A program made the translations under genes and the position numbers. Of a stretch of 64,000 nucleotides of DNA, positions 1-64,000 are shown in pieces. The notes below the pieces were generated by a model that did not search any database, was not told where the DNA came from, and saw nothing but the letters and a program-made list of their open reading frames with translations. The stretch comes from Paramacrobiotus metropolitanus (Eukaryota > Tardigrada > Eutardigrada > Parachela > Macrobiotidae). Within the stretch, counting starts at the first letter, position 1. Each line of letters opens with the position of its first letter. Location: NCBI RefSeq assembly GCF_019649055.1, contig NW_026570223.1, positions 930,001-994,000 of the forward strand. The letters are read 5' to 3'.

Positions 1-74
1 CGCCATTTTGAAGCTAGAATTTGTACACTACAAAAAAATGAAATTCCATTTGTTGGTAGGTTTCGCTCATCTAA

Positions 75-241
75 CTATCTTTCCCTGTTCCTTTCATCAA
101 CCACAATGATCCTCTTGCTGTTAGACAAGAAGGAATGTACAGTAGCGCCGCGAGCACGTGCAGGCATTTCTGCCTGCCCAGTGTCCAAACCTCCACGCAT
201 GACCCACTTGGCCATTTTGCTAACTTCGACGTTGGCTCCAT
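75..241 (-). CDS. Possible terminal exon of an unknown gene
   Basis: On the minus strand an acceptor-like CCCCGCAG at about 242-249 is followed by an open frame that ends in a stop at 75. The translated segment is mixed in composition (it contains KMAKWVMRGGLDTG and ends DERNRER). I see no homology and no upstream exon, and a second frame is also open here. It may be a chance ORF. Confidence 0.22.
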
Positions 242-415
242 CTGCGGGGCGTAAATATGTATAAAATTTAATGAGCCTGTGTACGTAGTTCCTGATTCGC
301 GTCCAACTGCGCGCCTTACTTCTGATTGTGAGCAAAATGTCGACGAGCCTTTCGCATTGCTGATTACCACTGCACATATATTAATCATCGAACAAAGAGA
401 TATTTAATAAAGCAT

Positions 416-471
416 ATGGAGGGAAGTTGGGAACCTATATTTTATGGAGGGAAGTTGGGAACCTATATTTT
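416..471. repeat. Two-copy 28-bp tandem repeat
   Basis: A 28-bp unit starting ATGGAGGGAAGTTGGGAACC occurs twice back to back (416-443, 444-471) with no mismatch. It looks like a simple local duplication. The rest of 242-976 is AT-rich and I see no gene in it. Confidence 0.85.
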
Positions 472-976
472 ATGTATAATAAATCGCCCGAATTCGTACT
501 GTGTTGTAGCAGTACCATAATATTTAATTCTGTATACTTCAAGTACTGTATTTCCAAAAGAATACAGTAGTTAGATGCGTTCATATAAGCACTATTTACG
601 GGGCCATCAAATCAAATATGCATTAATTTTTAACTCGTATTATTTTACTAGTAGCGTGAAATTTACCGCATTCGCCAAAGTGGTCGAAAAAAAGGGAAGC
701 CAGCAGCAGAGAAATGCCGATGCATTTGAAATCGGTCAGTGTACAGCGCTTTATGCATGCCGTTTTGTATAGGCAACCGGTTTAACAATTAAACGACAAT
801 ACAATTTTCACAGGAGTTGCAATTTTAACATGCCGGCAACATAGCAATGAAGCAGCACATTTTATTACTGTATATAACGTATTAAAAAATTCAAACCTGT
901 ACAACACAATCCAAATCCAAAATAACATGATTATCATAATAACTACTATTAATTTCCAACATGTAGAATCGAGCAA

Positions 977-3470
977 CTATTTCATAAAAACCCCGGCGGC
1001 GCCCACACACACTTCAAAGGCGGCCACGACGGTGAGGATGACGTTGGCGGCCAGGACGAACTGCGTGGAGATGTAGGTGGGCACCGGACTGAACCACACC
1101 GCACTGCTCTTGGCCAGGTAGGACCCGGCACCGAACAGGCACATGGAGGCCAGCGCCGTGGCCCCGTTGAGGACGTTGAAGAGCCACAGGCGCTCCTTGA
1201 GGACGTCAAAGGGCAGGGTGAAGATGTTCTGCGACATGTACAGGCCGTACAGGCCCAGGCAGATGTAGATGCAGCCGGCGATGATGCCGATGGAGGCTTT
1301 GGCCAGCGTCTGGGCTTGGGAGGAATTATCGTGGAATACTGGATGTTTGGGATGGTTGAGGTTTACTACAACGCCGGTCACTGCAAATACAGGGTAACAC
1401 TTTAATAAAAAATTGAACTGAATAAGTCTGCACATTTAATTGCACACTTGCTGTCTATAGAATAAAAATAGCGTAGTACTGTATGTACTTGAAGCACGCA
1501 TTTTGTCATCCGGTAGAGAAGTGATTCAATGCAAGATACAGTAATTTCACACTCGTATGAACACAAGTGCAGTAGGATTATATCGTAGCTGAATGGCTGC
1601 TATTTGGTTGCGAATGCACTTATGCACTGCAGCTGCAATAAATGATCCCTTTCATAATTTCATAACAAAGGTAAACTGCATATTTAGTTAATGTTGTCCA
1701 TAAAATGACAAATTTTTTTCTGATTTTAAGACGGGCAAGCAAAACACTTTTATCGCTCCGCTTTGGTTGATTTCTGTTGGACTAAAGGTCATGCATTGGC
1801 GTAATGCACGTTTGATGCAAATCACATGAAGTAGAGCAAAATCTTAGGATTTAAAACTGAAGTGAAACGTGTCGATGAATTTTTCGTTTTGGCGGTTTGA
1901 ATGGCGATAGTCGACTACATATACTAGTACTTCATCAGTCTTCATGCCATGGAACATCTAGCACGGCACCCGCCCGGTGTATCGGCAATCCACCCGCCCA
2001 CGGCAGCGGTAGGCAGCAATAGCGATTGGCCAGAAAGTTTCATTCATGAATGAAAAGGATGGATTTCCCCTCCCTCTTCATTCACTGATTTTTTGGATGA
2101 ATTCACGTGATCGTCATCCAGATTTTCGTTTCCTACATACTTTGAATTCATTCGATGCATGATGATTTCTACACATAGTTGCTGCTGAATGATAAATTTG
2201 AATGAAAAAACGTGCATTCATTCAATGCATGTGGACACCTTAAGGCAGCAGTCGCAATAGCTTGTCTGATTCTGTAGTGATGATGATCGTATTGACAATT
2301 TTTTAAACAACTGAATTATCTGAAAAACAACAGATGTGAAGAGAACACTTTTATACTTTGTATTATTTCTATAGAAGTTGCACCAGGAATAGAAGGAACT
2401 GAATGTCTGTAAAAGGGCATATAATTAGATCGGAATGCGGTGCTGACACAAAAAGAGACTGAAAATGCAACTAAATCACTGGTATTTTTGATATGTAATT
2501 GTAGAACGTCTACGGGTAATTTAGTGGGATAAAATTCTGTAATACCGTGTATGCATATACCGCTATAAATACATCTGCTAGCTAATAATGCTTTTGGACA
2601 GGTTCCAAAACCGATTTGCTAGTATGACACATGATGCTCTGTAATAAATTCTGCGTGAAAATGTTTCAAAAATATTGCACAATTTTCAAAAGATTTTTCC
2701 AATGGTTCATATCAGCACAACATGTGCAGTACTATAATAATTAGGCAATGTTGAATTAGGAAATTAATTTTTCTGATTGCTCAAATCTGCCTGTATACTC
2801 TGTGTTTGAAACAAATCCAAACACAATTTTACATATTTCTAAATACAAAAGCACCGGCGAGATCGATTCAGCTCACGAATTGCCAAGAAGAATAAAAAAA
2901 GAATAAAAAAATCAAAATAAATGCAAAAGGGTAAAATTCGAGAACAGCCTCGGTTAAACTTTTTCTAGCACAAACTGAAGCTCGGCCTGCTTTCTCGTTG
3001 TAAAATTAAGTAGGTACATTCTGCATATTATGCATGCATGCACTGCATTCATTTTGTCTTTGGTGAGGTGTTTTTTACTTGGAGATGTGTGTACACATGA
3101 ACTAATTCCAAAAGTTAAGAAATTAACGAAAACGCTGTAATTACTTCCTTATCAGCTAAACAGCTGTAATTTTTTAACAGTGGTTTGATTTAATAATATG
3201 TCCTCCACGCAAAAGAATTAACCTAAAAGCAGCAACCGTGTACATACCAATAGCTTGGAAGACGATGGCCAGTATCCCCGAACAAATATGAAATACCGCC
3301 AACCGGCGGAAGGATTCGGGACTCCGGGAGATAACCGGCCGTCGGGGATGATAGCCGGCGAGCAACGAATGATCCGCTTGTGTGTCGGTAGTCCGTGTAC
3401 TCCGTGTGCTTCCGGTGGATTTTGTCTTACTAACAGCGCCGCCGCCGGCATCCTGCTGTGGCCTGTTCAT
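977..3470 (-). CDS. Four-transmembrane (tetraspan, CD20/MS4A-like topology) membrane protein
   Basis: Two exons, 3248-3470 and 977-1380, join across a 1.87-kb intron (donor GTATGT, acceptor TTTGCAG) in phase 1 and give 208 residues with no internal stop. Residues about 1-50 are a hydrophilic, Ser/Thr/Arg-rich cytoplasmic-type tail. Four hydrophobic segments follow, at roughly 52-75, 95-115, 130-155 and 165-195, and the C-terminus is very short. There is no signal peptide. The spacing of four helices with short loops is what MS4A/CD20-like or generic tetraspan proteins show; I do not see the CCG motif of true tetraspanins. The splice-phase match and the fact that the intron falls inside helix 1 make the gene model fairly secure. 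The function is not known. Confidence 0.7.
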
Positions 3471-4690
3471 AATTATATTACATCAATAACAATATCATTA
3501 GCGTACGCTGCTCTGTATACAACTGCGGCACATGTGCGTTCGCCGACGGGTGATGGACGGGATTTGCTCAAGACTCCGACACATCAGTTGTGCAGAGCGT
3601 TGAAGAAATGTCTAATAAGTAGCCCTTGCGATCGTTCCGTTCCGTCAGCTCATATAAAAGTGATTATTTTTAGAATTATTTTAACCTTCGTGGCGGTGCG
3701 CTTTTTCGCACTCTCGTATCTGTTCATGTACAGTACAGATGCCGATTCACCGGACAGCGCAAGCCGTATGCCGAGAGCATTGTGTAAATAAAACACTATA
3801 TAGCATTTTTTTATCGAAGGTCCATTACATTACTCATCGGAATGTATATTATTTCCCGCTAATTCACGGACACGATAGTTATTATAACGTTTCGCTGATG
3901 ATGTGCAAAAGTATAACTTTTTTAAGAATAACTGTATGCGGCGCCCGGGAGGATGTTTATAAACATTGAATAACAGTCCAGCGCATCGGTGCTGCATATC
4001 GCCCCTATCGATGCTTGAGTCAACACGTTTGTTGAATTTCTCTTTTAACACATCCCCGCATCGCGAAAGATATCCGCGTCAGCCAATTTCCTCTGGTTTA
4101 CTTTGATGTTTCCATAAACTGATCTTTCACCTGCTGCGATTTTAAACGGAGTCATCCACCGCTCTAAAGGATAAGAAAAACATTTCGTCGTACAGTGTCA
4201 GCGAAAATTAAAATTAGCCCGAAAAGTGCCTGTTTGATTTCCGATTGGCAGAGCGGAAAGAGATTTAATATGGGGGTGCGCTTAATGAATAATATCGCGC
4301 TTTTGGATGACACGGACAATTTAGCAAAGCGCAATCAGCGTCATAAGGGTGTATGCTGATTAATACTGCAATGATGCGTACAAGTATACGGTTTCGTGCG
4401 TAAAAGTATAATTTCGCAGCCGCAGGTACTGCAACAAACCGCTACGATCCAATCAGTGTTATATTTAAAAAGTAAACTTGGATGCGCTATACGTACGCCT
4501 TTAGGTAGAGTTCCGTAACCAAAAATATAACGAAGCCGGTTTGTCTATGCAACTGCTTATCAACAGTGAACATCGACATTGATAGCCTTCCATGCATTGC
4601 CCTTAAGTTGTAACCAAAAACTAGGACTTTTTTCATCTAAAAAGTATTATCACAGCTAAAGGAGTAAACCGATAAACCGAGCCAACGTAA
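3471..4690. other. Intergenic, no gene seen
   Basis: This lies between the start of the tetraspan gene and the end of the peroxidase gene. Short open frames here have no coding signature. Putative promoter of the tetraspan gene and 3' flank of the peroxidase gene. Confidence 0.5.
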
Positions 4691-7600
4691 TCAAGGTGGT
4701 GCCTGGTATCTGTCGGGATCGTGCCGGTACATAAATGGCGGCCGGTGTGGTTCGTAATAAGCCGGATGACCCGGATGCTCCGGATGCTCCACCGGCAGAG
4801 GGGGAGGCATGTTGTACTGGTTGCTTTGATAGAATACATCCTCTTCATGATGGGGATGGTGATGCGCATGACGGTCACTCTGATCAACAAAATTATGTAT
4901 GTATACTGGTTTCCACTGTAAATACTGCGACTGCACTGAAAACTGAGATACCTTTTCCACAGATTTGGCTTCTTTAAAAAATATCGCCAAATTCATCTCC
5001 GGCACTAATTTACAAGGCATCAGTGCATTCCTGTCAAAATACGTAATAAACCAATTACGTAAAAAAATCATGTATGTAAGTAATATCTGATTTCGTTACC
5101 GGTCCGATACGACAGCAAAGGCATTGGATGGGACATGTCTCAGAGCCGTTGTCTGGCAGATAATCTCCGCCATGGTAACTTGTCGTAATTGATCCAGCTG
5201 ATCTACAGCCAAAACAGATCGTTGCAAGTACAATCTGCGTCCATTTAATTGCTGCGATTAGTTTCCCGTGCAACCGTGCACGGAAAAGATTCCGTGACCT
5301 TTCTTACCCGATGTAAACTGATCGGGATTTTCATGCCAGTACCGGTCACTGACCCGCCGATTGTGAAACTCCATCGTGATGATGCAGGCAAATGTCGGAC
5401 CGACATCAGAATCCGGTGAGGTGGGTGTTTCCAGTACGCCACCTACCATGAGATCCTGAAACGCATATACGAGTATCTACAGCGTTGCTGGATTAGGTTA
5501 GCCGTGCCTGGATTTTGTCCTTACAATATCATCCACTGACCTAAAATCAAAAAGATGCATTGGTATAACAATTTGTTTCAAGTTTATTCTGAGCTTTGTG
5601 CGTAAGTGCGCATTAAATATAATATACTAATATTTTATCGACGTGTACTTACATGTACAGTTTATGGAGCAGAGCCACACTGGGCTCCGGTATCATATCC
5701 TCCAACTCGGCAAACTCACTGGCGCGGCCGAATCCACAGGCTTCTCGCAGATCGTTGTAGGTACCGATTCCTTGCAAATTACGAACTCGTTATTTAGTTG
5801 AAATATTTTTTGTAAGAGCATAGTCAAACAGGTACCGTGGTCGCGTCCACGTTGAATGTCAATGGCAAACAGATCCAAGCCGAACGGTAAATCGCCTCGA
5901 AATAACCGTCCGCGAATTTCCTCACTATGATGTCCGTCAAATACCATGGAACTTTCTTCCAACATGCCGCTCAAAATACTATCCGCACTGCCATCTGCAA
6001 AATCAGCATTTGTGCTACTGATTATTTTGGTTACGAAAATGTGGGCGACCTTCATAAAGCAATGTCTGATTGTTAAACTGTGAGGATAATGTCGTGGATG
6101 TTTCTTCTGGGTCGCCGGTAACGAACAGCAAACGAGGCACATTTGGTCCCAAAAGCGTGTGCAGTCTGGAAAAGACTAACGTATTAGAAATAAGGAGCGC
6201 TATGCATCAAACTGGTTTGCTACAGCCGTTTTTACAGACAGGATAGAGGCCCATAATTTAAATTTATTGCAACTACAAAATCACCTGCTAAAAATTATCT
6301 AACGAGTTAAAAAATGTAATGGTAGTGAATACCGAAAGGCTGCTGTAGTAAATTCGTTTAACACGTGCGGATCGGAAGTTTCATCGTATCCACTAAAGAA
6401 TCCATCCTGAAGTAACTGCAGCGGATGCTCGCGTCCTTCGCTACTGCGTAGCTCCCCCAATATTGCCGGCAGGAACTCCTTATAAATCACCACCTGATAC
6501 ACCGCTACGACAAACTTCCTCGCTTCTTGATAAATCAGTTCATCCGACCACGACGGTAAATAATTCGCCAAAAAGGAGGCAATGGCATTGTGGTAACGGA
6601 CAAGGATAGTGTGAATGGTCAGCAGGGGCGGCTGCTGGTTGACCCGATCGTCACCGGCAAAGAAACACGTCCGGTGTAGATCGAGCGGCCGACAGGACGA
6701 AGGCATCCCATCCGGAAGCGACGGGAGAATCTGTTTGTGAATGGCGGTGGACGGGTCATTCTCGATGCCGGTCTCCACATCGCGGAAACGAAGGAGGCCG
6801 CTTTCAAAGACACGCAGCTGGTCGCTGCGCTCTTCGTGCAGTCCGTATAAGGGAGAAAGGTCCAGCCAGTGTGACACCATGGAGAATTGTTCTCGTATGC
6901 CTAAAGATGCAGCGTATGTGGCAATCAGCAAGCAGTTAACATATAACAAAACTTTACCGGTTTTGCACCGCTTAAATTTGGATGCCAATGTCCGGGCAAA
7001 CTGGTGGCATGTGATGTTAAAGCGCGAGTAAAAGGGATCGAAGTGCGGAACGGAAAATTGTAGACATTCCGGAACAGCGCATTCCGCGTTCAAAATGCAG
7101 CAGTCTGGTTGCTTGTTGTTGATTTGAAAGGTTGGGGCTGTAACAACAGACAACAGTATTGCATAATCTTTTTTCTGGGTATCACGCATCAGCATACAGA
7201 AAGGCCATGCGCCTTACTTAACGCCAGATCGTGTGCTACAAACTGTCCAAAGAACGATAAGACAGCATTGGCCGTCGGATGTTCAACCGGCGGTGTTTGG
7301 CTTAAAGCCACACTGAGCGCGCGCGGATTGGGCAGAGCAATGGGGCGACCGCCTTTTTCGTCGTGCACCAATGAGAACATTCGTGGATCGTCCGCCCCTG
7401 TTGTAAATATACGATTTTCACAAAATGTGTACAACTACCACGAAAGCTTTTAACGTTAACTGACCATCCATGTATGTTCGCGGCGACATTCTAATGTACG
7501 CCTGCGTAGCGTTTCCCCAGTGCGGTTGAGCCAGATTATTGCACAGACCGGAATGTGAACGATATGTTAGGAATGGCCGGCAATCCGGTTCCCTGTGGGC

Positions 7601-8626
7601 CATTCGTTCCTCCATTTCGCAATCATCCCTATAGGTAGACAGAGAACTTCTTAATAAACGATTAGTCTTGGCTAGAATTGTCGAATTTACATCTCATGTT
7701 GGTGTGGATGGTAACTCCTCGTTCGGACACTGCGCGGGTAACCGCTTCTAAGAAGAATATCAGCGGAAGGCCGGCTGTAATCCGAATACGCTGGGATAGC
7801 TGCCGAAATGCTGTAAGATTTTTATTAATCAGGTTTTAATAGAATCATTTTAAGTTTTTGTAAATTACGATTCAGAACGACATACCACACAATTCCACGG
7901 CCTGTCGGAGATGTACGTGTTTCGCGATACGACTGTCGATCCGATGGAGATGCAAAGCCCGCGCGATTCTCGTGGCCGTGCGGGAGAGTCGCTAATAAAT
8001 CTGGAATTACTGCAAGAAAAATCGCACATGTTACTACTATGTATTGTACTCTGCACAGCCACATACCTAGGTAACATTTTGTATACTACTTGCATTATAA
8101 TTGTTTTACGTTAATCCTTCCTACATCGATATGTATAATCACTGTAATGCTTCATCATTTTATAATATGAGGGTAGGCATAAAGAAATGTGGGTGAATGG
8201 GACTACGGTTAAGTGCTTACTGCAGTGTCGCGACGGATGTGGATGTACATCCGTGTATTCCGGTCTCCAGCTGTTGTCCATTTGACGAGGGAAGAACTGG
8301 TGTCGGACATCTTTTTCATGGGGAGCAGGCCGCCGGCTACTGTAATCCGCTCGCCGGTTTAGCTCCCCAAACTGTAGCCGGACCCGGCTGGTGAGGTTAA
8401 CATGGCGGATAGGCGGCACCCAGCCCATATGCCCGGCAATTTTCACTGTACGCCGCGGACGGGAAACGACGGTAATGTTGCGGGTGGTCCCATCCAAAAA
8501 CCCGTTTTTGGTAAGTTTGTCTAAGTGAACTACCGATCGGCGAACAATTTTAGCACTTCCAGGGAGAATGATGGAAAAAAATAAAGGTAAAATGACAATA
8601 TTTAGTGGCTGCGGATAGGGTAACAT
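4691..8626 (-). CDS. Secreted animal heme peroxidase (peroxinectin/chorion-peroxidase type)
   Basis: Fourteen exons (8221-8626, 7886-8009, 7691-7810, 7465-7628, 7218-7397, 6958-7137, 6333-6900, 6035-6165, 5836-5994, 5653-5770, 5525-5540, 5308-5455, 5100-5202, 4691-5030) join in consistent phase to 918 residues. A signal peptide (about 1-25) and an Arg/Pro-rich propeptide-like region to about residue 215 precede the peroxidase domain. Visible landmarks are YRSHSGLCNNLAQPHWG, distal heme His in FGQFVAHDLAL (about H327), the calcium-site region DPFYSRFNITC, SHWLDLSPLYG, CFFAGDDRVNQQPPL, proximal His in AFRLHTLL (about H583), and RGRDHGIGTYNDLREACG. The C-terminal ~75 residues are His/Pro/Tyr-rich. 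Family role: H2O2-dependent oxidation and crosslinking of extracellular substrates such as cuticle or egg coat, or in immunity. The 57-bp intron 6901-6957 contains no stop, so intron retention would stay in frame. A 36-bp intron in the last exon is possible but not required. Confidence 0.9.
5525..5540 (-). other. 16-nt microexon of the peroxidase gene
   Basis: The exon upstream ends in phase 2 and the one downstream starts in phase 0. They can only be joined in frame through 16 bases flanked by TTTTGATTTTAG and GTAAGG. These encode M-S-V-D-D-I, which restores the family pattern LY...VDDIDLMVGG. The introns on both sides are short (69 bp on the 3' side). Confidence 0.85.
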
Positions 8627-9222
8627 TTTTGATTATCCTGATCGAATGTTACGAAATTGCCAAACGGACTGTTTGTGCATGATGTCACATTTATTTGCGA
8701 ATTCAAAGCTACTGCTGCGCACTTTGGTTTAATTACTGGCACAGCGGATGCTAAAGAGTATATGCGCGCGTGTGTTTGATATGTGGTGGCGACCTTGTGA
8801 TCGGTGTAGTGTAAGCCGGTGATATAATCCCGCTGACAATGGGCTAAGACGATTTAGGCGCTTTGATTGTCACTCATACGCGACGGGTTTGTGAGCGTCT
8901 ATGTCCGGATTCCACCGGGTGATACAGTTACAAACAGGTTCACGGTGGTAGGCAACCAACCTGACGACCTGTTACAGAAACTACAGAAACTTTCTCGGAG
9001 GAAAAACGAGAGCAACAATACGTCATGTAATTTTGCGTTTTAATCAATCGTATAAACATAATAATGTAAGTATACGAGTACAGAGTTTCATAACATGCTC
9101 ACTGTGAACAACATAAATCGGTAAGCTACTATAACAAAATGAAACAAACAAAATAAATTAAATTCAGCGCACTAATGCAATGCGCACTACAAGCTGCTGT
9201 GTATCTGAATACAGTGATTTAA
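8627..9222. other. Intergenic, no gene seen
   Basis: Putative promoter of the peroxidase gene and 3' flank of the CAP gene. No ORF or repeat stands out. Confidence 0.5.
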
Positions 9223-10083
9223 TTAATGGAGATTCTTCAAAGAACTGTTGTCCGTCAAATAGTGTCGTTTTTTCCACGGGCAGTACCTCTTCGAAGCAGG
9301 CCCACCTCTCCTGTGACGATAGATGTAATGGTATTTTTAAATATTTAAATAATTGAAAACGGATACGGCCACGAGGTAGTGCGATTGCCCCTTATGTAAT
9401 TGAAAGCGGAAAAAAAATGCATCCAACAACAGCATCGAAAAGTCACTGTAATAAGACAGACTTACGAATTGCAGTAATTGCATACGCAGATCGTCCATTT
9501 TCCGCAGTTTTTAGCAGCGCATCCTATGACCGATGTATCCGCCCACATCATCTGTTACAAATGCCATTCGACATTTTAAGTGTATTTTAAAGTGCGTTTT
9601 AGCAAGGAAAAAGGCAGAGTTTGAACGTTAAAACGTACATTCATGAAGTGGCCCACTTCTTTGCCGGCCTTTGGCGGTGCACAATAGTTGAAATTTTCCA
9701 CCTCGTTATACCACATCCCTATAGCTTTCGCCCAGTCCACCGATGATCCCGATGTCCAAGCCATATTTTGGCTGCATGTCGCAACTCCTGAAGATGTATG
9801 GATTGCACGATAATCCATAGTTTTCATAATTGGTAAAGGTACCGGGGATTTTTTTCGTGTTGCCGTGCCCCGACGGACATGCATCCACCCACCTCTGCGC
9901 ATTTCTGGCGGCATCCGCATTCCACTGCAGAGTTTTCATATTACTAGCTTTTACAGTACCGCGCAGGCTGTTGTGCAGATTTACTATTTCACTAGAAGAA
10001 GCGTGTACATAATGACCACTGCCGACAAAAACTGCAAATAGAGCAATCAGGATTACGCAGCCTACTCGCGCCATTTTGCCCAC
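9223..10083 (-). CDS. Secreted CAP/SCP-domain protein (CAP gene 1)
   Basis: Four exons (9843-10083, 9639-9787, 9466-9551, 9223-9310) splice in phases 1, 0 and 2 to 187 residues. A signal peptide of about 28 residues is followed by the CAP (cysteine-rich secretory/antigen 5/PR-1) core: EIVNLHNSLR with its His, ALQW-like KTLQWNADAARNAQRW, TCSQNMAW, the second motif WYNEVENFNYC, GHFMN, MWADTSVIGCA, and the closing VCNYC. The glutamate of WYNEV is present, but GHYTQ reads GHFMN here. The C-terminus is short and basic (KRYCPWKKRHYL). Family members act outside the cell, often binding sterols or lipids or serving in defence or reproduction; the substrate is unknown here. Two paralogs lie at 60.7 and 62.3 kb with the same intron positions, so they share an ancestor. 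Confidence 0.88.
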
Positions 10084-10159
10084 AGTTAAAAGGTCAGTTT
10101 AAATTATCGCACAATGAAAGAGGAGCGATTACAAATTATGAAATTTTTTATTTGACTTC

Positions 10160-10169
10160 CTTATATACT
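10160..10169 (-). promoter_or_regulatory. Possible TATA box for CAP gene 1
   Basis: On the minus strand AGTATATAAGG lies about 80 bp upstream of the CAP start codon, a plausible TATA-to-ATG distance. This is only a motif match. Confidence 0.3.
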
Positions 10170-10272
10170 AAAATAAACAGAATGATTACGATGGATCACC
10201 TAAGCAAGTCCGTTTATAGGTAATGAGCAATATCCTTTGTCCGGTTCTCTACGGAACTCTTCGTTATAATGG

Positions 10273-10485
10273 TCAGCAATACCAGTCCTGTCGATGCCGT
10301 TCCCATGGGTTGCTTTCCTTGTTCCATTTTTGTCTCGTGACCATTCTTCGTAATTGTGGAGGATTTCTAACCATATCAGTATAGAAGATCCAATCATGTT
10401 TCCGTCTGTGCTTATCGCCATCCGCCAACTCATCGAACACAAAGCACACAATGCACACGCCAAAGAAAAAGATAAGAGTATGCAT
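10273..10485 (-). CDS. Possible small secreted peptide, 70 aa
   Basis: An uninterrupted frame starts MHTLIFFFGVCIVCFVFDEL, a good signal-peptide shape, and continues as a basic, Trp-rich tail (WERHRQDWYC). An overlapping frame (10200-10499) also begins with a hydrophobic leader (MPSSLCILLSF), so only one of the two, or neither, is real. I do not recognise either. No splice evidence. Confidence 0.3.
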   Translation of the reverse strand: MHTLIFFFGVCIVCFVFDELADGDKHRRKHDWIFYTDMVRNPPQLRRMVTRQKWNKESNPWERHRQDWYC

Positions 10486-10942
10486 AAACTAGATGGCAAA
10501 TGTTGCTGTCGAGTTTATAATCATAATAATATGTATCTGCTGTGACGGTAATAGGTTATACTGTGTTGTGTAGGCGTATCTATCTGTAGGTCGATTATCC
10601 GTGCATCTCACCAGTTTTCTATTCCTGGACCTTTATGATTTATTAGCCTTTTAAGAAATAATACATCCGAAATTCTGAAAGGAACACAGTTGTTCAAACA
10701 ATTTATCGAGTGGAAGGACGAGTGGTCACAGTGCAACCCGCGACAACATGCAAGGATTACAAGAGGATTACAATGCAATTCGAAATTTTGCTGTTAACAA
10801 AACAACAAAAAGCAGGACGAACATTAAAAACAAATGTGTTGCGTTTGTTCTATTTTCCTGCAAAAATAATTACGCTTTCAGACACAATGGCAAGCAGTTT
10901 TTGCACTAAAAGTGATTTAAAACTTTTTACACTAAAAGCGAT

Positions 10943-11842
10943 TTAAAATTGAATGCCGGCACTAGCCATCAGTGCTCTCATTTCGTCAGTCGTCGTTAGC
11001 GACAACATGTTCCATTGCACATCGCGGGCATCAGGAAGCCCCGGCGACCAAGCTGGACAGTTCGCACCGCGGGGACCGTTGCACTGAAACGTCTCAAATA
11101 GTGTATCTCGGATCTTGCTGAGCTTTTGCTGGGCTTCCTGGTCGCAGTTATCCGCCACTTCATTTCCGCTGCATTCCAAGAAAGCTTTAGCATTGCTAGA
11201 ATAAAAATAAGCCCGTCTGGTAGTACAGTATATCCGCGTGCAAAGAATCACCGTAACTGTAATTCGTTTACCAGCAGAAAGTTTTGATAATATCAGTATC
11301 CCCGTCGTCCCCTTTCGTCGAATTTGTCAGGAACTGATTAGTTGCTTTATGGGCACATGCTAGTGTCTTGATTCCTTCAGTCTGATTGAGTTTACTGACA
11401 CAACGAAGCAGAGTGCGTAGGTTATTGCCAAAATCAGGCCTTTTGCACGTATCTTCTAACAGCGGTTGCCCTTTGACCATGGCTTCCTGAAGATCTGCCA
11501 TCGATCCTTTCGTGCAGGGTCCTGATACCTCCTTGATACAGGCAACAATCTCTCGTGAAACTCTGCAAAATTGTTTATGTATTGATTCAGTTTGTACGTA
11601 CACGCCGTTTACTCATTAGTCTCAAAGGAAGTTTACTGGCATAAGGAAGCGAGTGTGGCGTCCGTAACTTGGGAAATATCTGGGATGTTTGCCTGGGCCT
11701 CTGGAGAAAAGGACCAATGATTTAAAGCGATGGTGCACGATGCAACACCGTATACATTGGCAAGAGTGCAATTTTCCGCCGCCGGGACCGCATTAATACC
11801 CGTCAACAGCAGAACCGCAGCATAATTTACTAGTAAATGCAT
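10943..11842 (-). CDS. 14-Cys secreted protein, family member A
   Basis: Three exons (11637-11842, 11272-11562, 10943-11195), both introns in phase 2, give 249 residues. The signal peptide is residues 1-22. Exon 1 carries three Cys and ends SLCQ. Exon 2 carries six (VACIKE, GPCTK, DTCKR, LRCVS, LACAH, FC). One Cys is built across the second splice junction, and exon 3 carries four (LECSG, DNCDQ, FQCNG, ANCPAW). The last block, GPRGANCPAW followed by PGLP, is nearly invariant among paralogs. All 14 cysteines are kept in members A-D, which suggests seven disulfides in an extracellular protein. I do not recognise the family with certainty; alternating helical, Cys-paired segments resemble nematode DUF19-like or insect hemolymph-protein architectures only in outline. 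Confidence 0.85.
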
Positions 11843-12369
11843 TCCTCAACGCAACAAACAATTAAAAATTATACAAAACGACTGTAAAGGGCCAAAAGGA
11901 CCTAAGGTTTCGAAAATGATTGCAGCTACTACTGTTGTTCGGTTATATATCAAAAGAAGCTAAATTTTATTTCTGGACCGTAGGGATTTTCCGTTTCAAG
12001 TAGGGTGATCTGTTCTCGGAATCAAGTGTCCCGACGGTAGTTCAAGCTCAACGATTGTGAGATAACTGTTCCATTTTGTTCTACTTCATTTTTACTAGCG
12101 TTTAGTACTAGTACCAGATCATAGATACGGTACTGCTGCCGACATCAAGTTATATTCGGGACAGACTTTCCCATTACTTACTGCACGTTATGTACATGCC
12201 CACGTTTAGGAAATAAACTAAGCTAAGAAAGTAATTGTATAGGGCGTGTTAAAATGGTAATATAAAATTTATTGTGGCATTTTGTTTTTCTCTCTTCGAA
12301 AACAGGTGCTAAAAAGCTAAATCTAATGACAGGAGTTGCTGCTGTATCAAATTAACAGCATGAAGCCGG

Positions 12370-12598
12370 CACACCCCGTCATTGAGCTTGTAATTTTCGT
12401 CATCAATAAAGACAAATCCCGTTCCAGATTTCGGGCTGTCAGAAGCCTCGGCGGTCAAGCTGGACAATTGGATGTGGACCGTTGGATTAAAACGTCACGA
12501 AAAGCGTGTCTCGGAAGCGGTCGAACGTTTGCTCTGCTTCCAGATCGCAGTTAGCTGCCACTTTGTTTCCGCTGCGTTCCACGTACGCTTTTGCGTTA
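12370..12598 (-). pseudogene. Relic of exon 3 of the 14-Cys family
   Basis: From an acceptor-like GTAG at 12599 the frame reads NAKAYVERSGNKVAANCDLE, clearly paralogous to exon 3 of genes A-D. It then meets a TAA where the paralogs have FQCNG, and the first Cys is replaced by Arg. No exon 1 or 2 is nearby, so this is an isolated decayed exon from an older duplicate. Confidence 0.8.
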
Positions 12599-14221
12599 CT
12601 ACCTACAAGAAAAACAAAATTTTCTTTTACGTCCGTTCCGTGCGAAAACGATCGTCTTAAACTATGAGCAGCTGGCAGCTGCCTTACCAACCGAAACTTT
12701 GATCTCGTTGTTCTAATTTAAGGGAGAGTTTGTATTTTATTAGCCTTTAGTAGAACGTGATATACATTAATAATAAAGAACAACACGATTTTTGCCCGTA
12801 CAGATGGATTTACTGCTGGTGTCGAGCTTCAGCTGCCTGCTAGGAGAAGTCAGCACGATCGCCAGATAAAGCATAATCTTTAATTCGATTATTAAAGGAA
12901 ATTTACCAACGAAAAAGTCTAATCAAATTAACTGAAATGAGACATTCCGTAGTCAGATTGGGATTGGCCTAATCAGCTCCCGATAAATATACTCAGTCTC
13001 AAATACACTCAATTTTAATCATTATTACACTTATGCGCCGCAGACTCGCAATTGCAGCAAAATACAGAATACTACATATCTGTACTCACTGAGTACATTT
13101 TTGGTCGCCTACCGAAAGAGAGAAATCTGTACTATAGTTTATAAGGATACAGTATCTGTACGCGTAGAAAACCATACAACGCACCTTTTTACACAGATTT
13201 GGTGACAGGTAAGCTGCTAGTCAACAACCAGCCTATCCATCCTGCGGCTTCGTGCCACCAGTGAAACATGACCTCTCGCCTCTACCCGATAAATGCTTTT
13301 CTGTACACTCAAATTGTTACCGCCTAATTTAAACATTTACATCTTGTGTAGTAATCTGCGTATTGAATAGCAATCTTCTTACTGTCAAGTAGCGATTGGC
13401 GTGGAAAACCGTGCAAACGTGATGGTTAAATTGGTGAAACGCTGATCTAATAATCGAAGCCTGTAGGCATAGTGGCCAGAATGCATAAAAGGGCTTCGCT
13501 AGTCTTCAATTCGTGTTTTGTACAACGTGAAAGTTAAAGTGACCCGGTTAAGCATAATTATCTCTCCAGCACACCATCGAGCCAGGCGCTACTCAACTTT
13601 GTTTGTGATTTGTTAGCAAAAAAACCCTCACTGAGTACAAAAAAGGGGCCACGGGCAGACTGTATGTAAGCAATAAAATTGTCTGATGTTCGGACGATAG
13701 TGATTTGACGTAAACCATCTTATCGATGGAACATTCAACTCTTACACTAGAATATCCAAGGTTAACTGTATTAGCCTGGCAAGAGAGGCTTCTGCTAGTT
13801 TCTGTTGTATGGCTCGGGGTTCAGATAACAGATAAGACTGCTATCTGCATGGAATTTCGGAAAATTTTGTCACGTAAGAATAACTGCCCGAAGGATTACA
13901 CTAAACCGGGAAGTGCATCCGGAAGTTGTTGTTTTCTTCTAGTACGACTGGGAAAATGATTATCGTGTTTACCAGTGCGGCCAGCAAAAATATTGCATAT
14001 ATAATATAAGCAAGGAATGCCGTCAAGCTTAGGCATACGACCATTCTTAACAATTTTTGCACTGCGCTCTTTATCTAGCTTCAACTTACTACAGTACACT
14101 GAGCACAGATTATTTTCTTTTCATTGTGCACACCGAATACTGTTAGCGGTATGTAAAATATGTACATTTCATTGAACTGTACCCACAACTTGTATGACCT
14201 TCGCTTTATTGTACAGAAAAT
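12599..14221. other. Spacer of the duplicated block, no gene seen
   Basis: Parts of this stretch match 16.6-18.35 kb. For example, TGACGTAAACCATCTTATCG (13706) resembles 17671 on, and CAGTGCGGCC..GCAAAAA occurs before both + strand genes. It may hold 5' untranslated exons of the CxxC gene at 14222, since both copies have an acceptor-like CAG just before the ATG. Confidence 0.6.
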
Positions 14222-14703
14222 ATGGAGTTGTTACGCAAGGCCGTCGGAGACAAATGGCAGGTGGATAGCACGGCATCCATGAAGAACATGACCCGGCAAG
14301 TGGATACTGAAGAATGGAACAAGTTCGACGAAGACTTCTGTAACAAGATGGACGGCTTCGTTCTGGTGGAGACTCCACAGGAGACCTGGACAAAATTGAG
14401 CAGTTGCTGGGTGCCAAAGGCGTCTTCAAATCGCCGCCGGTGATTAAGACATCGCAACAACACTGCGAAAAATGCGGGCGAGAGAACAACTTTCTGGATG
14501 TCGTTGCCACCGGACTGAAAGTGCACACGGCGCAGTTTTTTGTGGATGTGTTCACCGGTAAGTATGGACACATTCTAAACACGCAGCAGAGCCAGCGTTG
14601 TTTGTGCTACAACTGCGGTCATCTGCTGCCCAAGACGGCAGCCAAGTACTCCAAACCGAAGACAGACGACGGCCACTTCTACAAATGGAGCTGGCCTTTT
14701 TAA
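14222..14703 (+). pseudogene. Frameshifted copy of the CxxC small protein (copy Z1)
   Basis: Close to 95% identical to the intact gene at 18354, but one A is missing at about 14380. The intact copy reads CACAGGAAGACC; this one reads CACAGGAGACC. The frame ends early at 14443, and the second half stays open in another frame to 14703 with all Cys retained. Either a recent pseudogene or a sequencing error; the very high identity fits both. Confidence 0.85.
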
Positions 14704-15717
14704 TTACTGCGTACTCAGCTGACTTCTATCCGGTTAACTTGGCGATATTATATTAGAGACCTGCGATATTACCACATCGGAGATTTAATGTCATGCAGTA
14801 CGGATACAACTGACCCGATCAAGATATTAATTTGTCGTATAAGTGCGTTTCAGTGATTTAAAAAATTGTGCTTTTGCCGTGGAAATTGTCGTTGTGCCGA
14901 TTTTTGCAGTGTTGTTTAAGTGGCCATGCAATTTCATTCCTTCATGAACATCTTCATTGTTACTGCTTTTCGCTTTCGATGAAATGAACAAGACACTGGT
15001 ATTCCGTAATTGTGTACTGTAATCCCATCTGACCTTTTATAGCAGTTTTGGTGTCCGCTAGCTTTAATTTGCAAATTCCGTATAATCCATGCTTAGTTAC
15101 GAGATCCGGTCAGTTGTACTGATTCATATCTTGCATATCTGGGATCTGGTTGTAGAAACAGCGCTATATCAGAAACTGTCCTTAACTTTCTCACCTCGTA
15201 CTTCAACTATAATAACGGATTTTAATACCTTTTAGAATTTTTTTTAACCGTTTTCCTGAACATTACGGTAAAATAGAAATAGCACTACCTAAGTAGAGGA
15301 TGACCGAAAGGCCACGTTTTCCTGCACAAGGCATGTACATCATTTAAACGGCGCCCCCTGCCAGTATCATGTGGACAGATACATGTAGAGTACTCGTACT
15401 GAACTTTTAAGTGGCACTACCTTGTGTGTGTCACTAGCTTGATCTTCGAGATCTTTTTACCAGGGTAATCGTTAATTTGTGCTGTGTATTTGTCGAAATG
15501 TCTGCGCGCGAAGTACCGCGCATCTAATAGCTGATACCCACAATTTTTCAGCTGAGAAATTTATGAAAGGCTTGTTAAAATTCTTACACAAAAATATAAT
15601 GGGTGCAGGTTGTTTGTTTCTCTTTCCTTGGGAACAGATACGTTTACAAGTGATGACAAGAGTTTCTGCCATATACAGGTATTAATCGGAAGTCGACTGA
15701 AGCCATCATTTATCTCA
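14704..15717. other. Intergenic, no gene seen
   Basis: Junction between the two duplicated blocks. AT-rich, no supported ORF. The short frame 15479-15685 has no coding features. Confidence 0.5.
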
Positions 15718-16601
15718 TCAGTTTTTGTCCTCCGTCATCAACGATGACAAATCCCACTTCAGATCCCGGGCCCTGGGAAGGCCCGGTGGCCAAGCTGGAC
15801 AATTTGCACCGCGTACACCATTGCACTGAAACGTCGCAAAGAGTGTATCGCGGATGCTGATGAGCTTTTGCTGTGGTGTTTGATCACAGTATAACCCAAT
15901 TTCATTTCCGCTGCATTCCATGAACGCTTTGGCGTTGCTATAATAAAAACAAATAGAACAGTAGAAGTACTAGTATAGCACATCCGTATAAAAACGATCA
16001 CTGTACCCAAATGTTCCTTACCAGCAGAAACTCTTGATGATGTCATTATCGCCGTCTTCTCCCTTGGCTGGGTTCGTGAACGCTAGGTTAGTCGCTTTAT
16101 AAGCACATGCCAGCGATTTCGTTCCTTCGGTTTGATTGAGTGTTTTGACACAGCCAAGCAGAGTGCGTACAGTGTTGCCAAAAGTAGACCTATTGCACGC
16201 CCTGTCCAGCAGCGGTAGGCCTTTGACCATGGCTTCGTGCAGTACCGCCATTGCTCCTTCCTTGCAGGGTCGTGATACTTCTTTAACACAAGTAACAACC
16301 TCCCGTGCGATTCTAAAATTGGACTCATTATGCACACGAGTACATATAAATTTCATTTTATGCGAGGCATCTTTACTCAGATTGCAAAGGAAACTTACTG
16401 GCATAGGCTGCTGAGTGCGGTGTCCGTAACTAGGGAAACATCTGTCAGCTCCTGGCCGTCCGACGTGAATGACCGTAGTGCCAAAGGAAAAGAGCACGCT
16501 GCGACTCCGCGTACATTGGCAAGAGTGCACTTTTCCGTCGCTCTGGCCGCACAAATGCCCGTCATCAGCAGGACAGCAGCACACTTTGCCAGTAGATACA
16601 T
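15718..16601 (-). CDS. 14-Cys secreted protein, family member B
   Basis: Three exons (16399-16601, 16022-16312, 15718-15937), both introns phase 2, 237 residues. The signal peptide is MYLLAKCAAVLLMTGICA. All 14 framework cysteines align with member A, exon 2 is the same length (291 nt) as in A, and the GVRGANCPAWPPGLP block is present. The C-terminus is shorter than in A, ending MTEDKN. Together with the + strand gene at 18354 it repeats the arrangement of A and Z1, so it arose by duplication of a two-gene block. Confidence 0.87.
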
Positions 16602-18353
16602 TTTTCGGTTTAACTAACAAGTGACAAATTAAACAGACATGAACTTGGATGACGAGTGTATCCTGCAATACTATTCTTAGATATTGTAGATATATGCGAA
16701 GCCGTTGAATTTTTTTATTCACTTGTCAGGACTGTAGCGTAAAAAAATAGCAGAAAAAATTATCCTTTTCCAGGTAGCGATAATCTTATTCTTGGCATCA
16801 AAAGTGCTACGATAGCCGATCAGGTTGAACGATTGTTTTGTAAGATAATGTTTTCTCTTATACCTTCAAGCTGTTTCTAGCAACTCGTACCGTTTGTTAA
16901 CACCGGATCGTAAATGCACAGTCGGTATTTGCTGCCGACAACAGGTTTTATTTCGGACATACAAGACTCATCCTAGTTCGAGAAATTCTTATGCAGTGCT
17001 AAGCAGAAAATCTAAGACACACGTATTTACTGCATATTCCGAGTGCCAAAGTTTAAGCTTTAGGAGAAAATGCGTCCACCTTTTTTGCAAATAAACCAGT
17101 GAGTCAATGACAGTTCAAGCTGCATTTGATTCAACAATCAAGTCAATCCCGAGCTAACAATAAGGCACTGCCTAAAATGGCTATACATGTACATACATTG
17201 ATAACCGATGTACAGATTTACGAGACTCCTCGTATTCAGAGTGATATATAGCAATAAAATTGAACAGCGATACGAGTTGAAAAAAAAGTACAGAAATACA
17301 GTGATAGAAAACCGTACAGCAGAGCAACAACATTTGAATTATGCTTTTTTTCACAGTGATGGGCGACCGGACAGTTAGTCTATCCATCATGCGGCTTCGA
17401 GTAGCAGCTAGGGCTCAGATGCGGTTTGGCTTTGATGGTAAAATTGCTGTTCTATGCAATCAAAGGTTGGCACCAAATTTATTAACATTTGTACTTAAGT
17501 TTTTAGCATAATAATCTTTGTACTTGGGTAATAATTTTCCTTCTGTCGTGAAAATCACTCACGTCGAGCCAACTTGAAGAATATATTAATTGGCAAAGCG
17601 AAACCCCCTAATCAAAACTTGTTGACTGTAAGTAATAAATTAATTCTCCGATATTCGTATTGGCTTATGTGTGATTTGACGTAAAACCTCTTATCGATGA
17701 AACATTCAGCACAATGAAACCGGCTTACTGTGAACAACATATTGCCGGATCGTCAAATACTCGTACGTCATTCATTCCTTAAACCTCCAAACTTTACTGT
17801 ATGGCAGGAGCGTTTTCTGCTGATTTCCATATAATTATAACGTATTCGAAATGCCTACATATACAAGCATCCGGGTAAATTTCTGGATCCTTTGTAATGA
17901 TAATATCGTTGTATACAAGCAATAAAGAGCTACCCGAGCAATTACCGGCAAACTTATGGCTCGAAGTTCAGATAACAGATAGCTACGCGGCTATTTGAAT
18001 AAAAGTTTCGGAAAATTTTGTTGCTACACAGAATAACTGTTAGATTGATTATACTAAACCGGGAACTGTATCCGGAAGTGATTATTTACATCTCGTACGG
18101 TGATAAACTTAATTACTGTGTATATCAGTGCGGCCCGCAAAAACATTGTATATAAACATCAAATGCTGACAAGCTTCGATATAGAAACTTTTCTAATACT
18201 CTCTGTACCTAACCAAAATACAGTCAATCGTAGATACTTTCTTTCCTTTTGTACGCCCACAACCATTAGAAGGTATGTAGAAATAGTTATACAAGACTAG
18301 AATATATCCCACAACTTTCATAACCTTCCTTTTTCTGTTTTCGCACAGAAAAT
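16602..18353. other. Spacer of the second duplicated block, no gene seen
   Basis: Diverged copy of 11.85-14.2 kb. It lies between the divergently arranged member B (-) and the CxxC gene (+), so it must contain the promoters of both. Confidence 0.55.
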
Positions 18354-18836
18354 ATGGAACTGTTACGCAAGGCCGTTGGAGACAAATGGCAGATGGATAG
18401 CACGGCATCCATGAAGAACATGACCCGGCAAGTGGACACTGCAGAATGGAACAAGTTTGACGAAGACTTCTGCAACAACATGGACGGCTTCGTTCTGGTG
18501 GAGACTCCACAGGAAGACCTGGATAAAATTGAGCAGTTGCTGGGTGCCAAAGGCGTCTTCAAATCGCCGCCGATGATTAAGACATCGCAACAACACTGCG
18601 AAAAATGCGGGCGAGAGAACAACTTTCTGGATGTCGTTGCCACCGGACTGAAAGTGCACACGGCGCAGTTTTTGGTGGATGTGTTCACCGGTAAGTATGG
18701 ACACATTCTAAACACGCAGCAGAGCCAGCGTTGTTTGTGCTACAACTGCGGTCATCTGCTGCCCAAGACGGCAGCCAAGTACTCCAAACCGAAGACAGAC
18801 GACGGCCACTTCTACAAATGGAGCTGGCCTTTTTAA
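18354..18836 (+). CDS. Small CxxC (putative zinc-binding) protein, 160 aa (copy Z2)
   Basis: An intact single-exon coding frame, MELLRKAVGDKWQMDS... to KWSWPF. The N-terminal ~75 residues are acidic and helical in character. The C-terminal half has a four-Cys arrangement, HCEKCGREN at about 82 and RCLCYNCGH at about 127, spaced as in a zinc-ribbon or treble-clef fold. There is no signal peptide, so it is probably intracellular. An acceptor-like CACAG seven bases before the ATG suggests a spliced 5' untranslated exon. I do not recognise the family. The near-identical copy at 14222 carries a 1-bp deletion, so this is probably the functional one. Confidence 0.75.
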   Translation: MELLRKAVGDKWQMDSTASMKNMTRQVDTAEWNKFDEDFCNNMDGFVLVETPQEDLDKIEQLLGAKGVFKSPPMIKTSQQHCEKCGRENNFLDVVATGLKVHTAQFLVDVFTGKYGHILNTQQSQRCLCYNCGHLLPKTAAKYSKPKTDDGHFYKWSWPF

Positions 18837-19812
18837 TTAACTCTGCTGACCTATACTCGCTAACATTGCTTCCGTCCGCGATATTTTTCTATGATAAATT
18901 TAATGCCATGCATTACAATTCGCCCAACCAAGATATTACTTTATACAAAGTACATATAAATGCTTTTTTAGTGATTTAAATGATAATGCTTTTGCCATGT
19001 TAAACTGTCGTTGTTCAAATATGGCCGTTAATGTGATTCCAACTCGTACACTTTCATTATCGCTACTTTTCGCTGTACTTGAATAGACTGAATAAAACAT
19101 CGGTAATCCATAATTCTGGGACTAAGTTCCCATTGTCTCTTTGACAGTTACACTGTTACTGTGCAAACATGGTTTTGCATTACCGAATAGAACCAGCACT
19201 ACTTAAAAAATTGTCTAAACTGCGCAAGTCTCGTACTATACTTCCACAAGAGTAAAGTTGTGCCAGGTACTATTAATCATCATAATATTATACTTTGACT
19301 TTCTGACGGTGAGTTCTTTTGACCAAGATGTGAGCAGCAGCAAGTATTGTGATGGCTTGGTTAAGCTAGATTACAAAGACAAAGGCTGAAAGAAAACATC
19401 GTTATTGCCACAAAACTGATACCACTATCTCCAGTTCAGCTACCAGGAGAAAGAATAAACAATATTTTTATCAATGCAAATGTACCCGGAACGGCTGAAA
19501 TTCGATAAACATTCGGTATACTCCTACATGCATCATGCATGTAGAGTCTATGTAATACTGTGTATCAATTTATGTACAACGCTCGTCGTAAGGTTGTGTT
19601 TTATTATCTCTTTATTCGGGCAATAGCCTATTAACAGAACAGCAAGCCTGCGCTGGTAGATACTAATTAAAGATTCCGAATTTACACATTGAAGAAACAA
19701 CCAAAATCATTACTGTCATTGTGTTTTTTTTTGGGTTGTGTTTTTCATTAGTAGTTTTATGGCCATCTGTTTGACTGGTTACTAGTTCCTGTGGCCATAC
19801 AATCGAATCAGC
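18837..19812. other. Intergenic, no gene seen
   Basis: AT-rich. 3' flank of the CxxC gene and promoter region of the next + strand gene. No repeat noticed. Confidence 0.5.
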
Positions 19813-21526
19813 ATGGATGAAGATACAGACCAAACCGTCCCACCGCCATATCCTGGTGGTAGTACTAGTATCCCGTTGCCATCGCTGCCGGGGATGGGTG
19901 GGCTGGTGTCGGTGGATTTCATTCCGGGCTGCATAAAAGAGGGTGGAATGTTTTCGCTGGCGGAATACGAGCCCTTTTCGGCAGTTTTACGAAGGGCCAA
20001 TGAGTGGTTGGGCAGCTGCCCTACATTACAGTTGAAAAGCTGTGAAACCGTGGAGTTCTTAGCAGCCCACAGCGGAGCACTGTTCAACTATGTGGAATCC
20101 GATTATCTGACCGGATCCCACAGCCACAGTGTCCGAGCGCTGCGTTTATGGTTGCAGCCAAGTAAGTCATAATATTTTAGCGTAGTTTATTTATTGAGTT
20201 TGTGAGACAACAACCAGTCAATAAGAAAATGCATCCGTCAATATCTGTACCAAATAACCAAATAAGAAAATCAACCATCGAAAACACCCACAACCACTGT
20301 CTCTCCGCGGATTAAAAGACCAATTTCGTTTTACTCGTTATCCATCTGTAGCAGCCAAACTCATTCAGATACTACGATGGTGCAGTTTTTCTCTTAAAAA
20401 TACGTGATTTATGCGAGAATGACGACCGTGATTGCTGTAATTTAGGAACAGATGGCTCTTCCGTTACCCAACAAATTGGTTACTTTAACATCATTCCCGC
20501 CGCCAACCTTTTCAACATCAACACCGGCCTCCTCGCCACCGTACGCCAAGTCACCGCCGAACGCTTAGACACCCTGATCGAGCAGACCAACACCATGCTG
20601 GTCCGGGAACCCGTCCCCGGCCGCATCGTGACCATTGAAACCGTAGTCCTCCAAGTCAAACCCGACGGGGGAATCGATTCGGATAGCACATCCTGGTTCG
20701 GAGTGGGTAACGCTCGTGACACTTTCGTCTGCATGCTGCGCGTGTACTACGAAGCCGGACCACCGCAGTACGAAACCATCGGTGTGGCGGATTTTGTACC
20801 GGCTGTCTTGATGGAAGGTGTAGGACTTCTGGGACCGCCTCTACTGGAACCGTATCCACAGGTACTGGCGAAAACCCACCATTGGCTGATGAATCAATCG
20901 GATATCCGGGTGACCAACATCCAGACCATGCTGCACAAACAGAAACTGACGGCGCATCTGGATACACTGCGCATGGCCTACACCGAAGATATGCTATCAT
21001 ATTACGTTCGGTATTTACGCGTGGCATTTGTCAAAGTTAATCCACATGCCGTGCCGGGAAGCGGTATTCTGCGACCGGTCAACTTGAATTCGAAATTATT
21101 CGCCCCGGCACTGCTGCAGCCACCAAAGTGCTGCGTCAATATGGTTGGAGTTTTTGAAAGCCAGCTGCAGGTTTGTTAGCCTACGTCTTTTTGTGCTAAG
21201 CAATGAAGGCTTTATAATTTCCCTTGCAGGTTCGCGAACGAATGGCATACTGGGTGCGAGCGACTGGCGCCAGGGTCATCTCGGTAGAAACCTTTCCCAT
21301 GCGATTCGTCACGGGCCAGGAAAGTAGGGAAGGTTTCGACACCATGCATACTTCAAACTTGGTCATCATTCGCAATGGGATCGCCTCAAAAGCTATCGAA
21401 AGATATTTGATTCTGTACCGGGTGTATCTGGATGGAGTGTATCCTGACCCGCCCGGATACACCGAAACTGGCATCGATGTGGCTACGTACAGACAGTATC
21501 AAGCAGATGCCTGCACGATCTTGTAA
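19813..21526 (+). CDS. Unknown 456-aa protein with internal repeats
   Basis: Three exons (19813-20161, 20446-21170, 21230-21526) splice in phases 1 and 0 (donors GTAAGT and GTTTGT, acceptors TTTAG and CTTGCAG) to 456 residues. No signal peptide or membrane segment. The N-terminus is Pro/Gly-rich. About four copies of a ~60-residue unit can be traced, each with an Arg/Leu- or Trp-containing helix, an I/V-x-T or ETV strand, and a closing LR-[VL]-x-[YLF] strand: ANEWLGSCPTLQLKSCETV..RALRLWL; RIVTIETVVLQ..CMLRVYY; THHWLMNQSDIRVTNIQT..YLRVAFV; YWVRATGARVISVETF..LYRVYLDG. High GC and clean codon structure support a real gene. I do not know its function. Confidence 0.8.
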
Positions 21527-21947
21527 ACTGAGAATATTTAATTTTTTGGCTAACTGGACTGTGCCCTTAACAGATATTCGATTTTTGGGCATTATATAAC
21601 ACAGCATAAGCGCCTGTTGCGTTGCAGTGTTGTATTACGGCAGTCAATAATCTGCGGTCTAATGAAATATTATTCTTTAAAAAAGAGGCAAAAGACAATA
21701 TTTTCTACGAGAAACATGAAGACATATTAAACTGTTTTTAAACCATGACCGCTCGCAGTTCAGTTCATATACTTTTAATAGGCTGTAATTGACTTTTGAT
21801 TGGAGGATATGCGCCTGCTCTTTGGGAGCATGCATGCACGGATGCACCCGAAAAATTTTCGGATAACAGTAACAGTGACGATTATCGTTATTTTTATCTT
21901 TTAAATTTTATACTTTTAGTTAGCAGACTTTTAAGAATGGGAACTGG

Positions 21948-22908
21948 TTACTGTTCATCAGTAAGCACGATATTGGCAGAAACCGATTTCGTCTCCTCCC
22001 GATGCATCAGCGACATTAAATCCCACTTCAGGCCTCCGCTAGGCAGTCCCGGTGGCCAGGCCGGGCAGTCTGCACCGCGTGGGCCGTTGCATTTATAAAC
22101 GTCGAAGAGCGCATCTCTGACCATACCGAACACCTGCTGTGCTTCTTGATCGCAGTGATCAGCCATCTCGCTCCCGCTGCACGCAATGTACGCTTTTGCA
22201 TTACTGGAAAAATATAAAGAGCATGCAGAAATAAGTGAAATTTGTTACGGACAAAGTTCAGTAAAAATAGCAACTTCGTGAAATACAAATTTATACTACT
22301 ACAGTGCAAGATCTGTAACTCCAACAAGTTTATAGCTAGTTCGCTTACCAGCAGAAACTTTTGATAATGTCATTGTCACCGTTGCTCCCTTTCGGCATGT
22401 TTGTCAAGGCCTGATTGGCAGCTTTATGAGCACATGCCAGTGCTTTGGTTTCTTCCGTCTGATTGAGCTTTCTGACACAGCGGAGCAGAGTGCGTACATT
22501 TTTCCCGAAATCAGAGGAATCGCACGCCCCCAACAACGCTTCAGCAGGGGTCATGGCTTCATGCAAAACCGCCATGGCACCTTCGGTACAGGGTCGGGAC
22601 ACTTCCTTCTGACACGTTACAACGTCGCGTACAACTCTGCAATAAAACCAAACTGAACATCAAATAGATTTAACTTATTGGAAACTGCAATACACGAAAA
22701 TTAGATGAGTTTACTGGCAGAATGCGGTAAGCTGAGCGTCTGTGACGTCTTCGTAGTTTGCCGATGGAACGGACCACTGCAGCAAGGGAAACGCGCACGC
22801 TGCAACACCGCGCGCGTTTTTTGCTGTGCAGTTGCGATTTGCCGCGGTTACCGGAAGGGGACCTAGTACTGCAACTGCGATGGCAGTGAAAACTAATAAC
22901 AAAAGCAT
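21948..22908 (-). CDS. 14-Cys secreted protein, family member C
   Basis: Three exons (22715-22908, 22349-22636, 21948-22203), both introns phase 2, 245 residues. The signal peptide is MLLLLVFTAIAVAVLGPLPV. Exon 2 is one codon shorter than in A and B, and all 14 cysteines are kept (NCTA, AACA, AFCQ; TCQKE, PCTE, ACDS, RCVR, ACAH, SFC; ACSG, HCDQ, KCNG, DCPAW). It ends VLTDEQ. No CxxC partner gene follows it, so it lies outside the duplicated block. Confidence 0.87.
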
Positions 22909-23618
22909 TTTTAGGTTTAGAGAAATTAAAGTGGTTAACTGAAGACGTGCAGAACTTTCAAGACGGTTGCATGCGCAGTAGCCACTAGCCAGTGCTCTTG
23001 CTCACTATGCGTTAAATAACACTGGAACTGTTTGCTAATTCTAACTTGTATATACGTGGAACTTTTTAACTGACGATCTGATAATGCGCTCGAAGCATAA
23101 AAATTGCAGTTCAAGTTTAATGATTGGTTATGAGATAAAACGGCTGCACGTACTGGCCGCTCTGAGTGTTGCTGTTTCTGGTTAATTTTTCCGGACATTA
23201 GTAGGTCGTTGGTAGTAAATTACCTGCCAGTGCCCACAACGAGGTCAGTTCTTGGCAAACTTACGCCAGTCCGCATTAGTTAATGGGCGCAGTATCAAGT
23301 AATCTTGTACAAATCAAAAAGTATTGAAAATTTACGAGAAAAGGAGCGGTAAGGAAGTGTGCAGTACTTGCCAACAATACATGAAGCCACCGGCGATGAG
23401 TTGCGCTGCATCGATAGAAGTACTAGTGCACGTTCTTATTCAGTAAATTGACAACTCAGTTTATTCGCTGCAAAAGCGGGATCATTAACATGTAAATATT
23501 AAATTTACAGCGACCTAAGTCTACCTGCGGAAATCAGAATAGAAAAGTCAAAAGAAGTAAGCTGCATGTTGCTTGCATTAAAAACAGCCGTTTTATATGG
23601 AGGGGCGACAGTTTATCA
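22909..23618. other. Intergenic between family members C and D
   Basis: Contains the promoter of C. No ORF, repeat or relic exon recognised. Confidence 0.5.
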
Positions 23619-24475
23619 TTAGAATCCTTTCTTGGTCATCAACGCCCTAGTTTCCTCATCAATCAGAAGCGATGTCACATCCCAGTCTAGGCGTCCACTG
23701 GGTAATCCTGGCGTCCAAGCCTGACAATTCGCACCGCGGGGGCCGTTGCACTGAAAGGCCTTAAAGAGCTTGTCTCGGATGTTGCCGAATATTTCCTCTG
23801 CTTCTTGGTCACAGTTATCAGCCAATTCGCTCCCGCTGCATACCTCATATTCCTTAGCATTACTAAAATGAAAAAGAATTTCAATAATGCGCAGTCACAC
23901 AACCGTTCAACTGTCAGCGAATAGCTTACCAGCAGAAACCTTTGCTGACGTCATCGTTTTCCATATTCGTCATTATCCGATTTGCGGCTTTATAGGCACA
24001 CGGCAGCGTCTTGGTTCCTGCTGTCTGGTTCAGCTTTTTGACGCAGCGAAGCAGAGTGCGTACATTATTGCCGAAGTCAGGCCGAGCACATGCATTCTCC
24101 AGTAGTGGTGCGCCAGTGGTCATCGCTTCGTGCAAGCTAGCCATAGCTCCTTCCGTGCAGGGTTGTGATGTTTCCTTAACACATCTGACAACGCCCCGTG
24201 CGATTCTGCAATTGGATTGTAAAATCATGAGTAACATTGTGAGCTGCACATTCAAAGAAGAATTACTGGCACAGGGAGGCGAGCTGACTGTCCGTAATCA
24301 ACGCAACATCCGCCAGTGGCTGTCCGTGATTAATGGAGAAGGACCATTGTACCAATGGAAACGTGCACTCTGCAATACCCCGCACGTGGGCTATCGTACA
24401 TTCGCCGGACGCCATGGCCGCCAATGCACCGGTTACGGCGACGAAGACGACAAAAATATTTGAGGAAGGGCGCAT
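23619..24475 (-). CDS. 14-Cys secreted protein, family member D
   Basis: Three exons (24267-24475, 23930-24205, 23619-23862), both introns phase 2, 242 residues. The signal peptide is MRPSSNIFVVFVAVTGALAA. Exon 2 is five codons shorter than in A (the loop before KGFCW is reduced), but all 14 Cys remain. Exon 3 has GPRGANCQAWTPGLP. This member is closest to the disrupted gene E: IARGVVRCVKE and TGTKTLPCAYKAAN have direct counterparts there. D was therefore used to work out E's original exon 2. Confidence 0.87.
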
Positions 24476-26021
24476 GTTCGAATATCGATGGTTACTGCAG
24501 TAATACAGACTCTGTATTTACAGCAACTTGGCGTAGCGGCCAACGTGTGTGTAAACTGTGTAATGGAGAAAGTTGAAATCTGCTTAAGGATTGTACAACA
24601 TGTTCAAAATTATAACCAGATTGGCTTTTTCGGCTTCGAGTTAATTCGCTCCAGGCATGAGGAGCGCCACGATGAAAGTCAAAGTTTAACGATGTGTTTC
24701 GAGATAAAGCGTATATATTGTACTATATACTGTATATATGCAGCTCAACATTTACTGCGATTCAGACTGGTAATACTTAGGATTGATTAGTTTTTGATAC
24801 GGGTGCTAACTGTTGCTTGCTGACAGAAAGTCCAAAAATCATTCGGGCGAATGATTGCTGTAATATGTTAATTAATCTGTATATGTGCCCCAATATTATA
24901 GCCAATTAGCGTATCATTTGTGTGCACGATAAGTAATAATCTTGTAAAACGTGTCCTGTTTGGCACAAATTAGCTATAGTCTATAGAGACCAGCCAGCCT
25001 GTTAAAACTGGTCATCGGAAAAAGGAAAGCTGATTCTTTCTTTTCGAATGTTCGGATAATTTTAATAATTCCTCGGCTTACTGCGGCCGTAGCGTCGTAC
25101 TCGTAGGCCTTGATACTCTGAGCCTGCTCTGTTGTCCGCATCTGTTCGTGTAAAATGTACTGTATAAATGCAAGTTTGTTACCTTTTCAGTCTTAAATAA
25201 ATGCTGACTAATTTCAGTCTTACATGGTGTCGCGACTACAGTTGCAATTTTACGGCAGGTCAATGTTTTAGTACCGGTGTTTCTGGCTCGTTCTCTTGCT
25301 GAATATATCTGTACAGTACCGCACCCACCAAAACGCGGTGTAGGTGGTAAAGTAAAAGGAAGATCGCAGTTGCACGAACAGCGATGTTATGTTCTGTAAT
25401 TCCGTATCTGTAGTCCCATGCATTCAAGCGTTTGGCGTAGGTCAGTGAGCAAATGGTTTATGCATTTGTTCTTCTTTAATTTGCTGCCTCGTTACCAGTT
25501 GTCGTACATTTTTTCCACATAACTGATGCCCGATAAACAGCCAAACAAATCTAATTTAAAAGCAAAGCCTTCATCAACGGGTTTCTGAATTTAAAAAATT
25601 TAACTGTTTTCTGTTTCCTAAGACTGTTTAAACGGTTAAAATAGGTTGGTTTTTCTGTACCTGACCCTGGCTGAATAAAAAGTAAGGTCTGATCACCTTT
25701 TCGGCACCCGCTACCTTACCGTGCAACCTGCAAGCACTACTTGACCTTCGTTATGGACTTACAGTACTAGCTCATACCCGCTCATACGCACAGCGCTGTC
25801 GGCTGTGGGTGCTACTGTAATAATTGCGCTATTACTGAAGTCAATTGTAATTCAGCTTCTCTGTTGCAAAAGCGGGATTTTTTTTTACTAGCCAATGAGT
25901 AAGCCAACATCAACTTCGCGACAGCAACTAGTAAGTTGATTTTTATAATACTACGTAAATTTCCATAAAATGATTATAAGCAATCAGCGGGATTGTCTCT
26001 AGACATCAGAAACAGGCATTC
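24476..26021. other. Intergenic, no gene seen
   Basis: Promoter of D on its left side, 3' flank of gene E on its right. AT-rich, no supported coding segment. Confidence 0.5.
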
Positions 26022-26525
26022 TCATGGTCTCATCATTAACGACGTTAGATCCCACTTGAGATGGCCGCTGGGCAATCCCGCTTGCCAAACCGGACAGTTC
26101 GCACCACGTGGGCCGTTACACTGGAAAGCCAGGAATAGTGCGCCCCAGATGTTGCCAAATATCTGCTGCGCTTCCTGGTCGCAGTTATTAGCCAATTGGT
26201 TCCGAATGCAGGTCTGGTATGCTTTAGCATTGCTAAAAATGCAAAACGCTTTTGGCTACACATTCACGAAACCGTGTTAACGCCAGGTCCAATAAATTAC
26301 CAGCAAAAGCTTTTAATAAAATCCGCGTCTTTCTTTTTCGACATGATTAGGTTAGCGGCTTTAAAGGCACAAGGCAGTGTCTTGGTCCCTGTTGTCTCAT
26401 TCAGCTTTTTAGCACAGGACAGCAGAGTGCGTATTTTATTGCCCAAATCAGATCAGGTCTAGCGCACGGCCTTTTTCCAAACGCGGTTCACCAATGGTCA
26501 TCGCTTCGTGGAAGCTAACCATATA
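26022..26525 (-). pseudogene. Gene E (14-Cys family), exon 3 and 3' part of exon 2
   Basis: Exon 3 (26022-26232) is intact, in frame and ends in TGA. It reads NAKAYQTCIRNQLANNCDQE and carries the GPRGANCPVW block. The exon 2 remnant (26300-26525) keeps NKIRTLLSCAKKLNETTGTK and KSFCW, but it is frameshifted near 26450, where a short ATCAGATCAGG duplication replaces the paralogs' DFGN codons, and it ends at a solo LTR. The rest of exon 2 is at 26852-26891 and 49581-49600, and exon 1 is at 49670. The gene is dead. Confidence 0.88.
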
Positions 26526-26851
26526 TGATGGTGGATCTAGGAAGAATCCACGGACAGAGACAGAAACGGAATCTATCCTGCAGAGTGAGCAGTGTTGTAT
26601 ATATACTACGAGCTATGCGGAAACGCAAGACACCCGACAATCAACTGCACACTTTATATCCCATTCACATGACACAGCAGAATGCTGCGGGGCTAAAAGA
26701 ACAGCAAGTTACTCAGACGACGATGGCTAGCAACTGAAGAATCTACCAGATCGAAGAGCTGGTAGATGGAGAAAATCACTAGCAAAAACAGCAAAACAAC
26801 TTAGCACCCGCACCAGTGCGGGTGTGCGGGGAGGCCACTCCTCCTCTCACA
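26526..26851 (-). mobile_element. Solo LTR, related to the giant element's LTR
   Basis: 326 bp. On the minus strand it begins TGTGAGAGGAGG and ends CCACCATCA (TG...CA). One portion (GACAGAGACAGAAACGGAAT, then GAGCTATGCGGAAAC) is clearly homologous to the LTR at 26913. It interrupts gene E exon 2. The flanks TATA (26522-26525) and TATT (26852-26855) look like an imperfect 4-bp target duplication. No internal element sequence remains, so it is probably the product of LTR-LTR recombination. Confidence 0.8.
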
Positions 26852-26891
26852 TATTTCCGTACAGGGTTGCGCTGCTTCCTTGATACATTTA
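26852..26891 (-). pseudogene. Gene E, exon 2 middle fragment
   Basis: A 40-bp island of exon 2 coding C-I-K-E-A-A-Q-P-C-T-E (paralogs: CVKETSQPCTE). It is caught between the solo LTR and the TA dinucleotide that starts the MITE. Confidence 0.85.
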
Positions 26892-26912
26892 CAGCTTAGG
26901 ACGAAATGGTCG
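26892..26912. mobile_element. MITE, left 21 bp (split by the giant element)
   Basis: Begins directly after TA (26890-26891) with CAGCTTAGGACGAAATGGTC. This pairs as a terminal inverted repeat with the end at 49580. Last four bases GTCG are the target duplicated by the LTR retrotransposon. Confidence 0.82.
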
Positions 26913-27248
26913 TCTAATGCTAGATCCAGAATGGATCCAGGGACGGAGACAGAAACGGAATCTATCCCGTGGAGTGAGCAATACGATCTGGATTGCGAGC
27001 TATGCGGAAACACAAAACGTCGCACCGTAATCGCTGACTTTAATAATATTGAAAGTCTGGATAACAGAAAATCAACACTGATCGGCACAGCTCGATCGTA
27101 AAACGTGGAGCCAATTCCACACTGTGCAATACTGTGCAGCACGTGCTAAGCCGCACCCACTAGCCAATCAGAGACGAGACACAACACAGACACGTAATCC
27201 ATGGCGAGTAGCGTCACGGACGTGAACGCTAGTGAACCCCCGCTCACA
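26913..27248 (-). repeat. 3' LTR of the giant element
   Basis: 336 bp; begins TGTGAGCGGGGG on the minus strand and ends CATTAGA. It contains an ATTGG (inverse CCAAT) box. The coding-strand tract just before it is C-rich (CATCCCCCCAGAGGCA), not a typical polypurine tract. Confidence 0.95.
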
Positions 27249-28683
27249 TGCCTCTGGGGGGATGCCGAGCTCCGTTGAGGCTGGACACACTCCCGAATCC
27301 ACGAAAAGACGGCGGTCGCCGGTGTCTGTGCGTGCTCAAAAACATCAAATTCTCTTATTCCTTTTTATCACATCAATTCCATAAGGCACAATTCCATTTA
27401 ACAAGATGTGAATAAAGAGATCCATTTAGAAAAATACTATCATTTAACAGATCAACAGTTATAAGATCAACAGAAGTATTAATCAAAATGTAGACTAGGA
27501 TCCTCCATTTCTGACTCATAAAGGTCACAGGTCCTGTCCACCGTTTCCGCACTTTGGCCCATTTCGCTCTATTGAGCAATTCCGCGCATCCATAGTGCGA
27601 CTTTCATCACAATCCGCTTGAGAATCAGGTGCGTATCAAGTACGACTTAGGAATACTGCTTCTTCTTTGGAATAAGGTGCGTATCAATTGTACGACTCCA
27701 AAATGAGATCCAATAAAGGTCATGGAGGGACGTCATGTAGACAAGCGTAGTTCGCTTCCTCCCTGATTGGTCATCTTCTGTCGAGATGATCCGTTGAGAT
27801 GTGCGACTCGTTTTGGGTTAGTGGTCCCAAAAAGGTCATGCGACTTGAATTCCAATGCGGTGACTCTGTTGGGCGGTAATGATCCCAAAGGTCATCCAAC
27901 TTCTCTTCAAACTTCAATTAAAGGTCATGGAGGAACTCAGCCAGTTTTCTGCGGCTTCAAGCACTTCTTTGCTTGCCTCCCTGGTAAAACTTTTGGTTTG
28001 ACCTTTCCGTCGCACATCCAACTTTAATATGCCTCGAGCGGCCAGAGTGCCGGCAAAGTTTACCGTAACATCTCTGATGGGGCCGGCTAACTACCGCATT
28101 AAATTTACCTCACGACGCTTCCACTTTTAATCTTTGACTTTTGTTCGCCGCTTGTGGCCCAACTTCGGTACGAGAGATCCGGCTTGGTTGCCGCTATTTC
28201 TCTCGTTGATTTTTAACACTGGGTCGCTCGGAGAGATTGCCGGCATAGTTTACCGTAGCAACTCTAATGAGGCCGGCTGACTGCCGCATCAAGTTTACCT
28301 CATTAATATTTCCACCTGTTGTCTTTCTCTTTTTCGCCGCTTGTGGCCCACTTTCGTATTCAAGAGATCCGGCTTGATTACCGTAGTTTCTCTTGCCAAT
28401 TTATAACATTGAATCGCTTAAGGAGGAGAGCCGGCTAACTGCCGTAGCAACTCCCTTGGGGCCGGCTTTATAGACCGAATCAATTTCAACCCCAATCGCT
28501 GCTCCACATGATTTCTTTATCCTTTGCGGTTCTGTGCTATAAATGCTGAAAACAACAAATACACAAATACAGTTTATAGTAATATGTCATGTCGCCCTTA
28601 TATACCACACCATGTTTCATTTTTGTGACGTACCGACATATGCCGTAGACGCCCTTTTAATAGTGTGATCCTAACGATCAACA
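27249..28683. other. 3' non-coding tail of the giant element with 190-bp tandem repeat
   Basis: No ORF is supported. A unit of 190 bp starting CGGCAAAGTTTACCGTA (28051) recurs at 28241 and partly near 28432. Each copy carries a GCCGGCTNACTNCCGCAT stretch and CGCCGCTTGTGGCCCA. Six AAAGGTCA octamers lie between 27519 and 28010. Polyadenylation signals cannot be assigned. Confidence 0.7.
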
Positions 28684-28960
28684 CTATTCCGTTTCATTTG
28701 AGTCGCCGTCGCCATCGCTTGGCGGGCGCCTCTTAGCGTTTTCCGGTTGATTACGGTCGGACGTTCGGTCAACTGGTTCCGTGGAATCAACTGCCATGAC
28801 CTTTTCCGGGTCAACTTCTCGCTGACCGCGACCTTTCCCTTGGCGACTGCGTTTAACCGCCTCTACCCGATGGCGTGCGTCATTTTCTTCCAACCGCAGT
28901 CTTCGATTGTTGGGGTCATCTGCTAGTCGACGCTGTACATCGGCGAGATTCTCCGGAGCT
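28684..28960 (-). CDS. Giant element ORF X4, short 3' frame
   Basis: An open frame with no ATG that overlaps the end of ORF X3 in another frame. It encodes a very basic and acidic, low-complexity tail (RHRVEAVKRSRQGKGRGQR) ending at 28684. It could be a frameshift extension of X3 or read-through debris. No homology recognised. Confidence 0.4.
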
Positions 28961-31400
28961 GCTGGTTTCGTAGACCACGTCGTCCAATCTGGTTAGGAGC
29001 GCGTTCTGGGCGCCGATCACTTTTCTTCACAAGGAATTCATCAATGTACGTTTCAACTCCGTCCACTGGTTCGACGTAGTCACTTCCCATGGTGTCTTTG
29101 ATCTTGTTGATCCTCTCTTCAACTTGGGAGGCATGTCGTTGTGTAAGATTGCCCTTTTCCATTCGTATTTTGCACTTTTTCAGCGCCTTTCTTGCCGTAT
29201 GGGCTATCCCGACATGTTCCATGGGTTCTCCCAATTTCGCCACATGCGGTCGAAAGAGCGGTGGGATATCATCTTTCATGGTATTAGATACCAACTGATT
29301 CTGTGTCTTATAATGTGCCAATCTCGCAGCGAAAACCTTTTGCCCCATCCTTCTTGCGGCATGGTCTTTAGGATCCACTTGTAATCCGATCGATGCTCTT
29401 GCTGCGAGCAACTTGAAGGCTGGATTCACGTGTCGTAAAACAAACTGAGCCACATATTCTTGTCGTTCGGGATAGTCTCTATAATAGAATTGTGTCATCC
29501 CGACTGGGTCAGTCGTATCCAGTGGCACGTCCAACAAATTCAAATCCAGCAGACTATGTAATCCGTTTCGTCGGACAGGGAGGTAACAATCCCTTACTGA
29601 ATCGCGGGGGATGTATAATCGACGGAAACTTCCTTGTTCCACTCCCTCTCTAATTTCTTTCGCGTAGCCCGAATCGAATAAGAATTGGCGAAGCTGATTC
29701 AGGATCGTGTGAATCTTATTCGCATCCGCCGAATCGTCTTCAATCCCCATGTATCGGCAAATTTCCATCTTCTGTTCATCGGTATCTCTCATATCATATT
29801 CCATATCGATTGTGTCGGGGTGTCGATTATTGAATCGTGAAGTCGTTCGCCGGTCGCGTTCCTCCGGTTCGCGCTGACCTTCTTGTTCACGTCGTCCGCT
29901 CTGCGGCGTTTCGTTACCCGTCGATGTGGACGGTTGAAGGTCACTGTCAAGGACCACGTTTCTTCGGTGTATCACGTTCTCTTGGGACGCTTCTGCGACT
30001 GAACTGGCTCCTTCCATCGGGTCATCTTCTTGAGCAGCGCTAATGATTGGATTCACCACATGGACCGTTGACTCCATTCTCTGATACTTCGGGGGTGAAT
30101 CTTCCCTTTCTGCGCTCGATGACCTTTTACTTGCGCCAGATTCAAAACCCGCATAATACTTGGCTCTTTCCTGCCATCGTTTATCCTGTGGGTCTGGCGT
30201 TCTAATTCGCGTGTGTTCGCGTCTTTTATCCCATGACCTTTCAGGTGTTGACATTCTAACATTGCGGTTGCGGAATCCAACTTCCAACGGCACCTGATGA
30301 CCTTTCTTGTCAGGCTCTGTACGGTACGTCTCCGCACGCCATTGCTCTTCACGTCCTCTTGTCGCGGCCAAAATCTTTGCCGTATCGATTTTCCGCTGAA
30401 TACTCGTCTCGGTAATCTCGTTTCCATGGCGTACCCAGCCTCTTCCGCCACGATAATCGCGATCACGGGAACGTTCGCGTGACCTTTCGCTGCGGTAATC
30501 ACGTGTCCTTTAACGGGAGTATTCACGTGACCTTTCATTTCGTCGTTCAGAAGTTCGTTCGTGTTCGCGTGAATGTCCGCGTGACCTTTCTCTATGCGGA
30601 GGCGAACGAGGTCGTGTAAACCCATCATCTCGTCTGAATCCTCTAAGCGCCTGTAGGACATTGCTCTCGTTCTGACGGGATTTGCGCAGCTCCTCCATAC
30701 GTTCTTCAACTGCCTTCTTTATGTATGGTGCTGGAGCGAAACCCTTCTGCAGTCTCAACTTTTCCCGTAACAGCGCATCAAATAAGTCCTGTTGCATGGC
30801 CGCCGGATCGCTTGTCAGCGTATCGATCTGAATGATGAGCGACTGGCGTATCAGCTGTGCTTCGTCTTCGTTGAGGCTGGCTGTCGCTACAGTCGAACTC
30901 GACGGACTGGGCAGCGCCTCTCGTGCGGCCTGTTCGCTCGCCTTTTGATTCGCCGCATTGATCTTCGCCCGGAGTTCATCCTCCAGCTGTTGCCGCCGCA
31001 TCTTCTCTTGATCTTCCTCGAACTTCTTCCGGTATGCGTCCGTCTGTGGGCATTTCAATGGCTCCAAAGTCTCGTCCCAACCACTTTCGTTATTCTGGAT
31101 CGCTTCTCGGTAACGATCCTCGAGGAGCATTCGCTCTTCTACTGGGATGCTGCCATAATTCCTCGCGTTGATGAGGTTTCTAAAAACGTCCAAGTTCCCT
31201 CGTTTAGCTTCCATGATCCCAACGAGTGAAACAATGTGGCGGTCCCCCAAGTTGTGAACGCATGTGTAGCACGGGAACTTCTTATCAACCTTTCTGTTAT
31301 TCCGTAAACAGTCCGGACACTTTGGGTTGTAGCCCGTAGATCTGTTTATCTCTGATGCGGGTCCTGAGCTTTTAGGAGTGGCTTGACCTTTCTGTGCCAT
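28923..31400 (-). CDS. Giant element ORF X3 (interrupted by one in-frame TAA)
   Basis: Starts at a true ATG (MAQKGQATPK) at 31400. A Cys cluster, CPDCLRNNRKVDKKFPCYTC at about residues 25-45, suggests zinc binding. A charged, Ala/Gln-rich coiled-coil-like region follows (about 120-210), then an Arg/Ser/Glu-repeat linker. That linker is cut by TAA at 30510-30512, yet RS-type repeats continue in the same frame (RSERSRERSRDRDYRGG), so one ancestral ORF of about 825 codons is likely. The last ~270 residues look globular (DANKIHTILNQLRQFLFDSG, then YIPRDSVRDCYLPVRRNG). It lies where env would be, but I see no signal peptide, membrane anchor or glycosylation-rich ectodomain. Function unknown. Confidence 0.6.
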
Positions 31401-31760
31401 CTTCTCCGTTTTAAATCTGCAATCAAAAACAATCCATCATAGTAACCTTTCCACGTTAATCTTTTCCATCTTATCCATTATCTAGGCTTCTCTAGCATTT
31501 TTACGCCTATTCCGTTACTGAGCTGAGACTTTCCTAGCTCCTGCTGCCCTTTCTATCACTGTAACGTGGTGACCTTTCTCACGTTATCAGCACTTTCTGA
31601 CTACTGTGACCTTTTTTATTAGTCTTATCGCCGCTACTTCTCGAGTTGACCTTTTCGCTTTCAATTTCCCGTAAAACTTTTCTCTTTCGTTTTTAACTAT
31701 TTTATGCTTTTTCTGTAATATGCAGGGTTCATTACTCGCTGCATATTACACTCGTCCCCT

Positions 31761-33815
31761 TCATTCAGACTCTTTCGCCGGCGGGTTATACGGTTTGAAG
31801 TCCACTCGGCCGTCCTTGTTAATATGCAGTGCATTCTCCGCGATCAGAGCTTCAACAGCGTTTTTGATCCACTCTTTATCATTTTCAATGTTCAACTCTC
31901 CCAGTTCGTAATGGACGGCCATGAAGTTCGAGAGGTCATTCCATGACGCTCCATTGGTACCGCCAATGGCGTCCAAAGCCACATCTGTGATGGCTATCTT
32001 CCAGGCCTCCAGCTCCATTTTAAGTCTGGGTGTGCGGTCCGTGCCCTGTTTCGGAAGGTAGTAAATAACTTTGTTGTCCTTGTTATATTTGCATCCCAAC
32101 TTTCCGTCCTTATACGCTCGTTTCAGGACCCGCTCACTCATGCTGAGTGACGATCTTCCTTTCGAATTTTCGGCGACTTGTCTCTTCAATTCCGTCCCGA
32201 GCCTCTCGTGTTCTCTGGTGATCTGAATCGCCGCCTGGACTTCGTTCCATGTTCGGTTATTCACGTCCAACGGTGCTCCTAACGTGTAATCTGTCGCTTC
32301 CTTTATACTGGTGGTTTCTGTTTTCTGGGGGGATAATGCCGAGTCCGTTGGGTCAGTTGTCTCCTTTTCATCAATCCTCAATTTTGCCAGCGAGCCAGAT
32401 GATGACTGCGCCGATTTCGGTTCATCAGCTTTCTCCTTCTGTGGTAAAGTCTCGTGACCTCCCACGTCGCCTGTCGACTTCGAGCGTTCTTTCTCAAAGA
32501 CCTCCTTCAATGGTGCGAACAATGATTTCTGATACACTTGTCGCGCGGAGGCTGCTTCTGCTTCTGCCGCTGCCTTGTCCATCGGGAGCATGACCTTTTC
32601 TTTCTCCCGTTTTTCTGAAGCCCCGTGACCTTTCGGTTGAATTTCTTCCGTCGCAGTTCCAGATGTCTCTTGACCTTTAGATTGTTTATCTTGCGCTGTC
32701 GCTGGTGTCGTGGTATCATCGCCACTTTCTTCCGATTCGGAATCCATGGGTCCCTTCTTTTTCGACACTTTCGGTGCTTGTGCTTTAACCCGTACGGTTC
32801 CTTCCTCAGCTGTTAACTGCGCGATCCGATTCAATATGGGAGTTGTCGGGTCTCCACTCGATGGCACCCTTTCCATCTCCTGACTGTCGGACATGTTACA
32901 ACGGTTTTGTTTTTCCGGCGGTATCAGGCCTACTCTCGTATATCGGATCGGATATCCTTGATGTGCGTTCGTTGTAGCAAGGATGTTCTGTTTTATCATC
33001 CTCGGCAACGCGCGTTCAGTGGCCGTATCGATTTCCTTTATCATCCCTTTTCCGTCATTCCAAACAGCGTTGATATATTGGCTGATCCGGTGACTCGTTG
33101 ACCCTAACGGGCTTGTCATTCCCGCGATTGCCCTTTCCACTCGCATTGAGCTATCTTCATTTGGAGTCGTCAGCGACTTGTCCAAACTTGACGGTCTGAA
33201 CAGTTTAGCCTTATACGCGAAATTCGGATGTTTCTGGAGAAGTTTTCCCGCGTTCCGAGCGTATTCCAGTACCACATCGAACTTCTGTTTGGTGAAGCTG
33301 CGGTGCATTTCTTTTCTCAGGTATTTCTTTAAGCCCGTTCTGAATTTTGACGTTACTGATGTGGTTCTTATTCGTGTAAAGTTCTTCTCCGCTCCATTGA
33401 ACGCATCAATAATTTCGTCAATCGTGGTCATATTATCACTGTCCGGGTCTTCAAATTCTGCTTCATCTCCTGAATAATCAAGTTCACTGTCACCGTCCGG
33501 TTCGATGTAAGTGGCCATTGCCAATGCGTCGATTTTCATGGCCTCTTTTCCTTTCTTTTTCAGCTTTGCGGGTTCGCTCTTTGCTTTTTTCCCTTTTTCC
33601 AGAACCTCCGCTAGGCTTCTTGGTTCTGTAGTTCTCGATCGAGTCGTTTTCGGGTCCGTGTGTGACCTCGCGCTAACCGTCGAAGTACTTGGAAGGCTCA
33701 CTTCCGATGCTTCTGATTCACGGGACGTCTCCCGTTTCGCTTTCTCCCGCATTCCTTTCTCCCTGCGTTTTTTCGTAGTGGATGCCAAGATGACGACTGG
33801 AACAATCTGTTTCAC
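31761..33815 (-). CDS. Giant element ORF X2
   Basis: 684 codons from the GTG at 33815, but the frame is open without an ATG to about 34020, inside the end of ORF X1. Frameshifting from X1 is therefore a plausible means of expression. Highly charged and Ser/Thr-rich in the first half and middle. Two parts look folded: residues about 135-280 (IDEIIDAFNGAEKNFTRIRT on, rich in Lys and aromatic residues) and the C-terminal ~140 residues (RTWNEVQAAIQITREHERL on). No recognised family. AAAGGTCA occurs here encoded as KGH, KGQ and KVT. Confidence 0.55.
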   Translation of the reverse strand: MKQIVPVVILASTTKKRREKGMREKAKRETSRESEASEVSLPSTSTVSARSHTDPKTTRSRTTEPRSLAEVLEKGKKAKSEPAKLKKKGKEAMKIDALAMATYIEPDGDSELDYSGDEAEFEDPDSDNMTTIDEIIDAFNGAEKNFTRIRTTSVTSKFRTGLKKYLRKEMHRSFTKQKFDVVLEYARNAGKLLQKHPNFAYKAKLFRPSSLDKSLTTPNEDSSMRVERAIAGMTSPLGSTSHRISQYINAVWNDGKGMIKEIDTATERALPRMIKQNILATTNAHQGYPIRYTRVGLIPPEKQNRCNMSDSQEMERVPSSGDPTTPILNRIAQLTAEEGTVRVKAQAPKVSKKKGPMDSESEESGDDTTTPATAQDKQSKGQETSGTATEEIQPKGHGASEKREKEKVMLPMDKAAAEAEAASARQVYQKSLFAPLKEVFEKERSKSTGDVGGHETLPQKEKADEPKSAQSSSGSLAKLRIDEKETTDPTDSALSPQKTETTSIKEATDYTLGAPLDVNNRTWNEVQAAIQITREHERLGTELKRQVAENSKGRSSLSMSERVLKRAYKDGKLGCKYNKDNKVIYYLPKQGTDRTPRLKMELEAWKIAITDVALDAIGGTNGASWNDLSNFMAVHYELGELNIENDKEWIKNAVEALIAENALHINKDGRVDFKPYNPPAKESE

Positions 33816-33904
33816 AGCTATGACCTTTCCTTTGGATGTTGACGGCTCGGGCTCGGTGACCTTTGACTTCGATGTAGCCGGTTCAATGACAAATTTCTTT
33901 GGGA

Positions 33905-36652
33905 TTATAGGTGTCGGTGACCTTTCCCCAACTTCGGCGACTGATTCCTCCAGTATTTCGACATCGTGAGAGGGCGGTTCGTCTTTTTCCTTCCTCTCTC
34001 CTTTTTCCTCCGGGTGCTTGTGCTCTCGCTTTCATCACCGCTCTTTTTTTTCTTATCTTCATCTTCCTTTCGTTTCTTTATAAAGTCACCTTTCTTAGCC
34101 CTTTCACGGTTCATGGCTTCATCCAGTTTAGCCGTTTTCCTCGGTTTAACGACCACTTTCGGAGGCTGATTATCTTCCTCGGCCATGTCGTCGTCTTCAT
34201 CGGCCTGTTCCTCTGCCGAATCATCGTTAGCTTCCTCCTCTTCTGATTCGTCCTGTTTCGATGGTCTCTGGGTACTCTCCGTTCCTGCCTCTTCGGCTAC
34301 GGAGGCCTCTGCCATTTCTCCGGCTCCACTTTCTTGTGCCGGGTGTTGGGCCTGACTTTCCAAATGTGGTGTTTCTTTAGCCGGTGCCTGTGTAACGATC
34401 TCCCACAGGGGATTTTTCTTCGCGTCATAAAACACCGTTTTATACGCTCCGTTTTCCATCTTTCTTGTGAGTCGAAAATGGGCTTCGTCTATCTCCGCTC
34501 GATGTCGCATCATGCTGATCAGCGTGTTCGCTTGAATCAAAGGATCTTGACGTTCACTTACTGGTATCAGGTTCCACAGCTGTTCTAGTGCTGCCCGATT
34601 GGCGTGTTCGGCGCTCTCTTCCGACACATCCCATGGAGCGTATGGAATCGGATCCCCTGTGATCGGGTCGACGATTACTGCGGTCAAACAATCCGTTGTT
34701 CCATCGCCGAAGTGGAGTGTCAGCGTCACTTTTCTGCACGTTCCATCGGTATATTTCAGGGTCGACTCATAATCGTCTAATGTTCGCTTGCTCGGGTCTG
34801 GGTCTGCTGTTGATTTCGGCCGAATTCTCTCTTTCGTCAGCAATTTCCCGTCCACTGTGTATGTGTATGCCAGGTGGTCGTCATTTGTACCCACTTTAAT
34901 GCGGATCCATGCGTTTTCTTCGACCGCAACTTTGGACACCACGTGCTTCATCATCTGAATGAGGACTCTCGGATTATGACGTTCCTCCGGAGGAATGAAC
35001 TGTAGCGCCTCATTGACTTCTGTCTTTGACCTTTCCCCAATCTCGGTTTTAACTGATTTATCCGCTAAAGGGTTGTACGATTCGATCTCTTTATTCGTTG
35101 CTTTATCGACTATCCGAGCGGTGACCTTTCGTTCGTTATGATCCGTTCCAGTGTATTTAACTGTAAAAGTCCGGCACTTCGGAAATCGAACTGAAGCAGC
35201 TTCTGGGTCCAACGGCGTGGGTGGTGCACTCTTTCTACCCACTGGGATCGGTGCTTTACTCGTCGTGACCTTTTTCATCCGCTGCTCCTTCTTGTCACTT
35301 TCTTTTGGACTTGTCGTCGGTGACCTTATTTTTTTTCTGCTTTTTACGGTCCCGCTAGACGGCTCTATAACCGAACTGGTGCGTCCACGTACTGATCCTG
35401 CGGTTGAGCTTGCCCGTGATCTTTCTGCTCGTTCGGTTAATTCTGTCTCAATCTTTCTCTTTGTTTCCAGGAGAGCACTGTCCGACATCTCCTCTACTGG
35501 TGCTTCAACTAATGCCCGTGATGGCCCCGCTGTGCTGCTTGTCGAGGGTCCCCTTTCTTTAGGAATCGTCTTAAGGAATAGTTGTATCTTCTCAATCATC
35601 GGTGGCCATTTTCTGTTAGTTAAGGCCGGGTGGTACTGTTTCATCGAGGCGATTCTGATCGCCAACTCTTTACGTTTAACTTCGATGACTTTAGTTTTTT
35701 CTTTCATCGCGATATGGACTGCTTCAATAATCGCGTCCAGACTCATTAATCTTCCATAGAATGCATGTTCGTCCTCGACTCGCATGTGGATTCTATAGAG
35801 ATCCCGACACATTCGGTTAAAATCCTGGATGGCCGCTGTATCAGCCGCTGTCAGTCTTTCTTCGTTGCCCACTATCATGTTCAGTCGCGCATCATCTTCT
35901 TTCATGTCTAGCGGGAGTTTCGGTGAATAATCATGTACGGTTGGTTCACCCGGGGGCGTTGCCCGTAGACCATCTGGTCCGACCTGCTCCAAATTTGGGC
36001 CCAGCGACGGCAGTACTCCTCGCGGTCGTGGTGAATCAAACCGATTTCCGCCTCGCTTCCCTCCTTTTTGTGGCGAGTTCCTGTGAAATCGTTGCGCTCC
36101 AAGTTGCTGCGGTGTTCTCATACGAGGCGTTCCGATATCTAACAATGATAGGCCTCCCGATTCTGGGAAAGGTGGAAATATCGGAGATGACCTTTGCGAC
36201 TGGGTCGCTAACATTCCGCCGAATCCTCCATGGCCCATAAATCTACTCGGTGTAGTCTGTTGCGGTGGCGGCATTAACATTCTTGCCGGTCCCATAACTT
36301 GCGGTGGTCCCATCGGTGGGGTATACGATCCCGGATGCGGTTGGTAGGGGGCATTCGTTAATTGTCCCGAATACTGGGTTCCGGCGAGTGAGCCATGGTG
36401 CACCCAGCTAACCGTATCTTGATAATTCGTCGGCTGTCCCGGATCGTGATACGCATAATACTCCGGCCTGCTGTAGTAACCTCCTTGGCCTGGTTCGTTC
36501 TGTGCCGTTCCGATTGACGATGTCGACCCTTCGCCATATGAAGTATCATATCCATATTCACCTTCCATTCTCTTTGGGGTCGATATCTTTAATGGATTTC
36601 CAATACTTTCCGAATCCGAATTCTCTGAATTCTGTCGTTCCAATCTATCCAT
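33905..36652 (-). CDS. Giant element ORF X1, 915 aa with a duplicated novel domain
   Basis: Starts at an ATG (MDRLERQNSENSDSES). Residues 1-250 are Gly/Pro/Ser/Tyr-rich and disordered. A helical region lies at 260-360, then a low-complexity basic stretch. Two tandem copies of a domain of about 115 residues follow, at about 494-610 and 640-760. Each has a VTARIVD/LTAVIVD strand, IPPEERHNPRVLIQMMKHV or IPVSERQDPLIQANTLISMM, and a basic strand near its end. The tail is Asp/Glu-rich and then Lys-rich. No signal peptide, no transmembrane segment, no Env features. I recognise no family. Confidence 0.6.
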   Translation of the reverse strand: MDRLERQNSENSDSESIGNPLKISTPKRMEGEYGYDTSYGEGSTSSIGTAQNEPGQGGYYSRPEYYAYHDPGQPTNYQDTVSWVHHGSLAGTQYSGQLTNAPYQPHPGSYTPPMGPPQVMGPARMLMPPPQQTTPSRFMGHGGFGGMLATQSQRSSPIFPPFPESGGLSLLDIGTPRMRTPQQLGAQRFHRNSPQKGGKRGGNRFDSPRPRGVLPSLGPNLEQVGPDGLRATPPGEPTVHDYSPKLPLDMKEDDARLNMIVGNEERLTAADTAAIQDFNRMCRDLYRIHMRVEDEHAFYGRLMSLDAIIEAVHIAMKEKTKVIEVKRKELAIRIASMKQYHPALTNRKWPPMIEKIQLFLKTIPKERGPSTSSTAGPSRALVEAPVEEMSDSALLETKRKIETELTERAERSRASSTAGSVRGRTSSVIEPSSGTVKSRKKIRSPTTSPKESDKKEQRMKKVTTSKAPIPVGRKSAPPTPLDPEAASVRFPKCRTFTVKYTGTDHNERKVTARIVDKATNKEIESYNPLADKSVKTEIGERSKTEVNEALQFIPPEERHNPRVLIQMMKHVVSKVAVEENAWIRIKVGTNDDHLAYTYTVDGKLLTKERIRPKSTADPDPSKRTLDDYESTLKYTDGTCRKVTLTLHFGDGTTDCLTAVIVDPITGDPIPYAPWDVSEESAEHANRAALEQLWNLIPVSERQDPLIQANTLISMMRHRAEIDEAHFRLTRKMENGAYKTVFYDAKKNPLWEIVTQAPAKETPHLESQAQHPAQESGAGEMAEASVAEEAGTESTQRPSKQDESEEEEANDDSAEEQADEDDDMAEEDNQPPKVVVKPRKTAKLDEAMNRERAKKGDFIKKRKEDEDKKKKSGDESESTSTRRKKERGRKKTNRPLTMSKYWRNQSPKLGKGHRHL

Positions 36653-36777
36653 TAACTGAGCTTACCTTCTGTAACAATGAAACAATATTGATTAGCTCTC
36701 ATAACGGTGATGACCTTTTTACAGCTTCCCAACTCCTATTTTTAGTGAAGTGAACCCCTTATTCATCTTTATGTGGG

Positions 36778-37593
36778 TTATTTGTCTTTGCTTCCTTTAG
36801 TTATCCGATCAAGGAGTTCTTTGTCGGCCGCATCTTCCACTTCACCTTTCTGGGTCAGCAATTCTGTAGGAGTTATTTTCTTTTTCTTCTGTTTGCCCTT
36901 TCGCTCATCGATTGCTTTCGCTATATCGCGGCCCAATTGTTCCGCTTTTGATTTGACCGCTTCTATCTCCTCTTTTCTCTTCCTTATGAGGTCATTCTCA
37001 TTGTCGGTAGCAGTGCGTGGTTCGAAAAAAGGATCTTGGTTCGATTCAAGTTCTTTTTGCGAAGCGCGTTCGGCTACTTCATCTTCAGTTCCTGGTGACC
37101 TTTCTGCCAAATTTCCAGCTTCTGTATTCAGTTTTATTGTGACTGCTGTTTCGAAGTCCTTGTCCTCTTTCCTTTTTCTTCCTCTCTTCTGTTTCCGTTT
37201 ATTCCCGCTTGTATCCGGTAGCAGGGAGCGTGGTTCGAAAAATGGTTTCTGTTGTGTCACTGAGTCATTTTTCGGACTCCGCTCTGATTCATCTTCTTTT
37301 CCGTTAGCTTTCTCCGTTTCGGGGAGCAAAGGTGGTTCGAAAAAAGATTCTGCCGAGTCTTTTTGAGTACGTTCTCGTTCTACTGTTCCTTGTTCCACTT
37401 CAGGTAGCAGAGGTGGTTGGAAAAAATGCGAGGTACGCTCTGATACTTTTTGCGAATCTTTCTTCTCAGGTAATGGCGGATGCCACAGTTTTAATCGGTC
37501 GATCGAGACCACCTTTAAGTCTGCTTCCTTCTTCGGGTTCTGCTCAATGACCTCAGCTTCGTTTGTTCGCGGGAAACTCAGAATCTTCCACAC
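36778..37593 (-). CDS. Integrase C-terminal segment plus FFEP-repeat extension
   Basis: Same frame as the integrase, separated from it by a single TAA at 37594. It opens with WKILSFPRTNEAEVIEQ and VVSIDRLKLWHPPLP, the short beta-rich element that ends Ty3/gypsy integrases (VHVDRLKPYH-type). After that come four FF-[EQ]-P motifs spaced 25-80 residues apart and strongly charged linkers. The same FFEP unit recurs in the protease ORF at about 43050 and 43150. Ends at 36778. Confidence 0.65.
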   Translation of the reverse strand: MWKILSFPRTNEAEVIEQNPKKEADLKVVSIDRLKLWHPPLPEKKDSQKVSERTSHFFQPPLLPEVEQGTVERERTQKDSAESFFEPPLLPETEKANGKEDESERSPKNDSVTQQKPFFEPRSLLPDTSGNKRKQKRGRKRKEDKDFETAVTIKLNTEAGNLAERSPGTEDEVAERASQKELESNQDPFFEPRTATDNENDLIRKRKEEIEAVKSKAEQLGRDIAKAIDERKGKQKKKKITPTELLTQKGEVEDAADKELLDRITKGSKDK

Positions 37594-38322
37594 TTAATCG
37601 TATTTCGACTTAAAGCCTGATTGATTTTCTTTCTTCCCTTGTTTCGTGTCCTTTGGTAATCGGTCGCCCACTTTGAAGTTCGGCTCCGATTTCTTCTTGT
37701 TGTAAATTTCCGCATTCTTCTCGTAAGCATCTTTGATATTGCATTTTGCCACTTCTTCTGCAAAGGTCAAGTTCTTCTTCATGGTCTCTACCCATTCGTC
37801 TGGAGTCCCATAATCATCGGGTATATTCGTTTTTGTGACCACATCTTCCGGCATTGTCATTTCTCTGCCGTGTAGCATATAGTATGCTGAATATCCAGTT
37901 GTGGCGTGTACGACTCTGTTCATCGCCGAAATAACATATGGAAGGTACTTGTTAAACTTTCTTTCGTTTCCTGCTTTCAGGTACTGTGCCAAGCCGTCCG
38001 CAATCGTTTGCATCTGTCTCTCAACTTGGCCTTGACCTTCCGGATGATATGCTGTTCCAAATGTGTGTCTAATCTTAAACACATTGGTGACCTTTGCCAA
38101 TACTTCAGCTGTAAAGTGCCGTCCGCGATCTGTATGCAGAATGTGCGGTGCTCCGTGTACTAGTATCACGTGCTTCACGAACACTTTTGCGAACTCTTTG
38201 GCCGTTGCCGTTTTCATCGGTACTGCTATCACGTATTTCGTCAGTTGATCGATGAACACTGCTATGTACTTATATCCGCGTTTCTTCGTTGGTAACAGCG
38301 GTCCTTTCAGGTCAGCATACAC
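37594..38322 (-). CDS. Integrase catalytic core segment
   Basis: Same frame as RT, downstream of a TGA at 38323. D,D-35-E-type landmarks are present: YADLKGPLL with the first Asp, HTDRGRHF with the second, and HPEGQGQVERQ with the Glu. Conserved flanks include TKYVIAVPMKTATAKEFAKV. The 3' part, NKKKSEPNFKVGDR, is the usual run toward the C-terminal domain. Integrates the cDNA; the 4-bp GTCG duplication fits the family. Confidence 0.85.
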   Translation of the reverse strand: MYADLKGPLLPTKKRGYKYIAVFIDQLTKYVIAVPMKTATAKEFAKVFVKHVILVHGAPHILHTDRGRHFTAEVLAKVTNVFKIRHTFGTAYHPEGQGQVERQMQTIADGLAQYLKAGNERKFNKYLPYVISAMNRVVHATTGYSAYYMLHGREMTMPEDVVTKTNIPDDYGTPDEWVETMKKNLTFAEEVAKCNIKDAYEKNAEIYNKKKSEPNFKVGDRLPKDTKQGKKENQSGFKSKYD

Positions 38323-38616
38323 TCAAAAGAACGGATGTCCGACCTTTATCTCTTGCAATTTACCGGGTGGGCATTTCCTCGGTGTTTTACGGAACTGACA
38401 TCCTTGGCAGGCAGTTATGTAATTCTTCACGTCTGTACTCATTCGATCCCAATAATATCGGAGTCGGATTGCTGTCAATGTCTTTTCAAATCCCAAATGT
38501 CTTGCCGCTTTCTCGTCGTGTAATGCGTGGATTATCGCTCTTCGCATCGACAACGGCACCACATATGACCTTTCAAGTTTGCCATTTTTATCCTTTACTC
38601 GGTATAGTATGCCGTT
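38323..38616 (-). CDS. Integrase zinc-binding (HHCC) segment
   Basis: Lies between in-frame stops TAA (38617) and TGA (38323). The H-H-C-C signature is visible: HALHDEKAARHLGFEKT, then CQGCQFRK. YYWDRMSTDVKNYITAC is typical of gypsy integrase_H2C2 domains. The first residues (NGILYRVKDKNGK) are the normal RNase H to integrase linker, so the TAA breaks an otherwise continuous polyprotein. Confidence 0.82.
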   Translation of the reverse strand, partial: NGILYRVKDKNGKLERSYVVPLSMRRAIIHALHDEKAARHLGFEKTLTAIRLRYYWDRMSTDVKNYITACQGCQFRKTPRKCPPGKLQEIKVGHPFF

Positions 38617-40917
38617 TTACAACTGGTAATGAACTTCAAATTTCGATCTCGTTTCAGCATCTGGTAGATGTTCCAATTCATCTATTATCATCGCCAGATG
38701 AGGATCTTTTAACTGTTTATTCCGTAGCTGCAGATTTGAGTCATCCTCTTCTTCTTCATCACCTTGCAGGTTAACGATGCGGACTGTCGCCGTACTGAGT
38801 TCATTCCAATCTTTGATGACCTTACAGCGTGGTAATGGCTTATACCTTTTTTTCATCTGTTTCGGGAATCGCAACAGCTTAATTGGGCATTCATTCAGCG
38901 CTTGAGTAACTTTGTCCGTTTCCCAAAGGTCATCTTTAATCTCCTTTGTTTCGTCAGGTCCCGTGACCTTTTCATTCTGCTTTTTAGATTCCGCATCAAG
39001 TCCAGTGACCTTTAAGTCACTAACGGTGGGCAACCAGCTTTTTACGCGGTTCACGTTTACGTTTACTTCTGGCTCAGCCGACTCATTCGCCGTAGCTGAG
39101 GTGACCTTTAACCGTTTTTCCCTCTGTTCCACCATCTGCAGGAACAACTGTCCAATTTCAATTGCTGGTTCTTTCGTGTCAAATTCCTTCTTGTAGTCCT
39201 CGAAATTTGGAATCTCATCAAATTCCTCCTCTTGGCACGTCGGACCTTCAATTGGTGCTCTTGATAACGCGTCTGCGTTGTCGCAGTATTTTCCGGGTTT
39301 ATATTCAATTTTAAACTGGTGGCCTTGTAATGCCATTGCCCATCTTGTCAATCGCGGATTCATCCCAACTTTATTTGTCTCTGACCTCAGCAAGTTAGTC
39401 AGCGCCTGATGATCCGTCCTTACGGTAAATTCCGCATAATCAATATACGGCTTGAATTTCCTGACAGCGAACACTACTGCCAGACATTCCCATTCCGTTA
39501 CGCCGTAATTTTTCTCGGCTCCATGCAGGACGCGGCTCGCATATGCGATTGGGTGTCCATCTTGTGACAGTACAGCTCCAATTCCCTCTTTGCTCGCGTC
39601 ACATTCGATGACGGTCGGTTTTGCCGGGTCAAACTTTGCCAGTACTGGACCTTCACACAACAACTTTTTCAAGCTATTGAACTCTTCCTCGTGTACTGCT
39701 GTCCAGTCCTTTTTCACGTGTTTATCTTGTCTCAGCAACTCATACAAGTGGCAAGTCTTCTGTGCGTATCCCATTATGAACTTGCGATAATAATTTGCCA
39801 GTCCAAGGAATGACCTTAACTGCCTTTCTGTTTGAGGTCGTTTGAATTCTGAGACCGCGGTGACCTTTTCCGGATCCATGCGAATTCCGTCTTCACTGAG
39901 TATATGACCCAGGAATCCCATTTGTCTCATTCCGAATTCGCATTTGGTTGGTTTAATCGTGAATCCCGCTTCAACCAGACTCATTAAGACATTCCTCAAA
40001 TTCTGCATGAAGATCGCCCAAGTCTTTCCGGCGAAAATTACGTCATCAATATATCCGAAAACACAACCCTTTCTTTTCGCTTTTGAAAGTACTTTATCCA
40101 TACACAATTGAAATGTTGCCGGTCCGTTGCAGACTCCAAATGGCATTCTTTTAAATCGGTACATTCCGTCTTGCGTTACAAAGGTCGTCTTGTTGATTGA
40201 CGCCGGATCCACTGGGATCTGCCAGAATCCACTTTGCAAGTCCATTTTCCCGTAATATTTGTTGCCTGCACACGCGTCGAGCAATTCATCTGGATTCGGT
40301 AGCGGGTAATTATTCTTTCTCGTCAGCTTGTTAAGCATGATGTAACTGACACAAAATCTCGTCCCCATTGTTCCGTCGCCATTTTTCTTTACTGCCAGTA
40401 CGACTGGGAAACTCCACTCGGCGTCCGACGGCTCGATTACATCTTGTGCCAACATTTCTTCAATATGCTTTGTTATGAACTCGCGGCCTGTCCAACTCGT
40501 TCTGGCCGGGTTGCATTTAACTGGTTTCGCGTCTCCCGTATCGATTACATGAGTGACCCCTTTCACATCTCCATATGGTTTCTTTGATGTGGGTAAGACC
40601 TTCCAGAATTCCCAGAACGCGTTATACACGTCATTCTTTTGTTCCTCAGTTAGGTCGGGTCCTAATTTCAGGTTTCCAATTATCTTTGTCAGTTCAGCTT
40701 TCGTCGTATCGTCCACCTCTGGGTCCTCGAGCACGTTCTTTACTGTCCCAGCTGTCCCAGCGTTGACCTTTACATTTTCCATATGTTCATACGGTTCAAC
40801 GTATCCGAGAAGCTGATTTTTCTTCACGACTCGGTATTTGCTACTGTGATTCGCGATGACGATTTCAAAGTATTTTCCCTGTGATCCGTCACTCCTGCCA
40901 ACGGTTGCACTTCAGTT
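38617..40917 (-). CDS. Reverse transcriptase - RNase H
   Basis: Open from 40917 without an ATG; GTG at 40827. RT motifs in order: WSFPVVLAVKKNGDG, RFCVSYIMLNKLT, NYPLPNPDELLD, YGKMDLQSGFWQIPV, FKRMPFGVCNGPATFQ, GYIDDVIFAG (catalytic YIDD), CEFGMRQMGFLGHILSEDGI. RNase H follows with IECDASKEGIGAVLSQDG, AYASRVLHGAEKNYGVTEWE and VRTDHQALTNLL. An acidic linker of about 200 residues leads to the integrase. The N-terminal pre-RT segment lies in another frame (40824-41012, TRVKVKMGKYAPAQNK), so a frameshift separates them. Confidence 0.92.
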
Positions 40918-41025
40918 TCCACTTGTGGGACCGGTGTAAACATCAACTTGTTCTGAGCCGGTGCATATTTTCCCATCTTGACCTTTACCCGTGTGCAGTT
41001 TGACGGTTTCAATTTAATTCTTTGG

Positions 41026-42468
41026 TCACTGTAGACTTTTAATCACATCTTTCGACATTCTAGCCTTTTCCACTTTCAATCTTCTGACTTTAATTTCTTT
41101 TTCTTCGTCCACTTCGTCATCTTCATCCAGATCCATTAAGTCCTCTTGTTCTGAAAGGTCACTTACACCTGAATCTTCCGAAGTCGTTGAGTTATCACTT
41201 GAACTCGTCCACTCGGAGTCCGAGTTACTGCTCTCATATTCCTGTGCAGTAGCTTGACCTTTATCAGCCTTTTCGAGTGGGCGCTCATCAACTCCTTCAT
41301 CTTCTGATGAAAGGTCACTTTCGTTTTCCCGCGAATCACTAAGTTTTTTCACTTTTGAATTTTTGAGCAGGGGTTTGTCCCCTTCTTTTGCCTTTCGCCC
41401 ATTTCGTGCAGCGACTCTTGGGTGACTCCTTGCTACCCGGATTCTCGTTGGTGACCTTTCTGATTGATCGGAGTTTGACCTTTCTTCGTCCGATTTTGAC
41501 TTTTCTATTTTCTCAAGGTTCGTTAATGGCTTTTCGGTCAACTCGACCGGCGGACATTCCTCACCGTTATCGAGTGACCTTTCCCCGTTTTTTGCCTCAG
41601 TTACTGGGTTTTGTTGTTCATTCGATATCCTTTCGACTTCCTCTTTGAACTTCTTCCACATTTCACCTCTATCTGTTAACATCCGTGCGATGTCGAAAGC
41701 CGACTTTGAACTTTCTTCCGTTTCGTTCGATCCTCCTTCAACTATCTCTTCAACTGGTTCCTCTTTGTCTGCTTCTTTTACTGTCCCCTTATCAGCTTCA
41801 TCCTGTTGGACCGTCTCGTAGCCTTTAGGTCGTTTGGGACCAACGAAAACACAATTTGCCATCAGCTCTTCAGTAACCCAGTCATCACTCGGAATCGTTT
41901 CATACATGCACCACGTGTCACCACCTCGTTCTGGGTATTCCACTCCATCTGGATCTGGTGCAAAGGTCACCTTTTTCTTTTCTATCAACCCCGGTAAACT
42001 TCTTTTCCGGGTTACTTGCAACTCTCGCATTTCCTTTATGTCGAATATAGGAATCTCCGCTTCAAATTTCGTCCAATATCTAGCAAATATGTTCCAGTCG
42101 TTTTCTTTTAGTGCTTTACAGAACACCACTACTGACTCATATACCGGTGTACCGAGTCCTGTTGGGAATATAACTGTTCTCCCTTGACCTTTGTACATGT
42201 GGTTTATGCGGAAGTCCCAGAACAATTCTATTCTAGCTTCTTCCCATAGCTGTACTTCCTCGTTCATTGAGTCTATCTCTCTTTCAAGTTTCCGCTCAGT
42301 TAATACCGGGTCAAGGGGATCTTGGATTCCGTTATCCACACGTTGCTGCCAATGGTTCAGCCATTTTCCTCTCCCCGTAATGAAGTTTTTCACACATGAC
42401 AACCAAGTCCGATATCTGTTCCAATGATACCGCTCGATGTGTGGCTTCCACATTTCGTTTGTCCGCAT
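41026..42468 (-). CDS. Giant element 480-codon ORF between protease and RT
   Basis: Overlaps the end of the protease ORF by 79 nt in the next frame and shares the frame of RT. The first ~170 residues look globular and Trp-rich (MWKPHIERYHWNRYRTWLSC, then WKPH/WLNHW-type motifs and GRTVIFPTGLGTPVYES). The rest is acidic, Ser/Glu-rich and probably disordered. I do not recognise a known pol domain. Its position suggests a PR-RT spacer domain peculiar to this element. Confidence 0.55.
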   Translation of the reverse strand: MRTNEMWKPHIERYHWNRYRTWLSCVKNFITGRGKWLNHWQQRVDNGIQDPLDPVLTERKLEREIDSMNEEVQLWEEARIELFWDFRINHMYKGQGRTVIFPTGLGTPVYESVVVFCKALKENDWNIFARYWTKFEAEIPIFDIKEMRELQVTRKRSLPGLIEKKKVTFAPDPDGVEYPERGGDTWCMYETIPSDDWVTEELMANCVFVGPKRPKGYETVQQDEADKGTVKEADKEEPVEEIVEGGSNETEESSKSAFDIARMLTDRGEMWKKFKEEVERISNEQQNPVTEAKNGERSLDNGEECPPVELTEKPLTNLEKIEKSKSDEERSNSDQSERSPTRIRVARSHPRVAARNGRKAKEGDKPLLKNSKVKKLSDSRENESDLSSEDEGVDERPLEKADKGQATAQEYESSNSDSEWTSSSDNSTTSEDSGVSDLSEQEDLMDLDEDDEVDEEKEIKVRRLKVEKARMSKDVIKSLQ

Positions 42469-45400
42469 GATGCTTTTCGTTTTCTTTTGACTTGACCTTT
42501 AAGATCTGATGATGCAGCGTTACACCTCGGCCATTCTGAAGGGTCATCTTGGGAGGCGTTTTGGCAACATTCAGTGCATTCCCATTGTGGTTGCACTCTA
42601 CACTGGTCCTCGTAGTAACCGTGTCCGCAACTCCCCATTCGTTCTTCTGGAGTTAATATCCTTCGGTTCGTTTGCGGGTTGGCGACCTCCTTCTCCTGTG
42701 TCGTGGCTTTCTGCTCACATTCGATTTCTGTCACACTCGCATCGTCGGAGGATATTTCAATAATCTTTGTTTCGTTGTTCAGTTGGTGACCTTTTAACCG
42801 TTCAAGCGCTTTGTCGCGGATTTCGCTCGCGAACATCTGTTCTTCTTCAGCTATGCGTTTCAATATCCGCAACCTTTCACTCTTTTTATCCTTCCCCACT
42901 TTGGCCGACTTTACCCCCAGTGCCTCTGGTACTGGGATAGGCTTTGCCCACTCCATGCCAGGCACGAGTGATTGTTTCGCTGCAGCTGTCGCTTCTTTCT
43001 GTGTGGCCACTATCTTTTCAAGTGTTGGTGACCTTTCGTCGTTGATAGCAGAGTGTGGTTCGAAAAAGGGTTCCTTCTGAGGGTCACGTTCTGTTACTTC
43101 TTCTTTGGATTTATCTGGTGACCTTTCATTTTGGGTAACAGATCGAGGTCCGAAGAAATTCGGAGTACGCTCTGGTACTTTTATCGCCGGTGACCTTTCA
43201 TCTTTCTTTCCCAGTGCCTCTGGTACTGGGATAACTTTTTCAACACATTCTTTTTCTGTGGCTCCTTGCTCACAGTTATCTGCGATCATACTTCTCCCAT
43301 CCGGGAGAAATATGATCGCCTCATCCGTGTCTGGCGCAAGCGGTTCCTTTTTCCTCTCGTTCACTTTTTTGACATTTCCACTTTCACTTTTCTTCTCCGG
43401 TGCCTCTGGTACCGGGATTGTCCGTTGGCTAATCTCGTGCTGCTGCACTCTCGTCATTCCCGGTGCCTCTGGTACTGGGATGACCTTTTCTCTTCCCTTT
43501 TGTTTCAGCATTATCCGGTTTAGTGTGTTTTCAATCTCCTGTTGAATCATTTGCAGCTGCTCAAATGGTGACAATTCTTTTTTCGCCCTCATTTCCTTTG
43601 CCTTTCCCGGTGCCTCTGGTACTGGGATTAGCGTTTTATTAACCGTTTGTGCATTTCCCGTCTGTTTTGCAAGTTCGGTGACCTTTCCGACTTGAACTTT
43701 GGCGATCGGTTTCGGGTCATCTTCTTTCTCTTCTTCGCCTTTATTATCCATTAGTACGAACTTCTTCTCTAAGAAGTCGAATCCCAGTAGCACCTGTACA
43801 TCGTCGCACTTCGGTCGGACGTAGAATGAATGTTCGCTAGTCTTTTTCCTTAAGGTCACTGGTGCTACACAGTAATGCGTTACCAGGAATCCTGACGTTC
43901 CACTAATTCCGTTTATCTTCACCAATCTGTCTGGTGGCAATGGGAGCATGTGCAGTCCATTCTTTTCGCAAAACGGTTTGCTGATCAGCGACGTCTCAGC
44001 GCCGGTGTCCAACATTGCGTTGACCTTTATGTCTCCCACTTTCACTTCATGTGTGTACGCTTCAATTCTTTTGGGCAGTTTTCCGTTTTGAATCTTCAAC
44101 GTGTGAATCTTGCATTTCACAGGAATCAACGATACTGGTCCCGGATCCATATCGGGAAGCACTTGCCCTTTAGCTGGAGTGCCATGACCTTTCAGTATCT
44201 CGCTCAACTTATCAATCCTGTGTGGAACGTCAGTTCGAACGTCGTAAAATTGTCGCGGTTTTGTCTTGTCAACTTGCTTTTCTGTAGCCGTTTTACCACT
44301 GGTGATCTTTTCAGCCTTCTGCACTTGCTCATTCGCTTTTGTGCTGTCCGCGTGACCTTTAGTCGCTTCATTTATCGTCTGATGAATCAGTTCCTCTTTA
44401 CGGTTTTCATTTCGTTTGTCTCGCAACTTCTCAATGACTTCAATTGTTATTTGATCAACTCGCTTCAATTCGTCTTCTTCGCTATCTTTCGTCTCATCTG
44501 GTGACCTTTCATATGTAACCATATCATATCCCTTTTCGGTCATCCATTCAATCACCTTTGCTGACACTTCATTATTCGTTTTCGTCGGATTAGTCTGCGA
44601 AGACATTCCGTCCGTTCGGGCTGGTGATTTGTCGTTGGCATCCTTTTGTAATGCTTGCGATAAGTCCCGTGACCTTTTAGCTGCGCTACTCTGTTGCGTT
44701 TGCGCCATCTCATTTGACCGTCCTTTTTGTTCATTTTGCGCTAAGTCCTGTGACCTTTCATTGCGCTTCATGACAAATCCGCCGCCCGTCAACTTTTGTA
44801 TGGGAACTTTTTCTCCATAATTCGGCGGTTTATCCTGTGGCGGAACGTTGCGTGAGTAGTTCCAGTCGGCGAATATCTTCTTATATTCCTCTGCATTGAA
44901 TACTGGAACTGGGTTGGATTGCGCTGGTTTCCCGGTAACCAACTCTTCTAATCGCTTTCTTTCACATTGCGTTCGCAACTGTTGCATATCCCAGTAATCC
45001 TCTTGTGACATTCTCGCTTTCTGCTTCGCTTTTGGCGTTACGGGTACCCACATCCCGTGATTCCCATTCGGTCTGTAGGCTACTTTTTGCCATATTTCCT
45101 TCCGTTGCAGCGTTACTGCATCCACAAGTGAGTCATCGGAGTTTTGTTGTGCCAGTTCGCTATTCTTCTGCTGCGCTGTTCGCAGTGTCAAGTCTGTTTC
45201 TTGACCTTTTAGCACGGCGCTTTCACCGTGACCTTTAGCGTTCGCACTTGCTCCTTTACTTTTCACCTGGACTTTTCCTACGGAAGGTGACCTCTGGTGA
45301 TTCAGTATGCCGTGTTCTTCCATATATTCTCGGAATTTCGAATGGTGCACTTCTTCATCCTCTTCTGTAGTGCTATTCTGCGGCTTCTTCTGATTCAGCA

Positions 45401-45875
45401 TCGCTTGTTGAATCTTCGCATTGCGTAATGCACGGCGTTCAGCTAACACCTTTTCGCTGCAATACGGTAACCTTTCATTTTGCTGCGCTGTTCGCAGTGT
45501 CGCGCTACCGTCACGACGATTTCCACTCGCAGTACCATTCTGCGGTGACCTTTGGTCCCGTTGCGCGTTTCCACTCGCAGTACCATTCTGCGGTGACCTT
45601 CGGTCCCGTTGCGCGTTTCCACTCGCAGTACCATTCTGCGGTGACCTTTTATCCACTTGTACTGGTTTCCCGATAACCAGTTCGTTTTGCTGCTGTGACG
45701 GCATCCTTATAGCCGTTTCAATTTCCTTTTGCAATGTCGACATCCATTTAGCCGTTTCAATTTGCTGTGGCGGCATCCATATAGCCGTTTGCTGTGGTTG
45801 CGGCATCCATATAGCCGGTCCACTTTCTTTCTTTGTCGACGGCATCCTTATAGCCGTTGCACTCTTCACGTTCAC
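42390..45875 (-). CDS. Protease-containing ORF with multiple internal repeats, 1161 aa
   Basis: Begins MNVKSATAIRMPSTKKESG, 84 nt after gag in another frame. The N-terminal 150 residues are repeats: AIWMP-type units and three 16-residue PQNGTASGNAQRDRRS units, with 48-49-nt DNA periodicity at about 45530-45660. A retropepsin lies at about residues 610-710, with AMLDTGAETSLISKPF and the closing LLGFDFLE. Five PVPEA[PL] peptides and two FFEP/FFGP peptides follow. The last ~80 residues hold a Cys/His cluster (CGHGYYEDQC, CTECCQ). Cleaves the Gag-Pol products; the role of the repeats is unknown. Confidence 0.82.
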   Translation of the reverse strand: MNVKSATAIRMPSTKKESGPAIWMPQPQQTAIWMPPQQIETAKWMSTLQKEIETAIRMPSQQQNELVIGKPVQVDKRSPQNGTASGNAQRDRRSPQNGTASGNAQRDQRSPQNGTASGNRRDGSATLRTAQQNERLPYCSEKVLAERRALRNAKIQQAMLNQKKPQNSTTEEDEEVHHSKFREYMEEHGILNHQRSPSVGKVQVKSKGASANAKGHGESAVLKGQETDLTLRTAQQKNSELAQQNSDDSLVDAVTLQRKEIWQKVAYRPNGNHGMWVPVTPKAKQKARMSQEDYWDMQQLRTQCERKRLEELVTGKPAQSNPVPVFNAEEYKKIFADWNYSRNVPPQDKPPNYGEKVPIQKLTGGGFVMKRNERSQDLAQNEQKGRSNEMAQTQQSSAAKRSRDLSQALQKDANDKSPARTDGMSSQTNPTKTNNEVSAKVIEWMTEKGYDMVTYERSPDETKDSEEDELKRVDQITIEVIEKLRDKRNENRKEELIHQTINEATKGHADSTKANEQVQKAEKITSGKTATEKQVDKTKPRQFYDVRTDVPHRIDKLSEILKGHGTPAKGQVLPDMDPGPVSLIPVKCKIHTLKIQNGKLPKRIEAYTHEVKVGDIKVNAMLDTGAETSLISKPFCEKNGLHMLPLPPDRLVKINGISGTSGFLVTHYCVAPVTLRKKTSEHSFYVRPKCDDVQVLLGFDFLEKKFVLMDNKGEEEKEDDPKPIAKVQVGKVTELAKQTGNAQTVNKTLIPVPEAPGKAKEMRAKKELSPFEQLQMIQQEIENTLNRIMLKQKGREKVIPVPEAPGMTRVQQHEISQRTIPVPEAPEKKSESGNVKKVNERKKEPLAPDTDEAIIFLPDGRSMIADNCEQGATEKECVEKVIPVPEALGKKDERSPAIKVPERTPNFFGPRSVTQNERSPDKSKEEVTERDPQKEPFFEPHSAINDERSPTLEKIVATQKEATAAAKQSLVPGMEWAKPIPVPEALGVKSAKVGKDKKSERLRILKRIAEEEQMFASEIRDKALERLKGHQLNNETKIIEISSDDASVTEIECEQKATTQEKEVANPQTNRRILTPEERMGSCGHGYYEDQCRVQPQWECTECCQNASQDDPSEWPRCNAASSDLKGQVKRKRKASCGQTKCGSHTSSGIIGTDIGLGCHV

Positions 45876-45958
45876 TGCAGTACCATTCTGCAGTGACCTT
45901 TCCGTTCTCCGTTTATCCGGTGGTTTCGGGTCGGGTCGATCAGTAGGCTCACCGGTGC

Positions 45959-47818
45959 CTACTGATCTTGCCCGTTTCCCTGAACCGGCGCACCTCCTTG
46001 TTGAGCGCCTTGCACATTCCCTTGTTGCTGTCCAAAATTATTTGCCGGGTTCGGGTTCTGTCCGCCGCCGCCATTATTATATTGGCCACCACCCTGTTGG
46101 TAGTTTCCTTGGCCACCACCCTGTTGGTAGTTTCCTTGGCCACCTCCATTTCCGCCGTTTCGGTTGCCACCATTCCAGTTTCCACGACCGAAGCCTCTGT
46201 TTCTTCCTCTGAAGCCGCCGCGGCTGAAGCCACGATTGCCGCCGCCTTGACCACCATTTCCATTTCCATTTCCGTAATTTCCGTTTCCATTTTGATTTTG
46301 AAAGTTGGCTTTTTGCTGATACCATTGGGCGATTAGGTCGTATCCATTTGCCACCGCCTGACGCCAGCCGCCCGAATTGCGCAGCCGTTGCCACTCTCTG
46401 AAGGCAAACAAGTTCGGGTTCTGATCCGGCGGTGTGGTAGCGAACTTACATCCCTGGGTCTGGTGGTTGCCATACATACAGTATTGGCACATCTGCACAC
46501 CATTTGCAACCCATCCATCAATCATTTGAAACTTGAATTCCGTCCGTGACCCTTGATTCTGCTGGAAATTATTCTGATTCCCTCTGTTTGGTTGGAAGTT
46601 ACCTTGACCTTGACCTTGGTTTTGGAAGTTCCCTTGACCTCCATTCCAGTTTCCATTTCCATATCCGTTTCCACCAAAATTTCCGTTACCCATTCCTTGT
46701 TGTGGTAACCCAGTATTCAAAGGGGCCACGTTCTGTGGTACCGGTGGAGCTACATTCTGGGGTGCCGGTCTCACTTGAGCCGCTGCTTGTATTGCCGCTA
46801 CCATTGCGTACGTTATCGGTTGTCCCGTCTGACCGTCGATAAAGGTCACTCTTTCGGTGACTTCTCTAACAGGGGTTTCCGCACGATATTCCATTTGCTG
46901 CTGGGCTGGTGCAGCTGCCATTCTCTGTTGCGGTACATTTTCAACCTGGCCTTGGCGGATGGTCGCGTATTCTTGATTACGTTGACCTTTTGGTGCTTTA
47001 TATTTTTCTTCTCCCGCCGACCAATGCCGGAAGAAATCTTTGATCTCGGTTGGTGTTCTGCACTGTTGCGTTCGCAGTGCCTTATAGAGGTCACTGTCTA
47101 TTCTGCATCCTTCAATCAGGAAACCGACTGCTTGTTTTTCAGTGATAATTCGCTTCGCTTTGTATTTCATTATCGCCTGGTAAAACTGGTGAAGTGTTTC
47201 TTTTCCCAGGTCGAATTTCCTTGCCATGGCTTCCCGTAACCCAAGAACTTCTTCGTCACGGTCACCATATTCATCCTTGAATTTGGTCATCCATTCTGTA
47301 ACCGTATATTCGATCTCTTCCTGGAGTGCGATTTCTCTCTCTCCTTCGAACCAGATTTTTGCCGGTCCCTTCACCGCGCTAGCTATTTCGATTAAAATTT
47401 GATCATCAGTAAGTCGGTAGGTTCGCTGCGTATCCCTGACCAGTTGTGTCCAGCCATTAACTGTATCGCGACTTCCATCAAAGGTCACTAACGTCGTTTT
47501 CCGAGCCATCGAGTTGAGTGCTTTTGTCAATTGTGCCGCTGTCGATTCTGCTGTCAGGTCATCCTCCTCTTCGCTACTTTCATCGTCATTTTGGTTTCGT
47601 TTCGCCTTTCCGTAACGGGACTTCCGTGGGCGCTCTTGACGGCTGGAGGGTCTGTCCCGTCGGCCTTCGTCGATGTACACGTTCGTTTCGATATGCGAGG
47701 GATCGCCATGACTCGTGTGCGGATAGCCTCCTGATGGTGGCTCCTTGTCGTCTTTGACCTTTTCGCCGTCTCTTTCCGCTTTGATGCTTCCTTTACCGGT
47801 GCCAGTTCGTAGTGGCAT
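45959..47818 (-). CDS. Gag, 619 aa
   Basis: True ATG (MPLRTGTGKGSIKAERDG). The charged N-terminus (1-95) is followed by a gag capsid-like region (about 100-290) with VTFDGSRDTVNGWTQLVRDT, GPAKIWFEGE, WMTKFKDEYGD and ETLHQFYQAIMKYK. A Gln/Pro/Asn/Gly-rich stretch leads to a CCHC zinc knuckle, CQYCMYGNHQTQGC, at about 441-455. The C-terminus is a Gly/Asn/Gln and RGRN/RG-rich nucleic-acid-binding tail with two NYQQGGGQG repeats. Forms the particle and packages the RNA. Confidence 0.88.
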   Translation of the reverse strand: MPLRTGTGKGSIKAERDGEKVKDDKEPPSGGYPHTSHGDPSHIETNVYIDEGRRDRPSSRQERPRKSRYGKAKRNQNDDESSEEEDDLTAESTAAQLTKALNSMARKTTLVTFDGSRDTVNGWTQLVRDTQRTYRLTDDQILIEIASAVKGPAKIWFEGEREIALQEEIEYTVTEWMTKFKDEYGDRDEEVLGLREAMARKFDLGKETLHQFYQAIMKYKAKRIITEKQAVGFLIEGCRIDSDLYKALRTQQCRTPTEIKDFFRHWSAGEEKYKAPKGQRNQEYATIRQGQVENVPQQRMAAAPAQQQMEYRAETPVREVTERVTFIDGQTGQPITYAMVAAIQAAAQVRPAPQNVAPPVPQNVAPLNTGLPQQGMGNGNFGGNGYGNGNWNGGQGNFQNQGQGQGNFQPNRGNQNNFQQNQGSRTEFKFQMIDGWVANGVQMCQYCMYGNHQTQGCKFATTPPDQNPNLFAFREWQRLRNSGGWRQAVANGYDLIAQWYQQKANFQNQNGNGNYGNGNGNGGQGGGNRGFSRGGFRGRNRGFGRGNWNGGNRNGGNGGGQGNYQQGGGQGNYQQGGGQYNNGGGGQNPNPANNFGQQQGNVQGAQQGGAPVQGNGQDQ

Positions 47819-47977
47819 TTCAAAGTGGAAGCTTCTACCCGTGCCCGTCTCATGTGCCTTACTGTAACTGGGCGGGGCGACTCCACCGTTGTCGTTCGAA
47901 CTCCATATTGCAGGAGCTGTTCGTCTTTATGTTTGTTGGACATATTAAGCGCCTTATTTTCGCTCATTTTTCAACTT

Positions 47978-48215
47978 CGTTAAAAGGTCACTTTTTGGGT
48001 CAGCTTAATCGGTTCCAACTTTTTGGTAAAGGTCACCTCCAAACCCGACTCGGCTCAAAGGTCACTTTCCAGCTCAATTTCAAGTCAAAGGTCACTTTCC
48101 AACTCAATTTCAGTTAAAGGTCACTTTCCAGCTCAATTTCAATTAAAGGTCACTTTCCAGCTCAATTCAAGTCAAAGGTCACTTTTCCTTTGTCCCAACT
48201 CAAAGGGTCACTTTC
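47978..48215. repeat. AAAGGTCACTTTCC tandem repeat array in the leader
   Basis: A unit of about 28-31 bp (AAAGGTCACTTTCCAGCTCA followed by ATTTCAAnT) is repeated about six times with small changes. Orientation is opposite to most copies of the octamer in the coding part. Confidence 0.88.
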
Positions 48216-48761
48216 CCTTTCAAATATCTCGTCTCAATTCAAATTTCCCATTACAGCTCGAGTTCAACAGAAAATCCCCATTTACGTTGTTTACTTCGTT
48301 CCTATTGGTCCGCTAACTCAATTTACTCAGTTCAAATTTTGACCAATCGCAGCTCAGATAACTGACCAATAGCATTAGTCCACTTAGATTTTATATCAGC
48401 CTGACGTCACGGTCAATGACCAGACGTGCGCACCGTGTGCAAAACTACGCCTACGTCTATGCTCAGCTCAGAACGGACCAATAGAAATTACCAATTTTAC
48501 CAACTAGCCAATCCCGTAATTAATAACGGTTTTCTACCTGTTAACCGTCCGTTCCACGGGGAAGTGATCCAAATGATCCAATTTCTTCTTCCACAGTCCG
48601 CTCCCGCGTCGCCGCTGTTCCGTAGCGTGCCTCGCGCTATCAGTCTGCTACCGTGCCGGCCGTAGCAACAGTAGTAGTGCTCTACACCCAGTTTCGAGGA
48701 GTCTGATCTATCTTTTCCCGTGCGCCCCTTTCGGCGCTTCGCCTCTTGTGGCCCACGGCTT

Positions 48762-48904
48762 AGGCTTCGCTGAAGCCTTGCCGAGTATCAGTGACACCAG
48801 TGTAGGTCTTCGCTGAAGACTCTACACCGAGGAACACTGACGACTGAACTCTTGCACTCTTGCACAGCTAAGGAAACAGCACGGTTCTTCGCTGAAGATA
48901 CCGT
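48762..48904. repeat. Three leader hairpins with a common apex
   Basis: AGGCTTCGCTGAAGCCT (48762-48778), GTGTAGGTCTTCGCTGAAGACTCTACAC-type (48800-48827, stem GTGTAG/CTACAC plus GTCTTC/GAAGAC) and ACGGTTCTTCGCTGAAGATACCGT-type (48881-48904). The apex CTTC-GCT-GAAG is constant, while the outer arms differ and still pair. Confidence 0.75.
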
Positions 48905-49080
48905 ACCGAAAACCGAAGCTGGGAATCCGCGTCCGATGGGGGAAAATTGCACCGCTTGTGGTGTGCGCTTTGCTTTTGAACAGACCTGTGCCTTACTGGT
49001 CACAGAAAACACGTCAGATAACAGGCCAAATATGCCTGACACAAATCAAATCAAATCAAATCAATTCAGAGAACCGCTGT

Positions 49081-49094
49081 CGGCTCTGCTACCA
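49081..49094 (-). promoter_or_regulatory. Primer-binding site, initiator tRNA-Met type
   Basis: Directly abutting the 5' LTR, the minus strand reads TGGTAGCAGAGCCG. The first 11 bases are complementary to the 3' end ...CUCUGCUACCA of eukaryotic initiator tRNA-Met. Confidence 0.85.
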
Positions 49095-49430
49095 TCTAAT
49101 GCTAGATCCAGAATGGATCCAGGGACGGAGACAGAAACGGAATCTATCCCGTGGAGTGAGCAATACGATCTGGATTGCGAGCTATGCGGAAACACAAAAC
49201 GTCGCACCGTAATCGCTGACTTTAATAATATTGAAAGTCTGGATAACAGAAAATCAACACTGATCGGCACAGCTCGATCGTAAAACGTGGAGCCAATTCC
49301 ACACTGTGCAATACTGTGCAGCACGTGCTAAGCCGCTCCCACTAGCCAATCAGAGACGAGACACAACACAGACACGTAATCCATGGCGAGTAGCGTCACG
49401 GACGTGAACGCTAGTGAACCCCCGCTCACA
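49095..49430 (-). repeat. 5' LTR of the giant element
   Basis: 336 bp, 335 identical to the 3' LTR. Starts TGTGAGCGGGGG, ends CATTAGA next to the PBS. An inverse CCAAT box (CTGATTGGC) is the only promoter-like element I can point to; no clear TATA box. Confidence 0.95.
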
Positions 49431-49434
49431 GTCG

Positions 49435-49580
49435 CATACCCAACATCTCCACATTCAGTACGAATGCAGCGCAGTGCACTGTACGACTGAGTTCAAAATA
49501 TCCGTTTCGTACAAGTGCACTGCACCGGTTGCGTACAGAATGCTGGGTGTGGGGCTATGCGACCATTTAGTCCTACATTG
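49435..49580. mobile_element. MITE, right 146 bp (Tc1/mariner-like)
   Basis: Together with 26892-26912 it forms a 167-bp element with about 27-bp terminal inverted repeats (CAGCTTAGGACGAAATGGTC versus CAATGTAGGACTAAATGGTC from the other end) flanked by TA (26890-26891 and 49581-49582). A second internal inverted repeat (CAGTGCACTG...CAAGTGCACTG) extends the hairpin. TA duplication and termini starting CA suggest a Tc1/mariner-type MITE. Confidence 0.82.
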
Positions 49581-49899
49581 TAACAACGCCCTTTGCAACC
49601 CTGCAATCAGATGAATTTTAATTGTCGTGTGCAATGTAGCATAAGCTGCGAACATCGAAGGCGAATTACTGGCATAGCGAGGTGAATTGAGCATCCGTAA
49701 TCCGGGACACATCCGTCAGTTGCTGTGCACAGCAACTATCGCGCATCAGTGCTGGATCCTTGAGAAATGACCATTGTACCAAGGGAAGGGCACACTCGGT
49801 AACAGCGAATTGCTGAGGTATCGTACATGGGCCGGGCACGGTGGCCACCACTGCACCGATCATAACCACAAAAACAACGAAATTTGCCAATGGATGCAT
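49581..49899 (-). pseudogene. Gene E (14-Cys family), exon 1 and 5' end of exon 2
   Basis: Exon 1 (49670-49899) encodes a signal peptide (MHPLANFVVFVVMIGAVVA) and three-Cys segment ending SLCQ like the paralogs. It also has an insertion containing SCCAQ not seen in A-D. A 69-bp intron (49601-49669) leads to 20 bp of exon 2 coding V-A-K-G-V-V. Removing the MITE and one TA joins this to C-I-K-E at 26891 in frame, giving VVKCIKE against VVRCVKE in member D. The rest of the gene lies 22.5 kb away. Confidence 0.9.
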
Positions 49900-51361
49900 C
49901 TTAGATCCGTAATACAAAGTAGCTTCTGCAATATTATTAAGTAACCAAAACTCCGCTAGTATTTCAAGACGGCTGTAGCGGCCAACGTGTTTAGACTTTG
50001 TAACAGAGAACGTTGAAATTTGCTTGAGGATTATGCAGTACTTATACAGAGTATTATGTATAACCAGAGTTTTTCCTTTCCGACTTTGCGATAATTCGCT
50101 CCAGGCATAAGGAGCGCCACAACGAGAGCCACAGTCTAGCGATATGCTTAAAAATAAAACATCCACTTTTTACATAATGCGGTCGGACTTGATTCAGGTT
50201 GGTAACTTCATAGATTAAAGTGTCCTAATTGCTGACAGAAAGTCCAATAATTATTCAGGTAAACTAATGCAAAATGCCATAATTGTATGCACGGTATGAC
50301 ATACTGTAATTCTGCAGATGACTGTGCAGTTAACAGTTACTGTAAATCGAAGTACAGTAAGTACATCACAATCTTTTTAGAACCAGGTAATACAATCGCA
50401 ATAATATTATACACATTGAAGAAACAAGCTTTGTCTGATTACGATATACAAAGCATTTAGAAGCTTAAAGAAGTGCTTAAAAACAGATTTAATATCGGCG
50501 TTATGCAACACAGAAACCAATGACTGAGCACCCATTCAGTTTTTAAGCACTGCATAGTGCATACTATTATGCAACACCCAATAACTGTCACATATGAATT
50601 TATCCTTGTTGTAATTATGAGATCAAGGCTGTAATAAAATAAGTGCTGCTACCACAAAATTTTGAGGACCAATTTCCGGTCTAGCTATCTGCACATGTAA
50701 CTATTGTGACGCTTCCGGTGGGCCAGTGTCTGGTTTGCACAACACCGGCATCTGTTTAAGAAAATAGGTCGACGATTGTATAACGCCTTTGCAGGCAATT
50801 AAGGGAGGCTCATCAGTATAGATTACCGTTACTGGTTTTCATTTTTACAACATAACACTGAAGCGGATGACCGGAAGCGGAGGACGGAAAGAGAGAGCTA
50901 GGCGCAGCACATTCCCATTGGACTTATGACGCTAGCTATGACATAAATCGGCCATCGAGTAGCAAAGATTCGATTAAATTTATCGAGAAAGGGTAAGTTC
51001 CAATTATACAAAGGTGTACAATGATTCACTGATTAACAGACACCTGTGCATTGTGTACAAAGCTCATAATTTACGCGCAAGAGCACCACTGCTCATAACA
51101 TGACTTGAAAGGACTCTGACACATGTTAAATCTTTCAAAAAAATAAAAAAATAATATGCTGCACCGACTTTTATACGTGCAGGAAAGGCGCAGGTAGGTG
51201 CACATTGTGTGCGGAGTATGGAAACAAAAGATCTTGAAATTAGAAAAAAATGGTCAGTGAAAGGTTGGCAGATTAATTTCGCAGATGTAAGTGTAACACT
51301 CAGTTAGCTTGAATAAAACCGCGGCCGGGACGGACAACATGAAGCTTTGGCTTCGGATGAT
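49900..51361. other. Intergenic, no gene seen
   Basis: AT-rich. Original promoter of gene E and 3' flank of the GPCR gene. GTTGGCAG and CACTTAGT-type words recur but I see no defined repeat. Confidence 0.5.
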
Positions 51362-52925
51362 CTACAGTGCCGTTATAGGTTTGTGCGAGTCAGGATCGTC
51401 TTGGTTACCTTTGCTCACCGTACCAAAACACCATAACTTCTCCATCAAACACTGCCGATAGCGTTCATTCATAATGAACAAAATCACCTGCAATAAAAAC
51501 GGTTGCTGTTTTATAATTATTCGTCGAAGGCGACTAAACAGACTGGATCATTACTACAGCGAAGTATAGGTGATAATATCAAATGTCAAGCACAAGAATT
51601 GAAATTTTCTCAGTCGTATGTGAGGAATAAAAATAAATAAAAAATAATTTTCCGGGAGAAAAATATTCAATTTAAGTCAAGAGAAATTTAATTGACTGCC
51701 TGGCAAGAAGGTACAAATAATTCATACCGGATTAAAAGCGTATCCGCAGAAGAAAATGGTCCTTATCCAGAGATGCACAAGAGGGTCCCGGTAGAATATC
51801 GGTGCGTACTCGACCATGATAGGAAGCGGGACAAAGCACAAGCAGTGCCATATGGCGGAGATACACAGCATTTTAGCCGTTCGGTACCTGACCATCAGCA
51901 GGCGTTCAATCGTGGATTCCCGACGGGAGAAATTTATCACGCTGGCTTGACTGGTTCGTCTCTCAGCAACTTTTACAACCATCTTCAAATAAATAAGCCC
52001 ATAGAAAATACCGATTAAAAACATCGGAACCGGTGTTCCAAATTGAACTGAAAAGTGGTATCGCCAACCTGCAAACACAAGAACTTTTCTAAAACAGCTA
52101 TGACAAATACTGCGGCCGTTGTAAATACACGCGTCGTAAAAGAAAGCTGAACAATATTACTTAAGCTGATACACTCTTTTACTGGCTCCCCTTTACATAT
52201 AAGTGTACGATTTATTAACTCATGGAAATTTTAAAAGAAATTTCCGAAATTAAATATGGTTTTAAAAATGTAAAGCGTTTAACTTGTTAAAAATTACAAT
52301 GTTTATATATACTTTTGGTTTCTAAACTATTGTTGCCATCCGCCTACTTACCAGGAAATGGATAAACACCGCACGTCCCCAGTGGAGGTATCGCTGCTAA
52401 TACTCCACCAATCCCCATAAATATCGGCACATAACACGCGAACGCAATAAACCAGCACAATCCCACCGCCCAACTCCACAGCGGACTATCCAACCACACT
52501 TTATACCACAACGGAAAAACAATGGCCACAAACCGGTTAACAGCCATCACGACCGCCACCCAGTTGCCGGCGACCACCGTGGACAGAAACAGCAGCTGAC
52601 CAATAGCGCAGGCCGTATGATTAAGCCGGACACCGCTCTGTGCGACATAAGTCGTCACGGTAAAGAACGACAGATATCCCAGACTATTGATTAACTCCAA
52701 GATAACCAAATGGACCATTAGCAATCCTCCGGCACCTTTACAGCCGTTGTGTCGACGGAAGAGAATGGCCAACAAAATGAGATAGGACAGGGTGCCGAAG
52801 GTGCAGAGAGCGGTGCAAAACGCCAGCCAGACTGACAAGGACGACGGACTGATGTAGGCGACATCGGAGGGGGAGAAGGTCAGGGTCAGGTTGGTTGTTG
52901 GATCAGTGATTGTCAGGTCTTCCAT
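51362..52925 (-). CDS. Class A (rhodopsin-like) G-protein-coupled receptor
   Basis: Three exons (52352-52925, 51728-52068, 51362-51487), phases 1 and 0, 346 residues. Short N-terminus with N-linked sites (NLTLT). TM1 about 30-55, TM2 with MVHLVILELINSLGYL, a Cys before TM3 (TACAIGQ), TM3 ending VMAVNRFVAIVFP where the usual DRY reads NRF, TM4 with a central Trp, ECL2 with Cys (GTCGVYP), TM5 with FGTPVPMFLIGIFYG, TM6 with AIWHCLCFVPLPIM, and TM7 GYAFNPVILFIMNERYRQC, where NPxxY is NPVIL(F). The third exon supplies helix 8 and a short tail. The ligand cannot be guessed. The splice junctions restore TM7 exactly, so the model is good. Confidence 0.88.
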
Positions 52926-55028
52926 TCGAATACAGTGATTTAATCCAGGGATTATGGGGGCGTTCAGGCGGGCGATAAATCCTATTATTTAGCGGTTAAA
53001 AATGGAAAACTCCTTTGCAAAACGTCCATAGATTCTGGAATTGTGCCACTCAAATTCCGATAAAATTCCTGATAAAGAGACGTTGAAATGTGACTGAATA
53101 GTAATTTAATACAGCAAGCATCACAGCATACAATTTTGTGGATGTTGATTAATTTCATAACAATAATAATGGAACCGATCTGCATCAGCAGCTTCTCATA
53201 GATACGCTCATGAAGTGCACTGTACACTTACACTTCCATATTTTTATAGACTGGAATTCTGTACTTATTACTTGTGTAATACAAATTGTGTAATATAAAT
53301 AAAAAAAATTTTCCAAATTTATTTATAATAATTACAAAATATTTCGTTGGTCCGCGGTTTCGGAAAATTAAAGTTGGTTCTACTGGGTAGCTATTGCACG
53401 GGTACATATGATGCAATAATAATCTGGATGCTTGCTAACATTTGTTTACAAATTATTTACGCACGCTTGCGTGATATAACTAATTTTTGGTAATTACTCC
53501 GGTAATTTACAGGAACGGTTATAACCTACACAATTCATTTCTAGACCAATCCGCTCCTCGATTCAGCAATTAATTAACTACAGAAAACGATAGGGAATCG
53601 ACTGGCACACTTCTGGACATGAAGTGCGTCAACCGGAAAACCGTCACATCAGACACAGTGACAGACAAGCCGAAATGGAAAATGTACTGTAGTCCGTATC
53701 AGACACGATCACACGATGCTACTTGATAGCAAACATTACTATTACGTATTTACGGGCAACATTTCCCACAGTGGAGATTAAATTGCAGCATATATAGGAA
53801 AGCAGAGAAACCATCTCTTACTTACCATCAACAATTGCCGATGACACAGCAGCCGAAAAAGCCGGGTGTAAGGGAGCTGGCGTGGATGTCAAGGGAAGTC
53901 AGCCGATTGAAGTGTGCACATTAGTGCCATTAAGGCGGAGGGAGAAAAGAAGGAACTGATCCCGGTGATGTGAATGGGCACTGCAGTAAATGTACGGAAG
54001 CTGGGTCATAAATAATGCATCATGATGTCTGCTGCTTTACAAAAGCAAAACAAACCATCACTACCAAGAAACGGCATATACATACTACACAAAGAGACCA
54101 AGGAAAGAACCGGCTTATATTTCTGCTTACACGGGAATCATTCAGCGTTACTTCATTATAATTACACAACAACAACAGAACCACATGCTCATATTTTATG
54201 AGTGTAAATATCTTAGAAGGTAATCAATTTACGGCTGCGAATTTAAAACCCGTTAACATGGCATTTACCGGGGAATAAACAAATGCGTTAAACAGATGAC
54301 ATACGAGTACATCATAAGGCAGAAGTAAGGCAAAGCGAATTAAAAATCATTCAAACTACAACAGCGATGAAAGCCGGCGTTCTATATGTATAAAGCACAT
54401 TCTTGTTGCCACAATACATTCTCAGCAATCATGGCAGCACTTATACCTTGAAAAATTGTAAGTGTATAATCCGCAGTCTCTGTTCCCATTAAACCGGAAA
54501 GCACTTACCAAGAAAAAGCTCAATTCCACCTTGTCACCACCACCGCAAAAACCCATCCCCAGCTAATCCCGCATCAAGATCAAATATTGTTCCTAGCCGG
54601 TACACGGCCGTTTAATTCCAATATACCCGCTGTACTCTGACTCAGCGACTGTTTTCTCTCATCCGGAAGATAAACACTTTATCCACTGTAAATGTGGATT
54701 TAATCGCAAAAACTCACTTCCTCCGGAGTGGCCACGGGAGCACTAGGACTAATTGATACAGCAGCTGTGCCGGTTCCTGTAACTGTTCGATCCTGCTATA
54801 CATAAGATGCATAAAAGTTGTGCCGGAAGATCGAGTGTAAGGACGAGAGGGCGGAGCCGCCGGCACTGCAACGGATGTAATCGGCGTAAAAACTTTCCCC
54901 TTCACTGAACCTGTTATCGCCCAATTATCCCATTGTCCCCGTTTCACGAATGTGACAGTCGTGGTTGGGTACGCTTCAGATCGTCCATTGTGACGGTAAA
55001 CGGTAACAAATAGGTTTATATGACTTCA
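52926..55028. other. Intergenic, no gene seen
   Basis: Promoter side of the GPCR gene followed by AT-rich sequence. Short frames such as 54714-54947 lack coding signs. Confidence 0.5.
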
Positions 55029-55579
55029 TGTACTGTATTCGCTCGCACATCTTGAACCACAGAGTGTGTGTACGGGAAAAACACGCATTCAGTATACACA
55101 CTCTAACCGGGCAAAATGCACGACTACGAAATATTGCTCATTTGGTTTCAAGATGAACAGTTCTTCTTGTGAATTTATCCAATAAATCAAGACTTTTCAT
55201 TTAAATGGCAGTTCACTCTGGAAAAAAAGGTTCTCTAGCTGAAAGCTCGAATTGTCTGTGGTTCATCGCCATCAAGAATGTTGACGCTGAACGTACCCCT
55301 CCCCCTCCAGGGGCACCCCAAAAACCACAACAAATCAGTTTGTAACTCGTGCTTACGGCAAAGCTGTATGTGCTTTCGAGCATAAGCATGATTAAAAATT
55401 CTTAGAGCTCTAATTTTTTTTAATATTCAAGAAGTTCTCCAGAGCAGATGTTGCAAAGACATCAGAAATTTATCAAATCGCGAATCGCGCATTTGGCCCG
55501 GTTAGAGTGTGTATATTGAATGCGCGTTTTTCCCGTACACAGACTCTGTGGTTCAAGATGTGCGAGCGAATACAGTACA
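55029..55579. repeat. Long inverted repeat (foldback element?)
   Basis: About 95 bp at 55029-55125 (TGTACTGTATTCGCTCGCAC on) reappears inverted at 55483-55579, about 85-90% identical, with a ~360-bp unrelated centre. The arms share GGTTCAAGATGTGCGAGCGA and CGTTTTTCCCGTACACA. No ORF lies in between and no obvious target duplication was found. Confidence 0.8.
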
Positions 55580-56387
55580 GGAGCGTGTCTTGTAGATCGG
55601 AGAACTTGCAGTTAGAAATGTTGATTGAATAAACAGCACCGGTCGATGTTCCTCTCCAGCGGGAGTCGGGTATATGATGACATTTGGATACGCTGTGGGA
55701 CATGTGTCTCTGTGACTATAATATATGTCCCGGCCTTCAAGTGCTATACGTACAGATACAACCGAGCCCGCATATTCGCGGAATCGCGTACAAACTAGGG
55801 AATAAATAAAACTTGCAAATTAGGTTCTATTAAACAGATAGGTTGAACGCAGCACAATTAAACGGTTATCTTAATGGTGAAACATACACATATATTGTAT
55901 ACCCGTGCACTGCAAATATTTTCTTTATTCTGACAGTATGTTCCTGTCTTTTCAAAGTTCAGTTTACCGGATTTTAGGACTAGTTTGCTATAAACTTAAT
56001 TAATTATTACTGCCCTGGAACGAAGGATTATTCCGTAAAATCTGCGTCAGGTTTTCAAGAAATCGAAATCACACTTATTAATTTAAGCTGAACGTTCTGC
56101 TGCAATCTGCTGTATCTGGACAGACAAATGCAGTATAAAGTAAACTTTACGAACATTATAAAAACGCTGAAGCTTGGACATGCACCGAAAGCCAAGGCTG
56201 TGTGCACCACTTCAAAATTGGCGACAAGTTTATTCTACAAGATATTGGTTTATACGGGTGCACCTTGCAGGAGTATATTATGATTAGTGTCCTAAATAGT
56301 TGTTATTGAAACACAATTTGTAATTTTATTGTCGGCAGAACGCAAATGCATATCTCATGTACAGCTATCGACAGGCGTTTGTCTCCA

Positions 56388-56455
56388 ACCAGTGCCGCTC
56401 TACAGTAGTATAGGCTTCTGGCGAGAAGCCTATACTACTGTAGAGCGGCACTGGT
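56388..56455. repeat. Perfect 32-bp stem, 4-nt loop hairpin
   Basis: ACCAGTGCCGCTCTACAGTA... (56388-56419) is followed by GGCG and then by its exact reverse complement (56424-56455). No mismatch in the stem. Confidence 0.95.
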
Positions 56456-56923
56456 CCAACGGAAGTGATAGTTGAATACCCTAAATTTACACAGCTCTTA
56501 AGTAGACCACCGTGCAGCCACTTGCACCTGGTAAAAAATCTGTAATAACTGTGAGCATGTGCCGGAACACTATCACTACTTTAAGTACTCGTAGCGCTTA
56601 AGCTCTTGGAGTGACATGGGGAATCCAAAGAAAAGGAAACTGGAATTACCACTGATGTAATTACAAAATTCAAAGCATATCATATGTGCAAATACCGGGG
56701 CATTTTGATTTAATACTTCAGATATTAGAATGGTTGAAACAGACTTACAGTTAACAGTACATTCAAGTAATACTAAATTTGCTTTCATCAGTCGCTTCCC
56801 CACCAATATCAACACAGAGTTGCTCGATATTTTTGAGCGCATATTTTGCACAAAACAGAGCTAATATACAGAATTTGATAGTTTTCTGCGGCCTCAAAAA
56901 AGTTAAGCGGTTGCAACTGGAAT

Positions 56924-57306
56924 CTACGCAGCCGCTGCTTCCGGTGCAGCTTCAACAGCCGCCGCCACCGGCGCAGCGGCAGCAGCAGCACTGCCTTCCA
57001 CCAATACCCAGTTGCCGTTGGGACCGGTTGCGCTGCCCTGGTTGCCTCCTTTGCCGGGGGTATCGAAGAGGACTTCGCTGGTAAACAGGCGATGGTTGCC
57101 GAAGTTTTCATCCTTGATGAAACTGTCAAACAGTGGTCCGGTCAGATCATTTTGGTAAAAAATTTTGCTTTAATACTTACGCATCACAGTCAACGTTAAA
57201 CCAGTAGTTGCAGATGAGGGTGATCGGGTTGAAGAGCGTGCGGTTGACACAGATGTAGCTGGTGATGTTGCCGTTGGGGGTCGCAGCGATGGAAGGTCGC
57301 GGTATA
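56924..57306 (-). CDS. 3' exons of a chitin-binding (CBM14/peritrophin-A-like) protein gene
   Basis: Two terminal exons: 57181-57306 and 56924-57122, joined over a 58-bp intron in phase 2. The first encodes the second half of a CBM14-type domain, TSYICVNRTLFNPITLIC then NYWFNVDC, the usual cuticle form C-x-N-x-x-F-N...C-x-W-W-F-N-V-D-C. The second adds FIKDENFGNHRLFTSEVLFD, a Gly-rich stretch and an Ala/Val/Pro/Glu-rich C-terminus. Upstream exons (signal peptide and first half of the domain) must lie further right on the minus strand; I could not place them. Likely an extracellular cuticle or matrix protein. Confidence 0.7.
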
Positions 57307-60300
57307 CTGCACAAATGCACAAATTGCGGTGTGTAAGCGAAATTTAGAACTGAATGGTGAATGATGTGGCACTGAACGGTAAGGTCGACATTCAAAATTA
57401 ATTAAGCATTAACGTAACAAATTTAGCTTCCAGTCAGTGAAATGCTTTCCCTCGTGAAAATAAAAGTTACTAAAAACATCCAGTTACCAAAAGAAGTACT
57501 TGTAAAGTTACGCTAAACTTACAAAAAAGTTTTCATGACAGCCGATTATAACTTGGACCTTTCACATAACTTACGGAATACTTCAAGTTGGTCAAAAGTT
57601 ACTTACTCGTATTACAGCACTGACGCACAGTCACGCACTGTTTGAAAATTTATTTTTTGTAATCTTAAGCATAATAAGCAGTCACCAATGGACGTAAGTT
57701 GCTACTTTATACAGCGCAACTGCACAAAAACATTTTATGCGATGTAGTTTTAAAATATTAAAATAATAAACATATGATTAATCTTTTAGTTAGTAATTGC
57801 ATATGTACATATGTATACAATACATATTTCACTTCAGTTTATGTTTCTGTGGTTCATACAGATAATAAACAATGAATTAAGTAACTCGGTGGCGTCGTAA
57901 AACAAAATAACCAATGTGGCTTTTAATTACTAGCAAACTAGTAAATAAATAAGACTCCGTACTGCAATAAAATTTTATTGAAACACATTACAAAAAAATA
58001 AAGCAATCATTTTTGTGGCAGTATACGAAGCAGCTATGTGAAAGGTATGCATGTTACCCCACGAGGTGGCAGCCGCAATAAGAACGCACGGTCGAGCACG
58101 TAAACATAGCTCAGCTCGCTAATAACGCAGTCGAGCCGTTGAAATTCAACACACTTGTGACTTGTAGGAAATTATGAATCAGTTTGTTTCACTTTTTAGT
58201 TTATTTTATTACACTTTGCTTTGATGTTAAGGGTTTAACAGAAAATGATAAGGTCTGATACCAGACGTGATTTGTAGCTTTCTGTATGGAATTTTGAAAC
58301 ATTGAGTCAGAAAGCAGTACCAGGTGTAGACTGCTTCTTCACGGGTCTACGAGCAGAATCGCCGTTGAGAGCGTCTCTGCTGAATGACGAACCTGCAGCT
58401 GGGTTGTTGGACGAACCTGCCTTGATTCTCAGTCATTCTTTCTGTTACAACAGGTATGATGACTGGTTTTAAAACGTTATATAAACGTAGCCATATGATT
58501 TTGGAGTCGACTTCGTTCTAGTAAGCGTAGAAGAATTGAAAATTTAAATTTTTTGTCTTTGTTTTACGCTGGACGGAGTCGATTCTCTCAAATTTGCTCA
58601 CATCCATATGAAGATCCCTTCACACGTTATAGTTTTAAAAATTTACGCTTCTACTTGTCAGTCTTAAAGGCAGTCAAGCTAATTTTGTTGTATTTCGTCA
58701 CAGGTTCTTCGGTTATTTTTGGAGTCGACTCCATGGAACGATCTCTCTTCCCCTTCGTTAAGCATGAATTACTGGCACCTTCGCTGCGAACGCACACGAG
58801 CGTACACTGGGCCTTTGGATGGAGGTGTGAAGCACACTGCCAGTCTCAGCAAAGGTGAGCTCCACAAACTGGATTCAGACGTTAGTAATTTGAGTAAGTT
58901 GGTGTGGAGTTAATTGTTAAGTTACTTAAGTAACTGAGTTTGTGTACGTGCAGACCACAATTTTTAATTTGTGGTAAATGTTTTCCCGTTCCTTAGGAAA
59001 CTAACGGATTTCATTGCCCATTTGATGGACTGGAGTCGACTCCGGAACCGACACAGACTTTTTGTGGTTTAATTTCTGGCTTTTGCATTATATTCTTCCT
59101 ATTTAAATTTCTGTATTTTAAAACAGCAAGTGCAGCACTCAGACGATAGTTTGATGTTTATTTGTGGGTTTTTTTCTGTAATTTCAGTGTTATTTTTTGT
59201 GCGTTGAATAGAAGTATGTGCAAAATTACGAGTAATGTGCGGCAAAAGTTGCAATAAAGCTTCTGACAACGATAAAGCAAAAGTTCTTAATACAGTGCAA
59301 TAAAACTTCTAAAAACGACTGCCAAATTAAGTTGGGAATTATAAGTTCTACACTAACTTTTACAGCACAAAAAGGTATAGCCGCTGTTCAAAGATTGTTA
59401 CAAAAAAACTTATACATTTTCACGGGGGTTTAGACCTGTTTCCTCGTTAGAGCGAGGTGCCGTTAATCGCCGTAGAAACTATTCGGGCTAAGTACTACAT
59501 TCTCACGCCGTTAGAGGATTAATTTTCCTTTATTGATTGTAAGCTACGTTTAACATGTTACGTACAGTAGTTTGAAATTACTGCACCTGTAACTATTTCT
59601 GGGTTCAGTCTGCAGACTCTGCACGGAAATTTATCGGTGCATTTGACAATACTAGGCGTTAAGCTGATTAAACAAACAAATACTATGTGATTGCTCTATA
59701 AAGGTACCTTTGGTTACTGCGTTTTTTTCACCAGCTCCTGCTCATTGATGAGAATTCTGATCGGCAAATTGCCAGATCCTAATGGCCAGCATGGATACTT
59801 TTGCACATTTGGTTGTATGATGCCAGTTTCTGGACAGAACGTACGAGTATCCGCCACGCGTGCGGCGTGAAACGCAGCCTGCCTATGCTAAGTTTGCTCC
59901 CTGTGATTATTATGTATACCTACATGCTTGAACTAAAAATACCAATACAGACCGTACGCTTACGGCATTGCTTTTGCCGCCTTTACTTTTCTTTTTTATA
60001 CTGTATAAATTATAATTGTTCACAAAGGTGTTGAAGGATATACCACTGACTTACAGAATACATGTATAATGTATTTGCATATTATAATTAACGCGTGTCA
60101 AAGCCTCACGTGTCGGATCCGGAGAAGTACCGTGTACAAGAGTCAGCAAAGTGAACAACAAGTGCTAATAGATTGACTGGCTGCTGGCTACAAGTTGGTT
60201 TTACAGTCATGCAGTATACAAAACTGCTGTGCAATAGCTCGTCAACTCGATTCATAAAACCGTAATTGCAATACAAAAAGCCTTGCGGGGTTCAAATTGT

Positions 60301-60530
60301 GAAGATTTAGACACGTGCCGAAATACAAGCGGTCCGGTTGTCGCTTAATACAGACAATAAGTTGACTAATACAACGAATAAAACGGCCTCCTTTGTCTTT
60401 TCCTGTTCCGTGCACTCCTTGGCAAAGAAATGACGTGACTTGCACATCAGTGACGTGGCAAGGCTTTCAAACCAAAGGGTCCTGCCGCCGGATGGTCCGC
60501 ACCTATGGCAAAAGCTTTTCGCACTCTGGT
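57307..60530. other. Gene-poor stretch; possible upstream exons of the chitin-binding gene
   Basis: AT-rich. The palindromic word GGAGTCGACTCC or a near form occurs at 58503, 58575, 58721 and 59032. A short minus-strand frame at about 58304-58430 (SSFSRDALNGDSARRP) could be an exon but cannot be linked. No other coding segment supported. Confidence 0.4.
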
Positions 60531-60538
60531 TATATAAA
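60531..60538 (+). promoter_or_regulatory. Probable TATA box of CAP gene 2
   Basis: TATATAAA lies 124 bp upstream of the ATG at 60662, in a GC-richer context. Motif match only. Confidence 0.4.
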
Positions 60539-60661
60539 AATAAGAACTAGACAGTCAAACAGCCATCAGCTTCATCCACGTACTATCTCTTCTGTCGATA
60601 GTGTCAGCTGCATTTTGTTCCACGACTTTCTTGTATCGGTGCAAATTAATTCAACTGCACA

Positions 60662-61662
60662 ATGGGATCCAGATTTAGCGTACTGTGTCTACTCTTCTTG
60701 ACCACCCTGATACTCCGTGACCTCCCGGTAGTCAGCAGCGGGCTGGTGTGGAGTCGAACATATTCCTATCGGATTCCCTTCAGTATTGACCAGGGCGGCA
60801 GTCAGAACACCGATGCGGGAACTAGCAGCGATGGATCCGATTCATCTGACGACAGTTCGGACGAGAGCAGTGAAGAAACTCCTGGAGAAAACAGCAGCGA
60901 TGAAAGCAGTTCAGGAACTGATAGCGAAACTGGCGATACCGGGTCACCCAGCGAGGGCTCCTCCGAACAGGGACCGTCCAGTTCTGGGAATGAGATCGCC
61001 GATATTCATAACAACTACCGCCGCACGGTGGGCGCCAGCAATATGAAGATTCTGACATGGAGTGATGATGCGGCGCGCCGGGCACAGGAATGGGCCAACA
61101 CGTGCCCCAGCACGGTGAACCCACATAACGATGCTTCGGACAGAACTATTTCAGGTATGCTTTCACGGAGGTCTGCTGAAAAAGAATTTCACCAAAAACA
61201 ATTAGCCGTTTTTTGTGCGTTGTAGGTTTTGATTCGTGTGGTCAAAATGTGGCCTGGCGACAAGGAAGTGCATTCTCGTGGCCGGACGCTCTTCAGCAGT
61301 GGTACGATGAGAAACAGGACTTCCGCTACTGCGAGCAACCGACCGGCACGGTTGGCCATTACACACAGGTATATACAAATACTGGCAAGCGTTTCGATTA
61401 TAAAAAGTGGGAACTCGGGCGGAAATCGGTTTTAAATGCAATTCTAATATGTTGTGGGATGTGCAGTCAAAACGGATTGTGATACACTAGGCCCGAATAC
61501 TGTCGTATACGTGTGCAACTACTGCAAGGCGTAAGTTGCTTCTAGCTCTACGACACTACGGCAGCATTGGTCACTTGTAATTTTTAATGAGCTAAACATC
61601 TTTTTTGTTGCAGTGGGAATATTGTTACCGACAGACCTAATTCGCAATATTGCCCGTGGTAA
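60662..61662 (+). CDS. CAP/SCP-domain protein with acidic Ser-rich linker (CAP gene 2), exon 3 damaged
   Basis: Exons 60662-61154, 61226-61368, about 61467-61530 and 61614-61662. A signal peptide is followed by ~80 residues of Ser/Asp/Glu-rich linker (SSDDSSDESSEE), absent from the paralogs, then the CAP core: EIADIHNNYRRTVGASNMKI, SCGQNVAW, WYDEKQDFRYC, VGHYTQ, TVVYVCNYC, AGNIVTDRPNSQYCPW. In exon 3 the segment coding W-A-D-T-S-V-V-G is missing. Compared with CAP gene 3, about 19-20 bp between two GTGGG repeats are deleted and the acceptor AG before ATGTTGTGG is lost. An internal GTGCAG (61461-61466) could act as acceptor, but only with a different upstream donor (phase 1, e.g. before GTTTCG at 61380). 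So either an altered protein or a new pseudogene. Confidence 0.72.
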
Positions 61663-62313
61663 TCAGAAGGAGAGCACATCGTGCCAAAACAATTTTACCA
61701 TTTTTACACACGCATCCACAATCTTCGGTGTATTTGTAAATAGGATTGATAATGAGTAAGATTTAATTATGAGTTTTTCTTGAGAAAGATTTTGTTTCAG
61801 TTGAGTACAAATCGGTTACACTTTGCGCACAACGTACAGGGACATTTGCATCACGGAACCTTGTTGCTCTAATTTACCCATGTCTTATGTGAGAGGCTAA
61901 TGACAATGCACGCACAAACCATAAATAAAAATTATTAAATGTAGAATTGTAGATGGTATTTTTTCTGGCTAACAACATGCATTGTGAAATTTGCTAATGC
62001 ATTTGAAACCTTTTTCCGTTATTTGTATCTGTACGCTTGATACATACTCGTATAATATGATACTTAGCCGAACCGTTGATATCTGAAGTCAGTAATGATA
62101 GAAGTTCCAGAAAATACATATTGCTTCTCGAATCACATTCTGTAAAATGCTGCTGCTAATCCAGATGATATTATAATCACGGCAAGACGTATGAATATTA
62201 TTAATATCTTTATGTACTTAAATGTACTTATGCGAATCACCGGAGCCTTAAATTAACAACGCCAAAATTGTCGTTAATTTTGCCGTTAATCGTCCGGCCG
62301 TGCAAAACGCAAC
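61663..62313. other. Intergenic between convergent CAP genes
   Basis: 3' flanks of CAP genes 2 and 3. AT-rich, no ORF seen. Confidence 0.5.
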
Positions 62314-63113
62314 CTACTTATTGTCTCCACGGGCAATACTGTGAGTTTGGCTTCCGAACATCATGATATTGCCTCTAAAAAACCAAAACCGTTAGAAAAA
62401 ATAGTTTTGCCAGCTGTTCTTAAGTTCAAAAATGGATATAATTACTTACGCATTGCAATAGTTACAGACAAACACGAACGTATTTGGCCCTAGGTTGTTG
62501 CATCCCGTTTTCATGGCACACCCCACGACCGACGTATCCGCCCACATTAACTACAACATTCAGTGCGCCATAATTATAAACTAAAGCACAAACGCTAATA
62601 CTGACCAAGAAATCGGCACTAACGAGAATTACCTGGGTATAATGCCCAACCACTCCTGTTGGACGCCGGCAGTATCGGAAATGCTTAACCTCATCATACC
62701 ACTGCATAATCGCTTTCTTCCACGATGCGTCACCTCGACGCCAAGAAATATTTTGACCACATGATGGAAAGCCTGTAACAAGATTATCAGCGCTTTTATG
62801 TGAAGTTTTGCTTTTGTGCATATAAACCTCGCTAATTTCCCTGCATACCAGGAATTTTTCTTGCGGAGTTTGTGTCGTGTCCCGACGGGCACGTGTCCGC
62901 CCAGCGCTGCGCTACCCGGGCTGCGTCATTACTCCACTGGAGCGTCCGCATATTGCGAGCAGATACCGTTTTCCTAAGGTGGTTGTGCAGGTTCAGGATA
63001 GCGCTGACGTCGACGACGGCATTATTGCTGCTAGTTCTGGCGATATAGAAAACGGCGGCAAAGGTCAGAACACAAGCCGCTATCTGCACAAAACGAACAG
63101 GAGGGAGGATCAT
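62314..63113 (-). CDS. Secreted CAP/SCP-domain protein (CAP gene 3)
   Basis: Four exons (62849-63113, 62633-62772, 62450-62550, 62314-62374) in phases 1, 0 and 2 give 188 residues. A hydrophobic leader (VQIAACVLTFAAVFYIA) is followed by AILNLHNHLRKTVSARNM, TLQWSNDAARVAQRW, SCGQNISW, WYDEVKHFRYC, VVGHYTQ, LMWADTSVVGCAMKTGC, FVFVCNYC. Intron positions match CAP genes 1 and 2. The C-terminus AGNIMMFGSQTHSIARGDNK departs from the paralogs' QYCPW end. One short frame change would read QYCPW here too, so a late frameshift changed the tail. Confidence 0.87.
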
Positions 63114-63540
63114 TGCTAACGAATGCTGCAGGTATCAATGAGCAACTACGCTACAAAGCCTACAATAAAGGTTCATGTAAAATGCCCCCTCGGCTACAAC
63201 TCAACGACGCATTAACTGAGCGAGATAGAACAAACCGACGTAGACAAATTCCTAACTAATGCATAAGCTTATGGAGAAATAATAGAATTAGGGAAAGAAG
63301 AAAATTTTTCTAATTGTCGACAAGAATTATTCTGCCACTCGTTTGTGGGTATTGACGGTTTAAAGCATCAGGACAAATAACCAGAGAAATCACTGTTCAG
63401 ATTACTCACTCGTCAGTTTATATACGTACATAGTTATTACCAACAAGTGATAGTCCACCGTTTCCTAAAACGTTTATGCAACTGGTCATATCTGTTTTCT
63501 GTTGTGTTAGTTTTAACACATTGACACAGTTGAGAAAGTA
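63114..63540. other. Intergenic, no gene seen
   Basis: Upstream of CAP gene 3 and 5' of the LINE fragment. No TATA box at a convincing distance. Confidence 0.45.
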
Positions 63541-64000
63541 ATGGCTGCCATAAAGCAAATTGAAGAACGGGCCGCGGAAATGGGTTTAGAATTAAACCTC
63601 AGCAAGTGCGAATTCTTTCCCATCGTGACATGTGATGCAGATGAGTCCGTGATCCGTGCAACATTATTAAGCACTTGGCCGGATATGATACAGCTCAGTC
63701 CTGAAAACTTCACTCTGTTGGGAGCACCGATGACCTTCCCAGCGTGCGCGAGATTTTTAACTGGGAAAACGGCAGAACTAAAGAATTTCGTTCAACGATT
63801 GAAGAAATTACCGACACACTACAGTTTGTTTCTCCTTAAAAATTGCCTCAGCGTTCCTAAGGTTTTGTACGGACTGCGCAGTTCGCGTGGTTTTGAACAC
63901 CCAGACTTGCTGAAAGAATACGATAGCTGTCTACGGGTGGGGGTGGAGCAGTTGCTCAACGTGAAGATTTCTGAAGCGCAGTGGACTCAGATACCTCTTC
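63541..64000 (+). mobile_element. 5'-truncated LINE (non-LTR) reverse transcriptase fragment
   Basis: An open frame from 63541 to the window end. It starts MAAIKQIEERAAEMGLELNL, continues SKCEFF, the segment just after the catalytic FADD of LINE RTs, and later has LPTHYSLFLLKNCLSVPKVL and YGLRSS, the thumb region. The RT palm upstream is absent: a stop and unrelated sequence precede 63541. The copy is therefore truncated in the usual LINE way or broken. The 3' end lies outside the window. Confidence 0.8.

What the first reader, a model, noticed from the sequence alone, without database searches (positions are those of the whole stretch)
27519..48215. A retrotransposon saturated with the octamer AAAGGTCA (NBRE) in every frame and region
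By eye I find roughly 75 exact copies of AAAGGTCA/TGACCTTT in about 21 kb of element interior, where about 0.7 is expected for a random 8-mer on both strands, and only four in the remaining ~41 kb (1784, 5295, 10088, 15030). Copies fall in all three coding frames (read as KGH, ERS, KVT), in the gaps between ORFs, in the 3' tail and as a tandem array in the leader. Frame independence means the DNA or RNA sequence itself was selected or spread, not a peptide. AAAGGTCA is exactly the NBRE bound by NR4A/NGFI-B (HR38 in arthropods) as a monomer, and contains the AGGTCA half-site of many nuclear receptors. Hypothesis: the element is a dense receptor-binding platform for hormone- or stage-linked transcription or nuclear retention. 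Alternatives: an RNA-packaging word, or a replication-driven repeat. The count is approximate.
Basis: partly seen in the sequence, partly recalled or inferred. Interest (0 to 1): 0.87.

Follow-up and report, generated by a model that had tools for sequence, protein, structure and literature searches.

The report
Retrotransposon studded with one octamer
A very large jumping gene in a tardigrade carries dozens of exact copies of one eight-letter DNA word along its interior, apparently kept by selection, which looks like a docking site repeated along the element for a DNA-binding protein that is not yet identified.

Summary
The window holds a 22.5-kb Ty3/gypsy-type LTR element (26913-49430, minus strand) of the tardigrade Paramacrobiotus metropolitanus. 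It has 76 exact AAAGGTCA/TGACCTTT; the other 41.5 kb has 5. Codon-preserving shuffles of ten ORFs give 4.9 against 57 observed. Six relatives carry 72-109 each. At homologous places 76-91% of words are intact against 12-44% of other 8-mers; against a divergent subfamily 23 of 32 alignable words sit at new places. Flanks are not conserved and one-mismatch neighbours are only mildly raised, so repeat copying does not explain most copies; selection on an exact word does.

Both orientations are enriched in ORFs, both avoid G as ninth base, and the word is not in stem-loops. I read it as a duplex-DNA binding site selected for density. It equals the NR4A/HR38 monomer site and the genome has an HR38-like candidate. 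Binding is untested; an element-encoded reader is a serious rival. LTRs and the first 1.24 kb lack the word. A second subfamily adds RNA-type hairpin-loop words.

The parts
26913..49430 (-). whole LTR element; 76 AAAGGTCA words between 27520 and 48181
26913..27248 (-). 3' LTR (element sense), no word
   Evidence: 336 bp, one mismatch to the other LTR; flanked by GTCG at 26909-26912
49095..49430 (-). 5' LTR (element sense), no word
   Evidence: GTCG duplication at 49431-49434
49082..49094 (-). primer-binding-site-like TGGTAGCAGAGCC next to the 5' LTR
   Evidence: sequence printed; likeness to initiator tRNA-Met is recalled
48028..48216 (.). leader array of 29-30-bp units, each with TGACCTTT in element sense
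45959..47926 (-). Gag-like ORF with a CCHC knuckle seen by eye
   Evidence: no Pfam match
42390..46037 (-). ORF with aspartyl protease; 18 words
41026..42498 (-). ORF without Pfam match, conserved in the family; 8 words
38617..40911 (-). reverse transcriptase and RNase H; 6 words
37594..38322 (-). integrase core; 2 words
36778..37593 (-). ORF without Pfam match; 1 word
33905..36661 (-). fast-evolving ORF (22-25% identity to the divergent subfamily); 5 words
31761..34031 (-). ORF without Pfam match; candidate DNA-binding protein; 6 words
31764..32006 (-). last 81 residues of that ORF, weak linker-histone likeness
   Evidence: E 0.049, 14.3 bits, below the cut-off of 22.4; not confirmed
28923..31436 (-). 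last gene, two frames separated by a stop in this copy, one 937-aa frame in another copy; 7 words
27520..27927 (.). five tail words, all TGACCTTT in element sense
45528..45892 (-). four hairpins with loop AATGGTA (RNA-type words of this subfamily)

Best explanation
AAAGGTCA followed by C, A or T is a duplex-DNA binding word that this element family keeps at high density along its interior, genes included, by selection on the DNA. Shown by computation: the word is exact, strand-symmetric, independent of reading frame, conserved where sequence can be aligned and replaced by new copies elsewhere, and absent from the LTRs. Inferred: it is read by a monomer-binding nuclear receptor of the host's NR4A/HR38 type, which occupies integrated copies along their length and acts as a distributed enhancer and anti-silencing platform, with the leader array as its densest part. 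Number matters, exact position does not.
For: 76 words against 4.9 in codon shuffles of the ORFs (57 there). Sense and antisense words each exceed shuffles in 7 of 7 copies, e.g. 50 vs 4.6 and 7 vs 0.24. Ninth base G: 8 of 447 sense, 0 of 184 antisense. Conservation 59/67, 63/70, 48/53, 38/48, 13/17, 18/21 against 32, 44, 33, 33, 12, 12% of other 8-mers. New positions 23 of 32 in a divergent subfamily. No stem-loop context. Word equals the NBRE (PMC4777543, passages); CAAGGTCA occurs only twice, which suits NR4A rather than SF-1/ERR types (their sites recalled). HR38-like candidate at C45:296812-298439, three exons 83, 76, 67% identical to a recalled HR38-type domain.
Against: No binding data. 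LTRs and the first 1.24 kb have no word, odd for a promoter activator. Leader and tail words are nearly all antisense although composition favours sense there, unexplained by an orientation-free reader. Pieces of two other clades have G as ninth base in 2 of 29 and 1 of 13 words. The seven long copies are relatives, so their counts are not independent. The host has many other nuclear receptors (63 zf-C4 exon matches).
Confidence: 0.45

Rival explanations
1. A protein encoded by the element reads the word on the element's own DNA, as VANC does for VANDAL transposons, to lift silencing or to condense, import or mark the cDNA. The ORF at 31761-34031 is the first candidate.
For: Several extra ORFs are conserved across subfamilies. 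The ends of this ORF and of the corresponding part of P0132 each hit Linker_histone, a winged-helix family, at E 0.049. Coverage of the whole interior suits self-recognition. VANC binds short motifs in its own family (PMC5735166, passages).
Against: The Pfam hits are below the cut-off and appear only when the piece is scanned alone; whole proteins give none, the PDB profile search nothing credible, and the model is unusable (pLDDT 36). The word is shared by diverged subfamilies whose ORFs are 22-50% identical, where VANC-type systems differ. The exact NBRE would be a coincidence.
Confidence: 0.25
2. The reader is another host DNA-binding protein, used for insulation, tethering or segregation, as Su(Hw) is by the gypsy leader array.
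For: Tandem array of sites in the leader, likeness to the gypsy array recalled; intervals under 24 bp are rare, 11 against about 38 expected over seven related copies, and 24-59 bp common, as for crowded protein sites.
Against: No candidate other than nuclear receptors suggests itself from the word; most sites lie outside the array.
Confidence: 0.15
3. The word is read in RNA: as a packaging or export signal, or by pairing of TGACCUUU in leader and tail with AAAGGUCA in the body.
For: Sense copies prevail in the body, antisense ones in leader and tail, which are complementary. The family does carry RNA-type words.
Against: Antisense copies inside ORFs are enriched and conserved too and obey the same ninth-base rule. 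No stem-loop context beyond random. Pairing gives no reason to exclude G at the ninth base while allowing A and T.
Confidence: 0.08
4. The copies spread by repeat copying, slippage or mutation and have no function.
For: A few copies do lie in tandem repeats: the leader units and a 48-bp repeat at 45520-45663.
Against: Flanks are not alike; the 24 one-mismatch neighbours total 40 in the element against 45 in the other 41.5 kb, a mild excess; words are conserved far above other 8-mers.
Confidence: 0.03

Closest known systems
VANDAL transposons and VANC anti-silencing proteins, Arabidopsis (PMC5735166 and PMC10398659, passages seen)
   Same: A short DNA word of 8-9 bases accumulates in a transposon family and is the binding site through which the whole element is affected.
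   Different: There the motif lies in non-coding tandem repeats, differs between related families and is read by an element protein that has been shown to bind; here most copies lie in genes in all frames, the word is shared by diverged subfamilies, and no reader is known.
NBRE, the monomer site of NR4A/NGFI-B/HR38 receptors (PMC4777543, passages)
   Same: The octamer is identical, monomeric and non-palindromic.
   Different: Known NBREs sit singly in enhancers and promoters; here 76 are spread over one mobile element and are missing from its LTRs.
Su(Hw) sites in the leader of Drosophila gypsy (recalled; PMC2374998 seen in a listing only)
   Same: An array of binding sites for a host protein in the leader of a Ty3/gypsy element.
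   Different: About a dozen sites in one place (recalled) against dozens over the whole interior and in ORFs; a different word.
DNA uptake sequences of Neisseria and Haemophilus (recalled)
   Same: A short exact word kept at high copy number on both strands and inside genes.
   Different: They serve bacterial transformation; uptake has not been considered or tested here.

Membership tests
Ty3/gypsy LTR retrotransposon | Two near-identical LTRs and a short target duplication | tested here: met
   336 bp, one mismatch; GTCG on both sides
Ty3/gypsy LTR retrotransposon | Protease, RT, RNase H, then integrase | tested here: met
   Pfam matches in that order along the minus strand
Ty3/gypsy LTR retrotransposon | tRNA primer site after the 5' LTR | tested here: inconclusive
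   TGGTAGCAGAGCC is next to the LTR; the tRNA match is recalled, not computed
Ty3/gypsy LTR retrotransposon | Polypurine tract before the 3' LTR | tested here: not met
   by eye, sense TCCCCCCAGAGGCA before TGTGAGCG, from the letters printed; only a 5-base purine run. This is a priming signal, not a class-defining domain
NR4A/HR38 response element platform | Exact octamer AAAGGTCA with A, not C, in first place | tested here: met
   76 against 2 CAAGGTCA
NR4A/HR38 response element platform | Host has an NR4A-type receptor | tested here: inconclusive
   C45 candidate, three exons at 83, 76, 67% identity to a recalled domain; no tree made
NR4A/HR38 response element platform | Receptor binds the sites | not testable with these tools
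   needs EMSA, DAP-seq or CUT&RUN
VANC-type anti-silencing system | Element encodes the motif-binding protein | tested here: inconclusive
   weak linker-histone likeness only, unsupported
VANC-type anti-silencing system | Motif differs between related families | tested here: not met
   AAAGGTCA is dense in both long-copy subfamilies and in pieces of two further clades
VANC-type anti-silencing system | Motif lies in non-coding tandem repeats | tested here: not met
   a leader array exists, but 57 of 76 lie in ORFs

The most novel reading that the evidence does not exclude
The element carries a whole-length duplex-DNA address code: its fitness depends on how many copies of one octamer its interior holds, so that genes, spacers and leader have been written around the word, to recruit either a host stress- or stage-linked nuclear receptor or a protein of its own, while separate hairpin-loop words address its RNA. 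Two nucleic-acid codes, one for DNA and one for RNA, would then overlap the protein code of one retroelement.
Probability: 0.35. Interest if true: 0.92.

Novelty: new variant of a known kind. Interest (0 to 1): 0.8.

Why it matters
It is a clear natural case of strong selection for the number of copies of one DNA word in a mobile element, laid over coding sequence in all frames. If it is NR4A/HR38, it ties a retroelement to an immediate-early, stress-linked receptor in an animal known for stress tolerance; if it is an element protein, it is an animal parallel of VANC. The RNA-type words of the same family offer a built-in contrast between DNA-read and RNA-read signals.

Tried and rejected
Peptide selection (KGH, ERS, KVT): rejected by frames and codon shuffles. 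Hairpin context of AAAGGTCA: no excess. MicroRNA seed-site idea: dropped because antisense copies are constrained too. Regular spacing: coefficient of variation 1.04 against 0.98 at random in the body. Structure prediction of two extra ORFs: mean pLDDT 36.0 and 37.4, unusable, so no fold search was run. PDB search with a profile of the C-terminal piece: two hits at E 0.40 and 0.44, not credible. Pfam scan of the seven whole proteins of alignment A4: no linker-histone hit. Literature: searches for the word with retrotransposon or nematode, for giant LTR elements in tardigrades, for this species' retrotransposons, for linker-histone ORFs in LTR elements and for tardigrade Ty3 elements gave nothing on point (listings only).

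Results against parts of the reading: the GAGAANGG word exceeds codon shuffles only about threefold (sums over overlapping ORFs 34 vs 11.3 in C1_2473) and the mean folding energy around it is not lower than random (-6.22 vs -6.22), although stems of 4 or more are in excess. Pieces L003, L005 and L006 hold 4, 2 and 2 words with no similarity to the seven long copies found, so the word also occurs outside detectable family members; L005 and L006 overlap. Outside the elements 6 words in 68.5 kb were counted, in the window flanks and the flanks of four of the six fetched places. Whether unrelated transposons or host genes use the word is open. Only two subfamilies were seen as long copies; two further clades as 3.0- and 4.3-kb pieces.
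Full report
What is there. The window is G000:C3:930001-994000 of a 169.8-Mb genome. Proteins like that of the last gene were found only in Paramacrobiotus metropolitanus (13 of 13 matches; 10 of 10 for another ORF), and one lies on a contig of exactly the length of our C1 (4,484,719), so the host is that tardigrade. The element spans 26913-49430 on the minus strand: 336-bp LTRs with one mismatch, a GTCG duplication, a primer-site-like TGGTAGCAGAGCC, a Gag-like ORF, protease, RT-RNase H and integrase in Ty3/gypsy order, and further ORFs without Pfam matches. An RT search of the genome lists 60 matches at 86-100% identity, the window's own included and one copy in two rows; 43 of 60 have no internal stop (lower bound by the tool's own note). 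The family is numerous and partly young.

The count. AAAGGTCA occurs 76 times in the element (57 sense, 19 antisense) and 5 times in the other 41.5 kb. After masking, the next 8-mer of the window element reaches 10. Genome-wide, AAAGGTCAC occurs 19,414 times against 3,461 for the reversed control, GAAAGGTCACCA 1,006 against 25.

Nucleic-acid selection. Shuffling synonymous codons within ten ORFs gives 4.9 words against 57; sense frames are 14/21/15. Flanks carry little information except the ninth base: C 44, A 16, T 16, G 0. The 24 one-mismatch neighbours total 40 in the element and 45 in the other 41.5 kb, at most a mild excess beside a 28-fold excess of the exact word. There is no decaying repeat.

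Conserved and renewed. In blastn alignments the word is intact at the homologous place in 59 of 67, 63 of 70, 48 of 53 and 38 of 48 cases in four window-family relatives, where 32, 44, 33 and 33% of other 8-mers are intact, and in 13 of 17 and 18 of 21 in two copies of a divergent subfamily, where 12% are; words cut by alignment gaps (2, 2, 3, 1, 1 and 0) are set aside. In protein-guided alignment with one copy of that subfamily, 9 of 21 alignable window words are at the same column and 23 of 32 alignable words of the other copy are at new places. Word number stays at 72-109 in the six relatives (the lowest is a copy fetched in part). Density is kept, position is not.

Read as duplex DNA. Within ORFs both orientations exceed codon shuffles in 7 of 7 copies, e.g. 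50 vs 4.6 sense and 7 vs 0.24 antisense in the window. Antisense words are conserved too. The ninth-base rule holds on both strands: 8 G of 447 sense, 0 G of 184 antisense; pieces of two other clades show 2 of 29 and 1 of 13. Stem-loop context is at random level. Intervals under 24 bp are rare (11 vs about 38 expected, summed over seven related copies) and 24-59 bp common (181 vs 78), as for crowded protein sites, though arrays and kinship inflate this. Against an orientation-free reading: leader and tail copies are nearly all antisense although composition favours sense there. This is unexplained.

What reads it. AAAGGTCA is the NBRE (PMC4777543, passages). The near-absence of CAAGGTCA (2) fits NR4A rather than SF-1/ERR types (specificities recalled). 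The genome has 63 zf-C4 exon matches and a gene on C45 with three exon matches to a recalled HR38-type domain at 83, 76 and 67%; no tree was made. The alternative is an element protein: the last 81 residues of the 31761-34031 ORF and a corresponding piece of P0132 each hit Linker_histone at E 0.049, below the cut-off. Models were unusable, and neither a PDB profile search nor a scan of whole proteins supports it. I rate receptor reading about twice as likely as an element reader.

Where it is not. One LTR of each of four copies has no word, and in five of five window-family copies the first word is 1.24-1.27 kb from the 5' end. The platform is interior: present in full-length copies, absent from LTRs. 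That suits distributed anti-silencing or self-marking better than promoter activation.

Other words, a useful contrast. The divergent subfamily has GAGAANGG 45 and 47 times, sense only, against 1-7 in the five window-family copies; after masking of AAAGGTCA 38 and 39 remain where a Markov model expects 6.3 and 6.9. It occurs in all frames, about threefold over codon shuffles, and is intact in 43 of 44 cases between the two copies against 72% for controls. Stems of 4 or more flank 35 and 33% of its sites against 11-12% at random, though mean folding energy is not lower. The same subfamily has 9 and 10 GAAAGTAAC sites, of which 6 and 8 have stems of 5 or more, with different stem sequences; the window copy has four hairpins with loop AATGGTA in the corresponding stretch. 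These look like RNA signals; AAAGGTCA lacks their marks.

Verdict. No report of such an element turned up in the searched library.

Noticed in passing
L015-L020 (C1:2473001-2501500 and C1:2155001-2183500): A divergent subfamily carries a second, gapped word GAGAANGG, 45 and 47 copies, sense only, in all frames, partly in hairpin loops.
   Followed up: partly
L018-L020 joined coordinates 8645-9463 and the corresponding part of L015-L017: A cluster of 9-10 hairpins between gag and protease with constant loop GAAAGTAAC and stems of differing sequence.
   Followed up: partly
45528-45892: Four hairpins with loop AATGGTA in the window copy, near AAAGGTCA words; three lie in a 48-bp tandem repeat.
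   Followed up: partly
31764-32006: Weak linker-histone likeness of an element ORF end, seen in two subfamilies at E 0.049 each.
   Followed up: partly
28923-31436: The last gene is split by a stop codon in this copy and is one frame of 937 aa in another.
   Followed up: no
27249-27262: No polypurine tract is apparent before the 3' LTR.
   Followed up: no
leader 47983-48216 and tail 27520-27927: Leader and tail words are antisense while body words are mostly sense, against local composition.
   Followed up: partly
26523-26591: A 69-base piece about 80% like the LTR end lies just outside the element, perhaps an older LTR remnant.
   Followed up: no
42914-43650: Five repeats coding for an IPVPEAPG-like peptide in the protease ORF.
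   Followed up: no
28044-28467: A tandem repeat with a unit of about 190 bp in the 3' tail.
   Followed up: no
L003, L005, L006 (C1:301093-304104 and C1:733146-736736): Words in DNA without detectable similarity to the seven long copies, 4, 2 and 2 of them.
   Followed up: no
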